Source of the DNA: Eubacteriales bacterium
GTDB taxonomy: Bacteria > Bacillota > Clostridia > Oscillospirales > Oscillospiraceae
DNA: 64,000 bases
Direction: 5' to 3'
Assembly: GCA_030533415.1 (NCBI GenBank)
Contig: JAUNJE010000010.1
Span: forward strand, 1 to 64,000
The notes under the pieces are model-generated. The model was not told the DNA's origin, searched no databases, and worked only from the letters and a program-made list of their open reading frames with translations. The translations under genes were made by a program, and so were the position numbers. Positions 1 to 64,000 of the stretch are shown here, piece after piece. Position 1 is the first letter of the stretch. Every line of letters starts with the position of its first letter.

Positions 1-59
1 TTGGAAATCGTGTAAACCCCAAAAGGGTTTCGAGGGTTCAAATCCCTCCTTCTCCGCCA
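1..59 (+). tRNA. tRNA-Ser(GGA), 3' part
   Basis: The window opens inside the anticodon loop. The 3' half of the anticodon stem (8-12), a long class II variable arm, a T arm (GAGGG 32-36, loop 37-43, CCCTC 44-48), the 3' acceptor strand 49-55, discriminator G56 and an encoded CCA 57-59 can all be read. The loop TTGGAAA puts GGA at the anticodon, and the long variable arm fits serine. The 5' half lies outside the window. Confidence 0.93.
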
Positions 60-64
60 AGAGA

Positions 65-105
65 AAATCCCCGGTATTCTTTCGAGAATACCGGGATTTT
101 TATAT
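65..105 (+). terminator. Intrinsic terminator after tRNA-Ser
   Basis: An 11-bp perfect stem (70-80 with 85-95) closes on a TTCG tetraloop and is followed by a T-rich run from 97. It sits just after the tRNA CCA end. Confidence 0.9.
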
Positions 106-190
106 ATTTTGCTAATTCTCTGCAAAAAAGTTGAAATATTTTTCTGCTGTAGATTTGACGTGCTCCTTTGGCCTTCCAGATTTTGGTGTC

Positions 191-219
191 TTCACAGGCG
201 GTTACAAATATGTTACAAT
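191..219 (+). promoter_or_regulatory. Sigma-A-type promoter for the SH3b/C39 gene
   Basis: TTCACA (191-196), a 17-nt spacer and TACAAT (214-219). Transcription would start near 226, which bears on the start codon of the next gene. Confidence 0.6.
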
Positions 220-229
220 AAATACGCAC

Positions 230-1225
230 ATGTGCCAGAATTCTACAAAAGAGGTGAACGTTATTCGAAGAATCCTGTCTCTGTTTTTTTCGTTTATTCT
301 CGTTGCCGGCCTGTTCTGGATGGCGCCTGCGGCCAATGCCGCCACGGAAAGCTCCAAAGCCGGTGCCGTCACCACGGCCAGCGGGAATCTGAATGTCCGA
401 AGCCAGGCATCTGCCGGCGCCAGCGTGGTTGCCTCACTGAATAAGAGCAGCTATGTCACGCTGATTTCCCAATCCGGCTCCTGGTGGAAGGTAGAGTACG
501 CCAAGGGAAAATACGGCTATTGCCATGCCGATTACATTACCGTGGTGCAGGGCAGCCCTGTGACGGTTGCCACCCAGTCCGGCGGCCTGAATGTGCGCAG
601 CGGTGCGGGGACCTCTTACGGGAAGGTCGCTTCCCTGAATAAGGGGGAGGTCGTGATCCAGCTGTCTGCCGCCAATGGATGGAGCAGGGTGCTGTACCAT
701 GGCACAAAAACGGGCTATGTCAGTACCCAGTACCTGTCGGGAAGCGGCGGCTATTCCGCTGTGGCGCTGAAAGTTCCCAGCTTCAAGCAGACGGACAGCA
801 GATGGGCAAACACCACCATTGGCACCTCCGGGAAAACCTTTGCCCAAATCGGGTGCGCTACCACGGCGATTGCCATGATGGAATCCTACCGCACCGGCAC
901 GACCATTTATCCGAATGCCATGGCAAAGCAGCTGACCTATACATCCTCCGGCAGTGTCTATTGGCCCAGCCATTACACCCCGGTGACCAATGGGTCTGGG
1001 TATTTAGAGGCCGTTTACAGCAAGCTGAAGCAGGGGAAGTCCGTCCTGTTTGGCGCGCGGAACGCCGCAGGCTCCCAGCATTGGGTGGTGATCACGGGCT
1101 ATACGGGCGGAACCAGCCTGACGGCTTCGGGCTTTACCATCAACGACCCCGGTTCCAATTCCCGCACCAATTTGCAGCAGCTGCTGAATGTCTATCCCAC
1201 ATTTTATAAATACTTCTACTATTAA
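230..1225 (+). CDS. Secreted SH3b-domain protein with C39-like peptidase domain
   Basis: Exported protein. After a short basic N-terminus (Ile-Arg-Arg) there is a hydrophobic signal segment ending in an A-N-A cleavage motif. Two bacterial SH3 (SH3b) repeats follow, both with an LNVRS-type core, and then a papain-like C39_2 domain with Cys in GCATTA, His in SQHWVV and Asp in INDPG as the likely triad. SH3b domains usually bind peptidoglycan, so a cell-surface peptidase or wall-associated role is inferred. The start is unclear. ATG 230 has no ribosome binding site and lies about 4 nt after the predicted transcription start. GTG 254 is possible. The only good ribosome binding site, GAGGTG (251-256), is best placed for an ATT codon at 263. 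It is followed by its own terminator. Confidence 0.8.
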   Translation: MCQNSTKEVNVIRRILSLFFSFILVAGLFWMAPAANAATESSKAGAVTTASGNLNVRSQASAGASVVASLNKSSYVTLISQSGSWWKVEYAKGKYGYCHADYITVVQGSPVTVATQSGGLNVRSGAGTSYGKVASLNKGEVVIQLSAANGWSRVLYHGTKTGYVSTQYLSGSGGYSAVALKVPSFKQTDSRWANTTIGTSGKTFAQIGCATTAIAMMESYRTGTTIYPNAMAKQLTYTSSGSVYWPSHYTPVTNGSGYLEAVYSKLKQGKSVLFGARNAAGSQHWVVITGYTGGTSLTASGFTINDPGSNSRTNLQQLLNVYPTFYKYFYY

Positions 1226-1231
1226 GCAAAA

Positions 1232-1266
1232 GGGTTGGCACTTTTCGTGCCAACCCCGATTTTTTA
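1232..1266 (+). terminator. Intrinsic terminator
   Basis: A 10-bp stem (1232-1241 with 1247-1256) is followed by a T run from 1260. It ends the SH3b/C39 transcript and overlaps the end of the convergent acetyltransferase gene. Confidence 0.9.
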
Positions 1267-1809
1267 TACCTTCCGCACCATCAGAAAATCCTTCAGCAAA
1301 GTCCCATCCTCCAGGCGGATGGCATTGGGCGTTGCGGATACGGTTTCAAAGCCCATTTTTTCATATAGCCTGATTGCCCGGTGGTTGCCCTCAATGACCT
1401 CCAGCTCAAGCTGCTGCAGGCCCCAGTCTTCTGCGGTGGAGATCAGCTCCGTCATCATAGCGGTACCGATGCCAAGGCCCCAGAATTCTTGCAGCAGGGC
1501 AATACCGATAGAGCCGCGGTGACGGATCCTGCACCGGGGGCTGCGGGAGATCTGGCAGGTTCCCGCAAGCTTTCCATCTACCATACAGACGATCATCATT
1601 TTGGTTTCGGAACCGCGCATCTCCTGCAGGAAGGCTTCCTCTCTTTCGATGGGCATGGCACGTTCCTCCGGGGTGGCCAAAAGGAAAGGGGTTTCCCCGG
1701 CGGCTTTGATCAGGTATTGCAGCATTTCCTCCGCGTCAGAAACAGCAGGCGACCGCAGCAGCGCGGTTCTGCCATCTTTCAGCTTAATTTCTTTTTCTTT
1801 GAAAATCAT
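1264..1809 (-). CDS. GNAT family N-acetyltransferase
   Basis: 181 residues with a GNAT fold. The central strand pattern SIGIALLQEFWGLGIG contains the acetyl-CoA pyrophosphate-binding loop (Q-x-x-G-x-G-type, here FWGLGIGTA). It is followed by the LELEVIEGNHRAIRLYEKMGF block typical of small-molecule or protein acetyltransferases, given here only as a landmark near residues 131-152. The substrate cannot be read from sequence. The gene lies 13 nt downstream of asnA on the same strand and is probably co-transcribed. No membrane segment or signal peptide is visible. Confidence 0.88.
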   Translation of the reverse strand: MIFKEKEIKLKDGRTALLRSPAVSDAEEMLQYLIKAAGETPFLLATPEERAMPIEREEAFLQEMRGSETKMMIVCMVDGKLAGTCQISRSPRCRIRHRGSIGIALLQEFWGLGIGTAMMTELISTAEDWGLQQLELEVIEGNHRAIRLYEKMGFETVSATPNAIRLEDGTLLKDFLMVRKV

Positions 1810-1822
1810 GGTGTACGCTCCT

Positions 1823-2833
1823 TTACAGCAGCGGGATTCCGGCCTGCTCGCAGGCGCTGACGGTTTCCGCGTCCCAGACGCTGGACTGTACCTCGCCGAT
1901 GTGGGCGCAGCCCATCATCAGCATGGCAAGCCGGGACTGGCCGATGCCGCCGCCGATGGTCAGGGGCAGTTCGTTGTTCAGGAGCATCTTGTGGAAGGGC
2001 AACTCCCGGCGGTCGTCGCAGCCCGCTTCCGTCAGCTGGCGGTCCAGAGATTCCGCGTCCACACGGATGCCCATGGAGGATACCTCCAAAGCCCGGTTGA
2101 GAACCTCGTCCCAGAAGAAAATATCACAGTTTAGGCTCCAGTCGTCATAGTCGGGGGCGCGGCCGTCGTGGGGCTTGCCGGACCGGAGCTTTCGGCCGAT
2201 CTGCATGATGCAGGCGGTTTTGTGCTCCTTGACATAGGCGTTTTCCCGCTGGGCACCGGTTTCCAAGCCGGGATACATATCCTCCAGGGCCTGGGTGGTG
2301 ATGAAGGAGACCTCCCGGCCCAGTTCCACCCGGAGCTGGGGAAAGCGCACATGCAGGCGGTCATTGGTGTCACAGATGGCCCGGGCAATGGCCCGGACAA
2401 TGAGTTTTAAGTATTCGGAGTTCCGGTTTTCCCGGGTAATGACCTTCTCCCAGTCCCACTGGTCCACATAGATGGAGTGAACATTGTCCAGCTCCTCATC
2501 CCGGCGGATGGCGTTCATGTCGGTGTACAATCCGTTGCCCACAGTGAAATGATACCGCTTCAGGGCCAGACGCTTCCACTTTGCCAGAGAATGCACCACC
2601 TGGGCATCCTTGCCCACGGCGGGAATATCGAAGGATACAGGCCGCTCGTAGCCGTTCAGGTTGTCGTTCAGACCGGAATCACCAGTGACGAACAGGGGAG
2701 CGGAGACGCGCTTCAAATTCAGCGCCTTGGAAAACTCCTCCTGGAAGGTCTCTTTGATATAGGCAATGGCCCGCTGGGTGTCATAAGCATCCAGAACCGG
2801 CTGATAGCCCTGGGGAATGCAGATCTTGTTCAT
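1823..2833 (-). CDS. asnA: Aspartate-ammonia ligase (asparagine synthetase A)
   Basis: Makes asparagine from aspartate, ammonia and ATP in the cytoplasm. At 336 residues it matches the AsnA family (about 330) and has the class II aminoacyl-tRNA-synthetase-like core. Recognisable blocks are FVTGDSGLNDNLNG, the KRYHFTVGNGLYTDMNAIRRDE region (start near residue 93), VDQWDWEKVI and the C-terminal GGGIGQSRLAMLMM. It has its own promoter, divergent from the ECF sigma gene, and leads the GNAT gene. The start ATG is conserved in context (MNKICIPQGYQPVLD). The ribosome binding site is weak (AAAGG about 12 nt upstream). Confidence 0.97.
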   Translation of the reverse strand: MNKICIPQGYQPVLDAYDTQRAIAYIKETFQEEFSKALNLKRVSAPLFVTGDSGLNDNLNGYERPVSFDIPAVGKDAQVVHSLAKWKRLALKRYHFTVGNGLYTDMNAIRRDEELDNVHSIYVDQWDWEKVITRENRNSEYLKLIVRAIARAICDTNDRLHVRFPQLRVELGREVSFITTQALEDMYPGLETGAQRENAYVKEHKTACIMQIGRKLRSGKPHDGRAPDYDDWSLNCDIFFWDEVLNRALEVSSMGIRVDAESLDRQLTEAGCDDRRELPFHKMLLNNELPLTIGGGIGQSRLAMLMMGCAHIGEVQSSVWDAETVSACEQAGIPLL

Positions 2834-2870
2834 AAGACCGCCCGCCTTTCAGAAATAAAATATAGGTCCT

Positions 2871-2898
2871 ATTGTATTCGATTTTTCCGTAAAATCAA
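2871..2898 (-). promoter_or_regulatory. Promoter of asnA
   Basis: On the minus strand, TTGATT, a 16-nt spacer and TACAAT, placed about 40 nt upstream of the asnA start. Confidence 0.6.
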
Positions 2899-2903
2899 GC
2901 CTG

Positions 2904-2932
2904 TTGTGAAAATTTTCCCAATGTGCTATGAT
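2904..2932 (+). promoter_or_regulatory. Possible promoter of the ECF sigma operon
   Basis: TTGTGA, a 17-nt spacer and TATGAT, divergent from the asnA promoter. An ECF-type self-recognised promoter further downstream (2935-3000) is also possible, but no clear motif was seen. Confidence 0.45.
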
Positions 2933-3020
2933 ATTGATAACTTTTTTTCCTGATCTATGAAATCAAACCCGCTGCCTGATGTGTATTATAGTTGAAAAGC
3001 TTTTCAAGGAGAAGACAATC

Positions 3021-3503
3021 ATGTTGACGAATGAGCAGTTTACCAGCTACGCCCAGCGGTATATCGATACCGTCTACCGGGTAGCCTTCAACTACATAAA
3101 ATCGGCGGCGGATGCGGACGATGTGACGCAAAATGTGTTCCTCAAGCTTTTGCAGGAGCGGAAGGATTTCGAAAGCGACGCCCATGTGAAAAACTGGCTG
3201 ATCCGGGTGACCATCAACGAGTGCAAGAACCTGGTGCGGGCCAGATGGTGGCGCCACGAATCCTACGAGGATTACGCCGCCGCGCTGACCTTCGACAGTC
3301 CGGCCCACTCCGAGCTTTTTTACGCGGTGATGGCGCTGCCGAAGAAATACCGGGTGCCCATTTACCTGCATTATTATGAGGAATATTCCACGCAGGAGAT
3401 CGCGGATATTTTGATGGTGCCGAAAAATACGGTGTGTACCCAACTGAAACGGGGCAGGGAATTGCTCAAGAAAGCTTTACAGGAGGTGGAGGAATATGTT
3501 TAA
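3021..3503 (+). CDS. ECF RNA polymerase sigma factor
   Basis: 160 residues. Region 2 spans roughly residues 10-75, with the core-binding DADDVTQNVFLKLL block and the promoter-melting segment ending in VKNWLIRVTINECKN. Region 4 (about residues 100-155) has the helix-turn-helix STQEIADILMVPKNTVCTQLKR. ATG 3021 was chosen because AAGGAG (3006-3011) sits just upstream; an upstream in-frame ATG has no ribosome binding site. The last 8 nt overlap the next gene, so sigma factor and partner are translationally coupled. It probably directs RNA polymerase to an envelope- or drug-stress regulon that cannot be read here. Confidence 0.93.
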   Translation: MLTNEQFTSYAQRYIDTVYRVAFNYIKSAADADDVTQNVFLKLLQERKDFESDAHVKNWLIRVTINECKNLVRARWWRHESYEDYAAALTFDSPAHSELFYAVMALPKKYRVPIYLHYYEEYSTQEIADILMVPKNTVCTQLKRGRELLKKALQEVEEYV

Positions 3504-4569
3504 GGAAGATTATCAGGCAGCTTTTTCCAAAGTAACCGCCTCCGAGGAAACCTACAGGAGGGTAATGCAAATGACACGCAAAGAAAAAAGCCGCCGCTCC
3601 ATTGGCGGTACAGCTTCCAAGCTGCTGATCGCGGCGGTTTTTATTTCGCTGCTGGCGGTGACGGCCAGCGCGGTGGTGAAAAACTGGTTTGTACCCTTTT
3701 TCTCGAAGGAAGGGGAGCTGTCCCAGGGGCAGGTGCAGTTCATTGAGCAAAACGAGCAGTACATCGGCATCAGCCAGGAGCAGAACGGCTGGACAATGGA
3801 ACTGCGCTCCGCCATCAGCGACGGGACAAAGGGCTATATCATGCTGGGCGTTACGGCTCCGGCGGATGTGGATCTGACACGGTTCCTGGAAAACGAATAC
3901 TATGGGCCGAGAAACGATTTTTTGCCCAAATCCGACGATGCCGCGCTAACCTGCTCGGCGGGACTGGTCGCCGATAGCGGATGCAGCTGGGAGGATGACG
4001 GCGACGGCCTGAATAATACGCTGACTTATGTGATCCATGTTACCCCGGACCCGGCATTCTGCACGGAAGATCCCTTCGGACGGGATGTGACGTGGCATAT
4101 CCACTTCGAGGATATTGTCCACGGCTTCCCGGAACAGGAAACCATAGCGGAAGGCACCTGGGACTTTGATTTCTCCTTTGAGATCGATAAAAGCGAAATG
4201 GAATTCCTGACGGAGCCAAGAAAAATGCAGGCTTTGGGCTTGACAGGCGAATCAGAGGTCCAGGTGGATGTGACGGTCAATTCGATTATCCTGCGGCCCT
4301 TCGGCGCGACCGTTTATTACGGAGACGACAGTGACGAACTGGACTATAGCCGGGCAAACGTCAATTTTACGTACTTTATAGAAGGGGAGAAGCCCTGGGA
4401 AGTGGTGATGAAGGATGGCAGCCGGATTCCGCTGACTGACCGCAATGGCAACCCGGTGGAGCGGTATCGGCACCTTGAGGCGGATGTCCCCATTGTGCTG
4501 GAAAATGTGGACTATATTCTGCTGGCTGACGGCACCCAGCTTCCCGTAATTGCATCACAAGCCAAGTAA
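3496..4569 (+). CDS. DUF4179-type membrane protein, likely anti-sigma partner
   Basis: 357 residues. A short cytoplasmic N-terminus (residues 1-35, MTRKEKSRR just before the membrane) is followed by one transmembrane helix (about 38-58) and a large extracytoplasmic beta-rich region of about 300 residues. This layout, and the position directly behind an ECF sigma gene with overlapping ends, is the usual arrangement of DUF4179 proteins that hold clostridial ECF factors at the membrane. The anti-sigma role is inferred from that context; no zinc-binding anti-sigma motif is present. Followed by a strong terminator. Confidence 0.8.
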   Translation: MFKEDYQAAFSKVTASEETYRRVMQMTRKEKSRRSIGGTASKLLIAAVFISLLAVTASAVVKNWFVPFFSKEGELSQGQVQFIEQNEQYIGISQEQNGWTMELRSAISDGTKGYIMLGVTAPADVDLTRFLENEYYGPRNDFLPKSDDAALTCSAGLVADSGCSWEDDGDGLNNTLTYVIHVTPDPAFCTEDPFGRDVTWHIHFEDIVHGFPEQETIAEGTWDFDFSFEIDKSEMEFLTEPRKMQALGLTGESEVQVDVTVNSIILRPFGATVYYGDDSDELDYSRANVNFTYFIEGEKPWEVVMKDGSRIPLTDRNGNPVERYRHLEADVPIVLENVDYILLADGTQLPVIASQAK

Positions 4570-4584
4570 ATACGAACGATAAAA

Positions 4585-4625
4585 AACCTTGGAAGTCCCA
4601 GAAATGGAGCTTCCAAGGTTCTTTC
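4585..4625. terminator. Bidirectional intrinsic terminator
   Basis: An 11-bp stem (4585-4595 with 4610-4620) has A-rich sequence on its left and T-rich sequence on its right. It serves the ECF operon on + and the hydrolase gene on -. Confidence 0.85.
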
Positions 4626-4633
4626 TTGACTTT

Positions 4634-5569
4634 TTAGGCGGACTGTGCCATCACCTTTTCCACGAACTGCGTTACGGTCTTCTGGTATCTCGGTGTATCC
4701 ACCAGATAGCTGATGCCGTGATCGGCACCGGGGAAGGTGTGGCGCTGCACCTTTTCCGTGTTGGCCCGGTAGACCTCTTCGCTCATTTCGCAGGGGACAA
4801 AGCCGTCTGCTTCTCCGTGAATCAAAAGAATCGGCACCCTGGCGTTTTTCACGGCCCGGACGGCATCGGTTTCCTGGACATCAAAGCCGCCGTAAACCTT
4901 CGCTCCGATTACCGCAAAGGGCCAGACCAGGCCCACCGGGAGGCCCCGCTTTCCGGCAACGCTTCGGATAATGGCCTTGGGGGAGGAATAGGGGCAGTCG
5001 GCAATGATGCCCTTGACATTTTCGGGCAGCTCCAAGTCCGACGCCATCAGCACCGTGGACGCGCCCATGGAGATGCCGTAAAGGAGAATTTTCGTATCCG
5101 GCCCGAAGCGCTCCAGGGCATAGTCCACCCAGCTTAAAACATCCCAGCGCTCCTGAATGCCAAAACAGATGGTGCGGCCTTCGCTTTTTCCGTGGGCACG
5201 CTGGTCTACCAGCAGGAGATTGTGTCCCAGTTGGATGCTCAGGCCGGAGCCGCCGGAAAAATCCGTCAAACAGGAGCTTTTGTAACCATGAAAGCCGATA
5301 TCCAGAGGGGCACCGTCATTGGTATGGTAGTACCGTCCGGAAAGCTTCAGCCCGTCGTGGGAAAAAATGGTAACAAATTCACAGGGACGCTCATTGAGCC
5401 GGTTATAGATTCGCTCCATTTCCTCCCGGTACGGCGCAAATTGGGGACCATTGTGGACGGGAATCCGGTCCCGGCCTTTTTTAGGGGAGAAAAATGCCAC
5501 GCGGTAAGCATACCAGCTTCCCCCAAGCACAATGGCGAGAAGGACGCAAAGGATCAAAAGTAAATTCAT
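4634..5569 (-). CDS. Alpha/beta hydrolase, membrane-anchored
   Basis: 311 residues. An N-terminal hydrophobic segment (residues 2-21) probably anchors the protein, with the catalytic domain outside or at the membrane face. Alpha/beta-hydrolase landmarks are the oxyanion region GFHGYKSS, the nucleophile elbow GISMGAS, Asp in HGEADGFV and His in GADHGIS. It resembles the clostridial and Bacillus YfhR/BAAT-like lipase or esterase group. The substrate is unknown. The gene starts 1 nt after the HAD phosphatase gene ends, so the two are probably one operon. Confidence 0.87.
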   Translation of the reverse strand: MNLLLILCVLLAIVLGGSWYAYRVAFFSPKKGRDRIPVHNGPQFAPYREEMERIYNRLNERPCEFVTIFSHDGLKLSGRYYHTNDGAPLDIGFHGYKSSCLTDFSGGSGLSIQLGHNLLLVDQRAHGKSEGRTICFGIQERWDVLSWVDYALERFGPDTKILLYGISMGASTVLMASDLELPENVKGIIADCPYSSPKAIIRSVAGKRGLPVGLVWPFAVIGAKVYGGFDVQETDAVRAVKNARVPILLIHGEADGFVPCEMSEEVYRANTEKVQRHTFPGADHGISYLVDTPRYQKTVTQFVEKVMAQSA

Positions 5570-5570
5570 G

Positions 5571-6275
5571 TCACACGCTCCGGATGTAGTTCAGCAGCTC
5601 CGGGAAGCCGCCGTGAGGATACTGGGAAATGTCAGCATTCTCTTTGTTAATCAGACAATCAGTCAGCAGGAACACCTTCATGCCGAGGGTGCCGGCAACC
5701 ATATCCTCAGAGACATCGTTGCCCACCATCAGGCACACATCTGCCTTCAAATCCAGTTTGTCCAGAATTTCCCGGTAATAATCAGGATTTGGCTTGCAGT
5801 GGGAAGAATTATCATAAGTCGTGATCCATTCAAAGTCATCCGGATCCAGCCCCGCCCAGCGGACACGGCTCCGGGTAGCGGTAGGGGGAAACAGGGGATT
5901 GGTGGCCAGCACGGTGCGCAAACCCATGGATTTGATTTGCCGGATGGCTTCGGCGGCCAGGGGATTAAAGCCGCAGTCCCGGCGGACCTGCTGGAATTCC
6001 TCCCGGTAAAAGGCTTCGAACAGAGGCTCATCAACCCGTGTGTCCCTGCCGAAAAAACCGTCGCATACCCGCCAGAAAACCGCGTCATTGGTGGAGCTTC
6101 CGTCGTTTTGCACCATGGCCGCCGTACCGGCCCAAACGGCCTTGACCAGGGTTTCGGGATCATAGCCGCAGGGGGCCATCTTCTTTGCCAGCCGGGACAG
6201 ATAGCTCTTTACGAAGATTTCCTGATCCATCGGGAGCAGGGTGCCGTCCAAATCGAAAAGACAAGTTGTTATCAT
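5571..6275 (-). CDS. HAD-superfamily hydrolase (phosphatase)
   Basis: 234 residues. Motif I is DLDGTLLP with both catalytic aspartates. A helical cap follows (about residues 15-100), then motif II in LATNPLF, motif III lysine in SHCKPNPDYY and motif IV in MVGNDVSEDM. This is the class I HAD layout of phosphoglycolate/beta-phosphoglucomutase-like enzymes. The start at 6275 was chosen because GAGGT lies just upstream; a 13-residue upstream extension has no ribosome binding site. The substrate cannot be told. It heads a two-gene operon with the hydrolase. Confidence 0.9.
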   Translation of the reverse strand: MITTCLFDLDGTLLPMDQEIFVKSYLSRLAKKMAPCGYDPETLVKAVWAGTAAMVQNDGSSTNDAVFWRVCDGFFGRDTRVDEPLFEAFYREEFQQVRRDCGFNPLAAEAIRQIKSMGLRTVLATNPLFPPTATRSRVRWAGLDPDDFEWITTYDNSSHCKPNPDYYREILDKLDLKADVCLMVGNDVSEDMVAGTLGMKVFLLTDCLINKENADISQYPHGGFPELLNYIRSV

Positions 6276-6312
6276 AGTGTGACCTCGCAATGTAGATTTT
6301 CCATTATTATAC

Positions 6313-6352
6313 AAAATCCGCCCTCCCGTTTCAACACGGAAGGGCGGATTAC
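6313..6352 (-). terminator. Intrinsic terminator of the metY-metA-Nudix operon
   Basis: On the minus strand an AATCCGCCCT arm pairs with AGGGCGGATT, with a further short inner pairing, and is followed by TTTGT. It sits just past the Nudix stop codon. Confidence 0.75.
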
Positions 6353-6370
6353 AGTGTAAATTTTTTGCAG

Positions 6371-6826
6371 TCAGCGCTTTCCCTCAGCCCAGCGAAGCAG
6401 GGCAGGGCGAATGGGCGGGGATAGCTTTTCGGGCAGGGCATCCGCCGGGAAGAAGCGCAGCTGCTCCACTTCGCTGTCCTGTTTCTTCAGTTCACCGGAG
6501 TAAGATTTACACAGGTAAACGATATCCACGTTGGATACCTCGTCACCGTTGGGGTAGACATAGTGGGTATCCTTCCCGGAGAACACGCCGAACAGCTCCA
6601 AATCTGCCGCGATCAAGCCCGTCTCTTCAAACAGCTCCCGCCGGGCGGCATCCTCCACGATTTCATCCAGCTCCACAGAGCCGCCGGCATAGCCCCAGCA
6701 GTGGTTGTCGGCACGTTTTTGCAGCAGTACTTCCCCTTGGGCATTTTCTACGATCACACTGGCGCCGACCTGCAAAAGGGGACGGTGGCCAACTACTTTC
6801 CGTAAATCCAGGATATAACCGGACAT
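6371..6826 (-). CDS. Nudix hydrolase
   Basis: 151 residues. The Nudix box G-x5-E-x7-R-E-x-x-E-E-x-G-x is complete (from GSVELDE to FEETGLI, about residues 51-74), so Mg-dependent hydrolysis of a nucleoside-diphosphate-linked compound is expected. Start 6826 (MSGYILDLRK) was chosen for its GAGGTGA ribosome binding site 4 nt away; longer versions run back into metA. It begins 4 nt after the metA stop and is the last gene of the methionine operon. Any link to methionine metabolism is unknown. Confidence 0.9.
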   Translation of the reverse strand: MSGYILDLRKVVGHRPLLQVGASVIVENAQGEVLLQKRADNHCWGYAGGSVELDEIVEDAARRELFEETGLIAADLELFGVFSGKDTHYVYPNGDEVSNVDIVYLCKSYSGELKKQDSEVEQLRFFPADALPEKLSPPIRPALLRWAEGKR

Positions 6827-6830
6827 AAAA

Positions 6831-7766
6831 TCACCTCGGTGTGGCTTCCTTACCGACTGCCATGATATCATACGGCGTGGTCTGGTAGACAAAGTAGTTC
6901 AGCCAGTTGCTGAACAGCAGATGGGCATGTCCCCGCCAGCGGACGATGGGCGCCTTGGTATCGTCGTCGCCGGGATAGTAATTGACCGGAACATGGATGG
7001 GAAGCCCCTGGTTTTTGTCCCGCAGGTATTCCTTTTCCAGAGTGTCGCCCTCGTATTCCGAGTGCCCGGTGACGAAAATCTGGCGGCCCTCCTTGTTCAT
7101 AACGGCATAGACCCCGGCCTCTTCCGAGGAGGCCAGAATTTTCAGGCCGGGCACCTTCTCAATGTCCGCACGGTCAACGGTGGTGTGCCGGGAATGGGGA
7201 ATCCAGAATTCATCGTCAAAGCCCCGCAGAAGGATGGCCCGCTTATAATCGGCATGGTGGGGATAGACGCCGAAGAGCTTTTCCGCAAGGGGCTTCTTTT
7301 GGATGCCATAGTGGTAGTAAAGTCCCGCCTGGGCGCCCCAGCAGATGTGGAAGGTGGAATGGACGTGGCTTTTGCTCCACTCCATGATCCGGCACAGCTC
7401 CGGCCAGTAGTCCACTTCCTCAAAGGGCATTTGCTCCACAGGCGCTCCGGTGATGACCATACCGTCAAATTTCCGGTCCTTGAGTTCGTCAAAGGTCTTA
7501 TAGAAGGTGAGCAGATGCTCCTGGGGGGTGTTTTTGGATTTGTGGGTGGAGACCATCATCAGCTCCAGGTGCACCTGCAGCGGGGTGTTGCCCAGCAGGC
7601 GGCTTAATTGCGTCTCCGTGACAATCTTGGTGGGCATCAGGTTCAGCAGCACGATCTCCAGAGGACGGATGTGCTGGGTCTCCGCCCGGGTCTGCTTCAT
7701 GATAAAGATATTTTCATTCTGCAAAATTCCCGCAGCGGGGAGGTCATTGGGGATCTGAATGGGCAA
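6831..7766 (-). CDS. metA: Homoserine O-acetyltransferase (MetA family)
   Basis: Activates homoserine for methionine synthesis. At 311 residues it has the full MetA length. The catalytic Cys142 sits in HICWGAQAG, and the His/Glu of the [10 protein letters not shown] motif are present. Residue 111 is Glu (GAPVE). In this family Glu at 111 goes with acetyl-CoA and Gly with succinyl-CoA, so acetyl transfer is expected even though many annotations would say succinyltransferase. It lies 15 nt downstream of metY, which uses O-acetylhomoserine, and this supports the assignment. Confidence 0.95.
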
Positions 7767-7781
7767 AGCGAAACCTCCTGA

Positions 7782-9068
7782 TTATACGTTTTCCAGCGCC
7801 TGGCCGATATCCTCGATCAGGTCCCGGGCATTTTCCAGGCCGCAGCTCAGGCGGATCAGGTCGGCGCCAACGCCGGCGGCGTCCAGTTCGGCGTCCGTCA
7901 TCTGACGGTGTGTGGAGGAGGCCGGATGGAGGCAGCAGGTACGGGAGTCGGCGACATGGGTTTCAATGGAGCCGAGCTTTAAGTGCTTCATGAACGTTTC
8001 AGCTGCCTGGCGCCCGCCATACAGCCCGAAGGAAATCACGCCGCAGGATCCGTTGGGCAGATATTTCTGGGCCAGGTCGTAATATTTGTCATCCTTCAGG
8101 CCGCAGTATTTGACCCACTTGACCTTTTCATGGCCCTGCAGGTATTCGGCGACGGCCTGGGCGTTGGCGCAGTGCTGCTTCATGCGAAAAGGCAGGCTTT
8201 CCAGGCCCAGGTTCAGGATAAAGGCATTCTGGGGGGACTGGACACAGCCAAAGTCCCGCATCAGCTGGGCGGTACACTTGGTGATGAAAGCGCCGCCGGT
8301 GCCGAAGCGTTCCGTATAAGTGACGCCGTGATAGCTGTCGTCGGGGGTGCAAAGGCCGGGGAATTTACCGGCATGCTTTGTCCAGTCAAATTTGCCGCTG
8401 TCCACAATGACGCCGCCCAGCGTAGCGCCGTGTCCGTCCATGTACTTGGTGGTGGAATGGGTGACAATATCGGCCCCCCACTGGAAGGGGCGGCAATTGA
8501 CGGGGGTGGCAAAGGTGTTGTCCACGATCAGAGGGACGCCATGGGCATGGGCCGCTCTGGCGAACTTCTCGATGTCCAGCACCGTCAGGGCAGGGTTGGC
8601 AATGGTTTCGCCAAAGACGGCCTTGGTGTTGGGCCGGAAGGCGGCGTTCAGTTCCGCCTCGGTGCAGTCGGGATCAACAAAGGTGGTTTCCAGGCCCATC
8701 TTTTTCATGGTAACAGAGAACAGGTTGAAGCTGCCGCCGTAAATTGCGGAACTGGCAATGATATGGTCACCGCAGCCCGCGATGTTGAATACGGCCATAA
8801 AGTTGGCAGCCTGGCCGGAACCGGTGAGCATAGCGGCACTGCCGCCCTCCAGGGCGCAGATCTTGGCAGCCACCGCGTCACAGGTGGGGTTTGCCAGCCG
8901 GGAATAGAAATAACCGTCCGCCTCCAAATCAAACAGCTTGCCCATATCCTCAGAGGTGGCATACTGAAAGGTCGTGCTCTGAATGATGGGAAGCTGCCGG
9001 GGTTCGCCGTTGCCGGGAGTGTAGCCCGCCTGAATACATAAGGTTTCGGTGCGCAGTTTGGAATCCAT
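7782..9068 (-). CDS. metY: O-acetylhomoserine sulfhydrylase (MetY)
   Basis: PLP enzyme that joins O-acetylhomoserine and sulfide to give homocysteine. 428 residues is typical of MetY rather than the shorter MetB/MetC. The PLP lysine lies in HSTTKYMDGHG, the cofactor Asp in VDNTFATP, and the GSGQAANF and SRTCCLHPASSTHRQ blocks are family hallmarks. First gene of the metY-metA-Nudix operon. It is read from a near-consensus promoter with a hairpin over its ribosome binding site (9078-9103). Confidence 0.96.
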   Translation of the reverse strand: MDSKLRTETLCIQAGYTPGNGEPRQLPIIQSTTFQYATSEDMGKLFDLEADGYFYSRLANPTCDAVAAKICALEGGSAAMLTGSGQAANFMAVFNIAGCGDHIIASSAIYGGSFNLFSVTMKKMGLETTFVDPDCTEAELNAAFRPNTKAVFGETIANPALTVLDIEKFARAAHAHGVPLIVDNTFATPVNCRPFQWGADIVTHSTTKYMDGHGATLGGVIVDSGKFDWTKHAGKFPGLCTPDDSYHGVTYTERFGTGGAFITKCTAQLMRDFGCVQSPQNAFILNLGLESLPFRMKQHCANAQAVAEYLQGHEKVKWVKYCGLKDDKYYDLAQKYLPNGSCGVISFGLYGGRQAAETFMKHLKLGSIETHVADSRTCCLHPASSTHRQMTDAELDAAGVGADLIRLSCGLENARDLIEDIGQALENV

Positions 9069-9077
9069 AGGAAATCA

Positions 9078-9135
9078 CCTCATAATTTCGTTGGTTTATG
9101 AGGTATATTGTAATCCCTGGGGAGAATTTTGTCAA
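9078..9135 (-). promoter_or_regulatory. metY promoter and 5' hairpin over the ribosome binding site
   Basis: On the minus strand, TTGACA (9130-9135), a 17-nt spacer and TACAAT (9107-9112). Just downstream, CCTCATAA (9096-9103) and TTATGAGG (9078-9085) form a perfect 8-bp inverted repeat with a 10-nt loop. The second arm contains the GAGG of the metY ribosome binding site. No S-box (SAM) riboswitch is present. Confidence 0.75.
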
Positions 9136-9271
9136 CGAAAAAGCCGGGACGGCGGAAGTTTGTTTCATTCTTTACACAAAACGCGTTATCTTTGCGTGTA
9201 AATAATCCTTGCATTTTTGCGAAAAGTATGCGACAATGACGGCAAACAAACGAACGGAAATGGAGAAGGCG

Positions 9272-11104
9272 ATGGATAAGACAGAACTGCTGCAGCGTAT
9301 TTTTGGCTACAGCCAATTCCGCCCCGGGCAGGAGGAACTGATCGACGGTGTCCAGGCCGGGAAGGATGTGTTCGGCATCATGCCCACCGGCGGCGGAAAA
9401 AGCATGTGCTATCAGCTTCCGGCCCTGCTGCTGCCCGGGATCACCCTGGTCATATCTCCTCTGATTTCCCTGATGCGGGATCAGGTGATGGCGCTGAAAG
9501 CGGCGGGTGTCAGCGCGGCCTATATCAACAGCACGCTGAACGGGGCGCAGGTGCAGGCGGTATACCGAAATTTGCTGGCGGGAAAGTATAAGATCGTCTA
9601 TGTGGCGCCGGAGCGGCTGGATTATCCGGGCTTTGGCAATGTTGCCGCGAAGCTACCCATTTCCTTCCTTGCGGTGGATGAAGCCCACTGTATTTCCCAG
9701 TGGGGACAGGATTTTCGCCCCAGCTATCTGCGGATCATAAATTTTATCGGCAGTCTGCCCCGCCGCCCGGTGGTGGGGGCTTTCACCGCTACCGCCACAA
9801 AGCAGGTGCAGGAGGATGTGGAGCGGATTTTGCAGCTGCAAAGCCCGGTGCGGACGGTTACCGGCTTCGACCGTCCGAACCTTTATTTTGAAGTCCTTCA
9901 GCCGGAGAGCAAGGACAAGGAGCTGCGCCGGCTGCTGGCCGCCAGAAGCGGAAAGAGCGGCATTATCTATTGCGCGACCCGGAAAAAGGTGGAAAGTGTC
10001 TGTGAGGACTTACAGGACCGGGGCTATGGAGTTACCCGTTACCATGCCGGATTGCCGGAAGAGGAGCGCAGCGCCAACCAGGAGGATTTCCTCTATGACC
10101 GCAAACCCATCATGGTTGCCACCAATGCCTTCGGCATGGGCATCGACAAATCCAATGTCAGCTTTGTCATTCACTACAACATGCCCAAAAGCATCGAAGC
10201 GTACTACCAGGAGGCGGGCCGTGCCGGCCGTGACGGCACCGATGCGGACTGTATCCTGCTATACAGCGGTTCGGATGTTTCTACCGCCCGGTTTCTGATC
10301 AACAATGGGTCGGAAAACGAGGAGCTTGACCCGGCCCAGCGGGAGATGATCCACAAGCAGGATATCGCCCGCCTGGAGGCCATGGTGGGCTACTGCAAGA
10401 CAAAAACCTGTCTGCGGGGCTATATTTTGGAATACTTTGGGCAGAAGCACCCGGAAATCTGCGGCAGCTGCGGCAATTGCCGGGGCGGCTTTGCGGATGT
10501 GGACATTACCAAAGAGGCTCAGATGATTTTGTCCTGCGTCAAGCGGATCCATGACCAGCTGGGCTATTGGGTCGGGGTCAATCTGATCGGAAATGTTCTG
10601 CGGGGAAGCCGCAATAAGCGGATTCAGGAGCTTGGGCTGGAGGAACTGAGCACCTATGGGCTTTTGAAAAACCGCAGCCGCAGCGATATCCATGCCATGA
10701 TCGACCATCTGGAAGCGGAAGGCTATCTCATGTCAGAGCAGGAGCATCAGACGGTGCGCCTGACAGCCCTGGCCTCTCAGGTGCTGTATCAGGGAAAGGC
10801 CGTGGAGATGAAGGTGGCGGCCGAACCGGAGGAGCCTGCTCCCGCCATAGGTTCCCGGAAGCTGGCAGGGGAGGAGGCGGACCTGTTCGATGCGCTGAAG
10901 GAGCTTCGCGGGAAGCTGGCCCAAAAAGCCGGAATCCCTGCCTACATGGTTTTTTCCAACGCGACCCTTACGGACATGGCGAAAAAGAGGCCCCGGACCA
11001 TGTCGGAATTCCGGAAAGTTTCCGGTGTGGGCGAAATCAAGGCGGCCTGGTATGGCACCGCATTCCTGAAACGGATACAAAAGTACATGGACGAGAACGA
11101 ATAA
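9272..11104 (+). CDS. recQ: ATP-dependent DNA helicase RecQ
   Basis: 3'-5' DNA helicase of recombination and repair. 610 residues from ATG 9272, chosen for GGAG 6 nt upstream. Domains in order: DEAD-type ATPase with Walker A TGGGKSMCYQ and DEAH box VDEAHCISQWG; helicase C domain with YYQEAGRAGRDG; RecQ zinc-binding region with a Cys cluster (CGSCGNC); winged-helix RQC; C-terminal HRDC from about residue 530 (VFSNATLTDMA). Single gene, divergent from metY, with terminator behind. A weak promoter TTGCAT-N17-GACAAT lies at 9209-9237. Confidence 0.96.
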   Translation: MDKTELLQRIFGYSQFRPGQEELIDGVQAGKDVFGIMPTGGGKSMCYQLPALLLPGITLVISPLISLMRDQVMALKAAGVSAAYINSTLNGAQVQAVYRNLLAGKYKIVYVAPERLDYPGFGNVAAKLPISFLAVDEAHCISQWGQDFRPSYLRIINFIGSLPRRPVVGAFTATATKQVQEDVERILQLQSPVRTVTGFDRPNLYFEVLQPESKDKELRRLLAARSGKSGIIYCATRKKVESVCEDLQDRGYGVTRYHAGLPEEERSANQEDFLYDRKPIMVATNAFGMGIDKSNVSFVIHYNMPKSIEAYYQEAGRAGRDGTDADCILLYSGSDVSTARFLINNGSENEELDPAQREMIHKQDIARLEAMVGYCKTKTCLRGYILEYFGQKHPEICGSCGNCRGGFADVDITKEAQMILSCVKRIHDQLGYWVGVNLIGNVLRGSRNKRIQELGLEELSTYGLLKNRSRSDIHAMIDHLEAEGYLMSEQEHQTVRLTALASQVLYQGKAVEMKVAAEPEEPAPAIGSRKLAGEEADLFDALKELRGKLAQKAGIPAYMVFSNATLTDMAKKRPRTMSEFRKVSGVGEIKAAWYGTAFLKRIQKYMDENE

Positions 11105-11130
11105 AGAGGGCTGGAACACAGCCCTCTTTT
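11104..11130. terminator. Bidirectional intrinsic terminator
   Basis: A 10-bp stem (AAGAGGGCTG paired with CAGCCCTCTT) ends recQ on + and the DJ-1-like gene on -. Confidence 0.88.
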
Positions 11131-11133
11131 GAA

Positions 11134-11775
11134 TCATTTCGTGTATTCCTTCAATTCCTCCAGAAATTCCCGATAGTCTGCGTCGGACCAATAAAACGTC
11201 AAATCGTTTTCGGAATACGCCCGGTTTCCGGCCAACATGAAATCACTGCCCACATCATATCCCAGACGGACCAGGACCCGTTCCGCGAACTCCCGAAAGA
11301 ACATTCCGATGGCGGTAATCACATTCCCGTCCTCGACCAAAGGCTTATGAACAAAATGCTCCCCGTCAATAAAAGGAAATATATCCACCATCTGCATGAA
11401 ATATCCGGCGGTAAAGTCCTTATTATCCAATATTCCGGCTTTTGACAGCAGCAGCGGGGCGGAGGAAATGGCGGCATATACCGTATCGGAATGTTTGCCT
11501 TCCTGTAAAAATTGGATCAGCTTGTCATCATGGAGAGCGGGCAGGGGATTGAGGATGCCGGGGAGGATGATGCAGGAATAGTCGGAAGCTTTGACTTCAT
11601 CCAGTGTTTTGGCCGGGATCACCTGGAATCCGTCCTCACTGATATAGGGCTTCTTTTCACTGGCGATGATATCCAATTCTTCCCCGAACCAAATCGTCAG
11701 GCAGGAAGTCAGACAGGTGATTTCCTGCAGGGAAAAGTAGGGATAGATCAATACGGCATATTTTTTATCCTTCAT
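11134..11775 (-). CDS. DJ-1/PfpI-like protein lacking the usual cysteine
   Basis: 213 residues with a DJ-1/PfpI (class I glutamine amidotransferase-like) fold, seen in YAVLIYPYFSLQEI at the N-terminus, IILPGILNPLPAL, and AISSAPLLLSKAGIL at the nucleophile elbow. DJ-1 family enzymes carry Cys at that elbow; here it reads Ser-Ser, so the standard activity is doubtful. The C-terminus has a Trp/Tyr-rich tail (FYWSDADYREFLEEL). Start 11775 has GGAGGTG upstream. Single gene, divergent from the ABC importer. The function is unknown. Confidence 0.8.
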   Translation of the reverse strand: MKDKKYAVLIYPYFSLQEITCLTSCLTIWFGEELDIIASEKKPYISEDGFQVIPAKTLDEVKASDYSCIILPGILNPLPALHDDKLIQFLQEGKHSDTVYAAISSAPLLLSKAGILDNKDFTAGYFMQMVDIFPFIDGEHFVHKPLVEDGNVITAIGMFFREFAERVLVRLGYDVGSDFMLAGNRAYSENDLTFYWSDADYREFLEELKEYTK

Positions 11776-11916
11776 GCAAACGCACCTCCATATGGTAGAT
11801 TTTTCAATACAGATTATAGCATATCCCAATGAAAAAATAAAGAAGTTGGCAATATATGGAATATCTAAAAAACACAAACAGTTTTTGTGTGAAATGTACA
11901 AAATAGAAATTGCATA

Positions 11917-11945
11917 TTGACAGGCAATTGTTTGGAATATATAAT
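11917..11945 (+). promoter_or_regulatory. Consensus sigma-A promoter of the ABC importer operon
   Basis: TTGACA (11917-11922), exactly 17 nt, then TATAAT (11940-11945): a perfect consensus match. The sequence between 11776 and 11916 is AT-rich, and I see no other clear element in it. Confidence 0.9.
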
Positions 11946-11983
11946 GTTTTTGCTGGAAAAAGCAAAAAATGGAGGTATGACAA

Positions 11984-13135
11984 ATGAAAAAGCTGATTGC
12001 AATCCTGCTGTCCCTGCTGATGGTCGTCGGCCTGTTTGCCGGCTGCGGCAGTTCCGGGAATACGCCCGAGACTACGGCTGCTCCCGCTCCCGCCGCCGAT
12101 GATGCGCCGGAGACCGAGGCCGCTGAAGTATCTTACATGGACGAACTGATTGCCGCCGCTCAGGCGGAGGGTACGCTGGTCGTCTACGGCTCCTGTGAAG
12201 AGGAGTATCTGGCAGTTGCCTGTGAAAAGTTTGAGGAGCTGTACGGCATCAAGGTCCAGTACCAGCGCCTGTCCACCGGCGAAGTCCAGAGCAAGATCGA
12301 AGAAGAGAACGGCTCTCCCTCTGCCGACGTCTGGTTTGGCGGCACGACCGACCCCTACAATGTCTGCGCTGCTGAGGGCCTGCTGGAGGCCTACGAGGCG
12401 GAGAACGCTTCCCACCTGATGAACGCCGCTTACCGGGACGTGGATGGCTACTGGTATGGCATCTACAAGGGAATCCTTGGCTTCATGGTCAATGCGGATG
12501 AGCTGGAGCGCAAGAATTTGGAAGCGCCCCAGGATTGGCCGGACCTGCTGAAGCCCGAGTATGAAGGCCTGATCTGGCTGTCCAACTACAATACTGCCGG
12601 CACCGCCAAGCTGGTCATCAACACCATGATCCAGAAGTACGGCCACGATGAAGGCATTCAGTACCTGGTTGACCTGGACAAGAACATCGAGGTTTACACC
12701 AAGTCCGGCTCCGGCCCCTCCAAGAATGTGGGCACCGGCGAGTGCGTCATTGGCATCGGCTTCCTGCATGATGGCATCACCCAGATCGTGGACAACGGCT
12801 ACGGCAACATTGAACTGGTGATCCCTTCCTCCGGCACCTCCTATGAGATCGGCGCCACCGCCATCTTCAAGGGCTGTGCCCACCCCAATGCCGCCAAGCT
12901 GTGGATTGAGTACGCGCTAAGCCCCGACTGCGTCAATCTGGCCCAGGACAACGGCTCCTATCAGTTCCTGCTGATCGACAACGCAACCCAGCCCGCTGTG
13001 GCCGCCGAATTTGGCCTGGATCCTGAGAACGTCATGGATTATGACTTTGAGGACGCCAAGAACAACATCGGCACCTATATCGAAGAAGTTATGAACGCTT
13101 TGGGCGGCGGCGATGCCCGTTTCCAGACCGAGTAA
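11984..13135 (+). CDS. ABC transporter substrate-binding lipoprotein, Fe3+ type
   Basis: 383 residues. The N-terminal lipoprotein signal ends in a lipobox LFAGC (Cys21), followed by a low-complexity Ala/Pro/Glu linker to about residue 45. The mature part is a family 1 / FbpA-like periplasmic-binding fold (TLVVYGSCEEEY at the start, ADVWFGGTTDP, GYWYGIYKGILGFMVN, WPDLLKPEYEG, ending in an IEYALSPDCV block). These proteins bind ferric iron, or in related branches phosphonates or polyamines; the ligand cannot be fixed. It is outside the membrane, feeding the permease and ATPase encoded just downstream. Confidence 0.9.
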   Translation: MKKLIAILLSLLMVVGLFAGCGSSGNTPETTAAPAPAADDAPETEAAEVSYMDELIAAAQAEGTLVVYGSCEEEYLAVACEKFEELYGIKVQYQRLSTGEVQSKIEEENGSPSADVWFGGTTDPYNVCAAEGLLEAYEAENASHLMNAAYRDVDGYWYGIYKGILGFMVNADELERKNLEAPQDWPDLLKPEYEGLIWLSNYNTAGTAKLVINTMIQKYGHDEGIQYLVDLDKNIEVYTKSGSGPSKNVGTGECVIGIGFLHDGITQIVDNGYGNIELVIPSSGTSYEIGATAIFKGCAHPNAAKLWIEYALSPDCVNLAQDNGSYQFLLIDNATQPAVAAEFGLDPENVMDYDFEDAKNNIGTYIEEVMNALGGGDARFQTE

Positions 13136-13160
13136 TTTCACTGCGTAATAGCATATCTGC

Positions 13161-13192
13161 GGGGGATGGAGGCACACCTCCATCCCCCTTTT
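13161..13192 (+). terminator. Strong intrinsic terminator between binding protein and permease
   Basis: A 12-bp perfect stem (13161-13172 with 13177-13188) with CACA loop is followed by TTTT. It lies inside the operon and should make the binding protein more abundant than the membrane components. Confidence 0.88.
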
Positions 13193-13208
13193 ATATCTGC
13201 TCCCATTG

Positions 13209-13377
13209 ATACTGATATTCCATTAAAAAGTTTCATTCGCTAGAATTGAACTTTTTAATAGGAAGATCATAATGAGACGGGTTTTCGTGATTTTCTATCT
13301 AAAAATCACGAAAACGGCAACGCCGTCAGGCGGTGCCTTCTTTATAAAAATAAAACATTTTTATAAAGAAACAGTAT
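13209..13377 (+). repeat. Palindromic intergenic repeat element, copy 1 (full)
   Basis: 169 bp. It starts ATACTG and ends CAGTAT (imperfect terminal inverted repeats about 22 bp long) and contains four hairpins in a row: a stem around the AAAAAGTT/AACTTTTT pair; TTTTCGTGATTTT with its complement; GGCA-CGCC paired with GGCG-TGCC; and TTCTTTATAAAAA with TTTTTATAAAGAA at the end. About 90% identical to the copy at 46138-46307 by eye. No ORF. It lies between a transporter gene and its permease. Confidence 0.85.
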
Positions 13378-13395
13378 GAAAGGAGGAATCCATGG

Positions 13396-15111
13396 ATGGC
13401 TACCCGCCAAGGTGCGGCTCTGGAACGGAAAAAGCTGCTGGCTGACCCGATTATGGTCACAACCATCGTGGTATTGATCGCGTTTCTGACCCTGTTTATT
13501 TTGTATCCCCTGGCAATTCTGCTGGTGGACAGCGTCTACGGTACGGAAACCGGACTGACAATGTCCATTTTTAAGCGGATTTTTCAAATGAAAACCTTTC
13601 GCACTGCCATTTCCAACACCCTGAAGGTCGGTCTGACGGTGGGCATTTTTTCCACCATTGTTGGATTGCTGTTTGCCTATGTGGAAGTGTATGTGAAGGT
13701 GCGCACCAAGTTTATGGGGGGACTGTTCCGGGTGGTTTCCATGCTGCCCGTTGTTTCGCCTCCCTTTGTGCTCTCCCTTTCCATGATTATGCTCTTCGGC
13801 AAGGCGGGAATCATCACCCGGTATCTGCTGAAGATTTATGATAACAGCGTCTATGGTTTCTGGGGAATCGTCATTGTGCAGACGCTGACGTTTTTCCCGG
13901 TGTGCTATATGATGCTGAAAGGATTGCTGAAAAACATCGACCCTTCCCTGGAGGAAGCCGCCCGGGATATGGGCGCCTCCCGCAGCAAGGTATTTACCAG
14001 TGTGACCCTGCCGCTGATCCTGCCGGGCCTGGGCAATGCGTTCTTGGTGACCTTCATTGAGTCCATCGCGGATTTCGCGAATCCCATGATCATCGGCGGT
14101 TCCTATGATACGCTGGCCACCACCATTTATCTGCAGATCACCGGCGCTTATGACAAGCAGGGCGCGGCGGCCATGGCTGTGGTGCTGCTGACCATTACCC
14201 TGGCTATGTATCTGGTGCAGAAATATGTGCTGGAAAAGAGGACTGCCGCGACCCTGACCGGCAAGGCCTCCCGGGGAAGGATGCTGATTGAGGACCGCAG
14301 CGTCACCGTTCCGCTGACGATCCTGTGCTCGCTGATCGCACTGTTTGTCATCATTATGTACATCTGTGTTCCCTTTGGCGCTTTGTTCAATACCTGGGGA
14401 TATGATTTCACATTGACCACCAAATGGTTTGTCCGGGTGTTTGAAAAGTATAAGGGCTTCAAGGCTTTTAAGGATTCGTTCCTATTGTCCCTGGCGGCGG
14501 CTCCGATTACGGCGCTGCTGAGTATGATCATCTCCTATCTGGTGGTCAAGAGAAAGTTCCGGGCAAAGGGCTTTATCGAATTTGTTTCCATGCTGGCCAT
14601 GGCGGTTCCCGGTACAGTTTTGGGCATCGGCTACATCCGCGGCTTTGTCAATGGCGTATTTGGCACCGGCTTCCTGGCGGGCATCTATGGAAGCGCCGCG
14701 ATCCTGATTATCGTGTTTGTGGTGCGCTCCTTGCCCACCGGAACCCGAAGCGGTATTTCCGCCCTGCGGCAGATCGACAAGAGCATCGAAGAGTCCGCCT
14801 ATGATATGGGAGCCAACAGCTTCAAGGTGTTTATGACGGTGACGCTGCCCCTGATCAAGGATTCCTTCCTGAGCGGCCTGGTGACGGCATTTGTCCGAAG
14901 CATTACCGCCATTTCCGCCATCATTCTGCTGGTGACACCGGAATTCCTGCTGATCACCGTGCAGATCAACGAATTCGCGGAAAAAGGCTCCTACGGCATC
15001 GCCTGTGCCTTTGCGACGATTCTGATCGTGATTACTTACGGTTCGGTGCTGCTTATGAATCTGTTCATCAAATTTTTCGGAACCAGCCGGAAACTAAAGG
15101 AGGCCGATTGA
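13396..15111 (+). CDS. ABC transporter permease, two fused membrane domains (Fe3+ type)
   Basis: 571 residues, about 12 transmembrane helices in two homologous halves. Each half ends in the cytoplasmic EAA loop that contacts the ATPase: EEAARDMGASRSKVF near residue 190 and EESAYDMGANSFKVF near residue 465. This fused layout is that of FbpB/SfuB-like ferric iron permeases. The ATG at 13396 follows AGGAGG (13381-13386) at 9 nt. The ATPase gene begins 1 nt after the stop. Confidence 0.93.
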   Translation: MATRQGAALERKKLLADPIMVTTIVVLIAFLTLFILYPLAILLVDSVYGTETGLTMSIFKRIFQMKTFRTAISNTLKVGLTVGIFSTIVGLLFAYVEVYVKVRTKFMGGLFRVVSMLPVVSPPFVLSLSMIMLFGKAGIITRYLLKIYDNSVYGFWGIVIVQTLTFFPVCYMMLKGLLKNIDPSLEEAARDMGASRSKVFTSVTLPLILPGLGNAFLVTFIESIADFANPMIIGGSYDTLATTIYLQITGAYDKQGAAAMAVVLLTITLAMYLVQKYVLEKRTAATLTGKASRGRMLIEDRSVTVPLTILCSLIALFVIIMYICVPFGALFNTWGYDFTLTTKWFVRVFEKYKGFKAFKDSFLLSLAAAPITALLSMIISYLVVKRKFRAKGFIEFVSMLAMAVPGTVLGIGYIRGFVNGVFGTGFLAGIYGSAAILIIVFVVRSLPTGTRSGISALRQIDKSIEESAYDMGANSFKVFMTVTLPLIKDSFLSGLVTAFVRSITAISAIILLVTPEFLLITVQINEFAEKGSYGIACAFATILIVITYGSVLLMNLFIKFFGTSRKLKEAD

Positions 15112-15112
15112 C

Positions 15113-16189
15113 ATGGCAAAAGAAAAGAAGGGCGTTCGCCTGGAACATATTTCGAAAATCTATCAGGATCCCAAGACCGGCAAGGATTTCTATGCGGTGA
15201 AGGATACCACTCTGGAAATTGAGCCTGGTTCCTTTGTGACCCTGCTTGGCCCCTCCGGCTGCGGAAAGACCACGACCCTTCGCATGATCGCGGGCTTTGA
15301 AAGCCCGGATGAAGGGGAGATTTACTTAGGCGGCGAGCCCATCAATGCGCTGACACCTAACAAGCGGGATACGGCCATGGTGTTCCAGAGCTATGCGCTG
15401 CTGCCCCATTATAACATTTTTGATAACGTCGCCTATGGTTTGAAGCTTCGCAAGCTGGACAAGGCAACCATCCGGGAAAAAGTCACCAAAATCCTGAAGC
15501 TTGTGGGCCTGGAGGGGATGGAGGAGCGCATGACCAACCAGCTTTCCGGTGGCCAGCAGCAGCGTGTGGCGCTGGCACGGGCGCTGGTCCTGGAGCCGGG
15601 TGTGCTGCTGTTTGACGAGCCGCTGTCCAACCTGGATGCCAAGCTGCGTGTCTCCATGCGGACGGAAATCCGCCGCATCCAACAGGAAGCGGGGATCACC
15701 GCCATCTATGTTACCCATGACCAGTCCGAGGCCATGGCGCTGTCCGACAAGATCATCATTATGGAGAAAGGCGTTGTGGCCCAGATTGGGTCCCCTCAGG
15801 AAATCTATTATCATCCGGCCAGCGAATTCGTAGCGGATTTCATTGGCGAAGCCAATTTCCTCCGGGGAAAACTGACCGCCAAGTCCGGCGGCAGCGGCAC
15901 GGTGACGGTGGAAGGTGTTCCGGTTCCCGTTGTAGGCGTTGAAGAACTGCCGGAGGGCAAGGAGTGCACCCTGGTGCTGCGTCCGGAATCCGCAGTTTTG
16001 GCAGACAAAGGCGTTTTGCCCTGTCGGGTCATTGTTTCCTGCTTCATGGGTTCTTACCAGAACTACCATGTAATGGTGGGGGATGCTCTGGTCAAGATCA
16101 CGGATTTTAACCCCAAGAACAAGAAAATCTATCAGGTGGGCGATACCGCCTATGTTGATTTTGAAAAAGAAAACGTTCACGTCCTGTAA
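15113..16189 (+). CDS. ABC transporter ATP-binding protein, Fe3+/spermidine type
   Basis: 358 residues. Walker A is GPSGCGKTT, the Q-loop lies in FQSYALLPH, the signature is LSGGQQQR, Walker B LLFDEPLSNLD, and the switch His is in YVTHDQSEAM. A C-terminal TOBE-like regulatory domain spans about residues 245-358. This is the FbpC/PotA branch that powers uptake. It is the last gene of the importer operon and is followed by a terminator. Confidence 0.94.
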   Translation: MAKEKKGVRLEHISKIYQDPKTGKDFYAVKDTTLEIEPGSFVTLLGPSGCGKTTTLRMIAGFESPDEGEIYLGGEPINALTPNKRDTAMVFQSYALLPHYNIFDNVAYGLKLRKLDKATIREKVTKILKLVGLEGMEERMTNQLSGGQQQRVALARALVLEPGVLLFDEPLSNLDAKLRVSMRTEIRRIQQEAGITAIYVTHDQSEAMALSDKIIIMEKGVVAQIGSPQEIYYHPASEFVADFIGEANFLRGKLTAKSGGSGTVTVEGVPVPVVGVEELPEGKECTLVLRPESAVLADKGVLPCRVIVSCFMGSYQNYHVMVGDALVKITDFNPKNKKIYQVGDTAYVDFEKENVHVL

Positions 16190-16197
16190 TGAAAAAT

Positions 16198-16225
16198 TTC
16201 CCCGCTGCCCAAAAGCAGCGGGGAA
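16198..16225. terminator. Bidirectional intrinsic terminator
   Basis: An 11-bp GC-rich stem (16198-16208 with 16215-16225) separates the importer operon from the convergent glycosyltransferase gene. Confidence 0.88.
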
Positions 16226-16229
16226 TTCC

Positions 16230-17177
16230 TTATTTTTCCTTATAATCCAAAACTTCCTTCGCGATATAAACCGGCCGGTCCTTGCTCTGCTCGAAGGTCC
16301 TTCCTACGTATTCTCCAATGATGCCGATGCAGAACAGCTGCATGGAGCCAAAGAAGAGAAGCAGCACAATGATGGTGGCATAGCCGGGGACGTCAATGCC
16401 TTTGATGAGCTTTTCCAGAATCACCCAGATCAGATAAAAAATTGCGGCGATGCCGGAAACGCCGCCCAGGACGGTGGCCAGGCGCAGGGGGGCGGTGGAA
16501 TAACCGATGATTCCCTCAATGGCGTACTCCGTCAGCTTCCAGAAGTTCCATTTTGTGGTACCGGCGGCCCGCTCGCAGGCCGTGTAGGGAATGAAGCAGG
16601 TGCTGTAGCCGACCCAGGCGAAAATTCCCTTGGAGAAGCGGTGGTATTCCGTCAGCTCCAGAATGCTGTCCCGGACACTTCTGCGGAAGGTGCGGAAATC
16701 GCTGGCGTCTGGCTGAAGGGTCACGTCCGAAAGCTTATTGATGATGGCATAGAAGCTTTTCTTGAAGAAGGACAGCACTTTGCCCTCACTGCGGCGGTCC
16801 TGGTAAGCGGCTATCACGTCATATTCCGGCTGCTCGTCCAGAATTTTGACCATATCCCGGACGATTTCCGGCCGCTGCTGCAAATCGGCGTCGATCAGGG
16901 AAATATAGTCTCCGCAGGCGTGCTGCAAGCCTGCGTAAAGCCCGGCCTCCTTGCCGAAGTTCCGGGAAAAGGAAACCACTTTTACCGGACATTTCTGGGC
17001 GGCATGGATTTTTCTCAGGTTGTGCAGCGTGGCGTCGCGGCTTCCATCGTCGATGAATACGATCTCATAATCATAGCCGCAGCCGTCAAAGGCGCCGATG
17101 ACGGCCTCTTGAAACGCGGCAACATTTTCCGCTTCATTGTAACAGGGAACCACTAGGGAGAGTTTCATAGCGTTCAT
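16230..17177 (-). CDS. Membrane glycosyltransferase family 2 (GtrB/CsbB-like)
   Basis: 315 residues. A GT-A domain (LVVPCYNEAENV, then IDDGSRDAT and the DADLQQRPE metal-binding region) is followed by two transmembrane helices (about residues 235-256 and 268-292). This is the arrangement of polyprenyl-phosphate glucosyl- or aminosugar transferases, which load a sugar onto undecaprenyl phosphate for wall or lipid decoration. ATG 17168 (MKLSLVV) is an equally good start; neither has a strong ribosome binding site. No flippase partner is encoded next to it. Confidence 0.9.
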   Translation of the reverse strand: MNAMKLSLVVPCYNEAENVAAFQEAVIGAFDGCGYDYEIVFIDDGSRDATLHNLRKIHAAQKCPVKVVSFSRNFGKEAGLYAGLQHACGDYISLIDADLQQRPEIVRDMVKILDEQPEYDVIAAYQDRRSEGKVLSFFKKSFYAIINKLSDVTLQPDASDFRTFRRSVRDSILELTEYHRFSKGIFAWVGYSTCFIPYTACERAAGTTKWNFWKLTEYAIEGIIGYSTAPLRLATVLGGVSGIAAIFYLIWVILEKLIKGIDVPGYATIIVLLLFFGSMQLFCIGIIGEYVGRTFEQSKDRPVYIAKEVLDYKEK

Positions 17178-17282
17178 CTCGCAATATCAAAATTTTCTTC
17201 ATTATATGAAAATATCCGTCCTTCGTCAAGTAATGCGGTTAAATTTTCTGCGCTTTTCCGCGGCAAACTTTTGCGATTTTAG

Positions 17283-17311
17283 TTGACATTCACCAAAGTA
17301 TATGTTAATTT
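17283..17311 (+). promoter_or_regulatory. Promoter of the valS T-box transcript
   Basis: TTGACA (17283-17288), a 17-nt spacer and TAATTT (17306-17311), just upstream of the T-box leader. Confidence 0.75.
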
Positions 17312-17319
17312 ATTGTAGT

Positions 17320-17541
17320 AAATGCCTTGATGGGGAGGTTTCGCCTCCAAACCCATGCAGAGAGTGCCCGGTTGGTGTGAGGGCATATGGGAGGATGCGG
17401 ATGGTCGCCCCGGAGCAGCTTTCCTGAAATCCGGTAGGGAAGGACGGGTCTGCCCGTTACAGCTTATGAGTGCCCGAAAGGGAATTCAGGTGGTACCGCG
17501 GAATTTTTTCGCCCTGAGAGTTATTCTCTCAGGGCGTTTTT
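17320..17541 (+). promoter_or_regulatory. T-box riboswitch (tRNA-Val sensing) before valS
   Basis: Leader with Stem I features (AGAGAGTG near 17358) and a specifier-loop context GATGGTCGC in which GTC (17404-17406) is a valine codon. The conserved T-box sequence AGGTGGTACCGCGG spans 17488-17501. A terminator follows (11-bp stem 17510-17520 with 17526-17536, then T run). Uncharged tRNA-Val should favour the antiterminator and allow valS expression. Confidence 0.93.
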
Positions 17542-17564
17542 CATTTGTATAAGGAGGAAAGAAA

Positions 17565-20207
17565 ATGGCAAGAGAATTACCAAAGGTCTATGAACCCCAG
17601 CAGGTGGAGTCCCGGATCTATGACATGTGGCAGAAGGGCGGCTACTTCCACGCAAAAAAGGACGAATCCAAAAAGCCCTTCACCATCGTCATGCCGCCCC
17701 CAAACGTCACCGGCCAGCTGCATATTGGCCATGCCATGGACGATACCTTGCAGGATACGCTGATCCGCTTTAAGCGCATGCAGGGCTATAACGCGCTGTA
17801 CCTGCCCGGCGTGGATCACGCGGGCATTGCCACCCAGATCAAGGTGGAAGAGGAGCTGCGGACAAAGGAAGGCTTGACCCGTTATGATTTGGGACGGGAA
17901 AAATTCCTGGAGCGGGTCTGGGACTGGAAGAACCAGTACGGCAGCCGCATTGTGGAACAGCAGAAAAAGCTGGGTGTTTCCTGCGACTGGGACCGGGCAA
18001 GGTTTACCATGGACGAGGGCTGCTCCAAGGCCGTTCGGGAGGTGTTCGTCTCCCTGTACGAAAAGGGGCTGATTTACAAAGGCAGCCGGATCATCAACTG
18101 GTGCCCCAACTGCGTCACCGCCCTGTCCGATGCCGAGGTGGAATATGTGGACAAGCCCGGCCATCTGTGGCACATCCGTTATCCTTTGGCCGACGGCACC
18201 GGGGAAGTGGTGGTGGCTACCACCCGCCCGGAGACCATGCTGGGAGATACCGGCGTCTGCGTCAACCCCAATGACGAGCGCTACAGGGATTTTGTGGGCA
18301 AGAAGGTCATTCTGCCTCTGGTGAACAAAGAGATTCCCATTGTGGCCGACGACTACGCCGAGATGGAGTTCGGTACCGGATGCGTCAAGATGACCCCCGC
18401 CCATGACCCCAACGACTTTGAGGTGGGCCTGCGCCATAATCTGGAAATTATCCGCGTGCTGGACGACAACGGCAAGGTCAACGAACTGGGCGGAAAATAT
18501 GAGGGCATGGACCGCTACGATGCCCGGAAAGCCATCGTGGCCGACCTGGAGGCCCAGGGTTATCTGGTGAAGGTGGAGGAGTACAGCCATAATGTGGGCA
18601 CCTGCTACCGCTGCCACAAGGATGTGGAGCCGATCATCTCCGCCCAGTGGTTTGTGAAGATGAAGCCCCTGGCAGAGGAAGCCATCCGGGTGGTGAAAGA
18701 CGGGGAAACGAAATTCGTCCCCGACCGTTTCAGCAAGACCTATCTCAACTGGATGGAGAATGTCCGGGACTGGTGCATTTCCCGTCAGCTGTGGTGGGGA
18801 CATCAGATTCCTGCCTGGACCTGTGCCGACTGCGGTCACATCACCGTGTCCCGGGAGGACGCCTGCAGGTGCGGGAAGTGCGGCAGCACCAATATTGAGC
18901 GGGACCCCGACGTGCTGGATACCTGGTTTTCTTCGGCCCTGTGGCCCTTTGAGACTCTTGGCTGGCCTGAAAAGACCGGGGACCTAAATTATTTCTATCC
19001 CACTGACGTGCTGGTCACCGGCTATGACATCATCTTCTTCTGGGTTGCCAGAATGATTTTTTCCGGCTGTGAGCACACAGGAAAGACGCCCTTCCACACC
19101 GTACTGATCCACGGCCTGGTCCGGGACAATCTGGGCCGTAAAATGAGCAAATCCCTGGGCAACGGCATTGACCCCCTGGAGATGATCGACAAGTACGGCT
19201 GTGACGCCCTGCGGATGAACATGGTCACCGGAAACTCTCCCGGAAACGACATGCGTTTCTATGTGGAACGGTGCGAGGCCATGCGCAACTTTGCCAATAA
19301 GCTGTGGAACGCCTCCCGGTACGTCCTGATGAACCTGGACGAGGACGCCAAAGGCGGACTGCCTGAGCTGGACAAGCTGGAAATTGCGGATAAATGGGTG
19401 CTGTCCAAGCTGAACACCCTGATCGCCGAGGTCACGGAGAATCTGGAAAAGTACGAGCTTGGCGTCGCCGTCCAGAAGGTCTATGACTTCGTCTGGGACA
19501 CCTACTGCGACTGGTATATTGAGCTGACCAAGGCCAGATTGTATTCCGAGGACGAAAGCCGTAAGCAGACCGCCATTTCCGTTCTGGTGTATGTGCTTGA
19601 CCAGACCCTGCGGCTGCTGCATCCGTTTATGCCTTTCATCACCGAGGAGATTTGGCAGAGCCTGCCCCACGAGGGCGAAGCCCTGATCGTCGCCAAATGG
19701 CCGGAATACCGGGAAGATCTGGCCTTCAAGGCCGAGGAAAGCCATATGGAGTCCGTTATGAACGCCATCCGTGCCATCCGCAACCGCCGTTCCGAGATGA
19801 ATGTACCCCCCAGCAAAAAGGCGGCCCTGTTCATCCTGACCTCCAAGCCCCAGGTGTTCCTGGAGGGCGAGGGCTTTATCCAGCGGCTGGCCTACGCCGA
19901 TTCGGTCGCCATGCTGGAAAAGGAGCCTGAGAACCTGGATGGTATGGTGACCTGCGCCACGGCGGATGCCAAGCTGTATATTCCCATGGGACAGCTGGTG
20001 GATGTGGCCAAGGAGCTGGAGCGCATTGCCAAGGAGCTGGAGAAGGCCCGGAAAAACCTTGCCGGGCTGGAAGCTAAGCTGGGCAATGAGAAGTTTGTCT
20101 CCCGTGCGCCCGAGGCGGTGGTCAACGCCGAACGGGAAAAGGCCCAGAAGGCAAGAGATTTGATTGCAAGCCTTGTGCAGAGCGAAGCGGCTATGAAGAA
20201 GCTGTAA
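17565..20207 (+). CDS. valS: Valyl-tRNA synthetase
   Basis: Charges tRNA-Val with valine. 880 residues, class I synthetase. The HIGH signature is in [11 protein letters not shown] and KMSKS in [10 protein letters not shown]. The editing (CP1) domain lies between ([14 protein letters not shown]). A zinc-ribbon-like Cys cluster (CADCG ... CRCGKCG) lies near residue 420. The C-terminus has an anticodon-binding domain and a coiled-coil tail from about residue 805 rich in Lys/Glu/Ala. Good AAGGAGG ribosome binding site. Single gene under T-box control. Confidence 0.98.
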
Positions 20208-20219
20208 AACAAAATACAC

Positions 20220-20250
20220 AAAACCCGCAAGTAAAATCCTTGCGGGTTTT
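20220..20250 (+). terminator. Intrinsic terminator of valS
   Basis: A 12-bp stem (20220-20231 with 20239-20250), with the final TTTT inside and after the stem. Confidence 0.88.
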
Positions 20251-20339
20251 GCTATTTATAAAAATCGGGTTTCTTTGATACCAAAAGCCGTGACAACTGG
20301 TTGCTGAAATGCTTGGATGGGGGTCGGTAAGCTTACCAG

Positions 20340-20954
20340 TCATCCGAGCCGAAACAACGTGTGAATAACCAGCGGCTGAATTGTGAGCATGATCACGAAG
20401 GAATAGACTACAAAAAACAAAATTTCGATTCGATCATCTATTTTATTTGCCTGGAATTTTTCACACAGTTCTTTTGGCATTGGCTTAGATACCAACTTAT
20501 AAATGAAATATCCCAATGTTGCACCTACTGTATTTGTTATCAAATCGTTGACATCTGTTGCGCCCCTGCCAAACATCTGAACAAGCTCAATGGACAACGA
20601 AAGGAGAAAACCCGTTACCGCAATTTCGCGGATACGCTTATACCTCTGAAACAACAGCGGAAGAAAAACTCCTAATGGAAGAAACAGAAGAATATTTAAA
20701 ATCGTGTCGATTGGCCCATGTAGCATATCTAAAAAGGGAATTAACGTGATTTTGGGGGAAAATGCTTTTAATTTGCCAATGCCTGTCATGGTCAGTATTC
20801 CAATCAGGTAATAGCAGAACACAAATACAGTAGTGATATGGAGCGGTGTTTGCCTTTTTCCGGATTTCTTCAGATAATAAAAATACAATAAAATCCCTGG
20901 TACGACAAAAATAAATCCACTTACTGAGCGAATGAGAATATCTGTGACCGGCAT
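20340..20954 (-). CDS. VanZ-like family membrane protein
   Basis: 204 residues with five or six predicted transmembrane helices. The VanZ-family core is seen in the NILLFLPLGVFLPLL segment and the SIELVQMFGRGATDVNDLITNTVGATLGY block, given here as landmarks near residues 85-100 and 120-148. VanZ of enterococci gives low-level teicoplanin resistance, but most VanZ-like proteins have no known role. AGGAGG lies 6 nt before the ATG. Lower GC than its neighbours; single gene convergent to valS. Confidence 0.85.
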   Translation of the reverse strand: MPVTDILIRSVSGFIFVVPGILLYFYYLKKSGKRQTPLHITTVFVFCYYLIGILTMTGIGKLKAFSPKITLIPFLDMLHGPIDTILNILLFLPLGVFLPLLFQRYKRIREIAVTGFLLSLSIELVQMFGRGATDVNDLITNTVGATLGYFIYKLVSKPMPKELCEKFQANKIDDRIEILFFVVYSFVIMLTIQPLVIHTLFRLG

Positions 20955-21245
20955 ATTTTTCCTCCTATTGATATGGCAGAAGTTTCATATTTATATTTTA
21001 CATCATTACCGATTGAAAATATAGGCCGCCCATATTAAGCTTTTCTTGAGACTTCCTTGAGATTTTCCTAAAATTTACGAAGCAGGAACAGCGTGCAGGA
21101 GAAGGTGTATTCCGACGGCAAATCCGTTAAGGGGCGGCTTGCGGCGGATAAACCGGAGAAGTGCTATGGCGGCTTTCCCGGCAAATTCCAATTATCCTTA
21201 CCGGCAGATGAATTGCCGGTTTTCTTTTTTTGTACCTGATTCCGA
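20955..21245. other. Gene-free stretch with coding-like remnant and orphan terminator
   Basis: No intact gene. Between about 21069 and 21235 the + strand has coding-like composition and one open frame (no start) that reads into a perfect terminator-type stem, ACCGGCA / TGCCGGT (about 21200-21220), followed by a long T run. It looks like the 3' end of a lost gene with its terminator left behind. Family unknown. Confidence 0.45.
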
Positions 21246-21274
21246 CTGAAAAAGTATAACGAGTTTACTATACT
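21246..21274 (+). promoter_or_regulatory. Possible promoter of the spoIIA operon
   Basis: CTGAAA (21246-21251), a 17-nt spacer and TATACT (21269-21274). In Bacillus this operon is read by sigma-H; a clear sigma-H motif was not recognised here. Confidence 0.5.
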
Positions 21275-21305
21275 GAATACAGCAATTTTCTAAGGAGGAC
21301 TTTTT

Positions 21306-21623
21306 ATGCACTTTACCAGCTTTTTGGAGGAGGGGCGGCTGACGGTGGCACTGACAGGAGAAATTGACCACCACTGCGCCAAAGCCTATATCCAGGCCAT
21401 TGCGGCCAAAATCGAAGCTTACACACCGGATGTCTGTGTCCTAGATTTTCGGGATGTCTCCTTTGTGGATTCCTCGGGGATCGCCGTGGTGATCAACGCC
21501 CTGCGGAACATGACCCAAATCGAGGGACATCTGCTGCTGACAGGAATCGCGCCCCAGCCCATGCGGGTATTCCGGGCGTCGGGAATCGATAAACTGGTGG
21601 AAATTAAGGAGGCTGTATCATGA
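21306..21623 (+). CDS. spoIIAA: Anti-sigma F factor antagonist SpoIIAA
   Basis: 105-residue STAS domain protein. The phosphorylatable serine lies in the conserved VDSSGIAV motif (about residues 55-62). In its unphosphorylated form it binds SpoIIAB and frees sigma-F in the forespore. AAGGAGG lies upstream. The stop overlaps the spoIIAB start (ATGA). Order and overlap with spoIIAB and sigF identify it as spoIIAA rather than a general stress RsbV. Confidence 0.93.
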   Translation: MHFTSFLEEGRLTVALTGEIDHHCAKAYIQAIAAKIEAYTPDVCVLDFRDVSFVDSSGIAVVINALRNMTQIEGHLLLTGIAPQPMRVFRASGIDKLVEIKEAVS

Positions 21624-22051
21624 AATTCGATAACTATATGATTCTGGACTTTCCCAGCAAGTCCGCAAACGAGGCCTTTGCCCGGTCGGCGGTGGCCTGC
21701 TTTGCGGCACAGATGGACCCAACTTTGGAAGAGCTTGGGGATATCCGCACGGCGGTTTCGGAGGCGGTGACCAACTGCATCGTCCATGCCTATCCGGAAA
21801 AGCTGGGCAATATCACCCTGCGCTGCCGAATCTTGAAGGATGCCGTGCTGGATATTGTGGTGAAGGACAAGGGGGTCGGCATTGCCGATGTGGAGCAGGC
21901 CCGGCGGCCTACATATACCACCGGCGGAAACGACCGCAGCGGTATGGGCTTCACCATTATGGAGAGCTTCATGACGTCCCTGGAAATCACCTCCAAGCCC
22001 GGAAAGGGAACCACGGTGCATATGCGCCGTAAGCTGCAGCGGCGGCAATGA
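21620..22051 (+). CDS. spoIIAB: Anti-sigma F factor SpoIIAB
   Basis: 143-residue GHKL-type ATPase/serine kinase that binds sigma-F and phosphorylates SpoIIAA. The N box is EAVTNCIVHAYP, the G1 box VKDKGVGIAD, and the G2 region GMGFTIMESFM. Both ends overlap neighbours by 4 nt (ATGA), so the three spoIIA products are translationally coupled, which suits the stoichiometry the partner switch needs. Confidence 0.95.
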   Translation: MKFDNYMILDFPSKSANEAFARSAVACFAAQMDPTLEELGDIRTAVSEAVTNCIVHAYPEKLGNITLRCRILKDAVLDIVVKDKGVGIADVEQARRPTYTTGGNDRSGMGFTIMESFMTSLEITSKPGKGTTVHMRRKLQRRQ

Positions 22052-22752
22052 GCAGGCTGGAAGAACTGATCGCCCAATCCCAGTCAGGCGACCGGGACGC
22101 TACGGAGAAGCTGGTGGAGGAAAATTCCGGGCTGATCTGGTCCGTGGCCCGCCGCTTTCTGGGCAGGGGCGCCGAACCGGATGACCTGTACCAATTGGGA
22201 TGCCTGGGATTTCTCAAGGCAGTGGAAGGCTTTGATCTGGAATACGGCACCCAGTTTTCCACCTACGCGGTCCCCAAAATCGCCGGAGAGATCCGCCGCT
22301 TCCTGCGGGACGACGGCGCTGTCAAGGTCTCCCGGAGCCTGAAGGAGCAGGCGGCCACCATCAAATCCACCCGGAGCCGCCTGACTGCCGCTCTGGGCCG
22401 GGATCCCACCGTACAGGAGATCTCCCGGCAGACGGGGTTTTCCCCGGAAGAGATCGCCCTGGCGGAAACCGCCACAGCCGCGACGGAATCCATTCAGCGG
22501 GAGACAGGGGAGGAGGGCTTTTCCCTGGAAAACATCCTGACCGATACGGAATCGGAGGAGCGGATGGTGGAGAAGATCGCCCTTCGCCAGGCCATTGAAG
22601 CCCTGCCGGAACGGGAAAAAATGGTGGTCAAGCTCCGCTATTTCCACAGCCTGACCCAGCAGCGGGTGGCCAAGGTCATGGAGGTGAGCCAGGTGCAGGT
22701 ATCCCGGATCGAGAAAAAAGCCCTGGCCATGCTTCGGGAATTGATGGCGTAA
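22048..22752 (+). CDS. sigF: Sporulation sigma factor F
   Basis: 234 residues, the early forespore sigma factor. Region 2 contains DDLYQLGCLGFLKAVEGFD and the melting segment TYAVPKIAGEIRRFLRDDG. Region 3 runs from about residue 110, and region 4 has the helix-turn-helix HSLTQQRVAKVMEVSQVQV. Its place behind spoIIAA-spoIIAB separates it from the similar sigma-G. Its presence is strong evidence that the organism belongs to an endospore-forming line. Confidence 0.95.
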   Translation: MSRLEELIAQSQSGDRDATEKLVEENSGLIWSVARRFLGRGAEPDDLYQLGCLGFLKAVEGFDLEYGTQFSTYAVPKIAGEIRRFLRDDGAVKVSRSLKEQAATIKSTRSRLTAALGRDPTVQEISRQTGFSPEEIALAETATAATESIQRETGEEGFSLENILTDTESEERMVEKIALRQAIEALPEREKMVVKLRYFHSLTQQRVAKVMEVSQVQVSRIEKKALAMLRELMA

Positions 22753-22821
22753 AATTGGGCTTTACCTTTTGACAAAAATGCGCTAAAATAGTCGCATCAT
22801 GTATTTTGGATAGGTGCGACT

Positions 22822-25224
22822 ATGAATGAACTTTTGGATTCCCGGTTCCTGGCTGCCCGGCGGCGCTATATTGCCGCCCAGTTTTCCCAGCTGAACAATA
22901 TGCAGCAGGAAGCGGTGCTGACAACGGAAGGCCCGCTGCTGCTGTTGGCCGGTGCGGGCAGCGGAAAAACCACGGTGCTGATCAACCGGATCGCCAATCT
23001 CATGCGCTTTGGACGGGGCAGCGATTCGGCCGAAATCCCCGATACGGTGACGCAGGAGGACGTGGCCTTTCTGGAAGCGCTGGGGGAGGAGCCTTCGGAA
23101 TACGACCGCTGGCGGGCGGATAATCTCTGCGCCGTGGAGCCTGCGGTGCCCTGGAGCATCCTTGCCATCACCTTTACCAACAAGGCGGCCAATGAATTAA
23201 AGGAGCGGCTTTCCACCCTCCTTGGCCCTGAGGCCCAGGATGTTTGGGCCATGACCTTCCACTCCGCCTGCTGCCGCATTCTGCGCCGGGACATTGAGCG
23301 GATGGGCTATACCAGAGGCTTTACCATCTATGATTCCTCCGATTCCGAGCGTGTCATGAAAGAGGTCGTCAAGGACATGGGGCTGGACGATAAGACCTTC
23401 CCGGCAAAATATGTTCTTGGCGCCATCAGCAGGGAAAAGGACAAGATGATTTCGCCCCAGGAAATGCTGGACCGGGCGGAACGCAGCGGCGATATCCGGG
23501 CGCTGCACATTGCCCGGGCCTATGGGAAGTACCAGACCAGGCTGAAGGACAACAATGCCCTGGATTTTGACGACATCATCTACGTCACGGTAAAGCTGCT
23601 GCTGGAAAACGAGGATGTGAAGCAGTATTACCAACGCAAATTCAAGTATGTCCTGGTGGACGAGTATCAGGACACCAACCACATGCAGTACCTTCTGACC
23701 TCTTTGCTGGCCGGAGGGTATGAAAATATATGCGTTGTGGGTGATGATGACCAAAGCATCTACCGCTTCCGGGGAGCCACCATTGAAAACATTCTGAACT
23801 TCGAAAAGCAGTACCGGGGCACCCGTACCATCCGCCTGGAGCAGAATTACCGCTCCACCCAGGCCATTTTGAATGCTGCAAACGCCGTGATTGCCCACAA
23901 TTTGGGCCGCAAGGGGAAACGCCTTTGGACTGCCAATGGCCAGGGAGAACCGATCACGGTGTATGAAGCGGCAGACGAGGGAAGTGAAGGCAATTTTGTG
24001 GCCGGAAAAATCATTTCCGGTTCCAAGGGGAAGAATTTTAAGGATTACGCGATTCTCTACCGCACCAACGCCCAGTCCAACGCTCTGGAATTTGCGCTGA
24101 AGCGCAACGGCATTCCCTACCGTGTCATTGGCGGTACGAGATTCTTTGACCGGGCAGAGGTCAAGGATATGCTGTCCTATCTGTGCGTCATCAACAACCG
24201 GGCGGACGATCTGCGCTTAAGGCGGATCATCAACAACCCGCCCCGGGGACTGGGAAGCAAGACCATCGAGACGGCCCAGAGGCTGGCGGAGGCGGAACAT
24301 AAGCCGCTGTACAGCGTGGTTTCCGATCCTTATTCCTATGCACCCTTGGAGAAGGCCGCCATGAAGCTGATGCAGTTTTCCGCGCTGATCGAGGGAATGG
24401 CCCAGTTGCTGGACGAGGGCATGAGCCTGCCGGATTTCTACGATGAATTGCTGATCCGAAGCGGCTATGTGGATATGCTGAACGCCAAGGACACGGAGGA
24501 AAACAAAACCCGGCTGGAAAACGTGCGGGAGTTAAAATCCAGCATCAACTCCTATGTGGAGAATACGGAAGCGCCAACTTTGGCAGGATTTTTGGAGGAA
24601 ATTGCCCTCTATACGGACTTAGAACAGTACAATGCCGGAGACGATGCCGCGGTGATGATGACCATGCACTCTGCCAAGGGATTGGAGTTTCCCCATGTGT
24701 TCCTGGTGGGCTTTGAGGATGGCCTGTTTCCCGGAATGCGGGCCATTGGCGACGCCGAGGAAATGGAGGAAGAGCGGCGGCTTTGCTATGTGGCCATTAC
24801 CCGGGCCAAGCAGAGCCTGACCATCAGCCATGCCAGACAGCGTATGATCTTTGGCCGCACCTCAGCGGCGCTTCCTTCCCGGTTCTTAAAGGAGATCCCG
24901 GAGGAGTGCGTGGTAAAGAAGGGCGGTTACCGGAAGCCCCAGGAAAGCAGCTATGGCTATGGCGGCGGGAGTTATTCCGCTTATGCTTCCCATAACAGAA
25001 GGACCTATAGCAAACCAATGGAAAGTTCCATTGGAGCCAATGCTAAGGCTCCCTATCTGGACTTAAACCAGGGGGATATGGTGATGCACGCCGCTTTTGG
25101 CAAAGGAATGGTATTGTCCGTCCTGAAAATGAGCGGTGATGCCCTGCTGGAAATCGCTTTTGACGATATCGGAACCAAAAAGCTGATGGCGAAAACTGCT
25201 TCGGCCCACATGAAGAAGCTGTAA
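22822..25224 (+). CDS. pcrA: ATP-dependent DNA helicase PcrA/UvrD
   Basis: 800-residue SF1A 3'-5' helicase of repair and rolling-circle replication. Motif I is GAGSGKTTVL, Ia ITFTNKAANEL, II VDEYQDTNHMQ, III VGDDDQSIYRFRGA, IV QNYRSTQAIL, V MTMHSAKGLEF and VI YVAITRAKQSL. The Gly/Tyr-rich linker and C-terminal Tudor-like segment (GDMVMHAAFGKGMVLSV) are those of PcrA. Promoter TTTACC-N17-TAAAAT lies at about 22761-22789. An AGTCGCA/TGCGACT inverted repeat (22790-22796, 22815-22821) abuts the start codon. Confidence 0.97.
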   Translation: MNELLDSRFLAARRRYIAAQFSQLNNMQQEAVLTTEGPLLLLAGAGSGKTTVLINRIANLMRFGRGSDSAEIPDTVTQEDVAFLEALGEEPSEYDRWRADNLCAVEPAVPWSILAITFTNKAANELKERLSTLLGPEAQDVWAMTFHSACCRILRRDIERMGYTRGFTIYDSSDSERVMKEVVKDMGLDDKTFPAKYVLGAISREKDKMISPQEMLDRAERSGDIRALHIARAYGKYQTRLKDNNALDFDDIIYVTVKLLLENEDVKQYYQRKFKYVLVDEYQDTNHMQYLLTSLLAGGYENICVVGDDDQSIYRFRGATIENILNFEKQYRGTRTIRLEQNYRSTQAILNAANAVIAHNLGRKGKRLWTANGQGEPITVYEAADEGSEGNFVAGKIISGSKGKNFKDYAILYRTNAQSNALEFALKRNGIPYRVIGGTRFFDRAEVKDMLSYLCVINNRADDLRLRRIINNPPRGLGSKTIETAQRLAEAEHKPLYSVVSDPYSYAPLEKAAMKLMQFSALIEGMAQLLDEGMSLPDFYDELLIRSGYVDMLNAKDTEENKTRLENVRELKSSINSYVENTEAPTLAGFLEEIALYTDLEQYNAGDDAAVMMTMHSAKGLEFPHVFLVGFEDGLFPGMRAIGDAEEMEEERRLCYVAITRAKQSLTISHARQRMIFGRTSAALPSRFLKEIPEECVVKKGGYRKPQESSYGYGGGSYSAYASHNRRTYSKPMESSIGANAKAPYLDLNQGDMVMHAAFGKGMVLSVLKMSGDALLEIAFDDIGTKKLMAKTASAHMKKL

Positions 25225-25267
25225 TTTTCCATCAGCCGGCGCATATCCTTTCCCGGGAGGGATGTGC

Positions 25268-27866
<2,599 letters not shown>

Positions 27867-27918
27867 AAATGCGAATCAAGCGTTGAATTGTTTGAAAAAA
27901 ACAGAAAACACACCCATT

Positions 27919-28028
27919 TGTCATCCTGAGCGGGTCGAAAGATCTTGGCACTTAGGTTATGTACCAAGAAAAACCAATACGAAGATCCTTCGACTCCGCC
28001 GCCTTTGGCGGCGACCCTCAGGATGACA
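27919..28028. repeat. TCATCCTGAG-type palindromic repeat (REP-like)
   Basis: 110 bp bounded by TGTCATCCTGAG and its exact complement CTCAGGATGACA. Inside are further complementary pieces (GATCTTGG with CCAAG, CGAAAGATC with GAAGATCCTTCG, and a CCGCC/GGCGG hairpin). This short palindrome class is common between genes in many gut Firmicutes. It could be folded at the RNA level or be a mobile REP/MITE relic. Confidence 0.75.
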
Positions 28029-28120
28029 GCCTTTTATGATGCTTTCGCTGTTTCAACTCTTGATTCACAGGAAATAGAGTGTTATAATCTAAACAAACAG
28101 GAATTTGTCAGAGGTAGATT

Positions 28121-28639
28121 ATGCGGCTTTTATTTGAAATGGATAAACAAGATTATGAAAATTGTACACATTCTTTTGTACGCAATTCTGCCAGAAGTAT
28201 TATTATTTCAAATAAGAAGATAGCTATGATACATAGCATGAAGTACGATTACTACAAATTTCCTGGTGGTGGTATCGAAAGTGGTGAAGATCCTATCACT
28301 GCTATGATACGTGAAACCCGCGAAGAGGCAGGGTTAGTGGTAAAGTTCGAAACAGTAAAAGAATACGGCTATGTTCATCGTATTCAAAGAAGCGATAAAG
28401 ATGCTACTGAATGTTTTGTTCAAGACAACTACTATTATCTTTGCGAAGCAGAAAAGGAAATAGTTGCTCAATGCCTGGATAATTATGAATCCAAAGAAAA
28501 CTATGTTTTGGAATTTGTCGATCCTCAAATTGTCATTACGAAAAATCGCAATGTCATTTCAAGTCCCTATAGTCCTATGATGTTTGAACGAGAGGCCAGA
28601 GTGATTGAACTACTAGTATCTGAAGGATTACTAGACTAA
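28121..28639 (+). CDS. Nudix hydrolase (accessory)
   Basis: 172 residues with a complete Nudix box (GGGIESGEDP ... RETREEAGL, about residues 48-70). Unlike most genes here it is AT-rich and uses many A/T-ending codons, and it lies directly after a palindromic repeat. Recent acquisition is therefore likely. It is not closely similar to the Nudix protein at 6371-6826. Substrate unknown; the longer C-terminal part (after residue 110) holds no recognised motif. Ribosome binding site AGAGG upstream. Confidence 0.85.
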   Translation: MRLLFEMDKQDYENCTHSFVRNSARSIIISNKKIAMIHSMKYDYYKFPGGGIESGEDPITAMIRETREEAGLVVKFETVKEYGYVHRIQRSDKDATECFVQDNYYYLCEAEKEIVAQCLDNYESKENYVLEFVDPQIVITKNRNVISSPYSPMMFEREARVIELLVSEGLLD

Positions 28640-28734
28640 CAATTACAGTTTGTGTCAGGGCTTGGGGCATTCTCAATAAGCAAAAATTACTTTTACCGTC
28701 ATATAAAAATAGAAAAAAGTAGAGGTGCTTTGCG

Positions 28735-29532
28735 TTGAAAAAGCTTGCCGGTACAATGCTGAAGTGTGTGGGATTCTTCATTTGCTGGGCAATGTTTGCT
28801 GCTGCATTGCCAATGCCGGAGATAGAAAGCCCCGCCATGTGGAGGTTGTGGGCTGAAATCGTGCCACTCGCTGCCATTGTGATGTTTACGTTCCTGTTTT
28901 GGCTGATTGAAAAGAAGTCGGTAAAGCTGCACCTTTGGGACAATCCGCGCAAAGGAATCTCTATTGGCACTGCTGCAGGCATTGTATGGCTGGGAAGTAC
29001 GGTAGCGATCATGCTTCTGGCAAATATCATAACGTTTGAAGGAAGCAACCCGGTTCCCATGCTGGGTGTATGGCTTCTTGCTGCGTTTCTGAATGTAATT
29101 ATGCAGGAGCTTCTTGTCCGGGGCTATCTTTATCAGATGCTGAAGCAGAAATACAATGGAATTGCAGCAGTCATTGTCACAACAGCCCTGTTCACTTTGC
29201 TCCACGGCGGCGCCTTTGAAGCGGGGGTTATTCCCGTTCTGAATGTACTTACAATGAGTTTGCTGATGACAGCGGTGCTGGAATATACTGGTTCTTTGAT
29301 TGCGCCTACGATCATGCACTTTCTTTGGAATGGAATTGGCGCGCTGATTTTAGGCGGTGTCTCCTTGGCAGAGGACTATCCCCATCTGCTGAACATGGCC
29401 TTTTCCGAAAACGTTATTTTATCCGGCGGGGCATGTAAAATGGAGGGCAGCATAATTGTGCTGCTGGTAAATGCGTCCTTGCTTTCGATCTTCCTTTTCT
29501 TGCAGAAGAAGCAGGAAAAGTGTTCTGCATAA
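28735..29532 (+). CDS. CPBP-family intramembrane metalloprotease
   Basis: 265 residues, about eight transmembrane helices, TTG start with AGAGGTG upstream. Family motifs: motif 1 EELLVRGYLYQ (E-E-x-x-x-R), motif 2 FTLLHGG (F-x-x-x-H) and motif 3 HFLWNGIG. The family includes type II CAAX prenyl endopeptidases and bacteriocin-immunity proteins; no bacteriocin gene is seen nearby. Motif 1 reads Glu-Glu as expected, so it is probably active. Confidence 0.88.
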   Translation: MKKLAGTMLKCVGFFICWAMFAAALPMPEIESPAMWRLWAEIVPLAAIVMFTFLFWLIEKKSVKLHLWDNPRKGISIGTAAGIVWLGSTVAIMLLANIITFEGSNPVPMLGVWLLAAFLNVIMQELLVRGYLYQMLKQKYNGIAAVIVTTALFTLLHGGAFEAGVIPVLNVLTMSLLMTAVLEYTGSLIAPTIMHFLWNGIGALILGGVSLAEDYPHLLNMAFSENVILSGGACKMEGSIIVLLVNASLLSIFLFLQKKQEKCSA

Positions 29533-29537
29533 GATAA

Positions 29538-29573
29538 GCCGCTGCGAAGTCCATACTTCGCAGCGGCAATTTT
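29538..29573 (+). terminator. Intrinsic terminator after the CPBP gene
   Basis: A 13-bp perfect stem (29538-29550 with 29555-29567) followed by AATTTT. Confidence 0.8.
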
Positions 29574-29656
29574 GTGTAATAAAGCTTTCTCCGGGTGGCC
29601 GCCCGGCCCCTCACAGATAGACAGTTCTTGTCTTTCTGTATATCCGGGGCATTTTG

Positions 29657-29866
29657 TCACAGGGAGTAATCCGCAGTCTCATATTTGGAAAAATCCAAAG
29701 CTTTGGCTTTCTTGGGCACGCGCTTGCAGGGATCATATTTGAAACGGCGGCATTTTTCTTCCGTGGTGCGCAGACCCTTCTTGGAACAGAGGATCTGCCC
29801 GTCCTCCAGGTGGGCGCCGTACAGGCAGTAGGCGCAGGAGCGTTCTATTTTTTTCCGAAACAGCAT
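29657..29866 (-). CDS. Small cysteine-rich protein of unknown function
   Basis: 69 residues from ATG 29866, chosen for GGAGGGA just upstream. Five cysteines (positions 11, 14, 27, 39 and 47), including a C-A-Y-C pair, suggest a zinc or metal site. It is highly basic in the second half (KCRRFKYDPCKR). The N-terminus MLFRKKIERSCAYCLYG looks conserved-domain-like, but I cannot name the family with certainty. It lies 29 nt downstream of ylbJ on the same strand and may share its transcript. Confidence 0.75.
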   Translation of the reverse strand: MLFRKKIERSCAYCLYGAHLEDGQILCSKKGLRTTEEKCRRFKYDPCKRVPKKAKALDFSKYETADYSL

Positions 29867-29895
29867 GGCAGTCCCTCCGTAGCGTATTTCCACCA

Positions 29896-30885
29896 TTATA
29901 CACCAACTGCCGCCTGAATGCTACTGTTTTTTCGCCTTTTTCCCAGAAGGAAAGCGGTAAGCAGGAGAACGGCGCAGCAGGGAAGCCAGACTCCCGCGAT
30001 TACCGCTCCGGCTAGGAGCAGGCTGAAGGCGGTTTGCAGGAGCTTGCCGGGAAAATAGTGCCGCAGGGAAAGCCCTGCCGTAACGGAGACCGTCTGCATG
30101 GTCACGCATAGCCCTCCGAATGCCAGAATCCCCGCGCAAACCAGAAACCGCAGGGAGATATCCGAAATGCGGAGCAGGTCGCAGCAGCCGTTGGAAAGCT
30201 CCAAAAGCCCGGTAACGGCCACCTGCGCGGCTGTGGGCAGAAGCCAGAGGATCCACCGGCTTAAAAACGTGATCAGCACCCGGAACAGCACCACCCAGCC
30301 GCAGACCGCGGCCATGATTCGAAGCGAGGCGTTTAAGGCGGTGGACAGGGGCATCTGCTTTGCCTTGACGAACGTTGCCGCTCCGGTAGCGCCGCCGGGG
30401 ATCAGCAGGGCGGCAAAAATGGCCCCGGCAATATGGATTCCCCACAGCGCCCAGGCCATCCATTGCCTGGGAAATAAGGGGGCTATCATCCCAAACAGAA
30501 AAGCCGGGCCGGCGTTGTTGCAGAATGCCAGCAGCCGCTCCGCTTCCTGCTTGCGCAGCTGCCCTGCGCGGTAGGCGGTGGCGACGCTTTGCGCTCCCAC
30601 CGGATAACCGCCCAGAAATCCGGAAACCAGCAGCGATTCCGCACCCTTCGGTATCCCGCACAGCCACCCCAGAGGCCGCAGAATGGGCAGAGGACTGCCC
30701 ATAAAAGAGCTTGTCAGCAAAATGGACAGCAAAAAGAAGGGGAAAAGGGAGGGAATCACCGTTTTTAGGCACAATTCTATCCCCTGACGGGCACCTTCCA
30801 GCGCAGTCCGCCCATCTAAGATTAAAATCAGCATCCCCATAAACGCACCGGCACCGGTCCACAGATGCTTGTTTCTCACACGCAT
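29896..30885 (-). CDS. ylbJ: Sporulation integral membrane protein YlbJ-like
   Basis: About 329 residues with eight or so transmembrane helices and the nucleoside-recognition (Gate) domain pattern. The hallmark blocks are SGFLGGYPVGAQSVA and FCNNAGPAFLFGM. Bacillus YlbJ is a sigma-E-dependent mother-cell protein needed for heat-resistant spores. The start is uncertain: ATG 30885 and GTG 30879 both lie close to GAGGTG, and an upstream ATG at 30927 has no ribosome binding site. It is divergent from the sporulation pair yqfC-yqfD. Confidence 0.85.
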   Translation of the reverse strand: MRVRNKHLWTGAGAFMGMLILILDGRTALEGARQGIELCLKTVIPSLFPFFLLSILLTSSFMGSPLPILRPLGWLCGIPKGAESLLVSGFLGGYPVGAQSVATAYRAGQLRKQEAERLLAFCNNAGPAFLFGMIAPLFPRQWMAWALWGIHIAGAIFAALLIPGGATGAATFVKAKQMPLSTALNASLRIMAAVCGWVVLFRVLITFLSRWILWLLPTAAQVAVTGLLELSNGCCDLLRISDISLRFLVCAGILAFGGLCVTMQTVSVTAGLSLRHYFPGKLLQTAFSLLLAGAVIAGVWLPCCAVLLLTAFLLGKRRKNSSIQAAVGV

Positions 30886-30953
30886 CACCTCGGAAGAATC
30901 TATGCAAGAAAGGGCCCCGTCATTCATATGCTTGCAAAAAGGGAGGTGCCGAA

Positions 30954-31235
30954 ATGGGCAGGGGACGTTATCTATTGGAGCGGCTGGCGGACGAGGCGGA
31001 TCTCACTGCGGAGCCGCTGCCCGGGCAGCCCATCGTGGAAATCGCGGGGGACCGCCGGGTACTTATTGAGAATCACTTCGGCGTTAAGGAATATAGCCGG
31101 GAACGGATCACGGTGAAGGTAAAATATGGATTCGTCAGCGTCTGCGGATGCCATTTGGAGCTGATGCGGATGACAAAGGAGCAGCTGGTGATTTGCGGCA
31201 GGATTGACGGTGTCATGCTGCAGCGGAGGGGGTAA
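30954..31235 (+). CDS. yqfC: Sporulation protein YqfC
   Basis: 93-residue YabP/YqfC family protein (IEIAGDRRVLIENHFGVKEYS region, start near residue 27; VKVKYGFVSVCGCHLEL near residue 52). In Bacillus it is a sigma-E product of the spore-forming mother cell. GGGAGGTG lies upstream. The yqfD gene begins 2 nt later. Confidence 0.92.
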   Translation: MGRGRYLLERLADEADLTAEPLPGQPIVEIAGDRRVLIENHFGVKEYSRERITVKVKYGFVSVCGCHLELMRMTKEQLVICGRIDGVMLQRRG

Positions 31236-31237
31236 GC

Positions 31238-32434
31238 ATGGATCTTTGGAAATCCCTGGCCGGGATGTTAGAGGTGGAACTGACCAGCGCGGAACCGGAG
31301 GCGGCGCTGGGGGCGATCAGCACCAGGGGAATCGAAATTTTCCGGGTGGAGCAGAAAGGCGAACTGACAATGCGCTTTCGCATCCGCCGAAAGGACTATA
31401 ATATGCTGGCGGCCCTTTGCGAGAAAAGAGGGGAAACGCTGAAGCTGCTTCGGAAATCCGGCCTGTACTGGGCGGGCAGGCAGCTGCTGCGGCGCCCGGT
31501 GCTGCTGGCCGGGATGGCCTTCTTTCTGGCGCTGGTTCTTTATTTACCGTCCCGGGTGTTTTTTATCCGGGTAGAGGGGAATGTAACGGTACCCACCCGG
31601 CAGATCTTGGAGGCGGCCGGGGAAAGCGGCATTTGCTTTGGGGCTTCCCGGCGGCAGGTACGCAGTGAAAAAGTGAAAAATGCCCTTCTCTCTGCGGTGC
31701 CGCAGCTGCAGTGGGCAGGGGTGAATACCGCCGGATGTGTGGCCACCATTTCCGTGCGGGAGAGGACGGATGCCCAAGCCAGCCAGCAGGAATGGGAAGT
31801 CACCAGCATCGTCGCGGCCAGAGACGGCTATATTCTCTCTGGTACGGTGACACGGGGAAACGCCCTGTTTCAGGTCGGCCAGGCGGTAAAGGCGGGCCAG
31901 GTGCTGGTTTCCGGCTATACCGACTGCGGCATCTGCATCCAGGCGACCCGGGCGGAAGGGGAGATCACGGCCCAAACCAACCGCACTTTGGAGGCGGTTA
32001 CCCCATCGCAATGGGTTCTGCGGGGGGAAGAAACCGGAGTGCACCGAAAATACAGCCTGCTTTTCGGAAAAAAACGGATAAATTTATGGAAAGACAGTGG
32101 AATTTTGGATACCACTTGTGGTAGAATGTATATGGAATACTATGTCACCCTTCCGGGAGGCTTTCAGCTGCCGCTGGCGCTGTGCGTGGAGGAATTTACG
32201 TCCTATGAAACGGGAACGGCCGAACTTCCGCAGTCCGGCGCGGAAGAGGCCCTGACGGAATACGCGGACAGCTACCTTTTGCAGCAGATGGTCGCGGGAG
32301 AGATTCGGAGCCGGCTGCAAACGGTTTGCCTTGACGGCGGCATTTACCGCTTGAAGGGGAGTTACGTCTGCGTTGAGATGATCGGAAGGGTACAGCGGGA
32401 ACAGATTGGAGATACAAATGGGAAAAATAGTTGA
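31238..32434 (+). CDS. yqfD: Sporulation protein YqfD
   Basis: 398 residues. A cytoplasmic N-terminal domain (to about residue 85) is followed by a membrane helix (RRPVLLAGMAFFLALVLYLP, about 89-106) and an extracytoplasmic part beginning FFIRVEGNVTVPTRQI, which resembles the POTRA-like start of this family. Partner of YqfC in sporulation. The last 17 nt overlap phoH, giving translational coupling into the phoH-ybeY-era housekeeping block. Confidence 0.92.
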   Translation: MDLWKSLAGMLEVELTSAEPEAALGAISTRGIEIFRVEQKGELTMRFRIRRKDYNMLAALCEKRGETLKLLRKSGLYWAGRQLLRRPVLLAGMAFFLALVLYLPSRVFFIRVEGNVTVPTRQILEAAGESGICFGASRRQVRSEKVKNALLSAVPQLQWAGVNTAGCVATISVRERTDAQASQQEWEVTSIVAARDGYILSGTVTRGNALFQVGQAVKAGQVLVSGYTDCGICIQATRAEGEITAQTNRTLEAVTPSQWVLRGEETGVHRKYSLLFGKKRINLWKDSGILDTTCGRMYMEYYVTLPGGFQLPLALCVEEFTSYETGTAELPQSGAEEALTEYADSYLLQQMVAGEIRSRLQTVCLDGGIYRLKGSYVCVEMIGRVQREQIGDTNGKNS

Positions 32435-33434
32435 GAGAATCGTCAATGCCGAGCGGGTGGAAGACCTGATCGCGGTGTTTGGCTCCTTTGATGAAAATAT
32501 CAAGCGCATTGAGGATGCGCTGAATGTGCATGTGGTGAACCGGGGCACCGACCTGCGGGTCTCCGGGGATGAGGAAATGGCCGATAAGGCCGTGCGCACG
32601 CTGGAAGGCCTGCTGGCGCTGGCCTCCAAAGGGGAAACCATTGATGAGCAGCGGGTGCGCTATCTCATTACCCTGGTCAATGAGGGAAACGACCATCAGG
32701 TTGCCCAGATGGCCAGGGATGTGGTCTGCATTACCGCCAAAGGAAAGCCCATCAAGGCAAAGACCGTGGGCCAGCAGCAGTATATGAAGGCGATTCAGAA
32801 GAATACGGTAACCATCGGCGTCGGCCCCGCCGGTACGGGCAAGACTTACCTGGCGGTGGCAGCGGCCGTGGCCGCCTTCCGGGAGCGGACGGTGAACCGG
32901 ATCATTTTGACCCGCCCGGCGGTAGAAGCCGGGGAGCGGCTGGGCTTCCTGCCCGGCGACCTGCAGAATAAGGTCGACCCGTACCTGCGTCCCCTGTATG
33001 ACGCTCTGTACGACATGCTGGGGGCGGAGACCTTCCAGAAATATCAGGAGCGCGGTTCCATTGAGGTGGCGCCGCTGGCATACATGCGGGGACGTACCCT
33101 GGATGACAGCTTTATCATCCTGGACGAGGCCCAGAATACCACCCGGGAGCAGATGAAAATGTTCTTGACCCGCCTGGGCTTTGGCTCCAAAGTGGTGATC
33201 ACTGGCGATGTGACCCAGATCGATTTGCCGGATGACAAGGTGTCCGGCCTGAAGGACGCCATCCGGGTCCTGGACGGCGTGAAGGATATTGCCATCTGCC
33301 GCCTGACATCCGCCGATGTGGTCCGCCACGCTCTGGTACAGGAAATTATCAACGCCTATGAGCGGGCGGCCCAAAAAATCGAAATGAAAAAACCGGCCCA
33401 GCAGTTCAAGGGCCGGTATCAGAGGAAAAAATAA
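32418..33434 (+). CDS. phoH: PhoH-family P-loop ATPase
   Basis: 338 residues, the YbeZ/PhoH type. An N-terminal RNA-binding-like segment (to about residue 115) is followed by a helicase-like core with Walker [29 protein letters not shown] and Walker [12 protein letters not shown]. PhoH is thought to work with the rRNA-processing nuclease YbeY, encoded next. ATG 32418 is preferred over TTG 32406 because GGAG sits 6 nt upstream. Confidence 0.94.
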
Positions 33435-33435
33435 T

Positions 33436-33936
33436 ATGAGACATAAGATCAATCTTGTTTTTGAACAGCTCAGCCTGGAAAAATTTGTGATCAGCGCCAA
33501 TATCCGCAGGTGCATCCGGGAGACCCTGAATGCCGAAGGGGTTGCCGTTCCCTGCGAGATCAACGTTTTGGTGACGGATGATGCCGGAATCCAGGTCATC
33601 AACCGGGAGAGCCGAAAGGTGGACAAGCCCACGGATGTGCTGAGCTTCCCCATGTTTCAGCTGACCCCCGGCTGCCTGCCGGAAAATTGGGCGGACTATC
33701 AGGACCCGGCGACGGGGCTGGTTCCCCTTGGGGATATGTGCATCAGCCTGGAGCGGGCTGTTGCCCAGGCCCGGGAATTCGGCCATTCCACACGCCGGGA
33801 GGTCGGATACCTGACCATTCATTCCATGCTCCACCTATTGGGCTACGACCATCTGGATGAGGGTGTGCAGAAGCGCCTGATGCGCAGCCGGGAAGAGGCC
33901 ATTGCTGCGGCAATTCCCGGTATGAGCAGAGATTGA
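33436..33936 (+). CDS. ybeY: Endoribonuclease YbeY
   Basis: 166 residues. Zinc-binding motif HSMLHLLGYDH (usual form H-G-x-L-H-L-x-G-Y-D-H; the second position is Ser here) and the upstream DVLSFPMFQ block. Functions in 16S rRNA 3' end maturation and ribosome quality control. It begins 1 nt after phoH. A truncated palindromic repeat element separates it from era. Confidence 0.95.
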   Translation: MRHKINLVFEQLSLEKFVISANIRRCIRETLNAEGVAVPCEINVLVTDDAGIQVINRESRKVDKPTDVLSFPMFQLTPGCLPENWADYQDPATGLVPLGDMCISLERAVAQAREFGHSTRREVGYLTIHSMLHLLGYDHLDEGVQKRLMRSREEAIAAAIPGMSRD

Positions 33937-33940
33937 ATAT

Positions 33941-34030
33941 ATAGAAAATCACGAAAACGTGTCTCATTATGATCTTCTTATTAAAAGGTCCTATTCTTGC
34001 GAATGAAACTTTTTAATGGAATATCAGTAT
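33941..34030 (-). repeat. Palindromic intergenic repeat element, copy 3 (truncated, inverted)
   Basis: The 90-bp complement of the first half of the elements at 13209 and 46138. It keeps the terminal ATACTG end (CAGTAT at 34025-34030 on +) and the first hairpin, with partly compensated changes in its stem, and stops inside the second hairpin. It lies between ybeY and era. Confidence 0.78.
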
Positions 34031-34048
34031 AACACATAGGAGAAACTT

Positions 34049-34936
34049 ATGAATACCAAAACCGCAATCATTACCATTGCCGGACGGCCCAATGTGGGCA
34101 AATCCACCCTGACCAATTATTTGGTAGGGGAGAAGATTGCCATTGTGTCCAATAAGCCCCAGACCACCCGCAACCGCATTTGCGGCATCGTCACCCGGGA
34201 GAATATGCAGTTTGTCTTTGTGGACACCCCCGGCTACCACAAGGCCCGCACCAAGCTGGGAGACTATATGGTGAACACCGTTCGGGAATCCATTGCCGAT
34301 GTGGACGCCACGATCCTGGTGGTGGAGCCGATCGCTTCCGTTGGCAAGCAGGAGGAGGCGCTGATTGAGAAAATTAAGGGCATCCGCTGTCCTGCCATTT
34401 TGGCGATCAATAAAATTGATACCGTGGAGAAGGACAAGCTTTTGGAGGTTATTGACGCCTATTCCCAGACCGGAGTCTTTGACGCCATCATCCCCATTTC
34501 CGCAAAAACCGGGGACGGCGTGGAGGTCCTTTTATCGGAGTGCGAAAAGTATGCGGTAGAAAGTCCCTTTCTGTTCCCGGAGGATGTGACCACCGACCAG
34601 CCGGAGCGTCAGGTCATGGCGGAGATCATCCGGGAAAAACTGCTGTGGTGTCTGGACAAGGAGATTCCCCATGGCACTGCCGTGGAAATTACCAAATTTT
34701 CCGAGCGTGACAATGGAATCATTGACATCGACGCCACGATTTACTGCGAAAAGGCCAGCCACAAGGGGATCATCATCGGCAAGCAGGGCGCTATGCTGAA
34801 GAAAATTTCCTCTATGGCCCGCGCAGACTGCGAGAAGTTCATGGGCACCAAGGTATATCTGACCACCTGGGTCAAGGTCAAGGAAAATTGGCGGGACAGC
34901 GATTTCCTGGTGCGCAACTTCGGCTACAGCGAATAA
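34049..34936 (+). CDS. era: GTPase Era
   Basis: 295-residue ribosome-assembly GTPase that binds the 3' end of 16S rRNA. G1 GRPNVGKST, G2 region TTRNRICG, G3 DTPGYHK, G4 NKID, G5 SAKTGDG. C-terminal KH domain with the GIIIGKQGAMLKKI loop. Good GGAG ribosome binding site. Gene order ybeY-era-yqzL-recO matches Bacillus and Clostridium. Confidence 0.97.
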   Translation: MNTKTAIITIAGRPNVGKSTLTNYLVGEKIAIVSNKPQTTRNRICGIVTRENMQFVFVDTPGYHKARTKLGDYMVNTVRESIADVDATILVVEPIASVGKQEEALIEKIKGIRCPAILAINKIDTVEKDKLLEVIDAYSQTGVFDAIIPISAKTGDGVEVLLSECEKYAVESPFLFPEDVTTDQPERQVMAEIIREKLLWCLDKEIPHGTAVEITKFSERDNGIIDIDATIYCEKASHKGIIIGKQGAMLKKISSMARADCEKFMGTKVYLTTWVKVKENWRDSDFLVRNFGYSE

Positions 34937-34991
34937 TTTCCAGTTGTAAGAACGCGCCTGCCTGCAAATCCTAACCCCAGGAGGGATCAGG

Positions 34992-35135
34992 ATGAACGCA
35001 ATGGATTATTGGCAGCTATTTTTGGAGACCGGAGCACCGGAAGCCTATCTCATGTACAGCATGAAGCTAAAATCGGAGGGAACCCATGTATTTGACGATT
35101 CAGGGCATCGTCCTGAGGGTTACGGACTACAATGA
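34992..35135 (+). CDS. yqzL: YqzL family small protein
   Basis: 47 residues, starting at ATG 34992 behind AGGAGG and ending at TGA 35133-35135. It overlaps the recO start by 50 nt in another frame. The sequence begins MNAMDYWQLFLETGAPEAYL and fits the short YqzL proteins encoded between era and recO in Bacillus and many clostridia. The function is unknown. The position and the WxxFxxTGxxxAYL-type core make the call fairly safe. Confidence 0.82.
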   Translation: MNAMDYWQLFLETGAPEAYLMYSMKLKSEGTHVFDDSGHRPEGYGLQ

Positions 35136-35829
35136 CCGGGACGCCCTGCTGACGCTGCTGACACGCCGCCATGGCAAGCTGACGGTAAAGGCCAGAGGCC
35201 TGCGCCGTAAAAACAGCCCCCTTACCGCGCCCTGTCAGCTGCTGGCTTACGGAGAATTTACTTTGTTTGAATACCGGGGACAGTACACCATCAACGAGGC
35301 CCATTCCATGGAGCTGTTTACGCCGCTGCGGCGGGATCTGACCAAGCTGTCCCTGGGTACTTACTTTGGTCAAACGGCGGAGGTCTTGTCCCAGGAGGAC
35401 CAGCCAAGCCCGGAGCTGCAGTCCCTGCTGCTGAACTGCCTGTACGCCCTTTCCAGCCTGGATTTGCCGGAGAAACTGATCAAGGCGGTGTATGAACTGC
35501 GGGCGGCCTGCCTGTCCGGCTATACACCGGACCTGTTCGGGTGTCATGTCTGCGGAAGTCAAAGCCCGGACCGGTTCGACCTGTCTGCGGGACAGCTGGA
35601 ATGCCGCAATTGCCGGAGTCCGGAGTCCAACGGCATCCGAATGCCTGTGACGCCGTCGCTGCTGGAAGCCATGCGCTATATCTGCCTGTGCGACCCAAAG
35701 CGGTTGTTTTCCTTCCAGATCGGGGACGAGACACTGGAGCAGCTGGCGGCGCTGACGGAGGCTTACTTAACGACACAATTGGAGCGTGGGTTTTCTACCC
35801 TGGATTTTTATAAATCTCTGCTAAATTAA
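35086..35829 (+). CDS. recO: DNA repair protein RecO
   Basis: 247 residues. N-terminal OB fold (GIVLRVTDYNDRDALLTLL), helical domain, and a four-Cys zinc finger (CHVCG ... CRNC, about residues 149-170). Helps RecR load RecA onto SSB-coated DNA. Starts inside yqzL, so translation of the two is linked. Confidence 0.95.
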   Translation: MYLTIQGIVLRVTDYNDRDALLTLLTRRHGKLTVKARGLRRKNSPLTAPCQLLAYGEFTLFEYRGQYTINEAHSMELFTPLRRDLTKLSLGTYFGQTAEVLSQEDQPSPELQSLLLNCLYALSSLDLPEKLIKAVYELRAACLSGYTPDLFGCHVCGSQSPDRFDLSAGQLECRNCRSPESNGIRMPVTPSLLEAMRYICLCDPKRLFSFQIGDETLEQLAALTEAYLTTQLERGFSTLDFYKSLLN

Positions 35830-35868
35830 ACATCTATTGCAGGAGTTTATGTTGATAGTGAGGGTTAT

Positions 35869-36663
35869 ATGTATACTTCAGCAGATCGGCAAAAGCTGGC
35901 AGATACTATTTGCAAATTTGTTCAGCAGACGCCCGAATTTGAAGGTTTACTGCAAATTGGGTCTGGCGCTGTAGGCTATACGGATATCTATTCCGACATA
36001 GATTTAATGGCCGGCATTTTGGGCAGGAAAAATGTCTGTTCAGCGGATGAAAAGCTTTCTTCATTTTTTGCGGAATTGGGTGCGGTATGGATCGATCATC
36101 GGATGTGGTCTGATTTTGTACTGGGCTTGTCCGTATATTTTGAAAATGGATTGAGCGTTGATTTTTCTTATATGCCGACAAAGGAAATTGCGCTTCGCTC
36201 GCCGTATTTTAAGATTTTGTTTTCAAAATCAGCATCTTTTGAACAAAGAGTTTATGAGCAAAGCATATATCTTGTTGAAAAAGCAAAACAATATGGAATA
36301 GATAATTCCATCCAACACAGTTTCTTCTATGCTCTTCGAAAATGTGAAATTGCACTTTTGCGGCGGGATTTCATATATGCAGATATGGCATTGTCAGAAG
36401 CACGGCAATGCTTGCTTCAAATCGAAGTTGTGAAAGAGCATAAGAAGCTGCACCAGTTTAAGGCATTTCATACGTTAGATGGAGATTTTTTGAAAGAGCT
36501 GGAGTATACATATCCGGCGTCGAGAAATACTGAGGGGCTTTCCAGAGCAAAGGAATGCTTGCTTGACCAATACCAAAATGTAGTTAAACAATGTAACTTC
36601 CTGGAATTTGAGGAAGCACAGCTAAAAATCTTAAAACGTTTTCAAGAGGAAATTGTTCCATGA
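35869..36663 (+). CDS. Nucleotidyltransferase-domain protein (Pol beta fold)
   Basis: 264 residues. The N-terminal nucleotidyltransferase motif GSGAVGYTDIYSDIDL (G-S ... D-x-D, residues 28-43) gives the metal-binding aspartates. A third acidic strand is probably SVDFSYM. The C-terminal half is helical and may bind substrate, as in aminoglycoside adenylyltransferases, but no close match is recognised. The gene is clearly more AT-rich than recO and mutS2 and interrupts that conserved neighbourhood, so transfer is likely. It overlaps the next gene by 4 nt (ATGA), which implies that the two act together. Confidence 0.75.
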   Translation: MYTSADRQKLADTICKFVQQTPEFEGLLQIGSGAVGYTDIYSDIDLMAGILGRKNVCSADEKLSSFFAELGAVWIDHRMWSDFVLGLSVYFENGLSVDFSYMPTKEIALRSPYFKILFSKSASFEQRVYEQSIYLVEKAKQYGIDNSIQHSFFYALRKCEIALLRRDFIYADMALSEARQCLLQIEVVKEHKKLHQFKAFHTLDGDFLKELEYTYPASRNTEGLSRAKECLLDQYQNVVKQCNFLEFEEAQLKILKRFQEEIVP

Positions 36664-37325
36664 AAATTGAGATAGAAAGCAACATTATCCGTCACATGCT
36701 GAAAAATGTATACTTTATCAACGGCACGGCTTACGCGGGGAAATCCACCATGGTGAAGCTGCTGGCGGAAAAGTATGACGGCATCTGCTGCGGGGAGAAT
36801 TACCACGACGCCTTGCGGGCGGTGATGGATCCGGCGCATCAGCCGAACCTGTCTTATTTTCAGACCATGTCCGGCTGGCAGGAGTTTATTTCCAGGACGC
36901 CGAAGGCCTATGACGCCTGGATACAGGGGTCGTCCCGGGAGTCGGCGGAGATGGAGATCGCCATCCTGCTGAGTCTTTCCCGGGAAAACCGGAAAATCTT
37001 TGTGGACACCAACATTCACATTCCAACGCTCCGGGAAATCGCGCCATACCATCATGTGGCCATTATGCTGAGTCCCCAAAGCATGTCGGTAAACCGTTTT
37101 TTCGACCGGGAGGACCCGGAAAAACAGTTTCTTCTTAAAAAAATCCAGGAAGCGCCGGACCCTGCCGCCGCAATGGAAAACTTTCGCAATTGCATCGCGG
37201 AAATCAACAGCCCGGAGCACTACCGGGAGTTTGCGGAAAGCGGCTTCTTTACTTATGTCCGCACCGAAAACAGTACCATACCGGAGGCACTGGCAAAACT
37301 GGAAGAACACTTTGAACTTAAATAA
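36660..37325 (+). CDS. P-loop kinase-like protein
   Basis: 221 residues. Walker A GTAYAGKST (about residues 22-30) begins a small-kinase fold of the kind seen in chloramphenicol phosphotransferase-like and shikimate kinase-like proteins, with KIFVDTNIHIPTL as the likely Walker B/second strand. No specific substrate motif is recognised. It is translationally coupled to the preceding nucleotidyltransferase. Its GC content resembles the host's more than its partner's does. A small-molecule modification or repair pair is possible, but this is inference. Confidence 0.7.
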   Translation: MKIEIESNIIRHMLKNVYFINGTAYAGKSTMVKLLAEKYDGICCGENYHDALRAVMDPAHQPNLSYFQTMSGWQEFISRTPKAYDAWIQGSSRESAEMEIAILLSLSRENRKIFVDTNIHIPTLREIAPYHHVAIMLSPQSMSVNRFFDREDPEKQFLLKKIQEAPDPAAAMENFRNCIAEINSPEHYREFAESGFFTYVRTENSTIPEALAKLEEHFELK

Positions 37326-37337
37326 TAGGAGAGAACC

Positions 37338-39716
37338 ATGTCTGAATTATATGAAAAATCCCTGCTGAAGCTGGAGCTTGACCAGGTTTTGCAGCTGCTT
37401 GCCGGGTGTGCCGGAAGCGAGGGCGGAAAGGAAGCCTGTATGGCTTTGCGGCCAAGCTCCGACCTGGAAGAGGTGGAACTGCTGCTGAATCAGACGACAG
37501 CCGCTTCCGACCTGTGCACCCGAAAGGGCAACCCGATTTTCGCGGATGTTACCGATGTGTCCGCGTCTTTGGAGCGGGCGGACCGGGGCGGCAGTCTGCA
37601 GCCTGCGGAGCTGCTGCGCATTGCGGGAATCCTCCGCTGCACCCGGAATATCAAGGGATATGTTGCCGAGGATGAGAAGCAGACCGTACTGGACGTGATG
37701 TTCCAGGCGCTTAATCCCAACAAATACTTAGAGGATAAAATCTTCGGCGCAATTCTTTCTGAGGAAGAAATTGCGGATAACGCTTCTCCGGCCCTTGCCG
37801 ATATCCGCCGCCATATGCGCATCCAATCCGGGAAAATCCGGGACAGCCTGCAGAAAGTGATTTCTTCCCCTGCCTACAGCAAATTCCTGCGGGAGCCGAT
37901 CATCACCATCCGGCAGGGACGCTATGTAGTACCCGTGAAAAGCGAGTGTAAAAATGACGTGCCCGGCCTGGTACACGATGTGTCCGCCACCGGCTCCACC
38001 TATTTTGTGGAGCCGATGTCCGCCGTCAATGCCAACAACGCCCTGCGGGAGTTGGAATTAAAGGAGAAGAAGGAAATCGAGCGGATTCTGGCGGAGCTGT
38101 CCAGCGAGGCTGCCGGCTACCGGGAATCCATTGACTTAAACTACCGGATGCTGGTGCAGCTGGATGTGATTTTTGCCAAGGCCAAGCTTGCTTACCGGAT
38201 GAACGCCTGGGCACCCATCATGAATGACCGGGGCAGGGTGGAGCTGCGCAAGGCACGGCACCCGCTGATCGATCCCAAGACCGTGGTGCCCATCTCCCTG
38301 CGCTTGGGAACGGATTTTGATTCCATGATTATTACCGGACCCAATACCGGCGGTAAGACGGTCACCCTGAAAACCATCGGCCTGCTGACCCTGATGGCGG
38401 AGTGCGGCCTGCATGTTCCTGCAGGAGACGGAAGCGTGCTGTCCACCTTCGATGCCATTCTGGCGGACATCGGGGATGAACAGTCCATCGCCCAGAGCCT
38501 GTCCACCTTCTCAAGCCACATGCGCACCATTGTGGATGTGGTGGCCCAGTGCGATGACCGCACGCTGGTGCTTTTTGACGAGCTGGGAGCCGGTACCGAC
38601 CCGGCAGAGGGCGCGGCCCTGGCCACCGCCATTATTGAATTTTGCCGAAAAATGGGCAGCCGGGTGGTGGCGACGACCCACTATGCGGAGTTGAAGCTCT
38701 ATGCCATGCGCACCAAGGGCGTGATCAACGCTTCCTGTGAGTTCGATGTGGAGACCCTGCGGCCCACCTATAAGCTGCTCATCGGCATCCCCGGCAAATC
38801 CAATGCCTTTGCCATTTCCCGGAAGCTGGGGCTTTCGGAGGACATTTTGAAGGAAGCCGACGACCTGGTGGATAAGTCCGATAAGGATTTTGAAGATGTC
38901 CTGTCCCAGCTGGAGCAGCAGCGCCAGCAAATGGAGGCTGCCCGCCAGGAAGCCGAGCGCCTGCGGCAGGAAACCGCCAAGATCAAGCAGCAGAGCGAGG
39001 AATACAACGATCAGCTCCGCAGGGAAAAGGAAAAGGCCATGGAATCCGCCCGGCGGGAAGCCCAGAACATCATTGAGGAGGCCCGTGCCGCCGCCAATAT
39101 TGCCTCCGAAGAGCTGAAAGCCCTGCGCAAGCAGCTTACGGAAAACGCCGACACCACCAATATCAACCAGCGTCAGGCCGAGCTTCGCCGCAGCCTGAAT
39201 GAGGCGGAGGACAAGCTTCGCAGCCAGCAGCCCCAAAAGGAACGGCCCCAGCCCAGCCGGGGCATTCTGGTAGGGGATACGGTGGAGCTGCTGAAGCTGG
39301 GCACCAAGGCCAGCGTCATTGCCATCAACAAAGACGGTACCTATCAGCTCCAGGCGGGCATTTTGAAAATGTCCGCAAAAGCCGACGAAATCTATTTGCT
39401 GGAGCAGGAAAATCCCTACAAGGAAAAGGGCGTTCGGCCCAAGCATTCCGGCAGGGAGATGAAGCTCAGCGCCATGCCCACGGAAGTGGATCTTCGTGGG
39501 ATGGATGCTGTGGAGGCGATCTGTGTCCTTGACCGCTACCTGGATGAGGCCATGCGCAGCAATTTGAGCCAGGTCCGCATTATTCATGGCAAGGGGACGG
39601 GAACGCTGCGCTCAGCCGTACAGCAGTCCCTAAAAAAGAATAAATACGTCAAAAAGTTCCGCCTTGGCCAGTATGGCGAGGGCGAGGACGGCGTTACCAT
39701 CGCGGAATTCGGCTGA
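37338..39716 (+). CDS. mutS2: MutS2 ATPase/endonuclease
   Basis: 792 residues. MutS-type core and clamp, with Walker A GPNTGGKTVTLKT, Walker B VLFDELGAGTDP and the ATTHYAELK switch. A long coiled coil follows (about residues 515-640, Gln/Glu/Arg-rich). The C-terminal Smr endonuclease domain starts at VDLRGMDAVEA and includes RIIHGKGTGTLR. MutS2 acts in control of recombination and, in Bacillus, in rescue of collided ribosomes. Good ribosome binding site GGAG. Confidence 0.97.
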   Translation: MSELYEKSLLKLELDQVLQLLAGCAGSEGGKEACMALRPSSDLEEVELLLNQTTAASDLCTRKGNPIFADVTDVSASLERADRGGSLQPAELLRIAGILRCTRNIKGYVAEDEKQTVLDVMFQALNPNKYLEDKIFGAILSEEEIADNASPALADIRRHMRIQSGKIRDSLQKVISSPAYSKFLREPIITIRQGRYVVPVKSECKNDVPGLVHDVSATGSTYFVEPMSAVNANNALRELELKEKKEIERILAELSSEAAGYRESIDLNYRMLVQLDVIFAKAKLAYRMNAWAPIMNDRGRVELRKARHPLIDPKTVVPISLRLGTDFDSMIITGPNTGGKTVTLKTIGLLTLMAECGLHVPAGDGSVLSTFDAILADIGDEQSIAQSLSTFSSHMRTIVDVVAQCDDRTLVLFDELGAGTDPAEGAALATAIIEFCRKMGSRVVATTHYAELKLYAMRTKGVINASCEFDVETLRPTYKLLIGIPGKSNAFAISRKLGLSEDILKEADDLVDKSDKDFEDVLSQLEQQRQQMEAARQEAERLRQETAKIKQQSEEYNDQLRREKEKAMESARREAQNIIEEARAAANIASEELKALRKQLTENADTTNINQRQAELRRSLNEAEDKLRSQQPQKERPQPSRGILVGDTVELLKLGTKASVIAINKDGTYQLQAGILKMSAKADEIYLLEQENPYKEKGVRPKHSGREMKLSAMPTEVDLRGMDAVEAICVLDRYLDEAMRSNLSQVRIIHGKGTGTLRSAVQQSLKKNKYVKKFRLGQYGEGEDGVTIAEFG

Positions 39717-39804
39717 TTTTTACAGAAGTTGGGGATTGGAAACGTTTTCAACAAGAAATGACGCAATTCGAGGCCGCTTCTTGTGAAAACAGGACGAAAA
39801 TTAG

Positions 39805-39832
39805 TTGACTTTTTCGGTAAAAATGCTATGAT
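39805..39832 (+). promoter_or_regulatory. Promoter of the HPr-like gene
   Basis: TTGACT (39805-39810), a 16-nt spacer and TATGAT (39827-39832). Confidence 0.7.
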
Positions 39833-39883
39833 ATAAGCAGACCGGTTGCACCCAGCCGGGTGTGACGAAAAGGAGTGTGTATT

Positions 39884-40144
39884 ATGTTCAATAAAGAAGT
39901 CGTCGTTCGCTGCGAATCCGGTCTGCATAATAAGCAGGCAACCTATTTTGTGCAGAAGGCCAACGAATTTGAGAGCAGCATTTGGCTGGAATCCGGCAAC
40001 CGCAAGATGAACGCCAAGAGCCTGCTGGGCATTATGTCGCTGGGGATCGTTACCGGTTCCACGGTTACGCTGAGTGCCGTCGGCTCTGATGCTGAGGCTG
40101 CTGTGAACGCACTGGATACTCTGCTCCAGCGGGACGTTTATTAA
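39884..40144 (+). CDS. HPr family protein with non-standard active site
   Basis: 86 residues from ATG 39884 (AGGAG 39871-39875). The HPr fold is clear, and both regulatory residues are at their usual numbers: His15 in SGLHNKQAT and Ser46 in MNAKSLLGIM. HPr normally reads H-A-R-P after Leu14; here it reads H-N-K-Q, so the Arg17 and Pro18 that aid phosphotransfer are missing. It may serve mainly as a Ser46-phosphorylated co-regulator (Crh-like) rather than as a sugar phosphocarrier. No PTS enzyme is encoded nearby. Confidence 0.9.
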   Translation: MFNKEVVVRCESGLHNKQATYFVQKANEFESSIWLESGNRKMNAKSLLGIMSLGIVTGSTVTLSAVGSDAEAAVNALDTLLQRDVY

Positions 40145-40156
40145 AACACTTTTGAA

Positions 40157-40200
40157 ACCGCCTCAATGCCCGAGAAAAAGCATTGAGGCGGTGCTATTTT
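40157..40200 (+). terminator. Intrinsic terminator of the HPr-like gene
   Basis: A 13-bp perfect stem (40157-40169 with 40180-40192) followed by GCTATTTT. The uvrC ribosome binding site lies immediately after it. Confidence 0.85.
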
Positions 40201-40210
40201 GAGGAATACC

Positions 40211-42037
40211 ATGACCTTTGATGAACTGAAGGAAAAAGCCCTGACTTTGCCCTATGCTCCCGGCGTGTATATCATGCGGGACAAAACGGATAAGGTCATC
40301 TATGTGGGCAAGGCGAAAAAGCTGAAAAACCGGGTGAGCCAGTATTTCCAGGACACCACGTCCCACAGCCCCAAGACCCGGATCATGGTGAGCAAGATCC
40401 ACCATTTTGATGTCATTGTGGCAGCGTCGGAATTTGAAGCGCTGGTGCTGGAATGCTCGCTGATCAAGCGGTATATGCCGAAATACAACATCCTGTTGAA
40501 GGATGATAAGGGCTATCCCTATCTGCGGCTGGATATGAAGGAGATCTATCCCACCATCACCCTGGTCAGCAAGCTGGCGGAGGATGGCGCGGACTACTAT
40601 GGTCCCTACGGCGGGCGCGCCGTGACCCACGATGTGATGGAGGCCATTCGGCTGACGCTGAAGCTTCCCGGCTGTCATAAGCAGTTTCCCCGGGATATCG
40701 GCAAGGAGCGCCCCTGCCTGAACTACCATATGAACCAGTGCGCCGGCTGGTGCCAGGCCAATAAAAGCTGTACGGAATACCGGGAGACCATGCTCCAGGC
40801 ACGGCAGCTTTTACAGGGAAACTATAAGGCGGTTGCGGAGCAGATCAGGCAGCAGATGCTGGCTGCGTCGGACAATCTGGAATTTGAACTGGCAGCCAAT
40901 CTGCGGGACCGGCTGGCGGCTGTGGAGAATCTGGGACAAAAGCAGCTGGTTACGGCGGGAACTTTGGCGGATACGGACGTGGTGGGCTACGGCGAAACCG
41001 AGGCAAAGGCCTGCTTTTCCGTGCTCCATTTCTCCGGCGGCAATTTGCTGGATAAAGACTACGAGGTGTTTTCCAGGCCGGATGACAAGGTGGAAGCCGT
41101 ATCCAGCCTGATGAAGCAGTTTTACCTCAGCCGCGGCCTTGCTCCGAAACGGGTTTTGCTGCCCTTTGCGATTGAGGACAGCGAGCTGTTTGCCCAGCTT
41201 CTGGAGCAGCAGTACGGACGGCGCCCAAAGCTTCATGTGCCCCAGCGGGGGGACAATGTGCGGCTGGTGGAACTGGCGTGCAAAAACGCCTTCGAAGAGG
41301 CGGAGCGTGTCACCGGCAAGGAAGAGCGTGTCAACGCCACATTGACCCTGCTTGGCAAAATGCTGGCGATCGCGCCGCCGGGGAGGATGGAGTCCTTTGA
41401 TATTTCCAATATTTCCGGGACGGACATTGTTGCCAGCATGGTGGTTTTTCAGGACGGCAAGCCCAGAAAAAGCGACTATAAGCGCTTTAAGCTGGAAGGA
41501 CTGACCAATCAGGATGACTATGCCTCCATGCACCAGGTGGTGAAACGCCGTTTTGCCCACTACAAGGCAGGGGACAAAGGCTTTGAGGAAGCGCCGGACC
41601 TGCTGCTCATTGATGGCGGCGTGAACCATGCCAAGGTGGCTGTGGCTGCCCTGGAGGAGCTGGAACTGCAATTCCCGGTATTCGGCATGGTGAAGGACGA
41701 CCGGCACCGTACCCGGGCGCTGGTGACTCCGGAAGGCCAGGAAATCCGAATCGACAATAACCAGGCGGTTTTTGCTTTGATCGGCAATATCCAGGAGGAA
41801 ACCCACCGCTTTGCCATTACCTATCACCGTCAGCTGCGCAGTAAACGGCTGCGGTATTCGGAGTTGGACGGAATCCCGGGCATCGGCCCGAAGCGTAAGC
41901 AGGAGTTATTGCGGCAGTTTAAATCCATTACGGCCATTGGCCAGGCCTCGCTGCCGGAGCTGGAGCGGCTGCTCCCCAAGGACGCTGCGGCGGCAGTATA
42001 CCATCATTTTCAAAATAAGAAAACAAAGGGTGAATGA
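40211..42037 (+). CDS. uvrC: Excinuclease ABC subunit C
   Basis: 608 residues; makes both incisions in nucleotide excision repair. N-terminal GIY-YIG nuclease (APGVYIMRDKTDKVIYVGKAK), Cys-rich region (CLNYHMNQCAGWC), UVR domain (about 200-235), UvrC RNase H-like nuclease (MESFDISNISGTDIVASM and LLLIDGGVNHAK) and C-terminal helix-hairpin-helix pair (LDGIPGIGPKRKQELL). ATG 40211 is preferred over TTG 40199 because GAGG is 6 nt upstream. Confidence 0.97.
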   Translation: MTFDELKEKALTLPYAPGVYIMRDKTDKVIYVGKAKKLKNRVSQYFQDTTSHSPKTRIMVSKIHHFDVIVAASEFEALVLECSLIKRYMPKYNILLKDDKGYPYLRLDMKEIYPTITLVSKLAEDGADYYGPYGGRAVTHDVMEAIRLTLKLPGCHKQFPRDIGKERPCLNYHMNQCAGWCQANKSCTEYRETMLQARQLLQGNYKAVAEQIRQQMLAASDNLEFELAANLRDRLAAVENLGQKQLVTAGTLADTDVVGYGETEAKACFSVLHFSGGNLLDKDYEVFSRPDDKVEAVSSLMKQFYLSRGLAPKRVLLPFAIEDSELFAQLLEQQYGRRPKLHVPQRGDNVRLVELACKNAFEEAERVTGKEERVNATLTLLGKMLAIAPPGRMESFDISNISGTDIVASMVVFQDGKPRKSDYKRFKLEGLTNQDDYASMHQVVKRRFAHYKAGDKGFEEAPDLLLIDGGVNHAKVAVAALEELELQFPVFGMVKDDRHRTRALVTPEGQEIRIDNNQAVFALIGNIQEETHRFAITYHRQLRSKRLRYSELDGIPGIGPKRKQELLRQFKSITAIGQASLPELERLLPKDAAAAVYHHFQNKKTKGE

Positions 42038-42891
42038 AAATGCTTGCGGAACCCACCAAAGAGGAGATTGAAAAATATCTTGATTTTGCCTACAAGCTTG
42101 CATTGGATCCGGCCAGATCTGGTTATCCTACCTATACGGACGGAATAAAAACCAGAGGGGATTTTGAGGCGGCCACATGGCGGCAGTTTTATGAAGACGG
42201 AAGGAAGATTCTGCTGTTTGAAAAAAATGGCCGGGTAGAGGGCTGGCTGCAATTTGACGTTTTCCCGGAGGCAAACCATCTTGAGTTGACCGGATTTAAT
42301 ATTGCGGACCATGCTGAGCAGGCCCTTGCGGAACTGGAAGCGTATTGCATAGCAAATTATCCGGGCTATGGATTGTATTTTGGATTTCCAAAGGACAATG
42401 TATTGGCGGTCCATTATCTGGCCACAAACGGCTGGACATGCATTGAGCATTCCTATAACGACGTTCTGCACCTGAAAAATTACCAGCCATTGGAGGAATG
42501 CGGAGATATCGTCCCTGTGACCCGGGAAAACTTTGGAGATTTCCAAGCCATGCACCGTCTTATCGAAGGGGAAATGTATTGGAATTCGGAACGGCTGTAT
42601 CAGGAACTGGACAGATGGAGCATTTGGCTGTACTATAGGGCTGGTGTTCCCGCTGCCGCGGTTTACTACACCAATGTGGAAACCATGGCGGAGATTTTCG
42701 GCGTGGATTTTGCTGGCGGCCATTTTGAAGAAGGCGCCTTTCGCGCGCTGGTTGTCAAATCGCTGAATGCCTGTAAGAAAAAGGATTTCCGGCATGTCAC
42801 CTTTTTTAACGATGAACAGACGCAGAAGGCGGCTCTTGCCTGCGGATTTGAATGCGTCGGTGAGTACGTTTGCTATTACAAAAAGAGATAA
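42034..42891 (+). CDS. GNAT-like acetyltransferase, unassigned
   Basis: 285 residues, cytoplasmic. The N-terminal half is mixed alpha/beta with aromatic residues. The C-terminal half looks GNAT-like (PAAAVYYTNVETMAEIFGVDFAGG, then a helix and LACGFECVGEYVCYYKK, the usual last strands), given as landmarks. A classical acetyl-CoA loop (Q/R-x-x-G-x-G/A) is not obvious, so activity is uncertain. Its start overlaps the uvrC stop by 4 nt, giving translational coupling. Confidence 0.65.
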   Translation: MKMLAEPTKEEIEKYLDFAYKLALDPARSGYPTYTDGIKTRGDFEAATWRQFYEDGRKILLFEKNGRVEGWLQFDVFPEANHLELTGFNIADHAEQALAELEAYCIANYPGYGLYFGFPKDNVLAVHYLATNGWTCIEHSYNDVLHLKNYQPLEECGDIVPVTRENFGDFQAMHRLIEGEMYWNSERLYQELDRWSIWLYYRAGVPAAAVYYTNVETMAEIFGVDFAGGHFEEGAFRALVVKSLNACKKKDFRHVTFFNDEQTQKAALACGFECVGEYVCYYKKR

Positions 42892-42903
42892 AAGGGGTTC
42901 ATT

Positions 42904-43446
42904 ATGCGCGTAATTACAGGAAAGGCCAGAGGCGTTTCATTAAAGACGCCTGACGGTATGCTGACCCGGCCCACCACCGACCGGGTGAAGGAGGCGCTCT
43001 TCAGCATCATCCATTTTGAGATACCCGGCGCCAATGTGCTGGACCTGTTTGGCGGTACCGGGCAGTTGGGAATCGAGGCTCTGAGCCGGGGGGCGAAAAG
43101 CGCGGTTTTTGTGGATGCCCGGGAAGAAGCCTGTAAACTGATCCGGGAGAACCTGAAACGCACCAGGCTGGAGCAGGGGGCAAAGGTCGTCCGCAGCGAT
43201 TACCTGGACTATCTGGGCCGCTGCCGGGAACAATATAATATCATATTCCTTGACCCGCCCTATGCGGAAGTTTTTTTGGAAAATGCGTTAAAACGCATAA
43301 CCGAAATTGACATTTTACAATCCGATGGTATAATAGTTACAGAGCGTCCTTTGGGAAAGGAGCTGCCCTGGGAAATGGAGGGCTATTCCCGCTCCCGGGA
43401 CTATAAGTATGGAAAAACGCTGCTTACGGTCTACCGTAAGGCGTAA
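42904..43446 (+). CDS. rsmD: 16S rRNA (guanine966-N2)-methyltransferase RsmD
   Basis: 180 residues, class I methyltransferase. The RsmD signature start RVITGKARG, TRPTTDRVKEALFSI, SAM-binding LDLFGGTGQLGIEAL and catalytic LDPPY are all present. Methylates G966 (E. coli numbering) of 16S rRNA. Followed by coaD, the usual order in Firmicutes. Confidence 0.97.
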   Translation: MRVITGKARGVSLKTPDGMLTRPTTDRVKEALFSIIHFEIPGANVLDLFGGTGQLGIEALSRGAKSAVFVDAREEACKLIRENLKRTRLEQGAKVVRSDYLDYLGRCREQYNIIFLDPPYAEVFLENALKRITEIDILQSDGIIVTERPLGKELPWEMEGYSRSRDYKYGKTLLTVYRKA

Positions 43447-43461
43447 AAACGTGGGATCATT

Positions 43462-43968
43462 ATGAAAATTGCGATTTATCCGGGCAGCTTTGACCCGGTG
43501 ACCAGCGGGCATCTGAATATTATCCAGCGGGCAGCCAATATCTTTGACCGGCTGATCGTCTGCGTCATGGTAAACGCGGGCAAAAATCCGATGTTCACCC
43601 TGGAGGAACGGGTAGATTTGATCCGCCGGGTCACCCGGGATTTACCCAACGTAGAGGTGGACGGCTCCAATGAGCTGCTGGCGGATTATGCCAAACGCCG
43701 GGGCAGCTGTGTTATTGTCAAGGGCCTGCGGGCAGGCTCGGATTTTGAAAATGAGTTTCAGATGGCCCTGATCAACCACAAGATCAACCCCGAACTGGAT
43801 ACCATGTTCCTGACTGCGGAAAGCCAGTATATGTACCTAAGCTCCAGCACCGTCAAGGAGTTGGGAAGCTACGGCGTAGACCTTTCGGACTTTTTACCCG
43901 GTGAAATTATTCCAGCCTTTCGGGAGAGAATAGGGAAAAAGAATACTACCAATCAAGGAGGAAACTGA
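43462..43968 (+). CDS. coaD: Phosphopantetheine adenylyltransferase
   Basis: 168 residues; the fourth step of coenzyme A synthesis. Nucleotidylyltransferase motif YPGSFDPVTSGH, then VKGLRAGSDFENEFQMA and the late YMYLSSSTVKEL (S-S-S-x-V-K/R) motif. Confidence 0.97.
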   Translation: MKIAIYPGSFDPVTSGHLNIIQRAANIFDRLIVCVMVNAGKNPMFTLEERVDLIRRVTRDLPNVEVDGSNELLADYAKRRGSCVIVKGLRAGSDFENEFQMALINHKINPELDTMFLTAESQYMYLSSSTVKELGSYGVDLSDFLPGEIIPAFRERIGKKNTTNQGGN

Positions 43969-43970
43969 AC

Positions 43971-44474
43971 ATGAGCGATCGTAATACCGAAGATATCATT
44001 GGCGCATTGTATGATATGGTGCAGGATGCCCGTTCCATGCCCCTGGCAGCGGATAAGTGCATTTTGGAGCGGGACAAGGTGCTGGATATGCTGGATGAGA
44101 TCATTGCCCAGCTCCCCGGGGAATTGAAGCAGTCCCGCACCATCGTAGAGTCCCGCAATGAACTGATCAGCCAGGCGCGCCGGGAGGCTGAGGGGATTCT
44201 CAGGGATGCCCAGGAAAAGTCCAAGCAGATGGTCACCCGGGAGGCGATTTACGCCGAGGCCAAGAAGCGCAGTGAGGACCTGGTGGGCCAGACCCAGAAC
44301 CGGATCAACCAGCTGCGCAAGGCCGGAAACGACTATATGGATGAATCTCTGCGTCAGACCGAGGAAGCGATTTCCAAGGCCCTGGCAGAGGTGCGCGATA
44401 CCCGCATGAAGTTCCGCTCTGTTACCGAAGCCCAGGAGCAGCGTAAAACCCCCAACGTGGACGTGGAAGTATAA
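43971..44474 (+). CDS. Coiled-coil protein encoded after coaD
   Basis: 167 residues, almost entirely helical, with a long heptad-like stretch from about residue 55 to 150 rich in Glu, Arg, Gln and Ala (SQARREAEGILRDAQEKSKQ and on). It resembles ATP-synthase subunit b/H-like stalks or DivIVA-like coiled coils but has no membrane anchor. It lies 2 nt after coaD with its own AGGAGG, so it belongs to the rsmD-coaD operon. No function can be given. Confidence 0.75.
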   Translation: MSDRNTEDIIGALYDMVQDARSMPLAADKCILERDKVLDMLDEIIAQLPGELKQSRTIVESRNELISQARREAEGILRDAQEKSKQMVTREAIYAEAKKRSEDLVGQTQNRINQLRKAGNDYMDESLRQTEEAISKALAEVRDTRMKFRSVTEAQEQRKTPNVDVEV

Positions 44475-44486
44475 ACACATATACCC

Positions 44487-44520
44487 AACCGGGACAGGCC
44501 ATACCTGCCCCGGTTTTTTT
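44487..44520 (+). terminator. Intrinsic terminator of the uvrC-rsmD-coaD region
   Basis: A 12-position stem (44487-44498 with 44504-44515) with one A-C mismatch is followed by seven T. Confidence 0.88.
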
Positions 44521-44658
44521 GGTGCGGCAAGACAGAAATTGCGGAGCCCTAAGCGAGTGTACCATTCCCGCATAGGGCGCCACTACGCGAAGCAGGCAGA
44601 TTATCTGCGTTACCCAATCAAAATTTTTCACTTTTTTCTATTTTTTCTAAGAAAGAGC

Positions 44659-44689
44659 TTGACTTTCCACTTGGTGGAAGGTTTATACT
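44659..44689 (+). promoter_or_regulatory. MerR-type promoter with 19-nt spacer and operator dyad
   Basis: TTGACT (44659-44664) and TATACT (44684-44689) are 19 nt apart, the over-long spacing typical of promoters that MerR-family activators untwist. The spacer holds the dyad TTCCAC-TTG-GTGGAA (44665-44679), centred as a MerR operator should be. The next gene encodes a MerR regulator, so autoregulation is very likely. Confidence 0.9.
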
Positions 44690-44716
44690 AACCGCAAGAA
44701 AGGCGGGGGAGAAGCG

Positions 44717-45367
44717 GTGAAAATCAACGAAGTGGAAGCCCTGGTGGGGATCACGAAGAAAAATATCCGATTCTACGAGGAGCAGGGGTTGCTGACTCCC
44801 CGGCGGAACGCGGAGAACGGCTACCGGGATTATGGGGAAGCAGAGGTGGAAACCCTGCGCCAGATCAAGCTATTGCGCAAGCTGGGCGTGCCCATCGAGG
44901 AGATCCGGCAAATGCTCAGCGGCACCCATACCCTTGGCGACGGAATGCGGCGGCACCTGATTACGCTGGAACGGGAAAAGCGAAATCTGGAACAGTCTAT
45001 GCTGCTGTGTCAGCAGATGCAGAATCAGGAGATCCCCGTGTCGGCGCTGGATGCCGAAGAAATCCTCGGGCGGATGGAGGAAATGGAAAAGGGCGGCACC
45101 TCCTTCCAGAATAAGCAGTCTCAGGATGTCCGGGTGCGCTATGTGGCGCCTGTCATCGTGACGGTGGTGATGGTTGCCCTGATGGCCGGTGTCTGCGCCC
45201 TGCTTTGGTGGACGTACCGCACATCGCCGGAGGACGTGCCGCCCGTTGGCTTCTTTTGGTTTATCGTAGGTATCTGCGCCCTGGTGGGCGCTGGGGTGAT
45301 CTTGGCATTGACCCAGTGCATTCGGGAAATCGGGAAAGGAGAAATTGACGATGCGAAACACTACTAA
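44717..45367 (+). CDS. Membrane-anchored MerR family regulator
   Basis: 216 residues, GTG start. N-terminal MerR winged helix (MKINEVEALVGITKKNIRFY), wing with the NGYRDYGEAE block, and a dimerisation coiled coil (about 75-125). A two-helix membrane module follows (about 143-165 and 175-198), then a cytoplasmic tail REIGKGEIDDAKHY. MerR proteins normally bind effectors in the C-terminal part, so a membrane-borne signal is inferred. The last 17 nt overlap the next gene. Controlled by its own 19-nt-spacer promoter. Confidence 0.9.
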   Translation: MKINEVEALVGITKKNIRFYEEQGLLTPRRNAENGYRDYGEAEVETLRQIKLLRKLGVPIEEIRQMLSGTHTLGDGMRRHLITLEREKRNLEQSMLLCQQMQNQEIPVSALDAEEILGRMEEMEKGGTSFQNKQSQDVRVRYVAPVIVTVVMVALMAGVCALLWWTYRTSPEDVPPVGFFWFIVGICALVGAGVILALTQCIREIGKGEIDDAKHY

Positions 45368-45602
45368 GAAAAAATGGGGCACCATCCTCAGTGCAGCGGT
45401 GATCATCGCGGTTCTTGGCATTTATCTGGCGGTGCTGTTGCTTCCCATATTGGGGGAAACCCTGGGGGATACCGTTCTGCTGGCACTTTTGATCCTGTAC
45501 AGCCTGATTTTGATTGCCGTGATTGTTGGCGTTTTGGCGGCACTGAGACAGCGGCTGCGGGAAATTGAAGGCGGTGAGGAAGATGATGCGAAAAAATATT
45601 GA
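45351..45602 (+). CDS. Small two-helix membrane protein, paralogous to the MerR membrane module (1)
   Basis: 83 residues: a basic N-terminus (MRNTTKKK), two transmembrane helices (about 12-34 and 41-64) and the tail REIEGGEEDDAKKY, nearly the same as the tail of the preceding MerR protein. It starts inside that gene (17-nt overlap); its ribosome binding site AAAGGAG lies in the coding sequence of the MerR tail. It may pair with the MerR module in the membrane. No known family is recognised. Confidence 0.8.
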   Translation: MRNTTKKKWGTILSAAVIIAVLGIYLAVLLLPILGETLGDTVLLALLILYSLILIAVIVGVLAALRQRLREIEGGEEDDAKKY

Positions 45603-45846
45603 TAAGCAGGCCCAGCGCCGCAGGGACGCCATTCAAAGCGCCATTGTATCCACGTTGATGCTGATTGTGCCCGCTGCCGTGATGCTGCTTCTGCGGTGGT
45701 TCTGCCGGGCAGAGGGTATCGTGGGCGCGGTGCTGGTTATTTTTTCTGTGCTGGATTTGGGGATGGTCATCCCCATCTGGATATTATTAAAAAATCGACT
45801 GAAAGAAATTGAAGGAGGAGAAGAAGATGCTGCTGCTCAATATTGA
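45586..45846 (+). CDS. Small two-helix membrane protein, paralogous to the MerR membrane module (2)
   Basis: 86 residues: a basic N-terminus (KQAQRRRDAIQ), two transmembrane helices (about 20-38 and 45-68) and the tail KEIEGGEEDAAAQY. Third consecutive protein with this tail. The start is either ATG of a tandem ATGATG (45583 or 45586) behind GTGAGG within the preceding gene. It overlaps upstream by 17 or 20 nt and downstream by 20 nt. Confidence 0.8.
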   Translation: MRKNIDKQAQRRRDAIQSAIVSTLMLIVPAAVMLLLRWFCRAEGIVGAVLVIFSVLDLGMVIPIWILLKNRLKEIEGGEEDAAAQY

Positions 45847-46138
45847 TCATGTTCCCGGACGGGAAATCGAGGCCCTTGGCTTGGTGAAAGGAACCGTGGT
45901 GCAGTCCAAAAACTTTGGAAAGGACTTCATGGCGGGCATGAAAACCCTGGTGGGCGGTGAGATCATCGGCTACACCGAGATGCTGGTGGAAGCCCGTCAG
46001 ATTGCCACCAAGCGGATGGTGGACGAGGCCGCCGCCATGGGTGCCGATGCCATTGTGAACATCCGCTTTGGCTCATCCGCCGTCATGCAGGGTGCCGCCG
46101 AGGTCATCGCCTACGGCACCGCAGTAAAGCTGAAATAA
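45827..46138 (+). CDS. YbjQ/UPF0145 family protein
   Basis: 103 residues, soluble. The YbjQ/UPF0145 family (often called a heavy-metal-binding domain) is recognised by LLNIDHVPGREIEALGLVKG, the GGEIIGYTEMLVEARQIA block and ADAIVNIRFGSS, given as landmarks. YbjQ-like proteins form pentamers; their role is not established. Start 45827 is preceded by GGAGGAG, which lies in the tail codons of the previous gene. Last gene of the MerR operon. Confidence 0.88.
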   Translation: MLLLNIDHVPGREIEALGLVKGTVVQSKNFGKDFMAGMKTLVGGEIIGYTEMLVEARQIATKRMVDEAAAMGADAIVNIRFGSSAVMQGAAEVIAYGTAVKLK

Positions 46139-46307
46139 TACGGATATTCCATTAAAAAGTTTCATTCGTCAGAATGGAACTTTTTCATAGGAAGATCAGT
46201 ATGAGACGGGTTTTCGTGATCTTCTATCTTGAAAATCACGAAAACGGTAACGCCGCCAGGCGGTGCCTTCTTTATAAAAATGAAACATTTTTATAAAGAA
46301 ACAGTAT
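46138..46307 (+). repeat. Palindromic intergenic repeat element, copy 2 (full)
   Basis: 170 bp, same order as copy 1 at 13209-13377: imperfect ATACTG-type start (ATACGG here), four successive hairpins, CAGTAT end. It begins at the last base of the UPF0145 stop codon and is followed by a GC-rich terminator. Confidence 0.85.
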
Positions 46308-46323
46308 AAGGCAACCGAACATT

Positions 46324-46359
46324 ACGCCCCCGGCGTGGAAAAGCCGGGGGCGTTTTTTT
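46324..46359. terminator. Bidirectional intrinsic terminator
   Basis: An 11-bp GC-rich stem (46324-46334 with 46343-46353) followed by seven T. It ends the MerR operon on + and probably the ECF operon on -. Confidence 0.85.
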
Positions 46360-46362
46360 CGT

Positions 46363-47913
46363 TTATCCGTTGCTTTTGAAATATTCTTTAACCGGCTTCA
46401 TGTCCAGACTGACCGGAACGTAGGAGCCGATGATTTCCATGGCCTTCTCCTCGGAAATGGTATCTCCTGATCCATAATTCTTTTTTGTCATGTCGGTGTA
46501 TTCCCATGTTCCATTGCTGATGTGGTAGAATAATTGGCCAATCATTTCTATGTTGCCGTCATCCTTTATTTTGGAGAAAAAGTAGTTGGGCGCGCCGTCC
46601 AACAGGCTGTAGTCCGCAAAGTAATTCCCTTCGCACAGGTAGCCCATAGCGTGCGAATCCTGTACCCGGCCGGTCTTTCCGTCCCGCATGGTCCAGATGG
46701 CGTTTACATGGCCATTCTTCCCCAATATCAGCTCATCCTCTCCGTCGCCGGTGACATCCAGGAAGGCATAGGAGAAGGTGTCCCAGAAGTTTTCATAGGC
46801 AACATTGCAGCGGACTGTATAGTAACTCTCGTTATCCCGCATTTCGGCAATCAGCTCGTCGTAGCTGTTCTTGCGCTCGTGGTCTTCCCAATCCGGGAAC
46901 GGGGATTCCCACTGGTCATCCTCCAGCTGCATATTGGCTTCAATGTGGGCCTTCGCCGCTTCCATGTCCGCAATTTGTGTGGATTTCAGGGTGTAGTCCA
47001 GCGCCTTCGCCACCTGCTCGATGTCCTGTCTGGTCATAATTTCGGGCTGTCCGTTCCCAATGTCGTAGACGCTTTCAAAATAGACGGTGAGGAAGGCATC
47101 TGCCCGGTCGCAGAGAATGTGAACACTGTTATCAGCGTTTACGATGAGCAGTTCTGTCCCGTCTTCCAATGAAAGGTTCCACTGCTGTGCCGTTTTCGTG
47201 TCCTGGATTTCCAGCCGGAGGGTATCAAAATAGTCCTTTCCGCGGTAGATATAATGTACAGGGATCTCACGCGTCCATGTGCCGTCTGTCAGATTCAGAC
47301 GGTATTCCAAATCAAAATTCCCGCATTCATAAAATACTCCGCCCACATATTTTGCTGTGGCTCCGGCATTTTTCTTCAAAATGTCCGAAATACCAAGCAT
47401 TTCAGAAATCAGTTCGGTATCACTGCGGGGATCTACAGCCTGTTCTCCCGCCAGCTTCAGGTCAAATTTTTTGCAGATTGCATCCACCTTATCTACCATG
47501 TCCTGACTGGAAGCATAGTAGGCGTCATAGGCTCTGGATACTTGAAAATCGGGGTCACGCGGCGGTTCGCTCTGGATATATTCGTACCATTCCATTGCGG
47601 CGCTGTAGTTTTTGCTGCCCTCCGACCCCTGCAGGGAGTAGACCGACTTTATCTTTTCTCCGGCAGGGATGGTGCTGCCGTCCGGATGATAGCGCTGGTT
47701 TGCGGTGTAGGTTTCCTCACCCACGCGCAGATCATTCAGGTGCACCAGAACAGCGGCGGCGCAGCCCATCAAAAGAAGCATTAGCGCGATGATCGCCGCG
47801 ATCAGGAAGGGCTTGTGAATCATTCTGCGGGAAGAAATGGAATCCTTCTCCGCTTCCTCAATATACTTTCGATCGATATAGCTTAACCCAATCAGCAGAT
47901 TTTCTCCGTTCAT
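46363..47913 (-). CDS. Membrane protein paired with ECF sigma factor
   Basis: 516 residues. Cytoplasmic N-terminus (about 1-33), one transmembrane helix (about 34-57, IAAIIALMLLLMG) and a large extracytoplasmic region. Near the end, LDVTGDGEDELILG resembles the Asp-rich FG-GAP/VCBS calcium-binding repeat. It overlaps the ECF sigma gene by 4 nt. By position it is the likely anti-sigma or sensor, but it is not similar in sequence to the partner at 3496-4569 beyond topology. Confidence 0.75.
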   Translation of the reverse strand: MNGENLLIGLSYIDRKYIEEAEKDSISSRRMIHKPFLIAAIIALMLLLMGCAAAVLVHLNDLRVGEETYTANQRYHPDGSTIPAGEKIKSVYSLQGSEGSKNYSAAMEWYEYIQSEPPRDPDFQVSRAYDAYYASSQDMVDKVDAICKKFDLKLAGEQAVDPRSDTELISEMLGISDILKKNAGATAKYVGGVFYECGNFDLEYRLNLTDGTWTREIPVHYIYRGKDYFDTLRLEIQDTKTAQQWNLSLEDGTELLIVNADNSVHILCDRADAFLTVYFESVYDIGNGQPEIMTRQDIEQVAKALDYTLKSTQIADMEAAKAHIEANMQLEDDQWESPFPDWEDHERKNSYDELIAEMRDNESYYTVRCNVAYENFWDTFSYAFLDVTGDGEDELILGKNGHVNAIWTMRDGKTGRVQDSHAMGYLCEGNYFADYSLLDGAPNYFFSKIKDDGNIEMIGQLFYHISNGTWEYTDMTKKNYGSGDTISEEKAMEIIGSYVPVSLDMKPVKEYFKSNG

Positions 47914-48464
47914 ACGGCAATTTCCTCCTTTTTAAGATACACCCGCAGCTTATTGCGGGTACGGCTGAGCTGCATTTTTACCTTGCTTTCCCCGATGCCA
48001 TACCGGGCGGCGATTTCCGCCACGGTGTCCACATACCAGTACCGGCGCAGGAAAATCATACGGCTTTCCTTGGGCAGGCTTTCCAGAAACGCGTTCAGGA
48101 TACATCCCAGCTCCCGCCCGGCGATCTCCCGCTCCCGGGCTTCGTCCGGGATGCACAGTGCCATTTCGTCGCTGAGGCAGACCATCTCTGCGCTGCGCTT
48201 TTCCGCCGTTTTCCAGTCCAGCTTATGAAATGACAGGTGACGGCAGATGGATGCGAGAAAGGCATAAAAATAACTGGGGCGCTTGGGGGGAATGGTTTCC
48301 CAGGTTTTCATATAGGTGTCGTTCACGCTTTCTTCCGCGTCTTCCCGGTTGTGCAGGATCCTGTTTGCCAGCACATGGAGATTCCTACCGTAGGCCGCAT
48401 CCGTTTCCCGGATGGCGTCTTCGTTTCTTTCCCAGAACAAATCAATGATTTTGGCGTCTTCCAC
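47910..48464 (-). CDS. ECF RNA polymerase sigma factor
   Basis: 184 residues, GTG start. Region 2: NREDAEESVNDTYMKTWE, then YFYAFLASICRHLSF. Region 4 helix-turn-helix: DTVAEIAARYGIGESKVKMQLSR. The ribosome binding site is weak (AAGGA about 12 nt upstream). An ECF-like promoter upstream (48504-48532) suggests autoregulation. It is distinct from the ECF factor at 3021-3503. Confidence 0.92.
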   Translation of the reverse strand: MEDAKIIDLFWERNEDAIRETDAAYGRNLHVLANRILHNREDAEESVNDTYMKTWETIPPKRPSYFYAFLASICRHLSFHKLDWKTAEKRSAEMVCLSDEMALCIPDEAREREIAGRELGCILNAFLESLPKESRMIFLRRYWYVDTVAEIAARYGIGESKVKMQLSRTRNKLRVYLKKEEIAV

Positions 48465-48503
48465 TTGGGTTCACATCCTTTCTTAAGTTGTTCCTCACCC
48501 TGA

Positions 48504-48532
48504 TAGTACGTTTTTTGATCGGATGCGTCACA
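48504..48532 (-). promoter_or_regulatory. Candidate autoregulatory ECF promoter
   Basis: On the minus strand TGTGAC (-35 like), a 16-nt spacer and CGTACTA (-10 like), about 40 nt upstream of the sigma gene. CGT-type -10 elements are typical of ECF promoters. Confidence 0.55.
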
Positions 48533-48608
48533 GTTATGCTCGCACATTTTGCAAAAATGCGGTTCTTTAGAAAAATTTCAATCATCTTTTGCGGATAGGA
48601 TAGCATGA

Positions 48609-48652
48609 AACCGGAACATCCGCAAGCCTTGAGACTGTCCCGGTTCTTTTTT
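48609..48652 (+). terminator. Orphan plus-strand terminator-like hairpin
   Basis: A stem of nine pairs with one mismatch (48609-48618 with 48636-48645) is followed by CTTTTTT on +. No + gene lies just upstream, since the ECF operon runs the other way. Confidence 0.6.
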
Positions 48653-48693
48653 CAGGGCCAGCCGAATAAGCTTGAGCGAAAGGGGAGAGGGGA

Positions 48694-49122
48694 ATGGTAG
48701 TCAATCAAAAACCGACAGGAAGGGCTATATCTATGCCGGCAGGCCTGGTTTTTGGCGCCTTTATCAGCTTGGGCGTTACCCTGCTGACTGCGGCAGTTTT
48801 GGCAAAGCTGGTGGATATGGAAAGGTTGGCCTGGGAAAATATTGGCTATGGGATTATGGTTCTGCTGCTGTTGGCGTCGTTTTCCGGAGCCATGGCGGCC
48901 TATGCCAAAATCAAACGGCAGCGGCTGCTGGTATGCGCAATATCGGGGGTAGTCTATTTTGGAATCTTACTGTCGATCACGGCGCTATTCTTCGGGGGAC
49001 AGTTCGATTCCGTTGGCGTGACTGCAGCGCTGGTATTGGCCGGAAGCATAGCCGCTGGTCTGCTGGGTCTGCGTGGTGAAGGGAAAAGAAAGGGGAAGAA
49101 AGTCCGGTTGCTCCATCGTTAA
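48694..49122 (+). CDS. TIGR04086-type small membrane protein
   Basis: 142 residues, four transmembrane helices (about 15-38, 48-70, 78-100, 105-127) and a very basic tail (GEGKRKGKKVRLLHR). The size, topology and clostridial setting fit the TIGR04086 membrane family, whose function is unknown. GGGGAGAGG lies just upstream of ATG 48694. Confidence 0.75.
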   Translation: MVVNQKPTGRAISMPAGLVFGAFISLGVTLLTAAVLAKLVDMERLAWENIGYGIMVLLLLASFSGAMAAYAKIKRQRLLVCAISGVVYFGILLSITALFFGGQFDSVGVTAALVLAGSIAAGLLGLRGEGKRKGKKVRLLHR

Positions 49123-49353
49123 GTTGTACAAAATTTCATAGGAGGTAAGTAAAATTTACCCTACCTGTTTGCTTTGCAAGAAAAAATGCAAAATCAATAT
49201 TTAGTGGGCAGAGAATAAAAAAGAACGCAAGATGTTGTCAAAAAGTTGAAAATGGTAAAACCGAAAAGGCTGGTAGTCAACCTGGTTTACATAAAAATGT
49301 TGACATAAATATCCGTCATAATCTACAAAAAACACTGTTTTGGCTAAAAAAGC
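49123..49353. other. AT-rich gene-free stretch
   Basis: No gene, RNA or terminator could be supported. The sequence is AT-rich, contains GGAGG near 49141 without an open frame behind it, and a TTGACA near 49299 with no well-spaced -10. Confidence 0.6.
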
Positions 49354-49382
49354 TTGAATTTTTGTAAATTTTGGAGTATAGT
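49354..49382 (+). promoter_or_regulatory. Promoter of the membrane protein-xerD unit
   Basis: TTGAAT (49354-49359), 17 nt, TATAGT (49377-49382). Confidence 0.7.
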
Positions 49383-49484
49383 ATGGGTGTATTCGATTTA
49401 GGGTATTGCTATGCCCGTGCCGTGTACACCCTCTGCTTTTGCCGAACAGCTTGCACTTATTTCACTTTTGAGGAGGGGTATTTT

Positions 49485-50009
49485 GTGGCACGGTTTTTCT
49501 GCCCCGGTCCGCCGCACTGGTGGCGCAGGGGCTGCCGCTTCTTTCTTGCGAGTTCCTGGCTATTGGGACTGATATGCGGCATTTTGGTCTACCTGTCAGC
49601 AGGAGGCGTTCTTGTTTCCCTGATGCGCAGCACATTATATGTGCCTGTGTCGATCGTTGGCCTGTTGTGTGCGGCCGTATTACCTTTTCTGTTTTCCGCT
49701 TTGGCGGTTTTTCTTTCCAGGCCCGGGCTTTTGCTTCCGATTTGTTTCGGAAAGGCATTCTTATTGGCCTTTGTTTCCCTTGGCGTTATCCGGGCTTTTG
49801 GTTCTGCCGGCTGGCTGCTTCGGTGGCTGCTTCTGTTCGGCGATTGCGTTTCGGCGCCAATGCTATATTGGTTCTGGCTGCGCTATATCCCCGGAGACCG
49901 TTTGTTGTCCGGCTGGGAAGCAGCTTCGCTGTTCTCTCTGGGATTGCTGATCGGCAGTGTGAATTACAGCGTCATCTCACCGTTTTTGGTGCGTTTGATA
50001 GAAACATAG
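49485..50009 (+). CDS. Multipass membrane protein upstream of xerD
   Basis: 174 residues from GTG 49485, chosen for GAGGAGG 8 nt upstream. About five transmembrane helices with a hydrophobic Leu/Phe/Trp-rich sequence. No family is recognised with confidence. In Bacillus and many clostridia spoIIM, a five-helix protein needed for engulfment, lies just before xerD, so a divergent SpoIIM is possible from position and topology, but the sequence alone does not show it. Confidence 0.65.
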   Translation: MARFFCPGPPHWWRRGCRFFLASSWLLGLICGILVYLSAGGVLVSLMRSTLYVPVSIVGLLCAAVLPFLFSALAVFLSRPGLLLPICFGKAFLLAFVSLGVIRAFGSAGWLLRWLLLFGDCVSAPMLYWFWLRYIPGDRLLSGWEAASLFSLGLLIGSVNYSVISPFLVRLIET

Positions 50010-50034
50010 AAAGGGTAATTGGGTAAACTGGTTC

Positions 50035-50922
50035 ATGTTGGATTTGATTCATGCCTATGAAAACTACCTGACCAAGGTAAAACAGGCGTCGAATAATACG
50101 GTTTCCTCCTATATGCGGGATATTCGGCAATTTTCCGAGTGGCTGCAGCATAGCAGGAACACTGAAATTTTGAACGCCGACCAACTGAATATCAGTGATT
50201 ATCTGGCTTATCTGCAGGAGCAGGGGAAGTCCGGCGCCACCGCTTCCCGGACGCTGGCAAGCCTGAAGAATTTCTATGCCTATCTGGTATCCACGGGTTT
50301 TCTGGAGACATCGCCTGTCAGTGCGGATATCCATGTGGACAGGGGAGAGAAGAAGCTTCCCCAGATCCTGACGGGTAAGGAAGTGGAACTGCTGCTGATG
50401 CAGCCGGCCTGCGTGGATCCCAAGGGGATCCGGGACAAGGCCATGCTGGAGGTAATGTATGCCACCGGCATCCGCGTCACGGAGTTGATTGACCTGAATG
50501 TGGACGATGTGAACCTGGAGCTGGGAATCATCAAATGCAATGGTGCCAAGAAATCCCGTGCGATTCCCCTGTATCCCGCCGCATTGCGGGCCTTATCCGT
50601 GTACATGAAGGAAGTCAGGATGCTGATGATCGCGGATCCTCTGGAGAAGGCGCTGTTTGTCAATGTGGGTGGCGCCCGGATGAGCCGCCAGGGATTCTGG
50701 AAAATACTTAAGTTTTATCAGGCGAAGGCAGGGATCGAAAAGGAAATCACCCCTCACACCCTGCGGCACAGCTTTGCGGTGCATCTTCTGGAAAACGGCG
50801 CCGATCTCAGCTCTTTGCAGGAGCTGATGGGGCACAGCGACATTTCCTCCACCCAGATGTATACCCACATGATCAACCAGAAGCTGCGGTCCGTGTACGA
50901 AAAATGTCATCCAAAAGCTTAA
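50035..50922 (+). CDS. xerD: Tyrosine recombinase XerD
   Basis: 295 residues; resolves chromosome dimers with XerC at dif. N-terminal SAM-like DNA-binding domain (to about 105), catalytic domain with Arg in ATGIRVTEL, Lys in GAKKSRAIP, HTLRHSFAVH (His-x-x-Arg), His in LMGHSDISS and the nucleophile Tyr in TQMYTHM. The ribosome binding site is weak. Followed by a terminator. Confidence 0.93.
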   Translation: MLDLIHAYENYLTKVKQASNNTVSSYMRDIRQFSEWLQHSRNTEILNADQLNISDYLAYLQEQGKSGATASRTLASLKNFYAYLVSTGFLETSPVSADIHVDRGEKKLPQILTGKEVELLLMQPACVDPKGIRDKAMLEVMYATGIRVTELIDLNVDDVNLELGIIKCNGAKKSRAIPLYPAALRALSVYMKEVRMLMIADPLEKALFVNVGGARMSRQGFWKILKFYQAKAGIEKEITPHTLRHSFAVHLLENGADLSSLQELMGHSDISSTQMYTHMINQKLRSVYEKCHPKA

Positions 50923-50956
50923 AAGGTCTGCCGAAAAATATGCGGCAGACCTTTTG
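50922..50956 (+). terminator. Intrinsic terminator of xerD
   Basis: A 12-bp stem (50922-50933 with 50943-50954), T-rich at its end. Confidence 0.82.
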
Positions 50957-51015
50957 TTCATATGAAATTCATGAATTTGTGGTAAAATAATATAATCATT
51001 CAGAAGGGGAGTGGT

Positions 51016-52356
51016 GTGGTGGAAAAAAGGAAATTCAAATGGTGGCTGTTGGTGTTTCCCGTCCTTTTGATTTTTGCGGTTCTGACCGCGGTTTTCTGGG
51101 ATGCCATTTGGCTCCGGGTGGCGCCCAAGGCGGTATTGACCTCGGCGTTGACAAAGGCGTTTTCCCAGCTGGAGGAACGCTTTCGGGAGGATCCGCTGCT
51201 GATTGTGGCGCGCTCTGCTGACCCGGAAGGGAAGTATACGGCGGATTTGACATTGGAAACGGAAAGGGAGCTTTTGGGCAAGGTCACCTATGATATGACG
51301 GTGCAGACAGACGGCGTTTCCCATCAGCTTTTGGCCAAGGGCCTTGCGAAAACCGAGGACAAGGAACTGGATCTGTCAGTATACATGGATTCCGGTTTTA
51401 TGGCCGTATCCTCTGAGGATTTGGTCAAGGGAAATTATTACGGGATAACCTATGAAACCTTCGCCTCAGACCTGCGGAAAATTCCGCTGCTGAACTTCAT
51501 GGTCAGCGACAGCCTGCTGGCACAATGGGACGCATCCGTCCAAAACATTCAGGAGCAGATGAGCCGCACCTATGCGCTGCCGGCACTGCCGGAGATCGCC
51601 CAGGAGGATACGCGAAAGCTGCTGCTGAGCGTTGCGGCTATGCCCTGTGAGATTGAAAAATGCTCCGTGCTGCTGGATGGTAACGCGGTTACCTGCCATA
51701 AGCTGGATTACCGCGTCAGCGGAGAACAGGTAGGGAATATCCTTTCTCAGGCAACGAACAGGGACTATCCTTCGGATACGGCGGTTACGGTTTCGTTCTA
51801 TCTGTACCAGAACCGTGTAATTAAACTGATGCTTTCCTGGGAAGCGGGGGAGTCCGCCGTTTCCTATAGTCTCAGTTTGGGGATGAATCCAGGGGAAGAT
51901 ACGCTTTTGCTGCAGGAAATTGACAGCAGCGATGGACAATTTAAGGAATTGATTACGTCGGTTTCGACCCAGCGCAGTGAAAGCAGCTATGAGGAAACCT
52001 GGAATATCCGCAAAACAGAGGAAGGTACCAGCAGTGCGGTTTCCGTTTCCTTTGAATGGAACCCCACAAGCGGCGATATGATTTTGCAGTCCGGCGGCGC
52101 TGCTGTTTTCCTGAACCTGACGGAAACAGAAAACGGCTTCTGCCTGGTGACCGATGATTTTGCGCAGCTGATAAGAATTGCCACACAGAGCGTTTCCACA
52201 TCCACCGGGAGCGGTAAGATCCCGTGTACCATGACCATCACAAAAGGCTCAGAAATTGCGGTGCCGGCCTATAAGAATCTGGACCAATGGTCTCTGGAGG
52301 ATTTTCTCGTGCTGCTTGGCGGCATCGGGTCCTTGCTTGGGATTCGTATCGGATAA
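51016..52356 (+). CDS. Single-pass exported protein of unknown function
   Basis: 446 residues, GTG start at 51016 (or the adjacent GTG 51019) behind AAGGGGAG. One N-terminal membrane helix (about residues 8-28), then a large extracytoplasmic beta-rich domain with many Ser/Thr/Glu and a hydrophobic C-terminus (DFLVLLGGIGSLLGIRI). No catalytic motif is recognised. Standing alone between xerD and a terminator, it gives no functional context. Confidence 0.7.
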   Translation: MVEKRKFKWWLLVFPVLLIFAVLTAVFWDAIWLRVAPKAVLTSALTKAFSQLEERFREDPLLIVARSADPEGKYTADLTLETERELLGKVTYDMTVQTDGVSHQLLAKGLAKTEDKELDLSVYMDSGFMAVSSEDLVKGNYYGITYETFASDLRKIPLLNFMVSDSLLAQWDASVQNIQEQMSRTYALPALPEIAQEDTRKLLLSVAAMPCEIEKCSVLLDGNAVTCHKLDYRVSGEQVGNILSQATNRDYPSDTAVTVSFYLYQNRVIKLMLSWEAGESAVSYSLSLGMNPGEDTLLLQEIDSSDGQFKELITSVSTQRSESSYEETWNIRKTEEGTSSAVSVSFEWNPTSGDMILQSGGAAVFLNLTETENGFCLVTDDFAQLIRIATQSVSTSTGSGKIPCTMTITKGSEIAVPAYKNLDQWSLEDFLVLLGGIGSLLGIRIG

Positions 52357-52419
52357 ATTGTGCTGACTCACTGCTGCAAGTTAAGGTGAGGACGCTTAAG
52401 GAAAATCTTTAATTTGCGG

Positions 52420-52467
52420 ATAAGCAGCGTAATGTACGAAAGTAGTTACGCTGCTTATTCTTCTTTC
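52420..52467 (+). terminator. Intrinsic terminator, plus strand
   Basis: A 13-bp perfect stem (52420-52432 with 52446-52458) followed by TCTTCTTTC. Confidence 0.82.
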
Positions 52468-52481
52468 TCCTGGCTCCGGGC

Positions 52482-52517
52482 AAAAAAGAGCAGGGAATCT
52501 TTTCAGATTCCCTGCTC
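52482..52517 (-). terminator. Intrinsic terminator, minus strand
   Basis: A 12-bp perfect stem (52488-52499 with 52506-52517); on the minus strand it is followed by TTTTTT. It ends the lipoprotein transcript. Confidence 0.85.
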
Positions 52518-52563
52518 GGTGGTGCCGCCGATGGCGGCATGTATTCATTTTTTCGGTGGTTTA

Positions 52564-52965
52564 TCAGTCCGACAAATCGGAAGTTGTCTTTTTGCTTGAT
52601 TCAAACAGAAAAGCAGCAGTATCTTTGCCTTCCTCCAAAATATGGCATGACTGGTTATCATCTACGCTGATTTTATAAGCATAAGTCAGAGAGTCATCCG
52701 TTCCGTTGGTATATTTATATCCAACTATGTAAACGGGGGTTTCAGATGTATAAAAGCCATAAGACGTTTCCAAAATTTCACACGCTGAATCAAAATGGTC
52801 TAATAAATTATGGAACTCCTTATCGGCAAATTCTTTTGCAACTATGCTTCGGTTGTACAATTCCTGCATTGCATTATCTGTATAATCATTTTCGGTTTTA
52901 CTGTTACAGCCTGTTAGCACAAAAGATATGAGCAATGCTGATAAAATGATTGATACTTTTTTCAT
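52564..52965 (-). CDS. Small lipoprotein of unknown function
   Basis: 133 residues. Lipoprotein signal MKKVSIILSALLISFVLTGC with the lipobox LTGC (Cys20). The mature part is acidic and mixed alpha/beta with no recognised family. AT-rich compared with the window. It lies 18 nt downstream of the small ribbon-helix-helix-like gene, so the two probably form one transcript ended by the terminator at 52482-52517. Likely an accessory gene pair. Confidence 0.72.
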   Translation of the reverse strand: MKKVSIILSALLISFVLTGCNSKTENDYTDNAMQELYNRSIVAKEFADKEFHNLLDHFDSACEILETSYGFYTSETPVYIVGYKYTNGTDDSLTYAYKISVDDNQSCHILEEGKDTAAFLFESSKKTTSDLSD

Positions 52966-52983
52966 AGTTTGTTTGCCTCTATG

Positions 52984-53145
52984 TCAAGATTTTGCCTCTT
53001 GCTCAAAATAATTCTTGATGTACTTTTCCAGAATGAGGTTGATCTGGCTGCTAACTGGTCTGGCTTCCTTCTGCGCGATTTCTTCAATTTTGGCCTTTGT
53101 TGTTGGTGTGACCTTGACACCGATAAGCACAGTTCTTTTTTCCAT
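52984..53145 (-). CDS. Small ribbon-helix-helix-like DNA-binding protein
   Basis: 53 residues from ATG 53145 (GGAGGG just upstream). The pattern of a beta strand (RTVLIGVKVTP), then two helices (TTKAKIEEIAQKEARPVSSQ and NLILEKYIKNYFEQ), fits an Arc/CopG-type ribbon-helix-helix. A palindrome at 53159-53178 overlapping its -10 region is a likely operator. Such proteins are often antitoxins or plasmid copy regulators, but no toxin gene is seen here; the downstream partner is a lipoprotein. Confidence 0.75.
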   Translation of the reverse strand: MEKRTVLIGVKVTPTTKAKIEEIAQKEARPVSSQINLILEKYIKNYFEQEAKS

Positions 53146-53158
53146 GGTCAATCCCTCC

Positions 53159-53178
53159 AACATGATTATAACCATGTT
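53159..53178 (-). promoter_or_regulatory. Palindromic operator over a -10 box
   Basis: AACATG (53159-53164) and CATGTT (53173-53178) are exact complements with 8 nt between them. The spacer on the minus strand contains TATAAT (complement of 53165-53170). It lies 13 nt before the start codon of the ribbon-helix-helix-like gene, so self-repression is likely. Confidence 0.65.
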
Positions 53179-53258
53179 TAACCTATTTGTCTCAAAAAAA
53201 CGCAAAGATAAACTCCAATCTGAGCTGAATATGCTTAAAAGAAAATGCTTCGACTGAG

Positions 53259-53292
53259 AAAAAATGCTGCCGTAGTGAACGGCAGCATTTTT
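53259..53292 (-). terminator. Intrinsic terminator of pfkA
   Basis: Stem AAAAATGCTGCCG with CGGCAGCATTTTT (13 bp), loop TAGTGAA. On the minus strand it ends in a T run just past the pfkA stop. Confidence 0.87.
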
Positions 53293-53305
53293 ATGAATCA
53301 CGAAA

Positions 53306-54277
53306 TCAAATACCGGTCATAGCAGCCAGCACATCCACTTCCATCTGCTGGATGCCCTTTTGCATTGCCAAACCTTCATCAATATCAACGTCGGTAAATC
53401 CGCCGTGATGGGTGCAGACGATCCGGTTGGTTTTCCCCTGGAGCAGAAGCTCTACAGCCAGATATCCCATTTTGGTCGCGTTGACGCGGTCACGTCCGGT
53501 GGGGGTGCCGCCGCGCTGGATGTGGCCGAGAACGGTCACGCGGGGGTCAAGATCAATAACGTCCTTGATTTTGGCAGCAATATCCGCGGCGGAACCGGCT
53601 CCCTCGGCAACCACGATCATATAGTGGGTAAAGCCGTTGAAGCGGGCCTGGCGTATCTTTTCAATGACATCCCGCTCAAAGTCAATTGGCTCTTCGGGAA
53701 CCAAAACCGCGGTGGCGCCAACAGCCAGGCCCACATACATGGCAAGATACCCGGCGTTACGGCCCATGACTTCAACAACGGAGCAGCGCTCGTGGGACTG
53801 CATGGTGTCCCGCAGTTTATCGATACATTCGATGGCGGTGTTGGCGGCAGTGTCGAAGCCAATGCAGTAATGGGTGCAGCTGATGTCGTTGTCGATGGTA
53901 CCGGGAATACCGATGACGTTGATGCCATACTTGCTCAAGGCCCGGGCGCCCCGGAAGGTACCATCACCGCCGATGGCAATGATGCTGTCTAATCCCAGGA
54001 ACTTACAGGTAGAAACTGCCCGACGCTGGCCCTCTTCGGTCATAAACTCCGAGCTGCGGGCGGTGTAAAGGATGGTGCCGCCGCGGTTAATGGTGTGGGA
54101 AACGCTCTTTTCATCAAGCTTGACAATATCGCCCGTAATCAGGCCGTTCCAGCCGCGGCGGATGCCATAGCATTCCAGGCCATGGTAGAGAGCCGTACGG
54201 ACAACTGCACGGACACAGGGATTCATGCCAGGGGCGTCACCACCGCTGGTAAGTACACCGATTCTCTTTACGCTCAT
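53306..54277 (-). CDS. pfkA: ATP-dependent 6-phosphofructokinase
   Basis: 323 residues; phosphorylates fructose 6-phosphate in glycolysis. ATP site in GVLTSGGDAPGMN and GGDGTFRGA (Gly at the position typical of ATP- rather than PPi-dependent enzymes, GGDGT). Substrate-binding catalytic loop TIDNDISCTHY with Asp as base, and MGRNAGYLA. Start 54277 has GGAGGA upstream; an upstream in-frame extension is not PfkA-like. Promoter at 54315-54343. Single gene. Confidence 0.97.
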   Translation of the reverse strand: MSVKRIGVLTSGGDAPGMNPCVRAVVRTALYHGLECYGIRRGWNGLITGDIVKLDEKSVSHTINRGGTILYTARSSEFMTEEGQRRAVSTCKFLGLDSIIAIGGDGTFRGARALSKYGINVIGIPGTIDNDISCTHYCIGFDTAANTAIECIDKLRDTMQSHERCSVVEVMGRNAGYLAMYVGLAVGATAVLVPEEPIDFERDVIEKIRQARFNGFTHYMIVVAEGAGSAADIAAKIKDVIDLDPRVTVLGHIQRGGTPTGRDRVNATKMGYLAVELLLQGKTNRIVCTHHGGFTDVDIDEGLAMQKGIQQMEVDVLAAMTGI

Positions 54278-54314
54278 AATGAAGTCCTCCTGTTTGGATT
54301 TGATTCCTGACACC

Positions 54315-54343
54315 ATTCTACAGAGAATTTCGAAAAAAGTAAA
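54315..54343 (-). promoter_or_regulatory. Promoter of pfkA
   Basis: On the minus strand TTTACT, 17 nt, TAGAAT, about 38 nt before the pfkA start. Confidence 0.7.
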
Positions 54344-54402
54344 GATAGTTTTTATAAATTTTTCGAATGTGGACTTATTGTAAAATTTATGGTACACTAT
54401 CC

Positions 54403-54774
54403 ATGGTCAGGGATTCTCACGGCTTGCGATATACCATATTGGACGCCATGGACCAAAAGAAAACGGGAAGAATCGTGGTATTCTATTGGTCCATAGTTGC
54501 CTACCGGGAGGAGTGGCGCTATGGAATCTATGCCCATCGTCCTGCATTGATCGACGCGGGCCATGTGGGCCAGAACCTGTATCTTGCCTGCACAGGAATG
54601 AGATTGGGCTGCTGCGCCATTGCCGCATTCTCTCATGAGCTGTGCAGCCAGATTTTTGGCCTGGATGGGGAAGAAGAGTACATTGTATACACTGTTCCCG
54701 TGGGTACCATCCGGGAACAGGACAAAGCGGAAGAAAAAGCATTCTACCGGTTTGTAAAAGAAGGAGGTCTGTAA
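54403..54774 (+). pseudogene. C-terminal fragment of a SagB-type nitroreductase
   Basis: About 123 residues that match the second half of SagB/ThcOx-type FMN oxidoreductases: WRYGIYAHRPALIDAGHVGQ, NLYLACTGMRLGCCAIAAF and the end FGLDGEEEYIVYTVPVGT, given as short landmarks. Members of this family are normally about 200-270 residues long. The N-terminal FMN-binding half is absent, and the sequence upstream runs straight into the pfkA promoter region. It is therefore a truncated gene, although its frame is open and it lies directly before a GNAT gene with which it may still be transcribed. Confidence 0.75.
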
Positions 54775-54779
54775 ATTTT

Positions 54780-55232
54780 ATGGAAGTAAAGCGGTATACA
54801 AAAGAAAAAATTGCAGATGTGCTCCGGTTTGAGCAGGATCTGCGCGGGGAAGAGGACTTCTGGGGCTGGGAAATTGACGACGCGTATCTTCAAAAGGTAA
54901 CCCAGAGCTTTGAGGATGAACGGTTCCGAAGCTCCGTGTCTTTGCTTGCCTACATGGACGGCAAGGTGGTGGGCAGAATCGATTCGACATTGATTTGCAG
55001 CCATTTTGACGGCAGTGTCAAAGCTTACCTGGACTGGATCTGCGTCTTAAAAAGCTACCGGCACAGAGGCGTTGCCCAGGAATTGATGGCACATCTGCGC
55101 AAAGTTTTGAGAGAACAGCATGGTGCGGATACCCTGATCGGGCTGATCGCCAGCAACGGGGAAGCGCAGAGATTTTACCGCTCCCTTGACCATGCCCTGA
55201 TCCGGGATGAGGGCATTTGGATCGATTTATAA
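54780..55232 (+). CDS. GNAT family N-acetyltransferase
   Basis: 150 residues from ATG 54780 behind AGGAGG. Fold landmarks: AYMDGKVVGRIDS, the strand LDWICVLKSYRHRGVAQELM with the acetyl-CoA loop R-H-R-G-V-A, and the late SNGEAQRFYRSLDH helix-turn. Substrate unknown. It begins 5 nt after the broken SagB-like gene and may once have been co-operonic with it. Confidence 0.9.
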   Translation: MEVKRYTKEKIADVLRFEQDLRGEEDFWGWEIDDAYLQKVTQSFEDERFRSSVSLLAYMDGKVVGRIDSTLICSHFDGSVKAYLDWICVLKSYRHRGVAQELMAHLRKVLREQHGADTLIGLIASNGEAQRFYRSLDHALIRDEGIWIDL

Positions 55233-55246
55233 CTTATATATGGGAA

Positions 55247-55282
55247 AACGCCTGCACAGCTTTAGCCGTGCAGGCGTTTTTT
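55247..55282. terminator. Bidirectional intrinsic terminator
   Basis: An 11-bp stem (55247-55257 with 55268-55278) followed by TTTT; A-rich on the other side. It separates the GNAT gene from the convergent kinase gene. Confidence 0.88.
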
Positions 55283-55291
55283 ATGAAACCA

Positions 55292-55876
55292 TCAATACAT
55301 CTGAGCCAGTAATTCGACACACTTGTCGATTCCCAAGGCACCGCTGTTCAGCGCGATATGGTAGTTTTCCACCGCCCCCCACTTCATGTCCGTATAGAAC
55401 TGGTAATAGGCGGCACGGCGCTTGTCTTTGTCCTTCAGGCGCTTTGCCGGAGCATCGCTGCGTTCACCGTACTGCTCCACAATGCGCTTTGCCCGGGTCT
55501 CCATGTCGGAATGGATGAACACCCGCAGGCAGTCAGCATTGTCTCTTAAAATGTAGTCCGCACAGCGGCCGACGATCACACAGGGGCCTTTTTCCGCCAG
55601 CTCCAGAATGATTTTACGCTGGATCGCCCACAGGTCGTCCTGATAGGAATGGCCGTCCCGGTCCCGGTCGCTGAAGGCATGGGCAAGCCAGCTGCTGCCG
55701 CCTGCATACTCGCCGCGCTCTTTTACATATTCCGGAGCAAAGCCGCTTTCCTCCGCAATTTTTTCGATAATCTCCGCGTCATAGCAGGGAATCCCCAATT
55801 TGGCGGCCAACTCCTTGCCAATGGTTCTGCCGCCGCTGCCAAATTGTCTGCTGATGGTGATGATTCTGTTGCCCAT
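55292..55876 (-). CDS. Cytidylate kinase-like family protein
   Basis: 194 residues. The N-terminal IITISRQFGSGGRTIGKEL is the degenerate P-loop of the cytidylate kinase-like family (S-R-x-x-G-S-G-G). GPCVIVGRCADYIL is its second conserved block, and a basic lid (RLKDKDKRRAAYYQFY) follows. Not the housekeeping Cmk. Substrate unknown. It lies 15 nt downstream of the MATE gene on the same strand and has its own AAAGGAGG, so it is probably the second gene of the MATE operon. Confidence 0.87.
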   Translation of the reverse strand: MGNRIITISRQFGSGGRTIGKELAAKLGIPCYDAEIIEKIAEESGFAPEYVKERGEYAGGSSWLAHAFSDRDRDGHSYQDDLWAIQRKIILELAEKGPCVIVGRCADYILRDNADCLRVFIHSDMETRAKRIVEQYGERSDAPAKRLKDKDKRRAAYYQFYTDMKWGAVENYHIALNSGALGIDKCVELLAQMY

Positions 55877-55891
55877 GATGATACCTCCTTT

Positions 55892-57301
55892 TTAATTTTG
55901 GGGTGTAATGCCAGTGTTGAGTTCTTTGTACGTCCGGCGAATGATAAATGCTGCAATAATGGCGGTCAAAATATCTGCCACAGGGAAGGAGTACAGCAGG
56001 CCGTCCAGGCCGAAGAAAATCGGAAGGGCAATTGGCAGCGCCACACCAAAGATGACCTCACGGGTCAGGGAAATAATGGTAGACTCCATCGCTTTGCCCA
56101 GCGCCTGCAAATAAATGAAGGTGCCTTTGTTGACGGTGGCGAGGATCATCATGCACAGGTAAATGCGGAAGCTCTTCACAGCGAACTGTGTATAATAGGC
56201 GCTTTCATTGGCGGCACCAAAGATGCCGATCAGCTGCGTGGGGAACAGCTCCACGATCAGCAGCGCAACCGCACCGACGACCGCTTCGGAAACCAGCAGA
56301 TAAGTGAACAGCGTCTTGGCCCGGTCCTTGCGCTTTGCGCCGATGTTGTAGCCAACAACGGGAATACAGCCGGCCGCCAAACCAACGGAGATGGAAATGG
56401 CGATCTGGAAGAACTTCATAACAATGCCCAGCACCGCCAAGGGGATTTGGGCATACTCCGGCTGGCCGAAGACTTCGTCCATGGCGCCGTATTTTGTGCA
56501 CATGTTCTGCACCGCGGCCATGGAAACCACCAGAGAAATCTGGGACAGGAAGCTGGTGATGCCCAGCACCAGGAATTTCTTCATCAGGCTGCCCCAGAAG
56601 CCAAAGCTGCCGCGCTCCAGCTTGACAGCCTTCATGTGGAACAGATACCAAATCGACAGTGCAGCCGTCAAGATCTGGCCGATAACCGTTGCGACAGCGG
56701 CGCCCATCATGCCCATTTTCATGGGATAGATGAAGATCGGGTCAAGAATGATATTGGTAATCGCGCCTGCCACAGTGGATACCATGGCGAATTTGGGACT
56801 GCCGTCGGAGCGGATAATGGGGTTCATGGCCTGCCCAAACATGTAGAAGGGAATACCAAGAGCGATCCAGAAGAAATATTCCTTGGCACAGGCATAGGTT
56901 TCCTCGTTGACCTTGCCGCCGAAGAAGGTGAGGATCGGCTCCATGAAGATCAAGTAAACCGCCGTAATTACGATGCTGCTGATGACGCAGAGCAAAATGG
57001 AATTGCCGATGCTTCTGTGGGCATCGTCCTTTTTTCCGGCGCCAAGGCAAATGCTGACAAACGCACAGCAGCCATCACCGATCATCACGGCAATGGACAG
57101 GGCGACAATCGTCAGGGGGAAAACCACCGTATTGGCGGCGTTGCCATAGGAGCCAAGGTAGTCCGCGTTGGCAATGAAAATCTGGTCAACGATGTTGTAC
57201 AGTGCCGCTACCAGCAGGGAAATGATGCAGGGAATCGCGTATTTGGACATGAGTTTGCTGATCTTCTCCGTTTCCAGAAAAGAGTTGGACTTTTGATCCA
57301 T
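55892..57301 (-). CDS. MATE family multidrug efflux transporter
   Basis: 469 residues, 12 transmembrane helices in two halves. N-terminal half IPCIISLLVAALYNIVDQIF, then the FPLTIVALSIAVMIGDG region; C-terminal half QIAISISVGLAAGCIPVVGYN. NorM/DinF-like sodium- or proton-coupled drug export is expected; this subgroup includes MepA-type pumps. Start 57301 follows AGGAGG. The frame remains open through the leader to an ATG at 57403, so a longer translated form is possible. Preceded by an attenuator-like leader (57326-57421). Confidence 0.93.
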   Translation of the reverse strand: MDQKSNSFLETEKISKLMSKYAIPCIISLLVAALYNIVDQIFIANADYLGSYGNAANTVVFPLTIVALSIAVMIGDGCCAFVSICLGAGKKDDAHRSIGNSILLCVISSIVITAVYLIFMEPILTFFGGKVNEETYACAKEYFFWIALGIPFYMFGQAMNPIIRSDGSPKFAMVSTVAGAITNIILDPIFIYPMKMGMMGAAVATVIGQILTAALSIWYLFHMKAVKLERGSFGFWGSLMKKFLVLGITSFLSQISLVVSMAAVQNMCTKYGAMDEVFGQPEYAQIPLAVLGIVMKFFQIAISISVGLAAGCIPVVGYNIGAKRKDRAKTLFTYLLVSEAVVGAVALLIVELFPTQLIGIFGAANESAYYTQFAVKSFRIYLCMMILATVNKGTFIYLQALGKAMESTIISLTREVIFGVALPIALPIFFGLDGLLYSFPVADILTAIIAAFIIRRTYKELNTGITPQN

Positions 57302-57325
57302 TAAAATTAACCTCCTGTTTTTGAT

Positions 57326-57421
57326 AACAAAAAGCGCATACCTTTTCGTATGCGCAAAAACGATACAAAAGGTGCATGCACTCTGTTTCGTATCAGCTTG
57401 CATAATGCACTTCTTGTATCG
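57326..57421 (-). promoter_or_regulatory. MATE leader with two tandem terminator-like hairpins
   Basis: Read on the minus strand. A long-range hairpin (57414-57421 with 57361-57368, plus 57405-57410 with 57372-57377) is followed by TTTTTG. A second compact hairpin (57348-57355 with 57334-57341, 8 bp) is followed by TTTTTGTT. Both lie between the promoter and the MATE ribosome binding site, so expression would depend on antitermination. No known riboswitch class is recognised. Confidence 0.65.
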
Positions 57422-57453
57422 TGTCTCAATATAGAATATTCAGTTCGCAATAT

Positions 57454-57481
57454 ATTTTAGCACACTTTTTCGAAAAATCAA
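57454..57481 (-). promoter_or_regulatory. Promoter of the MATE operon
   Basis: On the minus strand TTGATT, 16 nt, TAAAAT; about 150 nt of leader lie between it and the MATE start codon. Confidence 0.6.
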
Positions 57482-57511
57482 GTCCCATTTTTTTAAGGTA
57501 CCTTATTCTGT

Positions 57512-58018
57512 TCACTCCAGCTGGACAGCGTCTATGATTTCATATCCGGCATCCACCTCTTTTGAAAATTCAATGGCTTCTATCCTTGCCGTAAAAGGGG
57601 AGAAGGCCGCCTGCATCGCCTGGGCAACAGGTCTTAGATCACAGTCGGGCATGTAAACCAAAGTTGTGTGAGGTTGCCAAACAGGATTTCTCGTCCATTT
57701 GTCCAGAAGATCAGGGGAAATCGAGACAAGGGAATCATGAACAGAGCAAAGCATCTCGTTTTTACAGGGAGTCGCGGCAATCATGGATGTTGCGGAAAAA
57801 ATCTCAATCTTGTCATATCTGACGCAGAAAGACTGCCTGCCCTTTAGGACTGCTTTACATTCAGAGATCAAAATATGATCATCTGCGTCCAAATAGGAGG
57901 CCAGCGTAATATGGCCGTGCAAATTCTTGGGAGCAGCACCGTATTGCTCCGCGCAGCGGCGGATAGTATTGAGTTTCTGTCTGGATTCCGCATCTATTTT
58001 CGCGATTACACACAACAT
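57512..58018 (-). CDS. 2H phosphoesterase (2'-5' RNA ligase-like)
   Basis: 168 residues with the two H-x-T signatures of the 2H phosphoesterase superfamily: HGHITLASY (about residue 35) and QPHTTLVYM (about residue 115). These proteins hydrolyse cyclic phosphodiesters or RNA ends; the true substrate here is unknown. AGGAGTG lies upstream. Moderately AT-rich. Upstream of and on the same strand as the MATE operon, but separated from it by that operon's own promoter. Confidence 0.85.
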   Translation of the reverse strand: MLCVIAKIDAESRQKLNTIRRCAEQYGAAPKNLHGHITLASYLDADDHILISECKAVLKGRQSFCVRYDKIEIFSATSMIAATPCKNEMLCSVHDSLVSISPDLLDKWTRNPVWQPHTTLVYMPDCDLRPVAQAMQAAFSPFTARIEAIEFSKEVDAGYEIIDAVQLE

Positions 58019-58139
58019 GTCACATCACTCCTAATGCTTTTTGCATTGTTTCAAGGTGGATAACATACATAAAACATAATTGGTTAGGAAGGTCAATTGC
58101 TGTTTTGGCACTCCTAGATAGGGGATAGGGGAGTTGGAC

Positions 58140-58526
58140 TCACAGCAGGAGGCCCATCACAAGCCCAAGAAGAAAACACACAATCCCCAAAACCAGAAAT
58201 TCCAAGGGATTGCGCAGATACTTTACCCGCACAACCCGTTTGATCACCGGTTTTTCCACCACTTTTTCCACGACTTTATCCACTTTTTTGACCATGTTCA
58301 GGACAATTGGCTGCTCTTCATATACCGGCTTTCGTCCCGTGGCAAGGTATTCCACCTCCGTGTCGAGTACCTCCGCCAGCTTGATCAGTTTGATGGTATC
58401 CGGGCTTGACAAGTCATTTTCCCACTTGCTAACCGCCTGGCGGGATACCTCCAGCGCTTCGGCCAGCTGGCCTTGGGACAGGCTGCGCTCCTTGCGCAGT
58501 GCGGTGATTCTTTCTCCAACCGACAT
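58140..58526 (-). CDS. XRE-type regulator with C-terminal membrane anchor
   Basis: 128 residues. N-terminal helix-turn-helix (ITALRKERSLSQGQLAEAL, EVSRQAVSKWENDLSSPD) to about residue 65, a Lys/Val-rich linker (VDKVVEKVVEKPVIKRVVRV) and one transmembrane helix at the end (about 108-128). Membrane-tethered XRE proteins of this layout are common in clostridia. Targets unknown. It follows the xerC-like gene by 48 nt on the same strand. Confidence 0.85.
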   Translation of the reverse strand: MSVGERITALRKERSLSQGQLAEALEVSRQAVSKWENDLSSPDTIKLIKLAEVLDTEVEYLATGRKPVYEEQPIVLNMVKKVDKVVEKVVEKPVIKRVVRVKYLRNPLEFLVLGIVCFLLGLVMGLLL

Positions 58527-58574
58527 AAAATCCTATTTTCTCCACTATTTATATAGCAACTATAGGTTGCATTT

Positions 58575-59588
58575 TCACTTTTCTTCAACTTTATCCGAGA
58601 AATCCAGCTTTGAAAGGGGATTGGCTTCGGCGGCTATTCTCAGCTCCGTATTTTCGATGTGTGTGTAGATCTGCGTGGTATTCAGATTCTCATGGCCCAA
58701 AACCTCCTGCACGGTTTTCACATCCACACCGCCGGACAGCATCATGGTTGCGGCAGTGTGGCGAAGCTTATGGGCGGAAAATTGGGTAGAGTCCAGCCCC
58801 GCCTGCAGCAGCGCCTTTTTCACCAGTCGGTGAACCGCTGTCACGCTGATACGGTTGTTGTCCCGGGAGCCAAACAATGCCCGGTTGTCGGAAAGTACCT
58901 TTTTTTCCCGTTCCGGGAGGTATGCGTCGATGGCCTTGCGGCAGGCGGAGCCAAAATAGACAAAGCGCTCTTTATTGCCTTTGCCGACCACACGGATCCG
59001 GTCCTCATAAACATCTGTCAGATTCAGTCCGACCAGCTCGCTGCGGCGGATGCCGCAGTTGAGAAACAGCATCAAAATGGCGTAATCCCGTTTTTCATTT
59101 GGTCCGGAAACGGCTTGTAGCAGGGCAGCGGACTGCTCCAAGGTCAAATATTTGGGCAGGCTCTTGCGCAGCTTGGGATATTCCAGATCAGCCACAGGAT
59201 TTTCTTGCAATTGCTTCGTTCTTACGGTAAGATATTTATAGAAGGATTTAATGGCCGATAGTTTTCTGGCCCGTGCGGATGCCGCAATGCCGTAATCCGG
59301 CGCGGCGGACTCCGGATTCACAGCCCGGTCATTGGCCAAATAAGACAGGAAATCAAAGATATCAGAGGTGTCGATCTCTCGAATAAATTCAATGTCGATG
59401 TCCTTGATGTCGATATCGTCCAACTGGGTCGTGATAGGCATATCGTTGCGCATGAGCTTGATAAACCGCAAAAACATCCTTAGGTCCAGGTAATATTCGG
59501 ATATGGTCAGCTGAGACTGGCCTTTGATGTTTTCATGATAGGTTAGAAAGTCCCGCAAAATCTGGGGACAGTCGTGATAGCGCTGCAT
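58575..59588 (-). CDS. Tyrosine recombinase, XerC/CodV-like
   Basis: 337 residues, longer than XerD because of an acidic Asp/Ile-rich insert (residues 57-75). N-terminal SAM-like domain to about 155. Catalytic residues: Arg in CGIRRSEL, Lys in GKGNKERF, KLRHTAATM, His in LGHENLNTT and nucleophile Tyr in TQIYTHI. As the window has a separate xerD, this is the likely XerC partner, but no phage or island genes flank it to suggest an integrase. Confidence 0.88.
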   Translation of the reverse strand: MQRYHDCPQILRDFLTYHENIKGQSQLTISEYYLDLRMFLRFIKLMRNDMPITTQLDDIDIKDIDIEFIREIDTSDIFDFLSYLANDRAVNPESAAPDYGIAASARARKLSAIKSFYKYLTVRTKQLQENPVADLEYPKLRKSLPKYLTLEQSAALLQAVSGPNEKRDYAILMLFLNCGIRRSELVGLNLTDVYEDRIRVVGKGNKERFVYFGSACRKAIDAYLPEREKKVLSDNRALFGSRDNNRISVTAVHRLVKKALLQAGLDSTQFSAHKLRHTAATMMLSGGVDVKTVQEVLGHENLNTTQIYTHIENTELRIAAEANPLSKLDFSDKVEEK

Positions 59589-59646
59589 AATGGCCTCCTT
59601 AAAAGGTGATAAAAATAAATTTTTTTGAAAAACCAGGGTGTATTTT

Positions 59647-60153
59647 ATGAAAAAATCAGTTGTTATTGTATCATTTAGTTCTAAAAAAGGCGGAAATTGC
59701 GAACAAATCAGTGATTATCTTCGTTCGCTTTGCAGCCAACCGATAAAAACATACCGATTTGCGGAATTTTCAATTCATCCATGCGGAGGGTGCGGCTACC
59801 AATGCTTTGCAGATAATAGAAGCTGTCCCTATATTGGCGATATGGAGTACAGCATTTTAGAGGATATCTGCGCAAGCGCCATAACATATTTCGTTTTGCC
59901 TAACTATTGTAATTATCCATACGCACATTTTTTCGCATTTAATGAAAGAAGTCAATGTTATTTCCAAAATCACGCTGACCGGCTGGAAGCATATCTGAAC
60001 GTGCCGAAACAATTTCTTGTGGTGAGCAATACCGGAAAAGAAAATTTTCTGGAAGCAATGCGGCAGCATACCAACAACGAACCGGAGATTTTGTTTTTAA
60101 GTTCCAAATTTTATGGCAAAATCATCAAGTGCAGGAAACCTTATGGAATCTGA
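59647..60153 (+). CDS. NAD(P)H-dependent FMN reductase/flavodoxin-like protein
   Basis: 168 residues from ATG 59647 (AGGGTG 6 nt upstream). The start VIVSFSSKKGGNCEQISDYL is the flavodoxin-like phosphate loop of the NADPH-dependent FMN reductase family. HPCGGCGYQCFADNRSCPY is a Cys cluster seen in iron-sulfur flavoprotein-like members. The gene is AT-rich against its neighbours, suggesting recent gain. Divergent from the tyrosine recombinase gene; only 58 bp lie between them. Confidence 0.8.
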   Translation: MKKSVVIVSFSSKKGGNCEQISDYLRSLCSQPIKTYRFAEFSIHPCGGCGYQCFADNRSCPYIGDMEYSILEDICASAITYFVLPNYCNYPYAHFFAFNERSQCYFQNHADRLEAYLNVPKQFLVVSNTGKENFLEAMRQHTNNEPEILFLSSKFYGKIIKCRKPYGI

Positions 60154-60410
60154 AAACGCAAAAACAGATATTCGGAGGTTTGTCCATAAAGACGTCTAGG
60201 CTGATAAACCGTATTGGCCCTGCCATATGCCAATATTATAGCACATTCTCGCCCCGAACGCAACAAAATTTTTATTTTGTTGCGTTCGGGGCGTCCGTTT
60301 ATTTCAGAAAACACCAATCCTTCCCCATCCGGTTGCTGACTATTTTCCACACGGCAAGTCTTTCTGTGTTTTTGTTCGTCAGTCAAAGAGATTGGCTTCA
60401 ACATACTTCA
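60154..60410. other. Gene-free stretch with a perfect 20-bp hairpin
   Basis: Between two convergent genes. The only feature is a perfect inverted repeat at 60250-60269 and 60274-60293 with a TTTT loop, closing on the GC-rich end CGCCCCGAACGC. It lacks a clear T run on either side, so it is not a standard terminator. Confidence 0.75.
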
Positions 60411-61007
60411 TCATCTCGTTATTCTGGTATCCATATTCCACAAACGCGACCAGCGCACGAAGCCCAGAAGCCAGGTCTTGTGAAACACCAACGGCAATAC
60501 GATGGCCGCAGTCAAGATGACTGCGAGAATGACAAAAAGTGCCAAATGCTCTTTCCGCCATTTCTTTTTGAAATATGCCTTCCTTTCCTCAAATGAGAAC
60601 GCACTTTCCTTTGCCGGGATCGCTTTTCTTCTCGAATCTTCTTTGATTTTTCTGCCGATGCGCATTTCCTGCCGCCACTGAGGTGCCGGACCGTCATCGC
60701 CCCAATATTCATCGATGGAGACAATCTTGTCATCCAAAACACGAATGAACGAGGCGACGTGAAAATGGAGGGCATCCTCTTTGGAATAGACGTGGACCGC
60801 AGTGATGGTGTACTCCCCTGCACAGAGCAATTGCTCGATTTCTCCGTCCCAGTCACCGGGGTATTCGCAGTTTGCCCGGATAAACTCCTCCACGGTGAAA
60901 TGCTCGTTGGTATTGTGCCAGTTGATCCAGGCGCCGGGGGCAAAGTAGGTGCGGATGGCGGCGGCATCCTGGCGCAGAACATCCGCCCAAAACTGCCGGA
61001 CGTTCAT
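60411..61007 (-). CDS. SnoaL/NTF2-like domain fused to a membrane tail
   Basis: 198 residues. Residues 1-122 form a SnoaL-like (NTF2-fold) small domain (FWADVLRQDAAAIRTYFAPG, WINWHNTNEHFTVEEFI). Residues 123-198 look unrelated: a basic stretch (FKKKWRKEHL) and a membrane helix (ALFVILAVILTAAIVLPLVF). The last 20 or so residues look less protein-like than the overlapping frame, so a 3' frameshift or a fusion of two small genes is possible. It overlaps the methyltransferase gene by 4 nt (ATGA). Confidence 0.7.
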   Translation of the reverse strand: MNVRQFWADVLRQDAAAIRTYFAPGAWINWHNTNEHFTVEEFIRANCEYPGDWDGEIEQLLCAGEYTITAVHVYSKEDALHFHVASFIRVLDDKIVSIDEYWGDDGPAPQWRQEMRIGRKIKEDSRRKAIPAKESAFSFEERKAYFKKKWRKEHLALFVILAVILTAAIVLPLVFHKTWLLGFVRWSRLWNMDTRITR

Positions 61008-61780
61008 GGCGCACCCCCTCCCGGCTTCCGGGCGATCACGGCGTACCAGTCGTGTTTCTCCCCGTCAAACGCACCGGCCTGGGCGGGCATGCAGTAGACC
61101 TCCGGGGAAGCGTAGCCCATTTCCGACAGCTTGTCCAGCAGGAGCTTTTGAGAAACCGGGTGGTAATGCTCCTGGAAAATCTCCTTCTGGATGATCCTGT
61201 TTTCTTTTTCGAAGGTGAACAGCAGATTAAAATCCATGGTGCCGTCAGAATTGTAATCCCAGGCCTGTACCAGATTAACGCGGGTATCCCCGTGAAAAAC
61301 GGGATTATACAGGTAGAACCGCTGCCGGGTGCGCAGAATCCTGTCCCAGTTCCGCAAATCAAAGTAAAGATATCCGCCGGGACGGACAAGGGCATCCATC
61401 TGGGCCAGGACATCCGATATTTCGCTATTGGTGACGTAAGGCAGGCTGTTTCCGGTGCTGGCCACGCAGTCAAACTGCTGGGAAAAAGCCTTTGTCAGTT
61501 CCCGGAAGTCGCTGACACGCAGGTCTATGGTGCCGCTCTTGGCGGCCGCCTTTTCCCGGCACTTTTGCAGCATGTTTTCGCTGAGGTCGGAGCCGGAAAG
61601 GGCAATTCCCAAATCCAGCAGGGGCAGAGTCAGGTTTCCGCTGCCGATGCTGACATCCAGCAGCGTTTTTATGGACTTACCGGCAAGAATGGTTTCCCAA
61701 TGTTTTTTCGTAATGGAATATCTGGTGGGATCGTTTTCCAGAAGGTCATAAATATCAGCCCGGTCATATAGCTTTTCCAT
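61004..61780 (-). CDS. Class I SAM-dependent methyltransferase
   Basis: 258 residues. SAM-binding motif I is LLDVSIGSGNLTLPLL, motif II region GSDLSENML, and the DCVASTGNSLPYV strand, then a beta-rich C-terminal part. Similar to small-molecule methyltransferases of the methyltransferase 11/25 type. Substrate unknown. Coupled to the SnoaL-like gene downstream and 6 nt from the ParB-like gene upstream, so it is part of a radA-led operon. Confidence 0.87.
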   Translation of the reverse strand: MEKLYDRADIYDLLENDPTRYSITKKHWETILAGKSIKTLLDVSIGSGNLTLPLLDLGIALSGSDLSENMLQKCREKAAAKSGTIDLRVSDFRELTKAFSQQFDCVASTGNSLPYVTNSEISDVLAQMDALVRPGGYLYFDLRNWDRILRTRQRFYLYNPVFHGDTRVNLVQAWDYNSDGTMDFNLLFTFEKENRIIQKEIFQEHYHPVSQKLLLDKLSEMGYASPEVYCMPAQAGAFDGEKHDWYAVIARKPGGGAP

Positions 61781-61786
61781 GGTATA

Positions 61787-62406
61787 TCACTCCTGTTTTT
61801 CTTTCTGCGCAAAATAATTGTCACAGAATTTGTTCCATTTTTCTTCGTATTCTTCATGACTGACCAGCTGCAGATCATAGGGGGTGCGGATATTCCGCTT
61901 GACCGCTTCCTCTACGAAGCCATATATGGAATCTCCCGAGGCTTCCTCCACGGCACGGACTTCCGTCCAGCCCATGGCCATGGCATAGTAAAGCCGGGTG
62001 TGTCCGTCCAGGGAGATATAACGTTCTCCCTGCCGCAGTACCTGAATATGATGATGTCCTCCCCTGCCCGGATAAAATCCCGGATGGCCGCAACCTTGTC
62101 TTCGTCCACATAGAACTGGGAGGGCTGGATGTTCTTCAGAGGAACCGTCAGAAGCCTGGCAGGTGCAAATTTTTGTACAATGTTGTGCTTTTCATCATAA
62201 AACAGGGTGATGTGCGGCGTATAGAAGCGAAATTCCTCAATAATGGCGGGATACAGTCCCACTTCCCTGCCCCGTACGGTTGCTTCCCGTTCGGAAATAA
62301 TTTCCACCTCGTAAGGTTCCCCCTCCGCCAGGAAGCAGCCGTGCTGGTTCAGGACGGTTTGGGAAAACCGCGGGTCTTGATAAGTATTGATTCTTTCTAT
62401 TTTCAT
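61787..62406 (-). pseudogene. ParB/sulfiredoxin-like protein gene, frameshifted
   Basis: Reads as one protein of about 206 residues only if the frame shifts once near 62041-62056. The first part (from 62406) runs to GEDIIIF. The continuation in the next frame gives QVLRQGERYISLDGHTRLYY, AMAMGWTEVRAVEEA and an end at 61787. The D-G-H-T-R-L block is the hallmark of the ParB/Srx nuclease-like domain. The total of 620 nt is one base short of a multiple of three, so one base appears to be missing. It could be a true mutation, a sequencing error or, less likely, programmed slippage. Its start overlaps the radA stop (ATGA). Confidence 0.8.
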
Positions 62407-63764
62407 AGCGCTGTTTCAATGGCCTCCCGCAGATTCCGAACCCGGTAGACGGTCAATCCGGCGGGGATCTCCAGCTTTTCGGAGCCGCTGCGGGGAATGA
62501 TGCACTTGTGAAAGCCCAGGCGGGCGGCTTCTCCCAGCCTTTGGTTCATGTGGGAAACCGCCCGGATCTCTCCCGTCAGGCCCACTTCCCCGATGGCAAC
62601 CAGGTCGTCCGCAATGGGGGCGTCCCGGTAGGAGGATGCCACCGCCAGGGCAACGGGCAGGTCGGCCCCCGGCTCATCCAGCCGCAGACCGCCGATGACA
62701 TTGATGTAGGCGTCAAAAACATTCAGCTTCATGCCCGCCCGTTTTTCCGCCACCGCCATAAGGAGCACCGCACGGTTGAAGTCGAAGCCGTCCGCTGCCC
62801 GCCGGGGCACGTTAAAGGTGGTCTTGGTGACCAGCGCCTGGACCTCCGCCAGCACCGGGCGTGTCCCCTCCATGACGCAGGCCACACAGGTGCCGCTGGC
62901 ACCCTCCGGGCGGCCCTCCAATAGCATCTGAGAGGGATTCGGCACTTCCACCAGGCCCACATCCATCATTTCAAAGACGCCGATCTCGTTGGTGGAACCG
63001 AACCGGTTCTTTGCCGCCCGGAGCAGCCGGTAGGAGGTGTTGGGGTCGCCCTCAAAATACAGCACGCAGTCCACCATATGCTCCAGCACCTTGGGACCGG
63101 CGATGTTGCCGTCCTTGTTGATATGCCCTACCACGAACACCGTGATGCCCTGGGCTTTGCTCAGCTGCATCATGGTCATGGTGCAGTCCTTCACCTGGGA
63201 CACGCTGCCGGGAGAGGACTCATTTTCTTCATTATACAGGGTCTGGATGGAGTCCACAATGAGGATATCCGGCTGCATCTCATCCACGGCGGCCACCACG
63301 TCGGAAAGCCGTGTCTCCGAGAGGATGAACAGGTCCTCCGGCTCGACCCCCAGCCGCTGGGCACGAAGCTTCAGCTGCCGCTCGCTTTCTTCTCCGGAGA
63401 CATACAGCACCCGCCGCCCCGCGCACAGCTGAACACAGATCTGCAGCAGCAGCGTGGACTTGCCGATGCCGGGGGCGCCGCCCACCAGGACCAGGGAGCC
63501 TGCCACAGCGCCGCCCCCCAGTACCCGGTCCAGTTCTCCCATGCCGGTGGAAAAACGGATTTCCCCATCGCTGGTGACCTCCCGGATGCGCTGGGGCTTT
63601 CGGCTCGTCCCCACCGGGGCGGCCTTGGCCTTTCCCACCGGGGCGGGCTTTTCGATATGCTCTTCCATCGTGTTGTAAGCGCCGCAGCCGGGGCAGCGGC
63701 CCATCCACTTGGGGGTCTCATTGCCGCAGTTGGTGCAGAAAAAGACTGTTTTCGTCTTGGCCAT
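62403..63764 (-). CDS. radA: DNA repair protein RadA (Sms)
   Basis: 453 residues. N-terminal C4 zinc finger (CTNCGNETPKWMGRCPGCG), RecA-like core with Walker A GGAPGIGKSTLL and Walker B ILIVDSIQT, the RadA motif KNRFGSTNE, and a C-terminal Lon-like domain (LDEPGADLPVALAVASS). Acts as a branch-migration helicase in recombination. Start 63764 has AGAGGAA just upstream; the in-frame ATG at 63860 is not RadA-like. Heads an operon with three accessory genes. Confidence 0.96.
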   Translation of the reverse strand: MAKTKTVFFCTNCGNETPKWMGRCPGCGAYNTMEEHIEKPAPVGKAKAAPVGTSRKPQRIREVTSDGEIRFSTGMGELDRVLGGGAVAGSLVLVGGAPGIGKSTLLLQICVQLCAGRRVLYVSGEESERQLKLRAQRLGVEPEDLFILSETRLSDVVAAVDEMQPDILIVDSIQTLYNEENESSPGSVSQVKDCTMTMMQLSKAQGITVFVVGHINKDGNIAGPKVLEHMVDCVLYFEGDPNTSYRLLRAAKNRFGSTNEIGVFEMMDVGLVEVPNPSQMLLEGRPEGASGTCVACVMEGTRPVLAEVQALVTKTTFNVPRRAADGFDFNRAVLLMAVAEKRAGMKLNVFDAYINVIGGLRLDEPGADLPVALAVASSYRDAPIADDLVAIGEVGLTGEIRAVSHMNQRLGEAARLGFHKCIIPRSGSEKLEIPAGLTVYRVRNLREAIETAL

Positions 63765-63816
63765 GGTAATTCCTCTTTTCTCTTTTTTCCCATTATACCA
63801 GCGAAATGCAAAGCGG

Positions 63817-64000
63817 TCAAGTGTTCGAAAGATATTGGCTGACGGTTGCGGCAATGACACAGCATAGCTTTTGCTGGTAGTCCGCGCTTCGCAGATTCGC
63901 CTCCTCCTCGGGATTGGATAGAAAGCCGCATTCGATCAGAACCCCGGTACAGCCAATGTGCTCCATCAGGTAAACACCGTCGCTTTTCTTGCTTTTGCGG
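63817..64000 (-). CDS. N-acetylmuramoyl-L-alanine amidase, C-terminal end (CwlD-like)
   Basis: Partial: only the last 60 residues are in the window; the 5' part lies beyond 64000. The reading VYLMEHIGCTGVLIECGFLS followed by NPEEEANL is the end of the Amidase_3 catalytic domain, with the Glu of LIECGF as the catalytic glutamate. The lack of any C-terminal binding module and the spore-forming setting suggest the CwlD type, which makes muramic-delta-lactam in spore cortex, but a vegetative amidase cannot be excluded. Confidence 0.85.
   Translation of the reverse strand, partial: RKSKKSDGVYLMEHIGCTGVLIECGFLSNPEEEANLRSADYQQKLCCVIAATVSQYLSNT

Follow-up and report, generated by a model that had tools for sequence, protein, structure and literature searches.

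Copies of the element in the window

Three related hairpin-rich sequences in the analysed window, i.e., the whole stretch of 64,000 nucleotides from a contig of an Eubacteriales gut bacterium (JAUNJE010000010.1), raise the question whether they are copies of a MITE carried by an unseen transposase or of a structured RNA repeat, the two possibilities named in the original prediction. Their positions, borders and parts are as follows.

13210..13376, + strand: copy 1, full element, TACTG...CAGTA (earlier read as 13209-13377)
13207..13209, + strand: TGA target-site duplication to the left of copy 1 (six orthologous empty sites)
13377..13379, + strand: TGA target-site duplication to the right of copy 1 (empty-site alignment)
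13213..13269, + strand: hairpin 1 of copy 1, with a conserved A.G mismatch, a bulged A and a T.G pair; outer pairs taken from the fold of the family
13267..13280, + strand: linker of copy 1 with ATGAGACG inside, near-invariant and unpaired
13281..13315, + strand: hairpin 2 of copy 1 (fold and family structure)
13316..13336, + strand: hairpin 3 of copy 1, a short terminator-like stem rich in G+C
13337..13370, + strand: hairpin 4 of copy 1 (fold and family structure)
46139..46306, + strand: copy 2, full element
46136..46138, + strand: TAA target-site duplication to the left of copy 2, doubling as the stop codon of ORF 45809-46138
46307..46309, + strand: TAA target-site duplication to the right of copy 2
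33941..34029, - strand: copy 3, truncated; it retains the left end, hairpin 1, the linker and, of hairpin 2, the 5' arm, and lacks the right part
34030..34032, - strand: TNA triplet adjoining the left end that copy 3 has kept, TTA when read along the element; the left-end pattern matches at this place too

The element is non-coding and, in its full copies, about 167 bp long. Re-reading of the sequence and fold scores confirmed both full copies, in which the four hairpins follow one another in the same order: they are 92.4% identical over 170 positions and fold much more stably than shuffled sequences (z-scores of -9.8 and -10.8), none of 200 shuffles equalling either copy. The inverted half copy, predicted at 33941-34030, is real as well (92% identity to copy 1 over 90 bp). 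The imperfect terminal inverted repeats of about 22 bp are present, although weak (15 of 22 positions): their exact part comprises only TACTG/CAGTA, and grows to ATACTG/CAGTAT once the shared flanking bases are included. The claim that the first stem of copy 3 is kept despite base changes did not hold, as the altered pairs became C.A, T.G, A.C and C.A, which is decay and not compensation. For the family, covariation nevertheless gives strong support to a conserved structure (see below).

An Rfam search of the window returned no family matching the element copies. Its sole match was a T-box leader (RF00230, 110.7 bits) at 17318-17519, upstream of an 880-aa ORF (17565-20207).

Copy number, deletion forms and distribution

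A BLAST search of the own genome identified at least 41 distinct sites, at least 21 of them spanning query positions 1-170, a lower bound based on 40 of 127 scored candidates; with window copy 3 added, the genome contains at least 42 copies or remnants. The left end (12 letters, at most one mismatch) occurs there 83 times, compared with a single occurrence of the reversed pattern. In the genus, 17 of 61 genomes match, own included, with relatives at 70-85% identity. Further copies thus exist both in the genome and in its relatives, and the family alignment with four hairpins, together with the structure statistics, contradicts a likeness limited to one simple hairpin.

Many of the additional left-end matches are inner-deletion forms of down to about 23 bp, in which both ends are kept (L063, L066, L067, L096 and L097; longer forms are L064, L090, L079 and L061). 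The flanking triplets of L066, L067 and L096 are unequal. We considered 5'-truncation as a sign of retroposition and dropped it: TACTG is still present in L027 and L057, which are inner deletions, while the others are ordinary truncations. Conversely, four own copies (L023, L024, L028 and L029) contain, after hairpin 2 and before hairpin 3, about 40 extra bases that form two hairpins; other inserts occur in L217, as well as in L034 and L226, which come from different genomes. In L011, the last hairpin is palindromically extended into the element end. Short perfect palindromes of the form TACTGATTCTT...AAGAATCAGTA or similar, built from the right end and hairpin 4, were observed at L050, L076 and L085. 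The own genome also contains a second hairpin repeat with the core GTCATCCTGAGCGAGCGG...AAGGATC and ends resembling AATGCGAATCAAGAGTTGAA, which adjoins element copies or sits inside them (L060, L072 and L058).

A pattern scan of GTDB genomes matched 96 stretches. The 80 listed ones belong, where a taxon is named, to MAGs of gut Clostridia/Oscillospiraceae and to one Verrucomicrobiales MAG, whose match (L145) we regard as a chance one. A covariance model, R1, built on 33 copies and 55 pairs, gave matches in 12 of 200 genomes and 9 of 106 genera of the family, own included, in a search with filters that lose weak matches. Reading of the loci indicates that the members look real in 10 of these 12 genomes, some being truncated; those in G157 and G224, which alone represent one genus, are unconfirmed candidates. 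In distant members, the TAC.. left end, hairpin 1, ATGAGACG, hairpins 2-4 and the AGTA end are still present, with the stem letters replaced; hairpin 1 is often joined by an added small hairpin. Flanking triplets are equal on both sides in nine of the ten distant members read (L257, L258, L262-L266, L269 and L270, but not L260). The presence of about 16 near-identical copies in a single genome (G062) suggests a recent burst. No match to the element was found in phages and plasmids. Searches of viral contigs matched 1, 12 and 15 stretches, all rejected as chance matches except L281 and L282, which are remnant-like.

Insertion sites

The element can be described as TACTG...CAGTA inside a 3-bp TNA duplication. 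TNA is present on both sides of 65 of the 68 unique two-ended copies; T and A were part of the score by which the ends were found, and N was not. In 58 of these 65 copies, the middle base agrees between the two sides, while about 24 would be expected from base counts (own genome 21/24, relatives 7/9, GTDB 30/32). Among 79 copies with equal triplets, the target is TTA in 58%, TCA in 27%, and TAA and TGA in 8% each; the base after the triplet is T in only 1%, and the base following it is A in 66%.

Comparison with empty sites supports the insertion of copy 1, to which this test was applied. All six orthologous loci (86-93% protein identity) align across the junction minus the element and one TGA; L254 (45% identity) and L255 (40%) were excluded. 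In the empty site of L249, the spacer between the terminator and AAAGGAGG is, by eye, 20 nt long, the same as in the own genome.

An ORF caller of our own places 65 of the 66 sites between genes (39 tandem, 18 convergent and 8 divergent), the sole site within an ORF being L169. Of 75 flanking gene 3' ends, 22 have a stop codon that coincides exactly with the duplicated triplet, as at copy 2; this is more frequent among right-hand (17/34) than among left-hand 3' ends (5/41). Possibly, this bias arises because the preferred TYA reads as TRA backwards. Insertions on stop codons would survive, the stop being re-created by the duplicated triplet. Such landing shows a harmless route into dense genomes for a mobile element.

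Fold and covariation

In the set of 33 copies, 98.0% of the cells are paired, compared with 86.8% in shuffled controls and 38.8-50.7% with slid partners. Two-sided changes occur in 30 pairs (3-7 with slid partners) and 203 cells (3-12 with slid partners); a further measure, that of additional pair types, is not decisive, as 39 of 500 shuffles reached the observed level. Parsimony on a tree of 53 copies (54 minus L020) yields 80 two-sided changes, compared with 0-1 in slid controls, and 40 of the 80 are transversions. The one-sided changes, counted with the constant U.G pair left out, comprise 22 to G.T, 24 to A.C and 24 to others. In 17 control tRNAs of the same loci, which were picked by a program favouring paired stems, we counted 345 Watson-Crick, 29 G.U and 0 A.C pairs. 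Since G.T and A.C arise about equally in the element, as opposed to 29 vs. 0 in tRNAs, the hairpins are suggested to be preserved at the level of DNA rather than as a strand-specific RNA. Covariation alone is no proof of a functional RNA, and the count of G.T vs. A.C offers a simple check.

The distribution of changes over the tree points in addition to the fate of single copies. Of the 70 one-sided changes, 63 are located at tips, whereas the 7 others (1 G.T, 3 A.C and 3 of other kinds) fall on internal branches, together with 41 two-sided changes. We infer from this that the fold is kept in the active lineage and that inserted copies then decay neutrally.

Certain features of the element do not change. 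The ATGAGACG linker stays near-invariant and unpaired across copies, and the A.G mismatch and bulged A of hairpin 1 and the A.G mismatch of hairpin 3 are kept, by column, in 49-52 of 53 copies. Hairpin 1 is capped by a loop of the form cG-N(1-2)-A-g in 34 of the 53 copies and hairpin 3 in 38, and the base that precedes the loop A is A in 14 and C or T in 15 copies in the former, and A in 3 and C or T in 35 in the latter. Loops of the d(cGNNAg) and d(GCGAAGC) types are unusually stable in DNA. The stability of d(GNA) triloops closed by C-G is described in a passage of PMC5815330. As the base before A is not restricted to purines, the predicted loops appear to suit stable DNA loops better than RNA GNRA loops, although shared descent limits the weight of this comparison. 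The invariance of linker and mismatches would be compatible with an RNA as well.

Could covariation of this kind arise without selection? If a polymerase switching templates copied one arm of a palindrome onto the other, the arms would be corrected to each other, and passages of two reports (PMC8604942, PMC7202029) describe such homogenisation of short inverted repeats. Transversions in half of the two-sided changes and few intermediates on internal branches agree with this explanation, as do the extended hairpin of L011 and the perfect palindromes of the right end (L050, L076 and L085). We nevertheless consider palindrome correction alone unlikely: the T.G pair, the two A.G mismatches and the bulged A, which it should erase, persist in 49-53 of 53 copies, the linker is near-invariant, and none of the four loops is found as an inverted pair in the 53 copies, while spacer inversion is one reported outcome of template switching.

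That a structured RNA, either a mobile or dispersed small RNA or a structure of mRNA ends, is what is selected, with the DNA copies being its by-product, appears quite improbable to us. The covariation is RNA-like and accompanied by an invariant unpaired linker, hairpin 3 resembles a terminator in both full copies, and the fold of the + strand is on average more stable by 3.6 kcal/mol than that of the - strand. G.U pairs in the MFE folds are also slightly more common on the + strand (92/3268 vs. 65/3255; in distant members 9/341 vs. 3/334), although in the close set much of this count comes from one conserved U.G pair (49 of 53 copies). Against this explanation stand the one-sided changes (22 G.T vs. 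24 A.C), which do not support the predicted structured RNA repeat as a strand-specific RNA, as well as the frequency of transversions and the lack of a matching Rfam family; the promoter scan found one, weak promoter-like site in copy 1 and none in copy 2.

Search for a mobilising enzyme

The own genome has no match to PF01609 or PF13586. Among 20 carrier genomes, PF01609 was found in 8, PF00665 in 6 and PF01797 in 13, and PF13586 in 3 of 22; PF13359 was found in none of 20, in a weak search whose control was positive in only 1 of 14 genomes. The ends TNA-TACTG...CAGTA-TNA are absent at all transposase loci checked (sets of 11, 10, 22 and 3). The five Pfam families therefore revealed no partner transposase in the 20-22 carrier genomes, which are drafts and MAGs and as such lose repeats. 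At L237 (1100-2795), a DDE_Tnp_1 gene lies in a long inverted repeat with TTA on both sides; as its ends are unlike those of the element, it was rejected as the mover.

The left end did not lead to an autonomous copy either, with each place judged on its first 190-260 bases. Forty further places in the own genome are copies, remnants or chance matches, as are 20 partial matches in the genus, and none of 40 places out of 47 in three other genomes is an autonomous copy, the other 7 lying at contig ends.

Short, divergent Y1 transposase-like ORFs (L336-L357), of about 145-260 aa where whole, were observed in 13 of 20 carrier genomes. To our knowledge, a 3-bp duplication is not expected of Y1/RAYT transposition. 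Movement of the element as single-stranded hairpin DNA by a RAYT-type Y1 transposase, in the manner of REP sequences, is thus very improbable in the face of the observed duplication, the absence of Y1 matches in the own genome and in the copy-rich G061 and G062, and the 22 Y1 loci beside which the R1 scan found no copy (one chance match, E=2), even though such ORFs occur in most of the carriers and a passage of PMC8266576 names fixed mismatches in palindromes as a feature of REP recognition.

Proposed mode of transposition

By its copy number, ends, duplication and empty sites, the element is a MITE of a real, new and structurally unusual family. We found no description of this family in open-access literature, an absence that is weak evidence. 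The many copies, the TNA duplication and the empty sites thus support the MITE of the original prediction; a transposase or coding element with these ends was not found in the searches described above.

A 3-bp staggered cut is typical of DDE transposases. The element is probably a non-autonomous MITE of 160-210 bp, moved in trans by a DDE-type enzyme, with its fold kept as DNA palindromes. The 5-bp terminal repeat is short for a DDE element and counts against this reading, as do the fruitless searches for an autonomous element or transposase with these ends and the better fold and slight G.U excess of the + strand. The enzyme acting in trans would insert the element through a 3-bp staggered cut at TNA, preferably at TYA followed by a non-T base and then by A, and insertions would survive between genes, often precisely on a TAA or TGA stop. 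It would recognise folded or palindromic DNA, and the active lineage would keep its hairpins as near-perfect palindromes, the linker and a few mismatches remaining unchanged. Once inserted, copies would decay neutrally, often losing inner hairpins and retaining both ends.

More speculatively, and with considerable doubt, the element may represent a new mobile class, in which an enzyme recognises folded hairpins, fixed mismatches and the ATGAGACG linker and inserts the element with TNA duplication. Were recognition by shape, the stem letters would be free to turn over completely between genera. Such a mover would link DDE-like insertion with the hairpin recognition of single-strand transposases. 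MITEs are commonly regarded as passive insertion-sequence remnants, while here the whole inner fold persists across genera although its sequence is exchanged, and the pattern of changes speaks for the shape of DNA, and not RNA, as what is preserved.

Comparison with known systems

The 3-bp TNA target duplication is shared with the IS1031 group of the IS5 family, as far as a passage of PMC12016507 describes it; the ISLrh end given there begins with GAACCTG and that of our element with TACTG. Among the loci checked, there was no IS5/IS1031-type transposase with TACTG ends.

Prokaryotic MITEs, as presented in passages of PMC10969869, are likewise short, non-coding, folded and intergenic, with direct repeats and many truncated copies, and their terminal repeats measure 4-30 bp. 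The features that set our element apart from that general picture are the row of four hairpins, the fixed mismatches, the linker and the replacement of stems between genera with the fold kept; in addition, no related IS was found.

In their modular hairpins, optional modules, terminal repeats, target-site duplication and intergenic location, the BOX elements of Streptococcus pneumoniae, as described in passages of PMC3049150, resemble our element. The extra modules here are, however, inner hairpin pairs, and the sequence relation was compared through Rfam only. Those passages contain no counterpart to the DNA-level covariation test used here.

REP/REPIN sequences with TnpA-REP, in the part of PMC8266576 devoted to them, differ from our element, which has a 3-bp duplication, defined ends and no adjoining Y1 gene. 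What the two have in common are palindromes whose mismatches are conserved, and an unpaired motif that is conserved as well.
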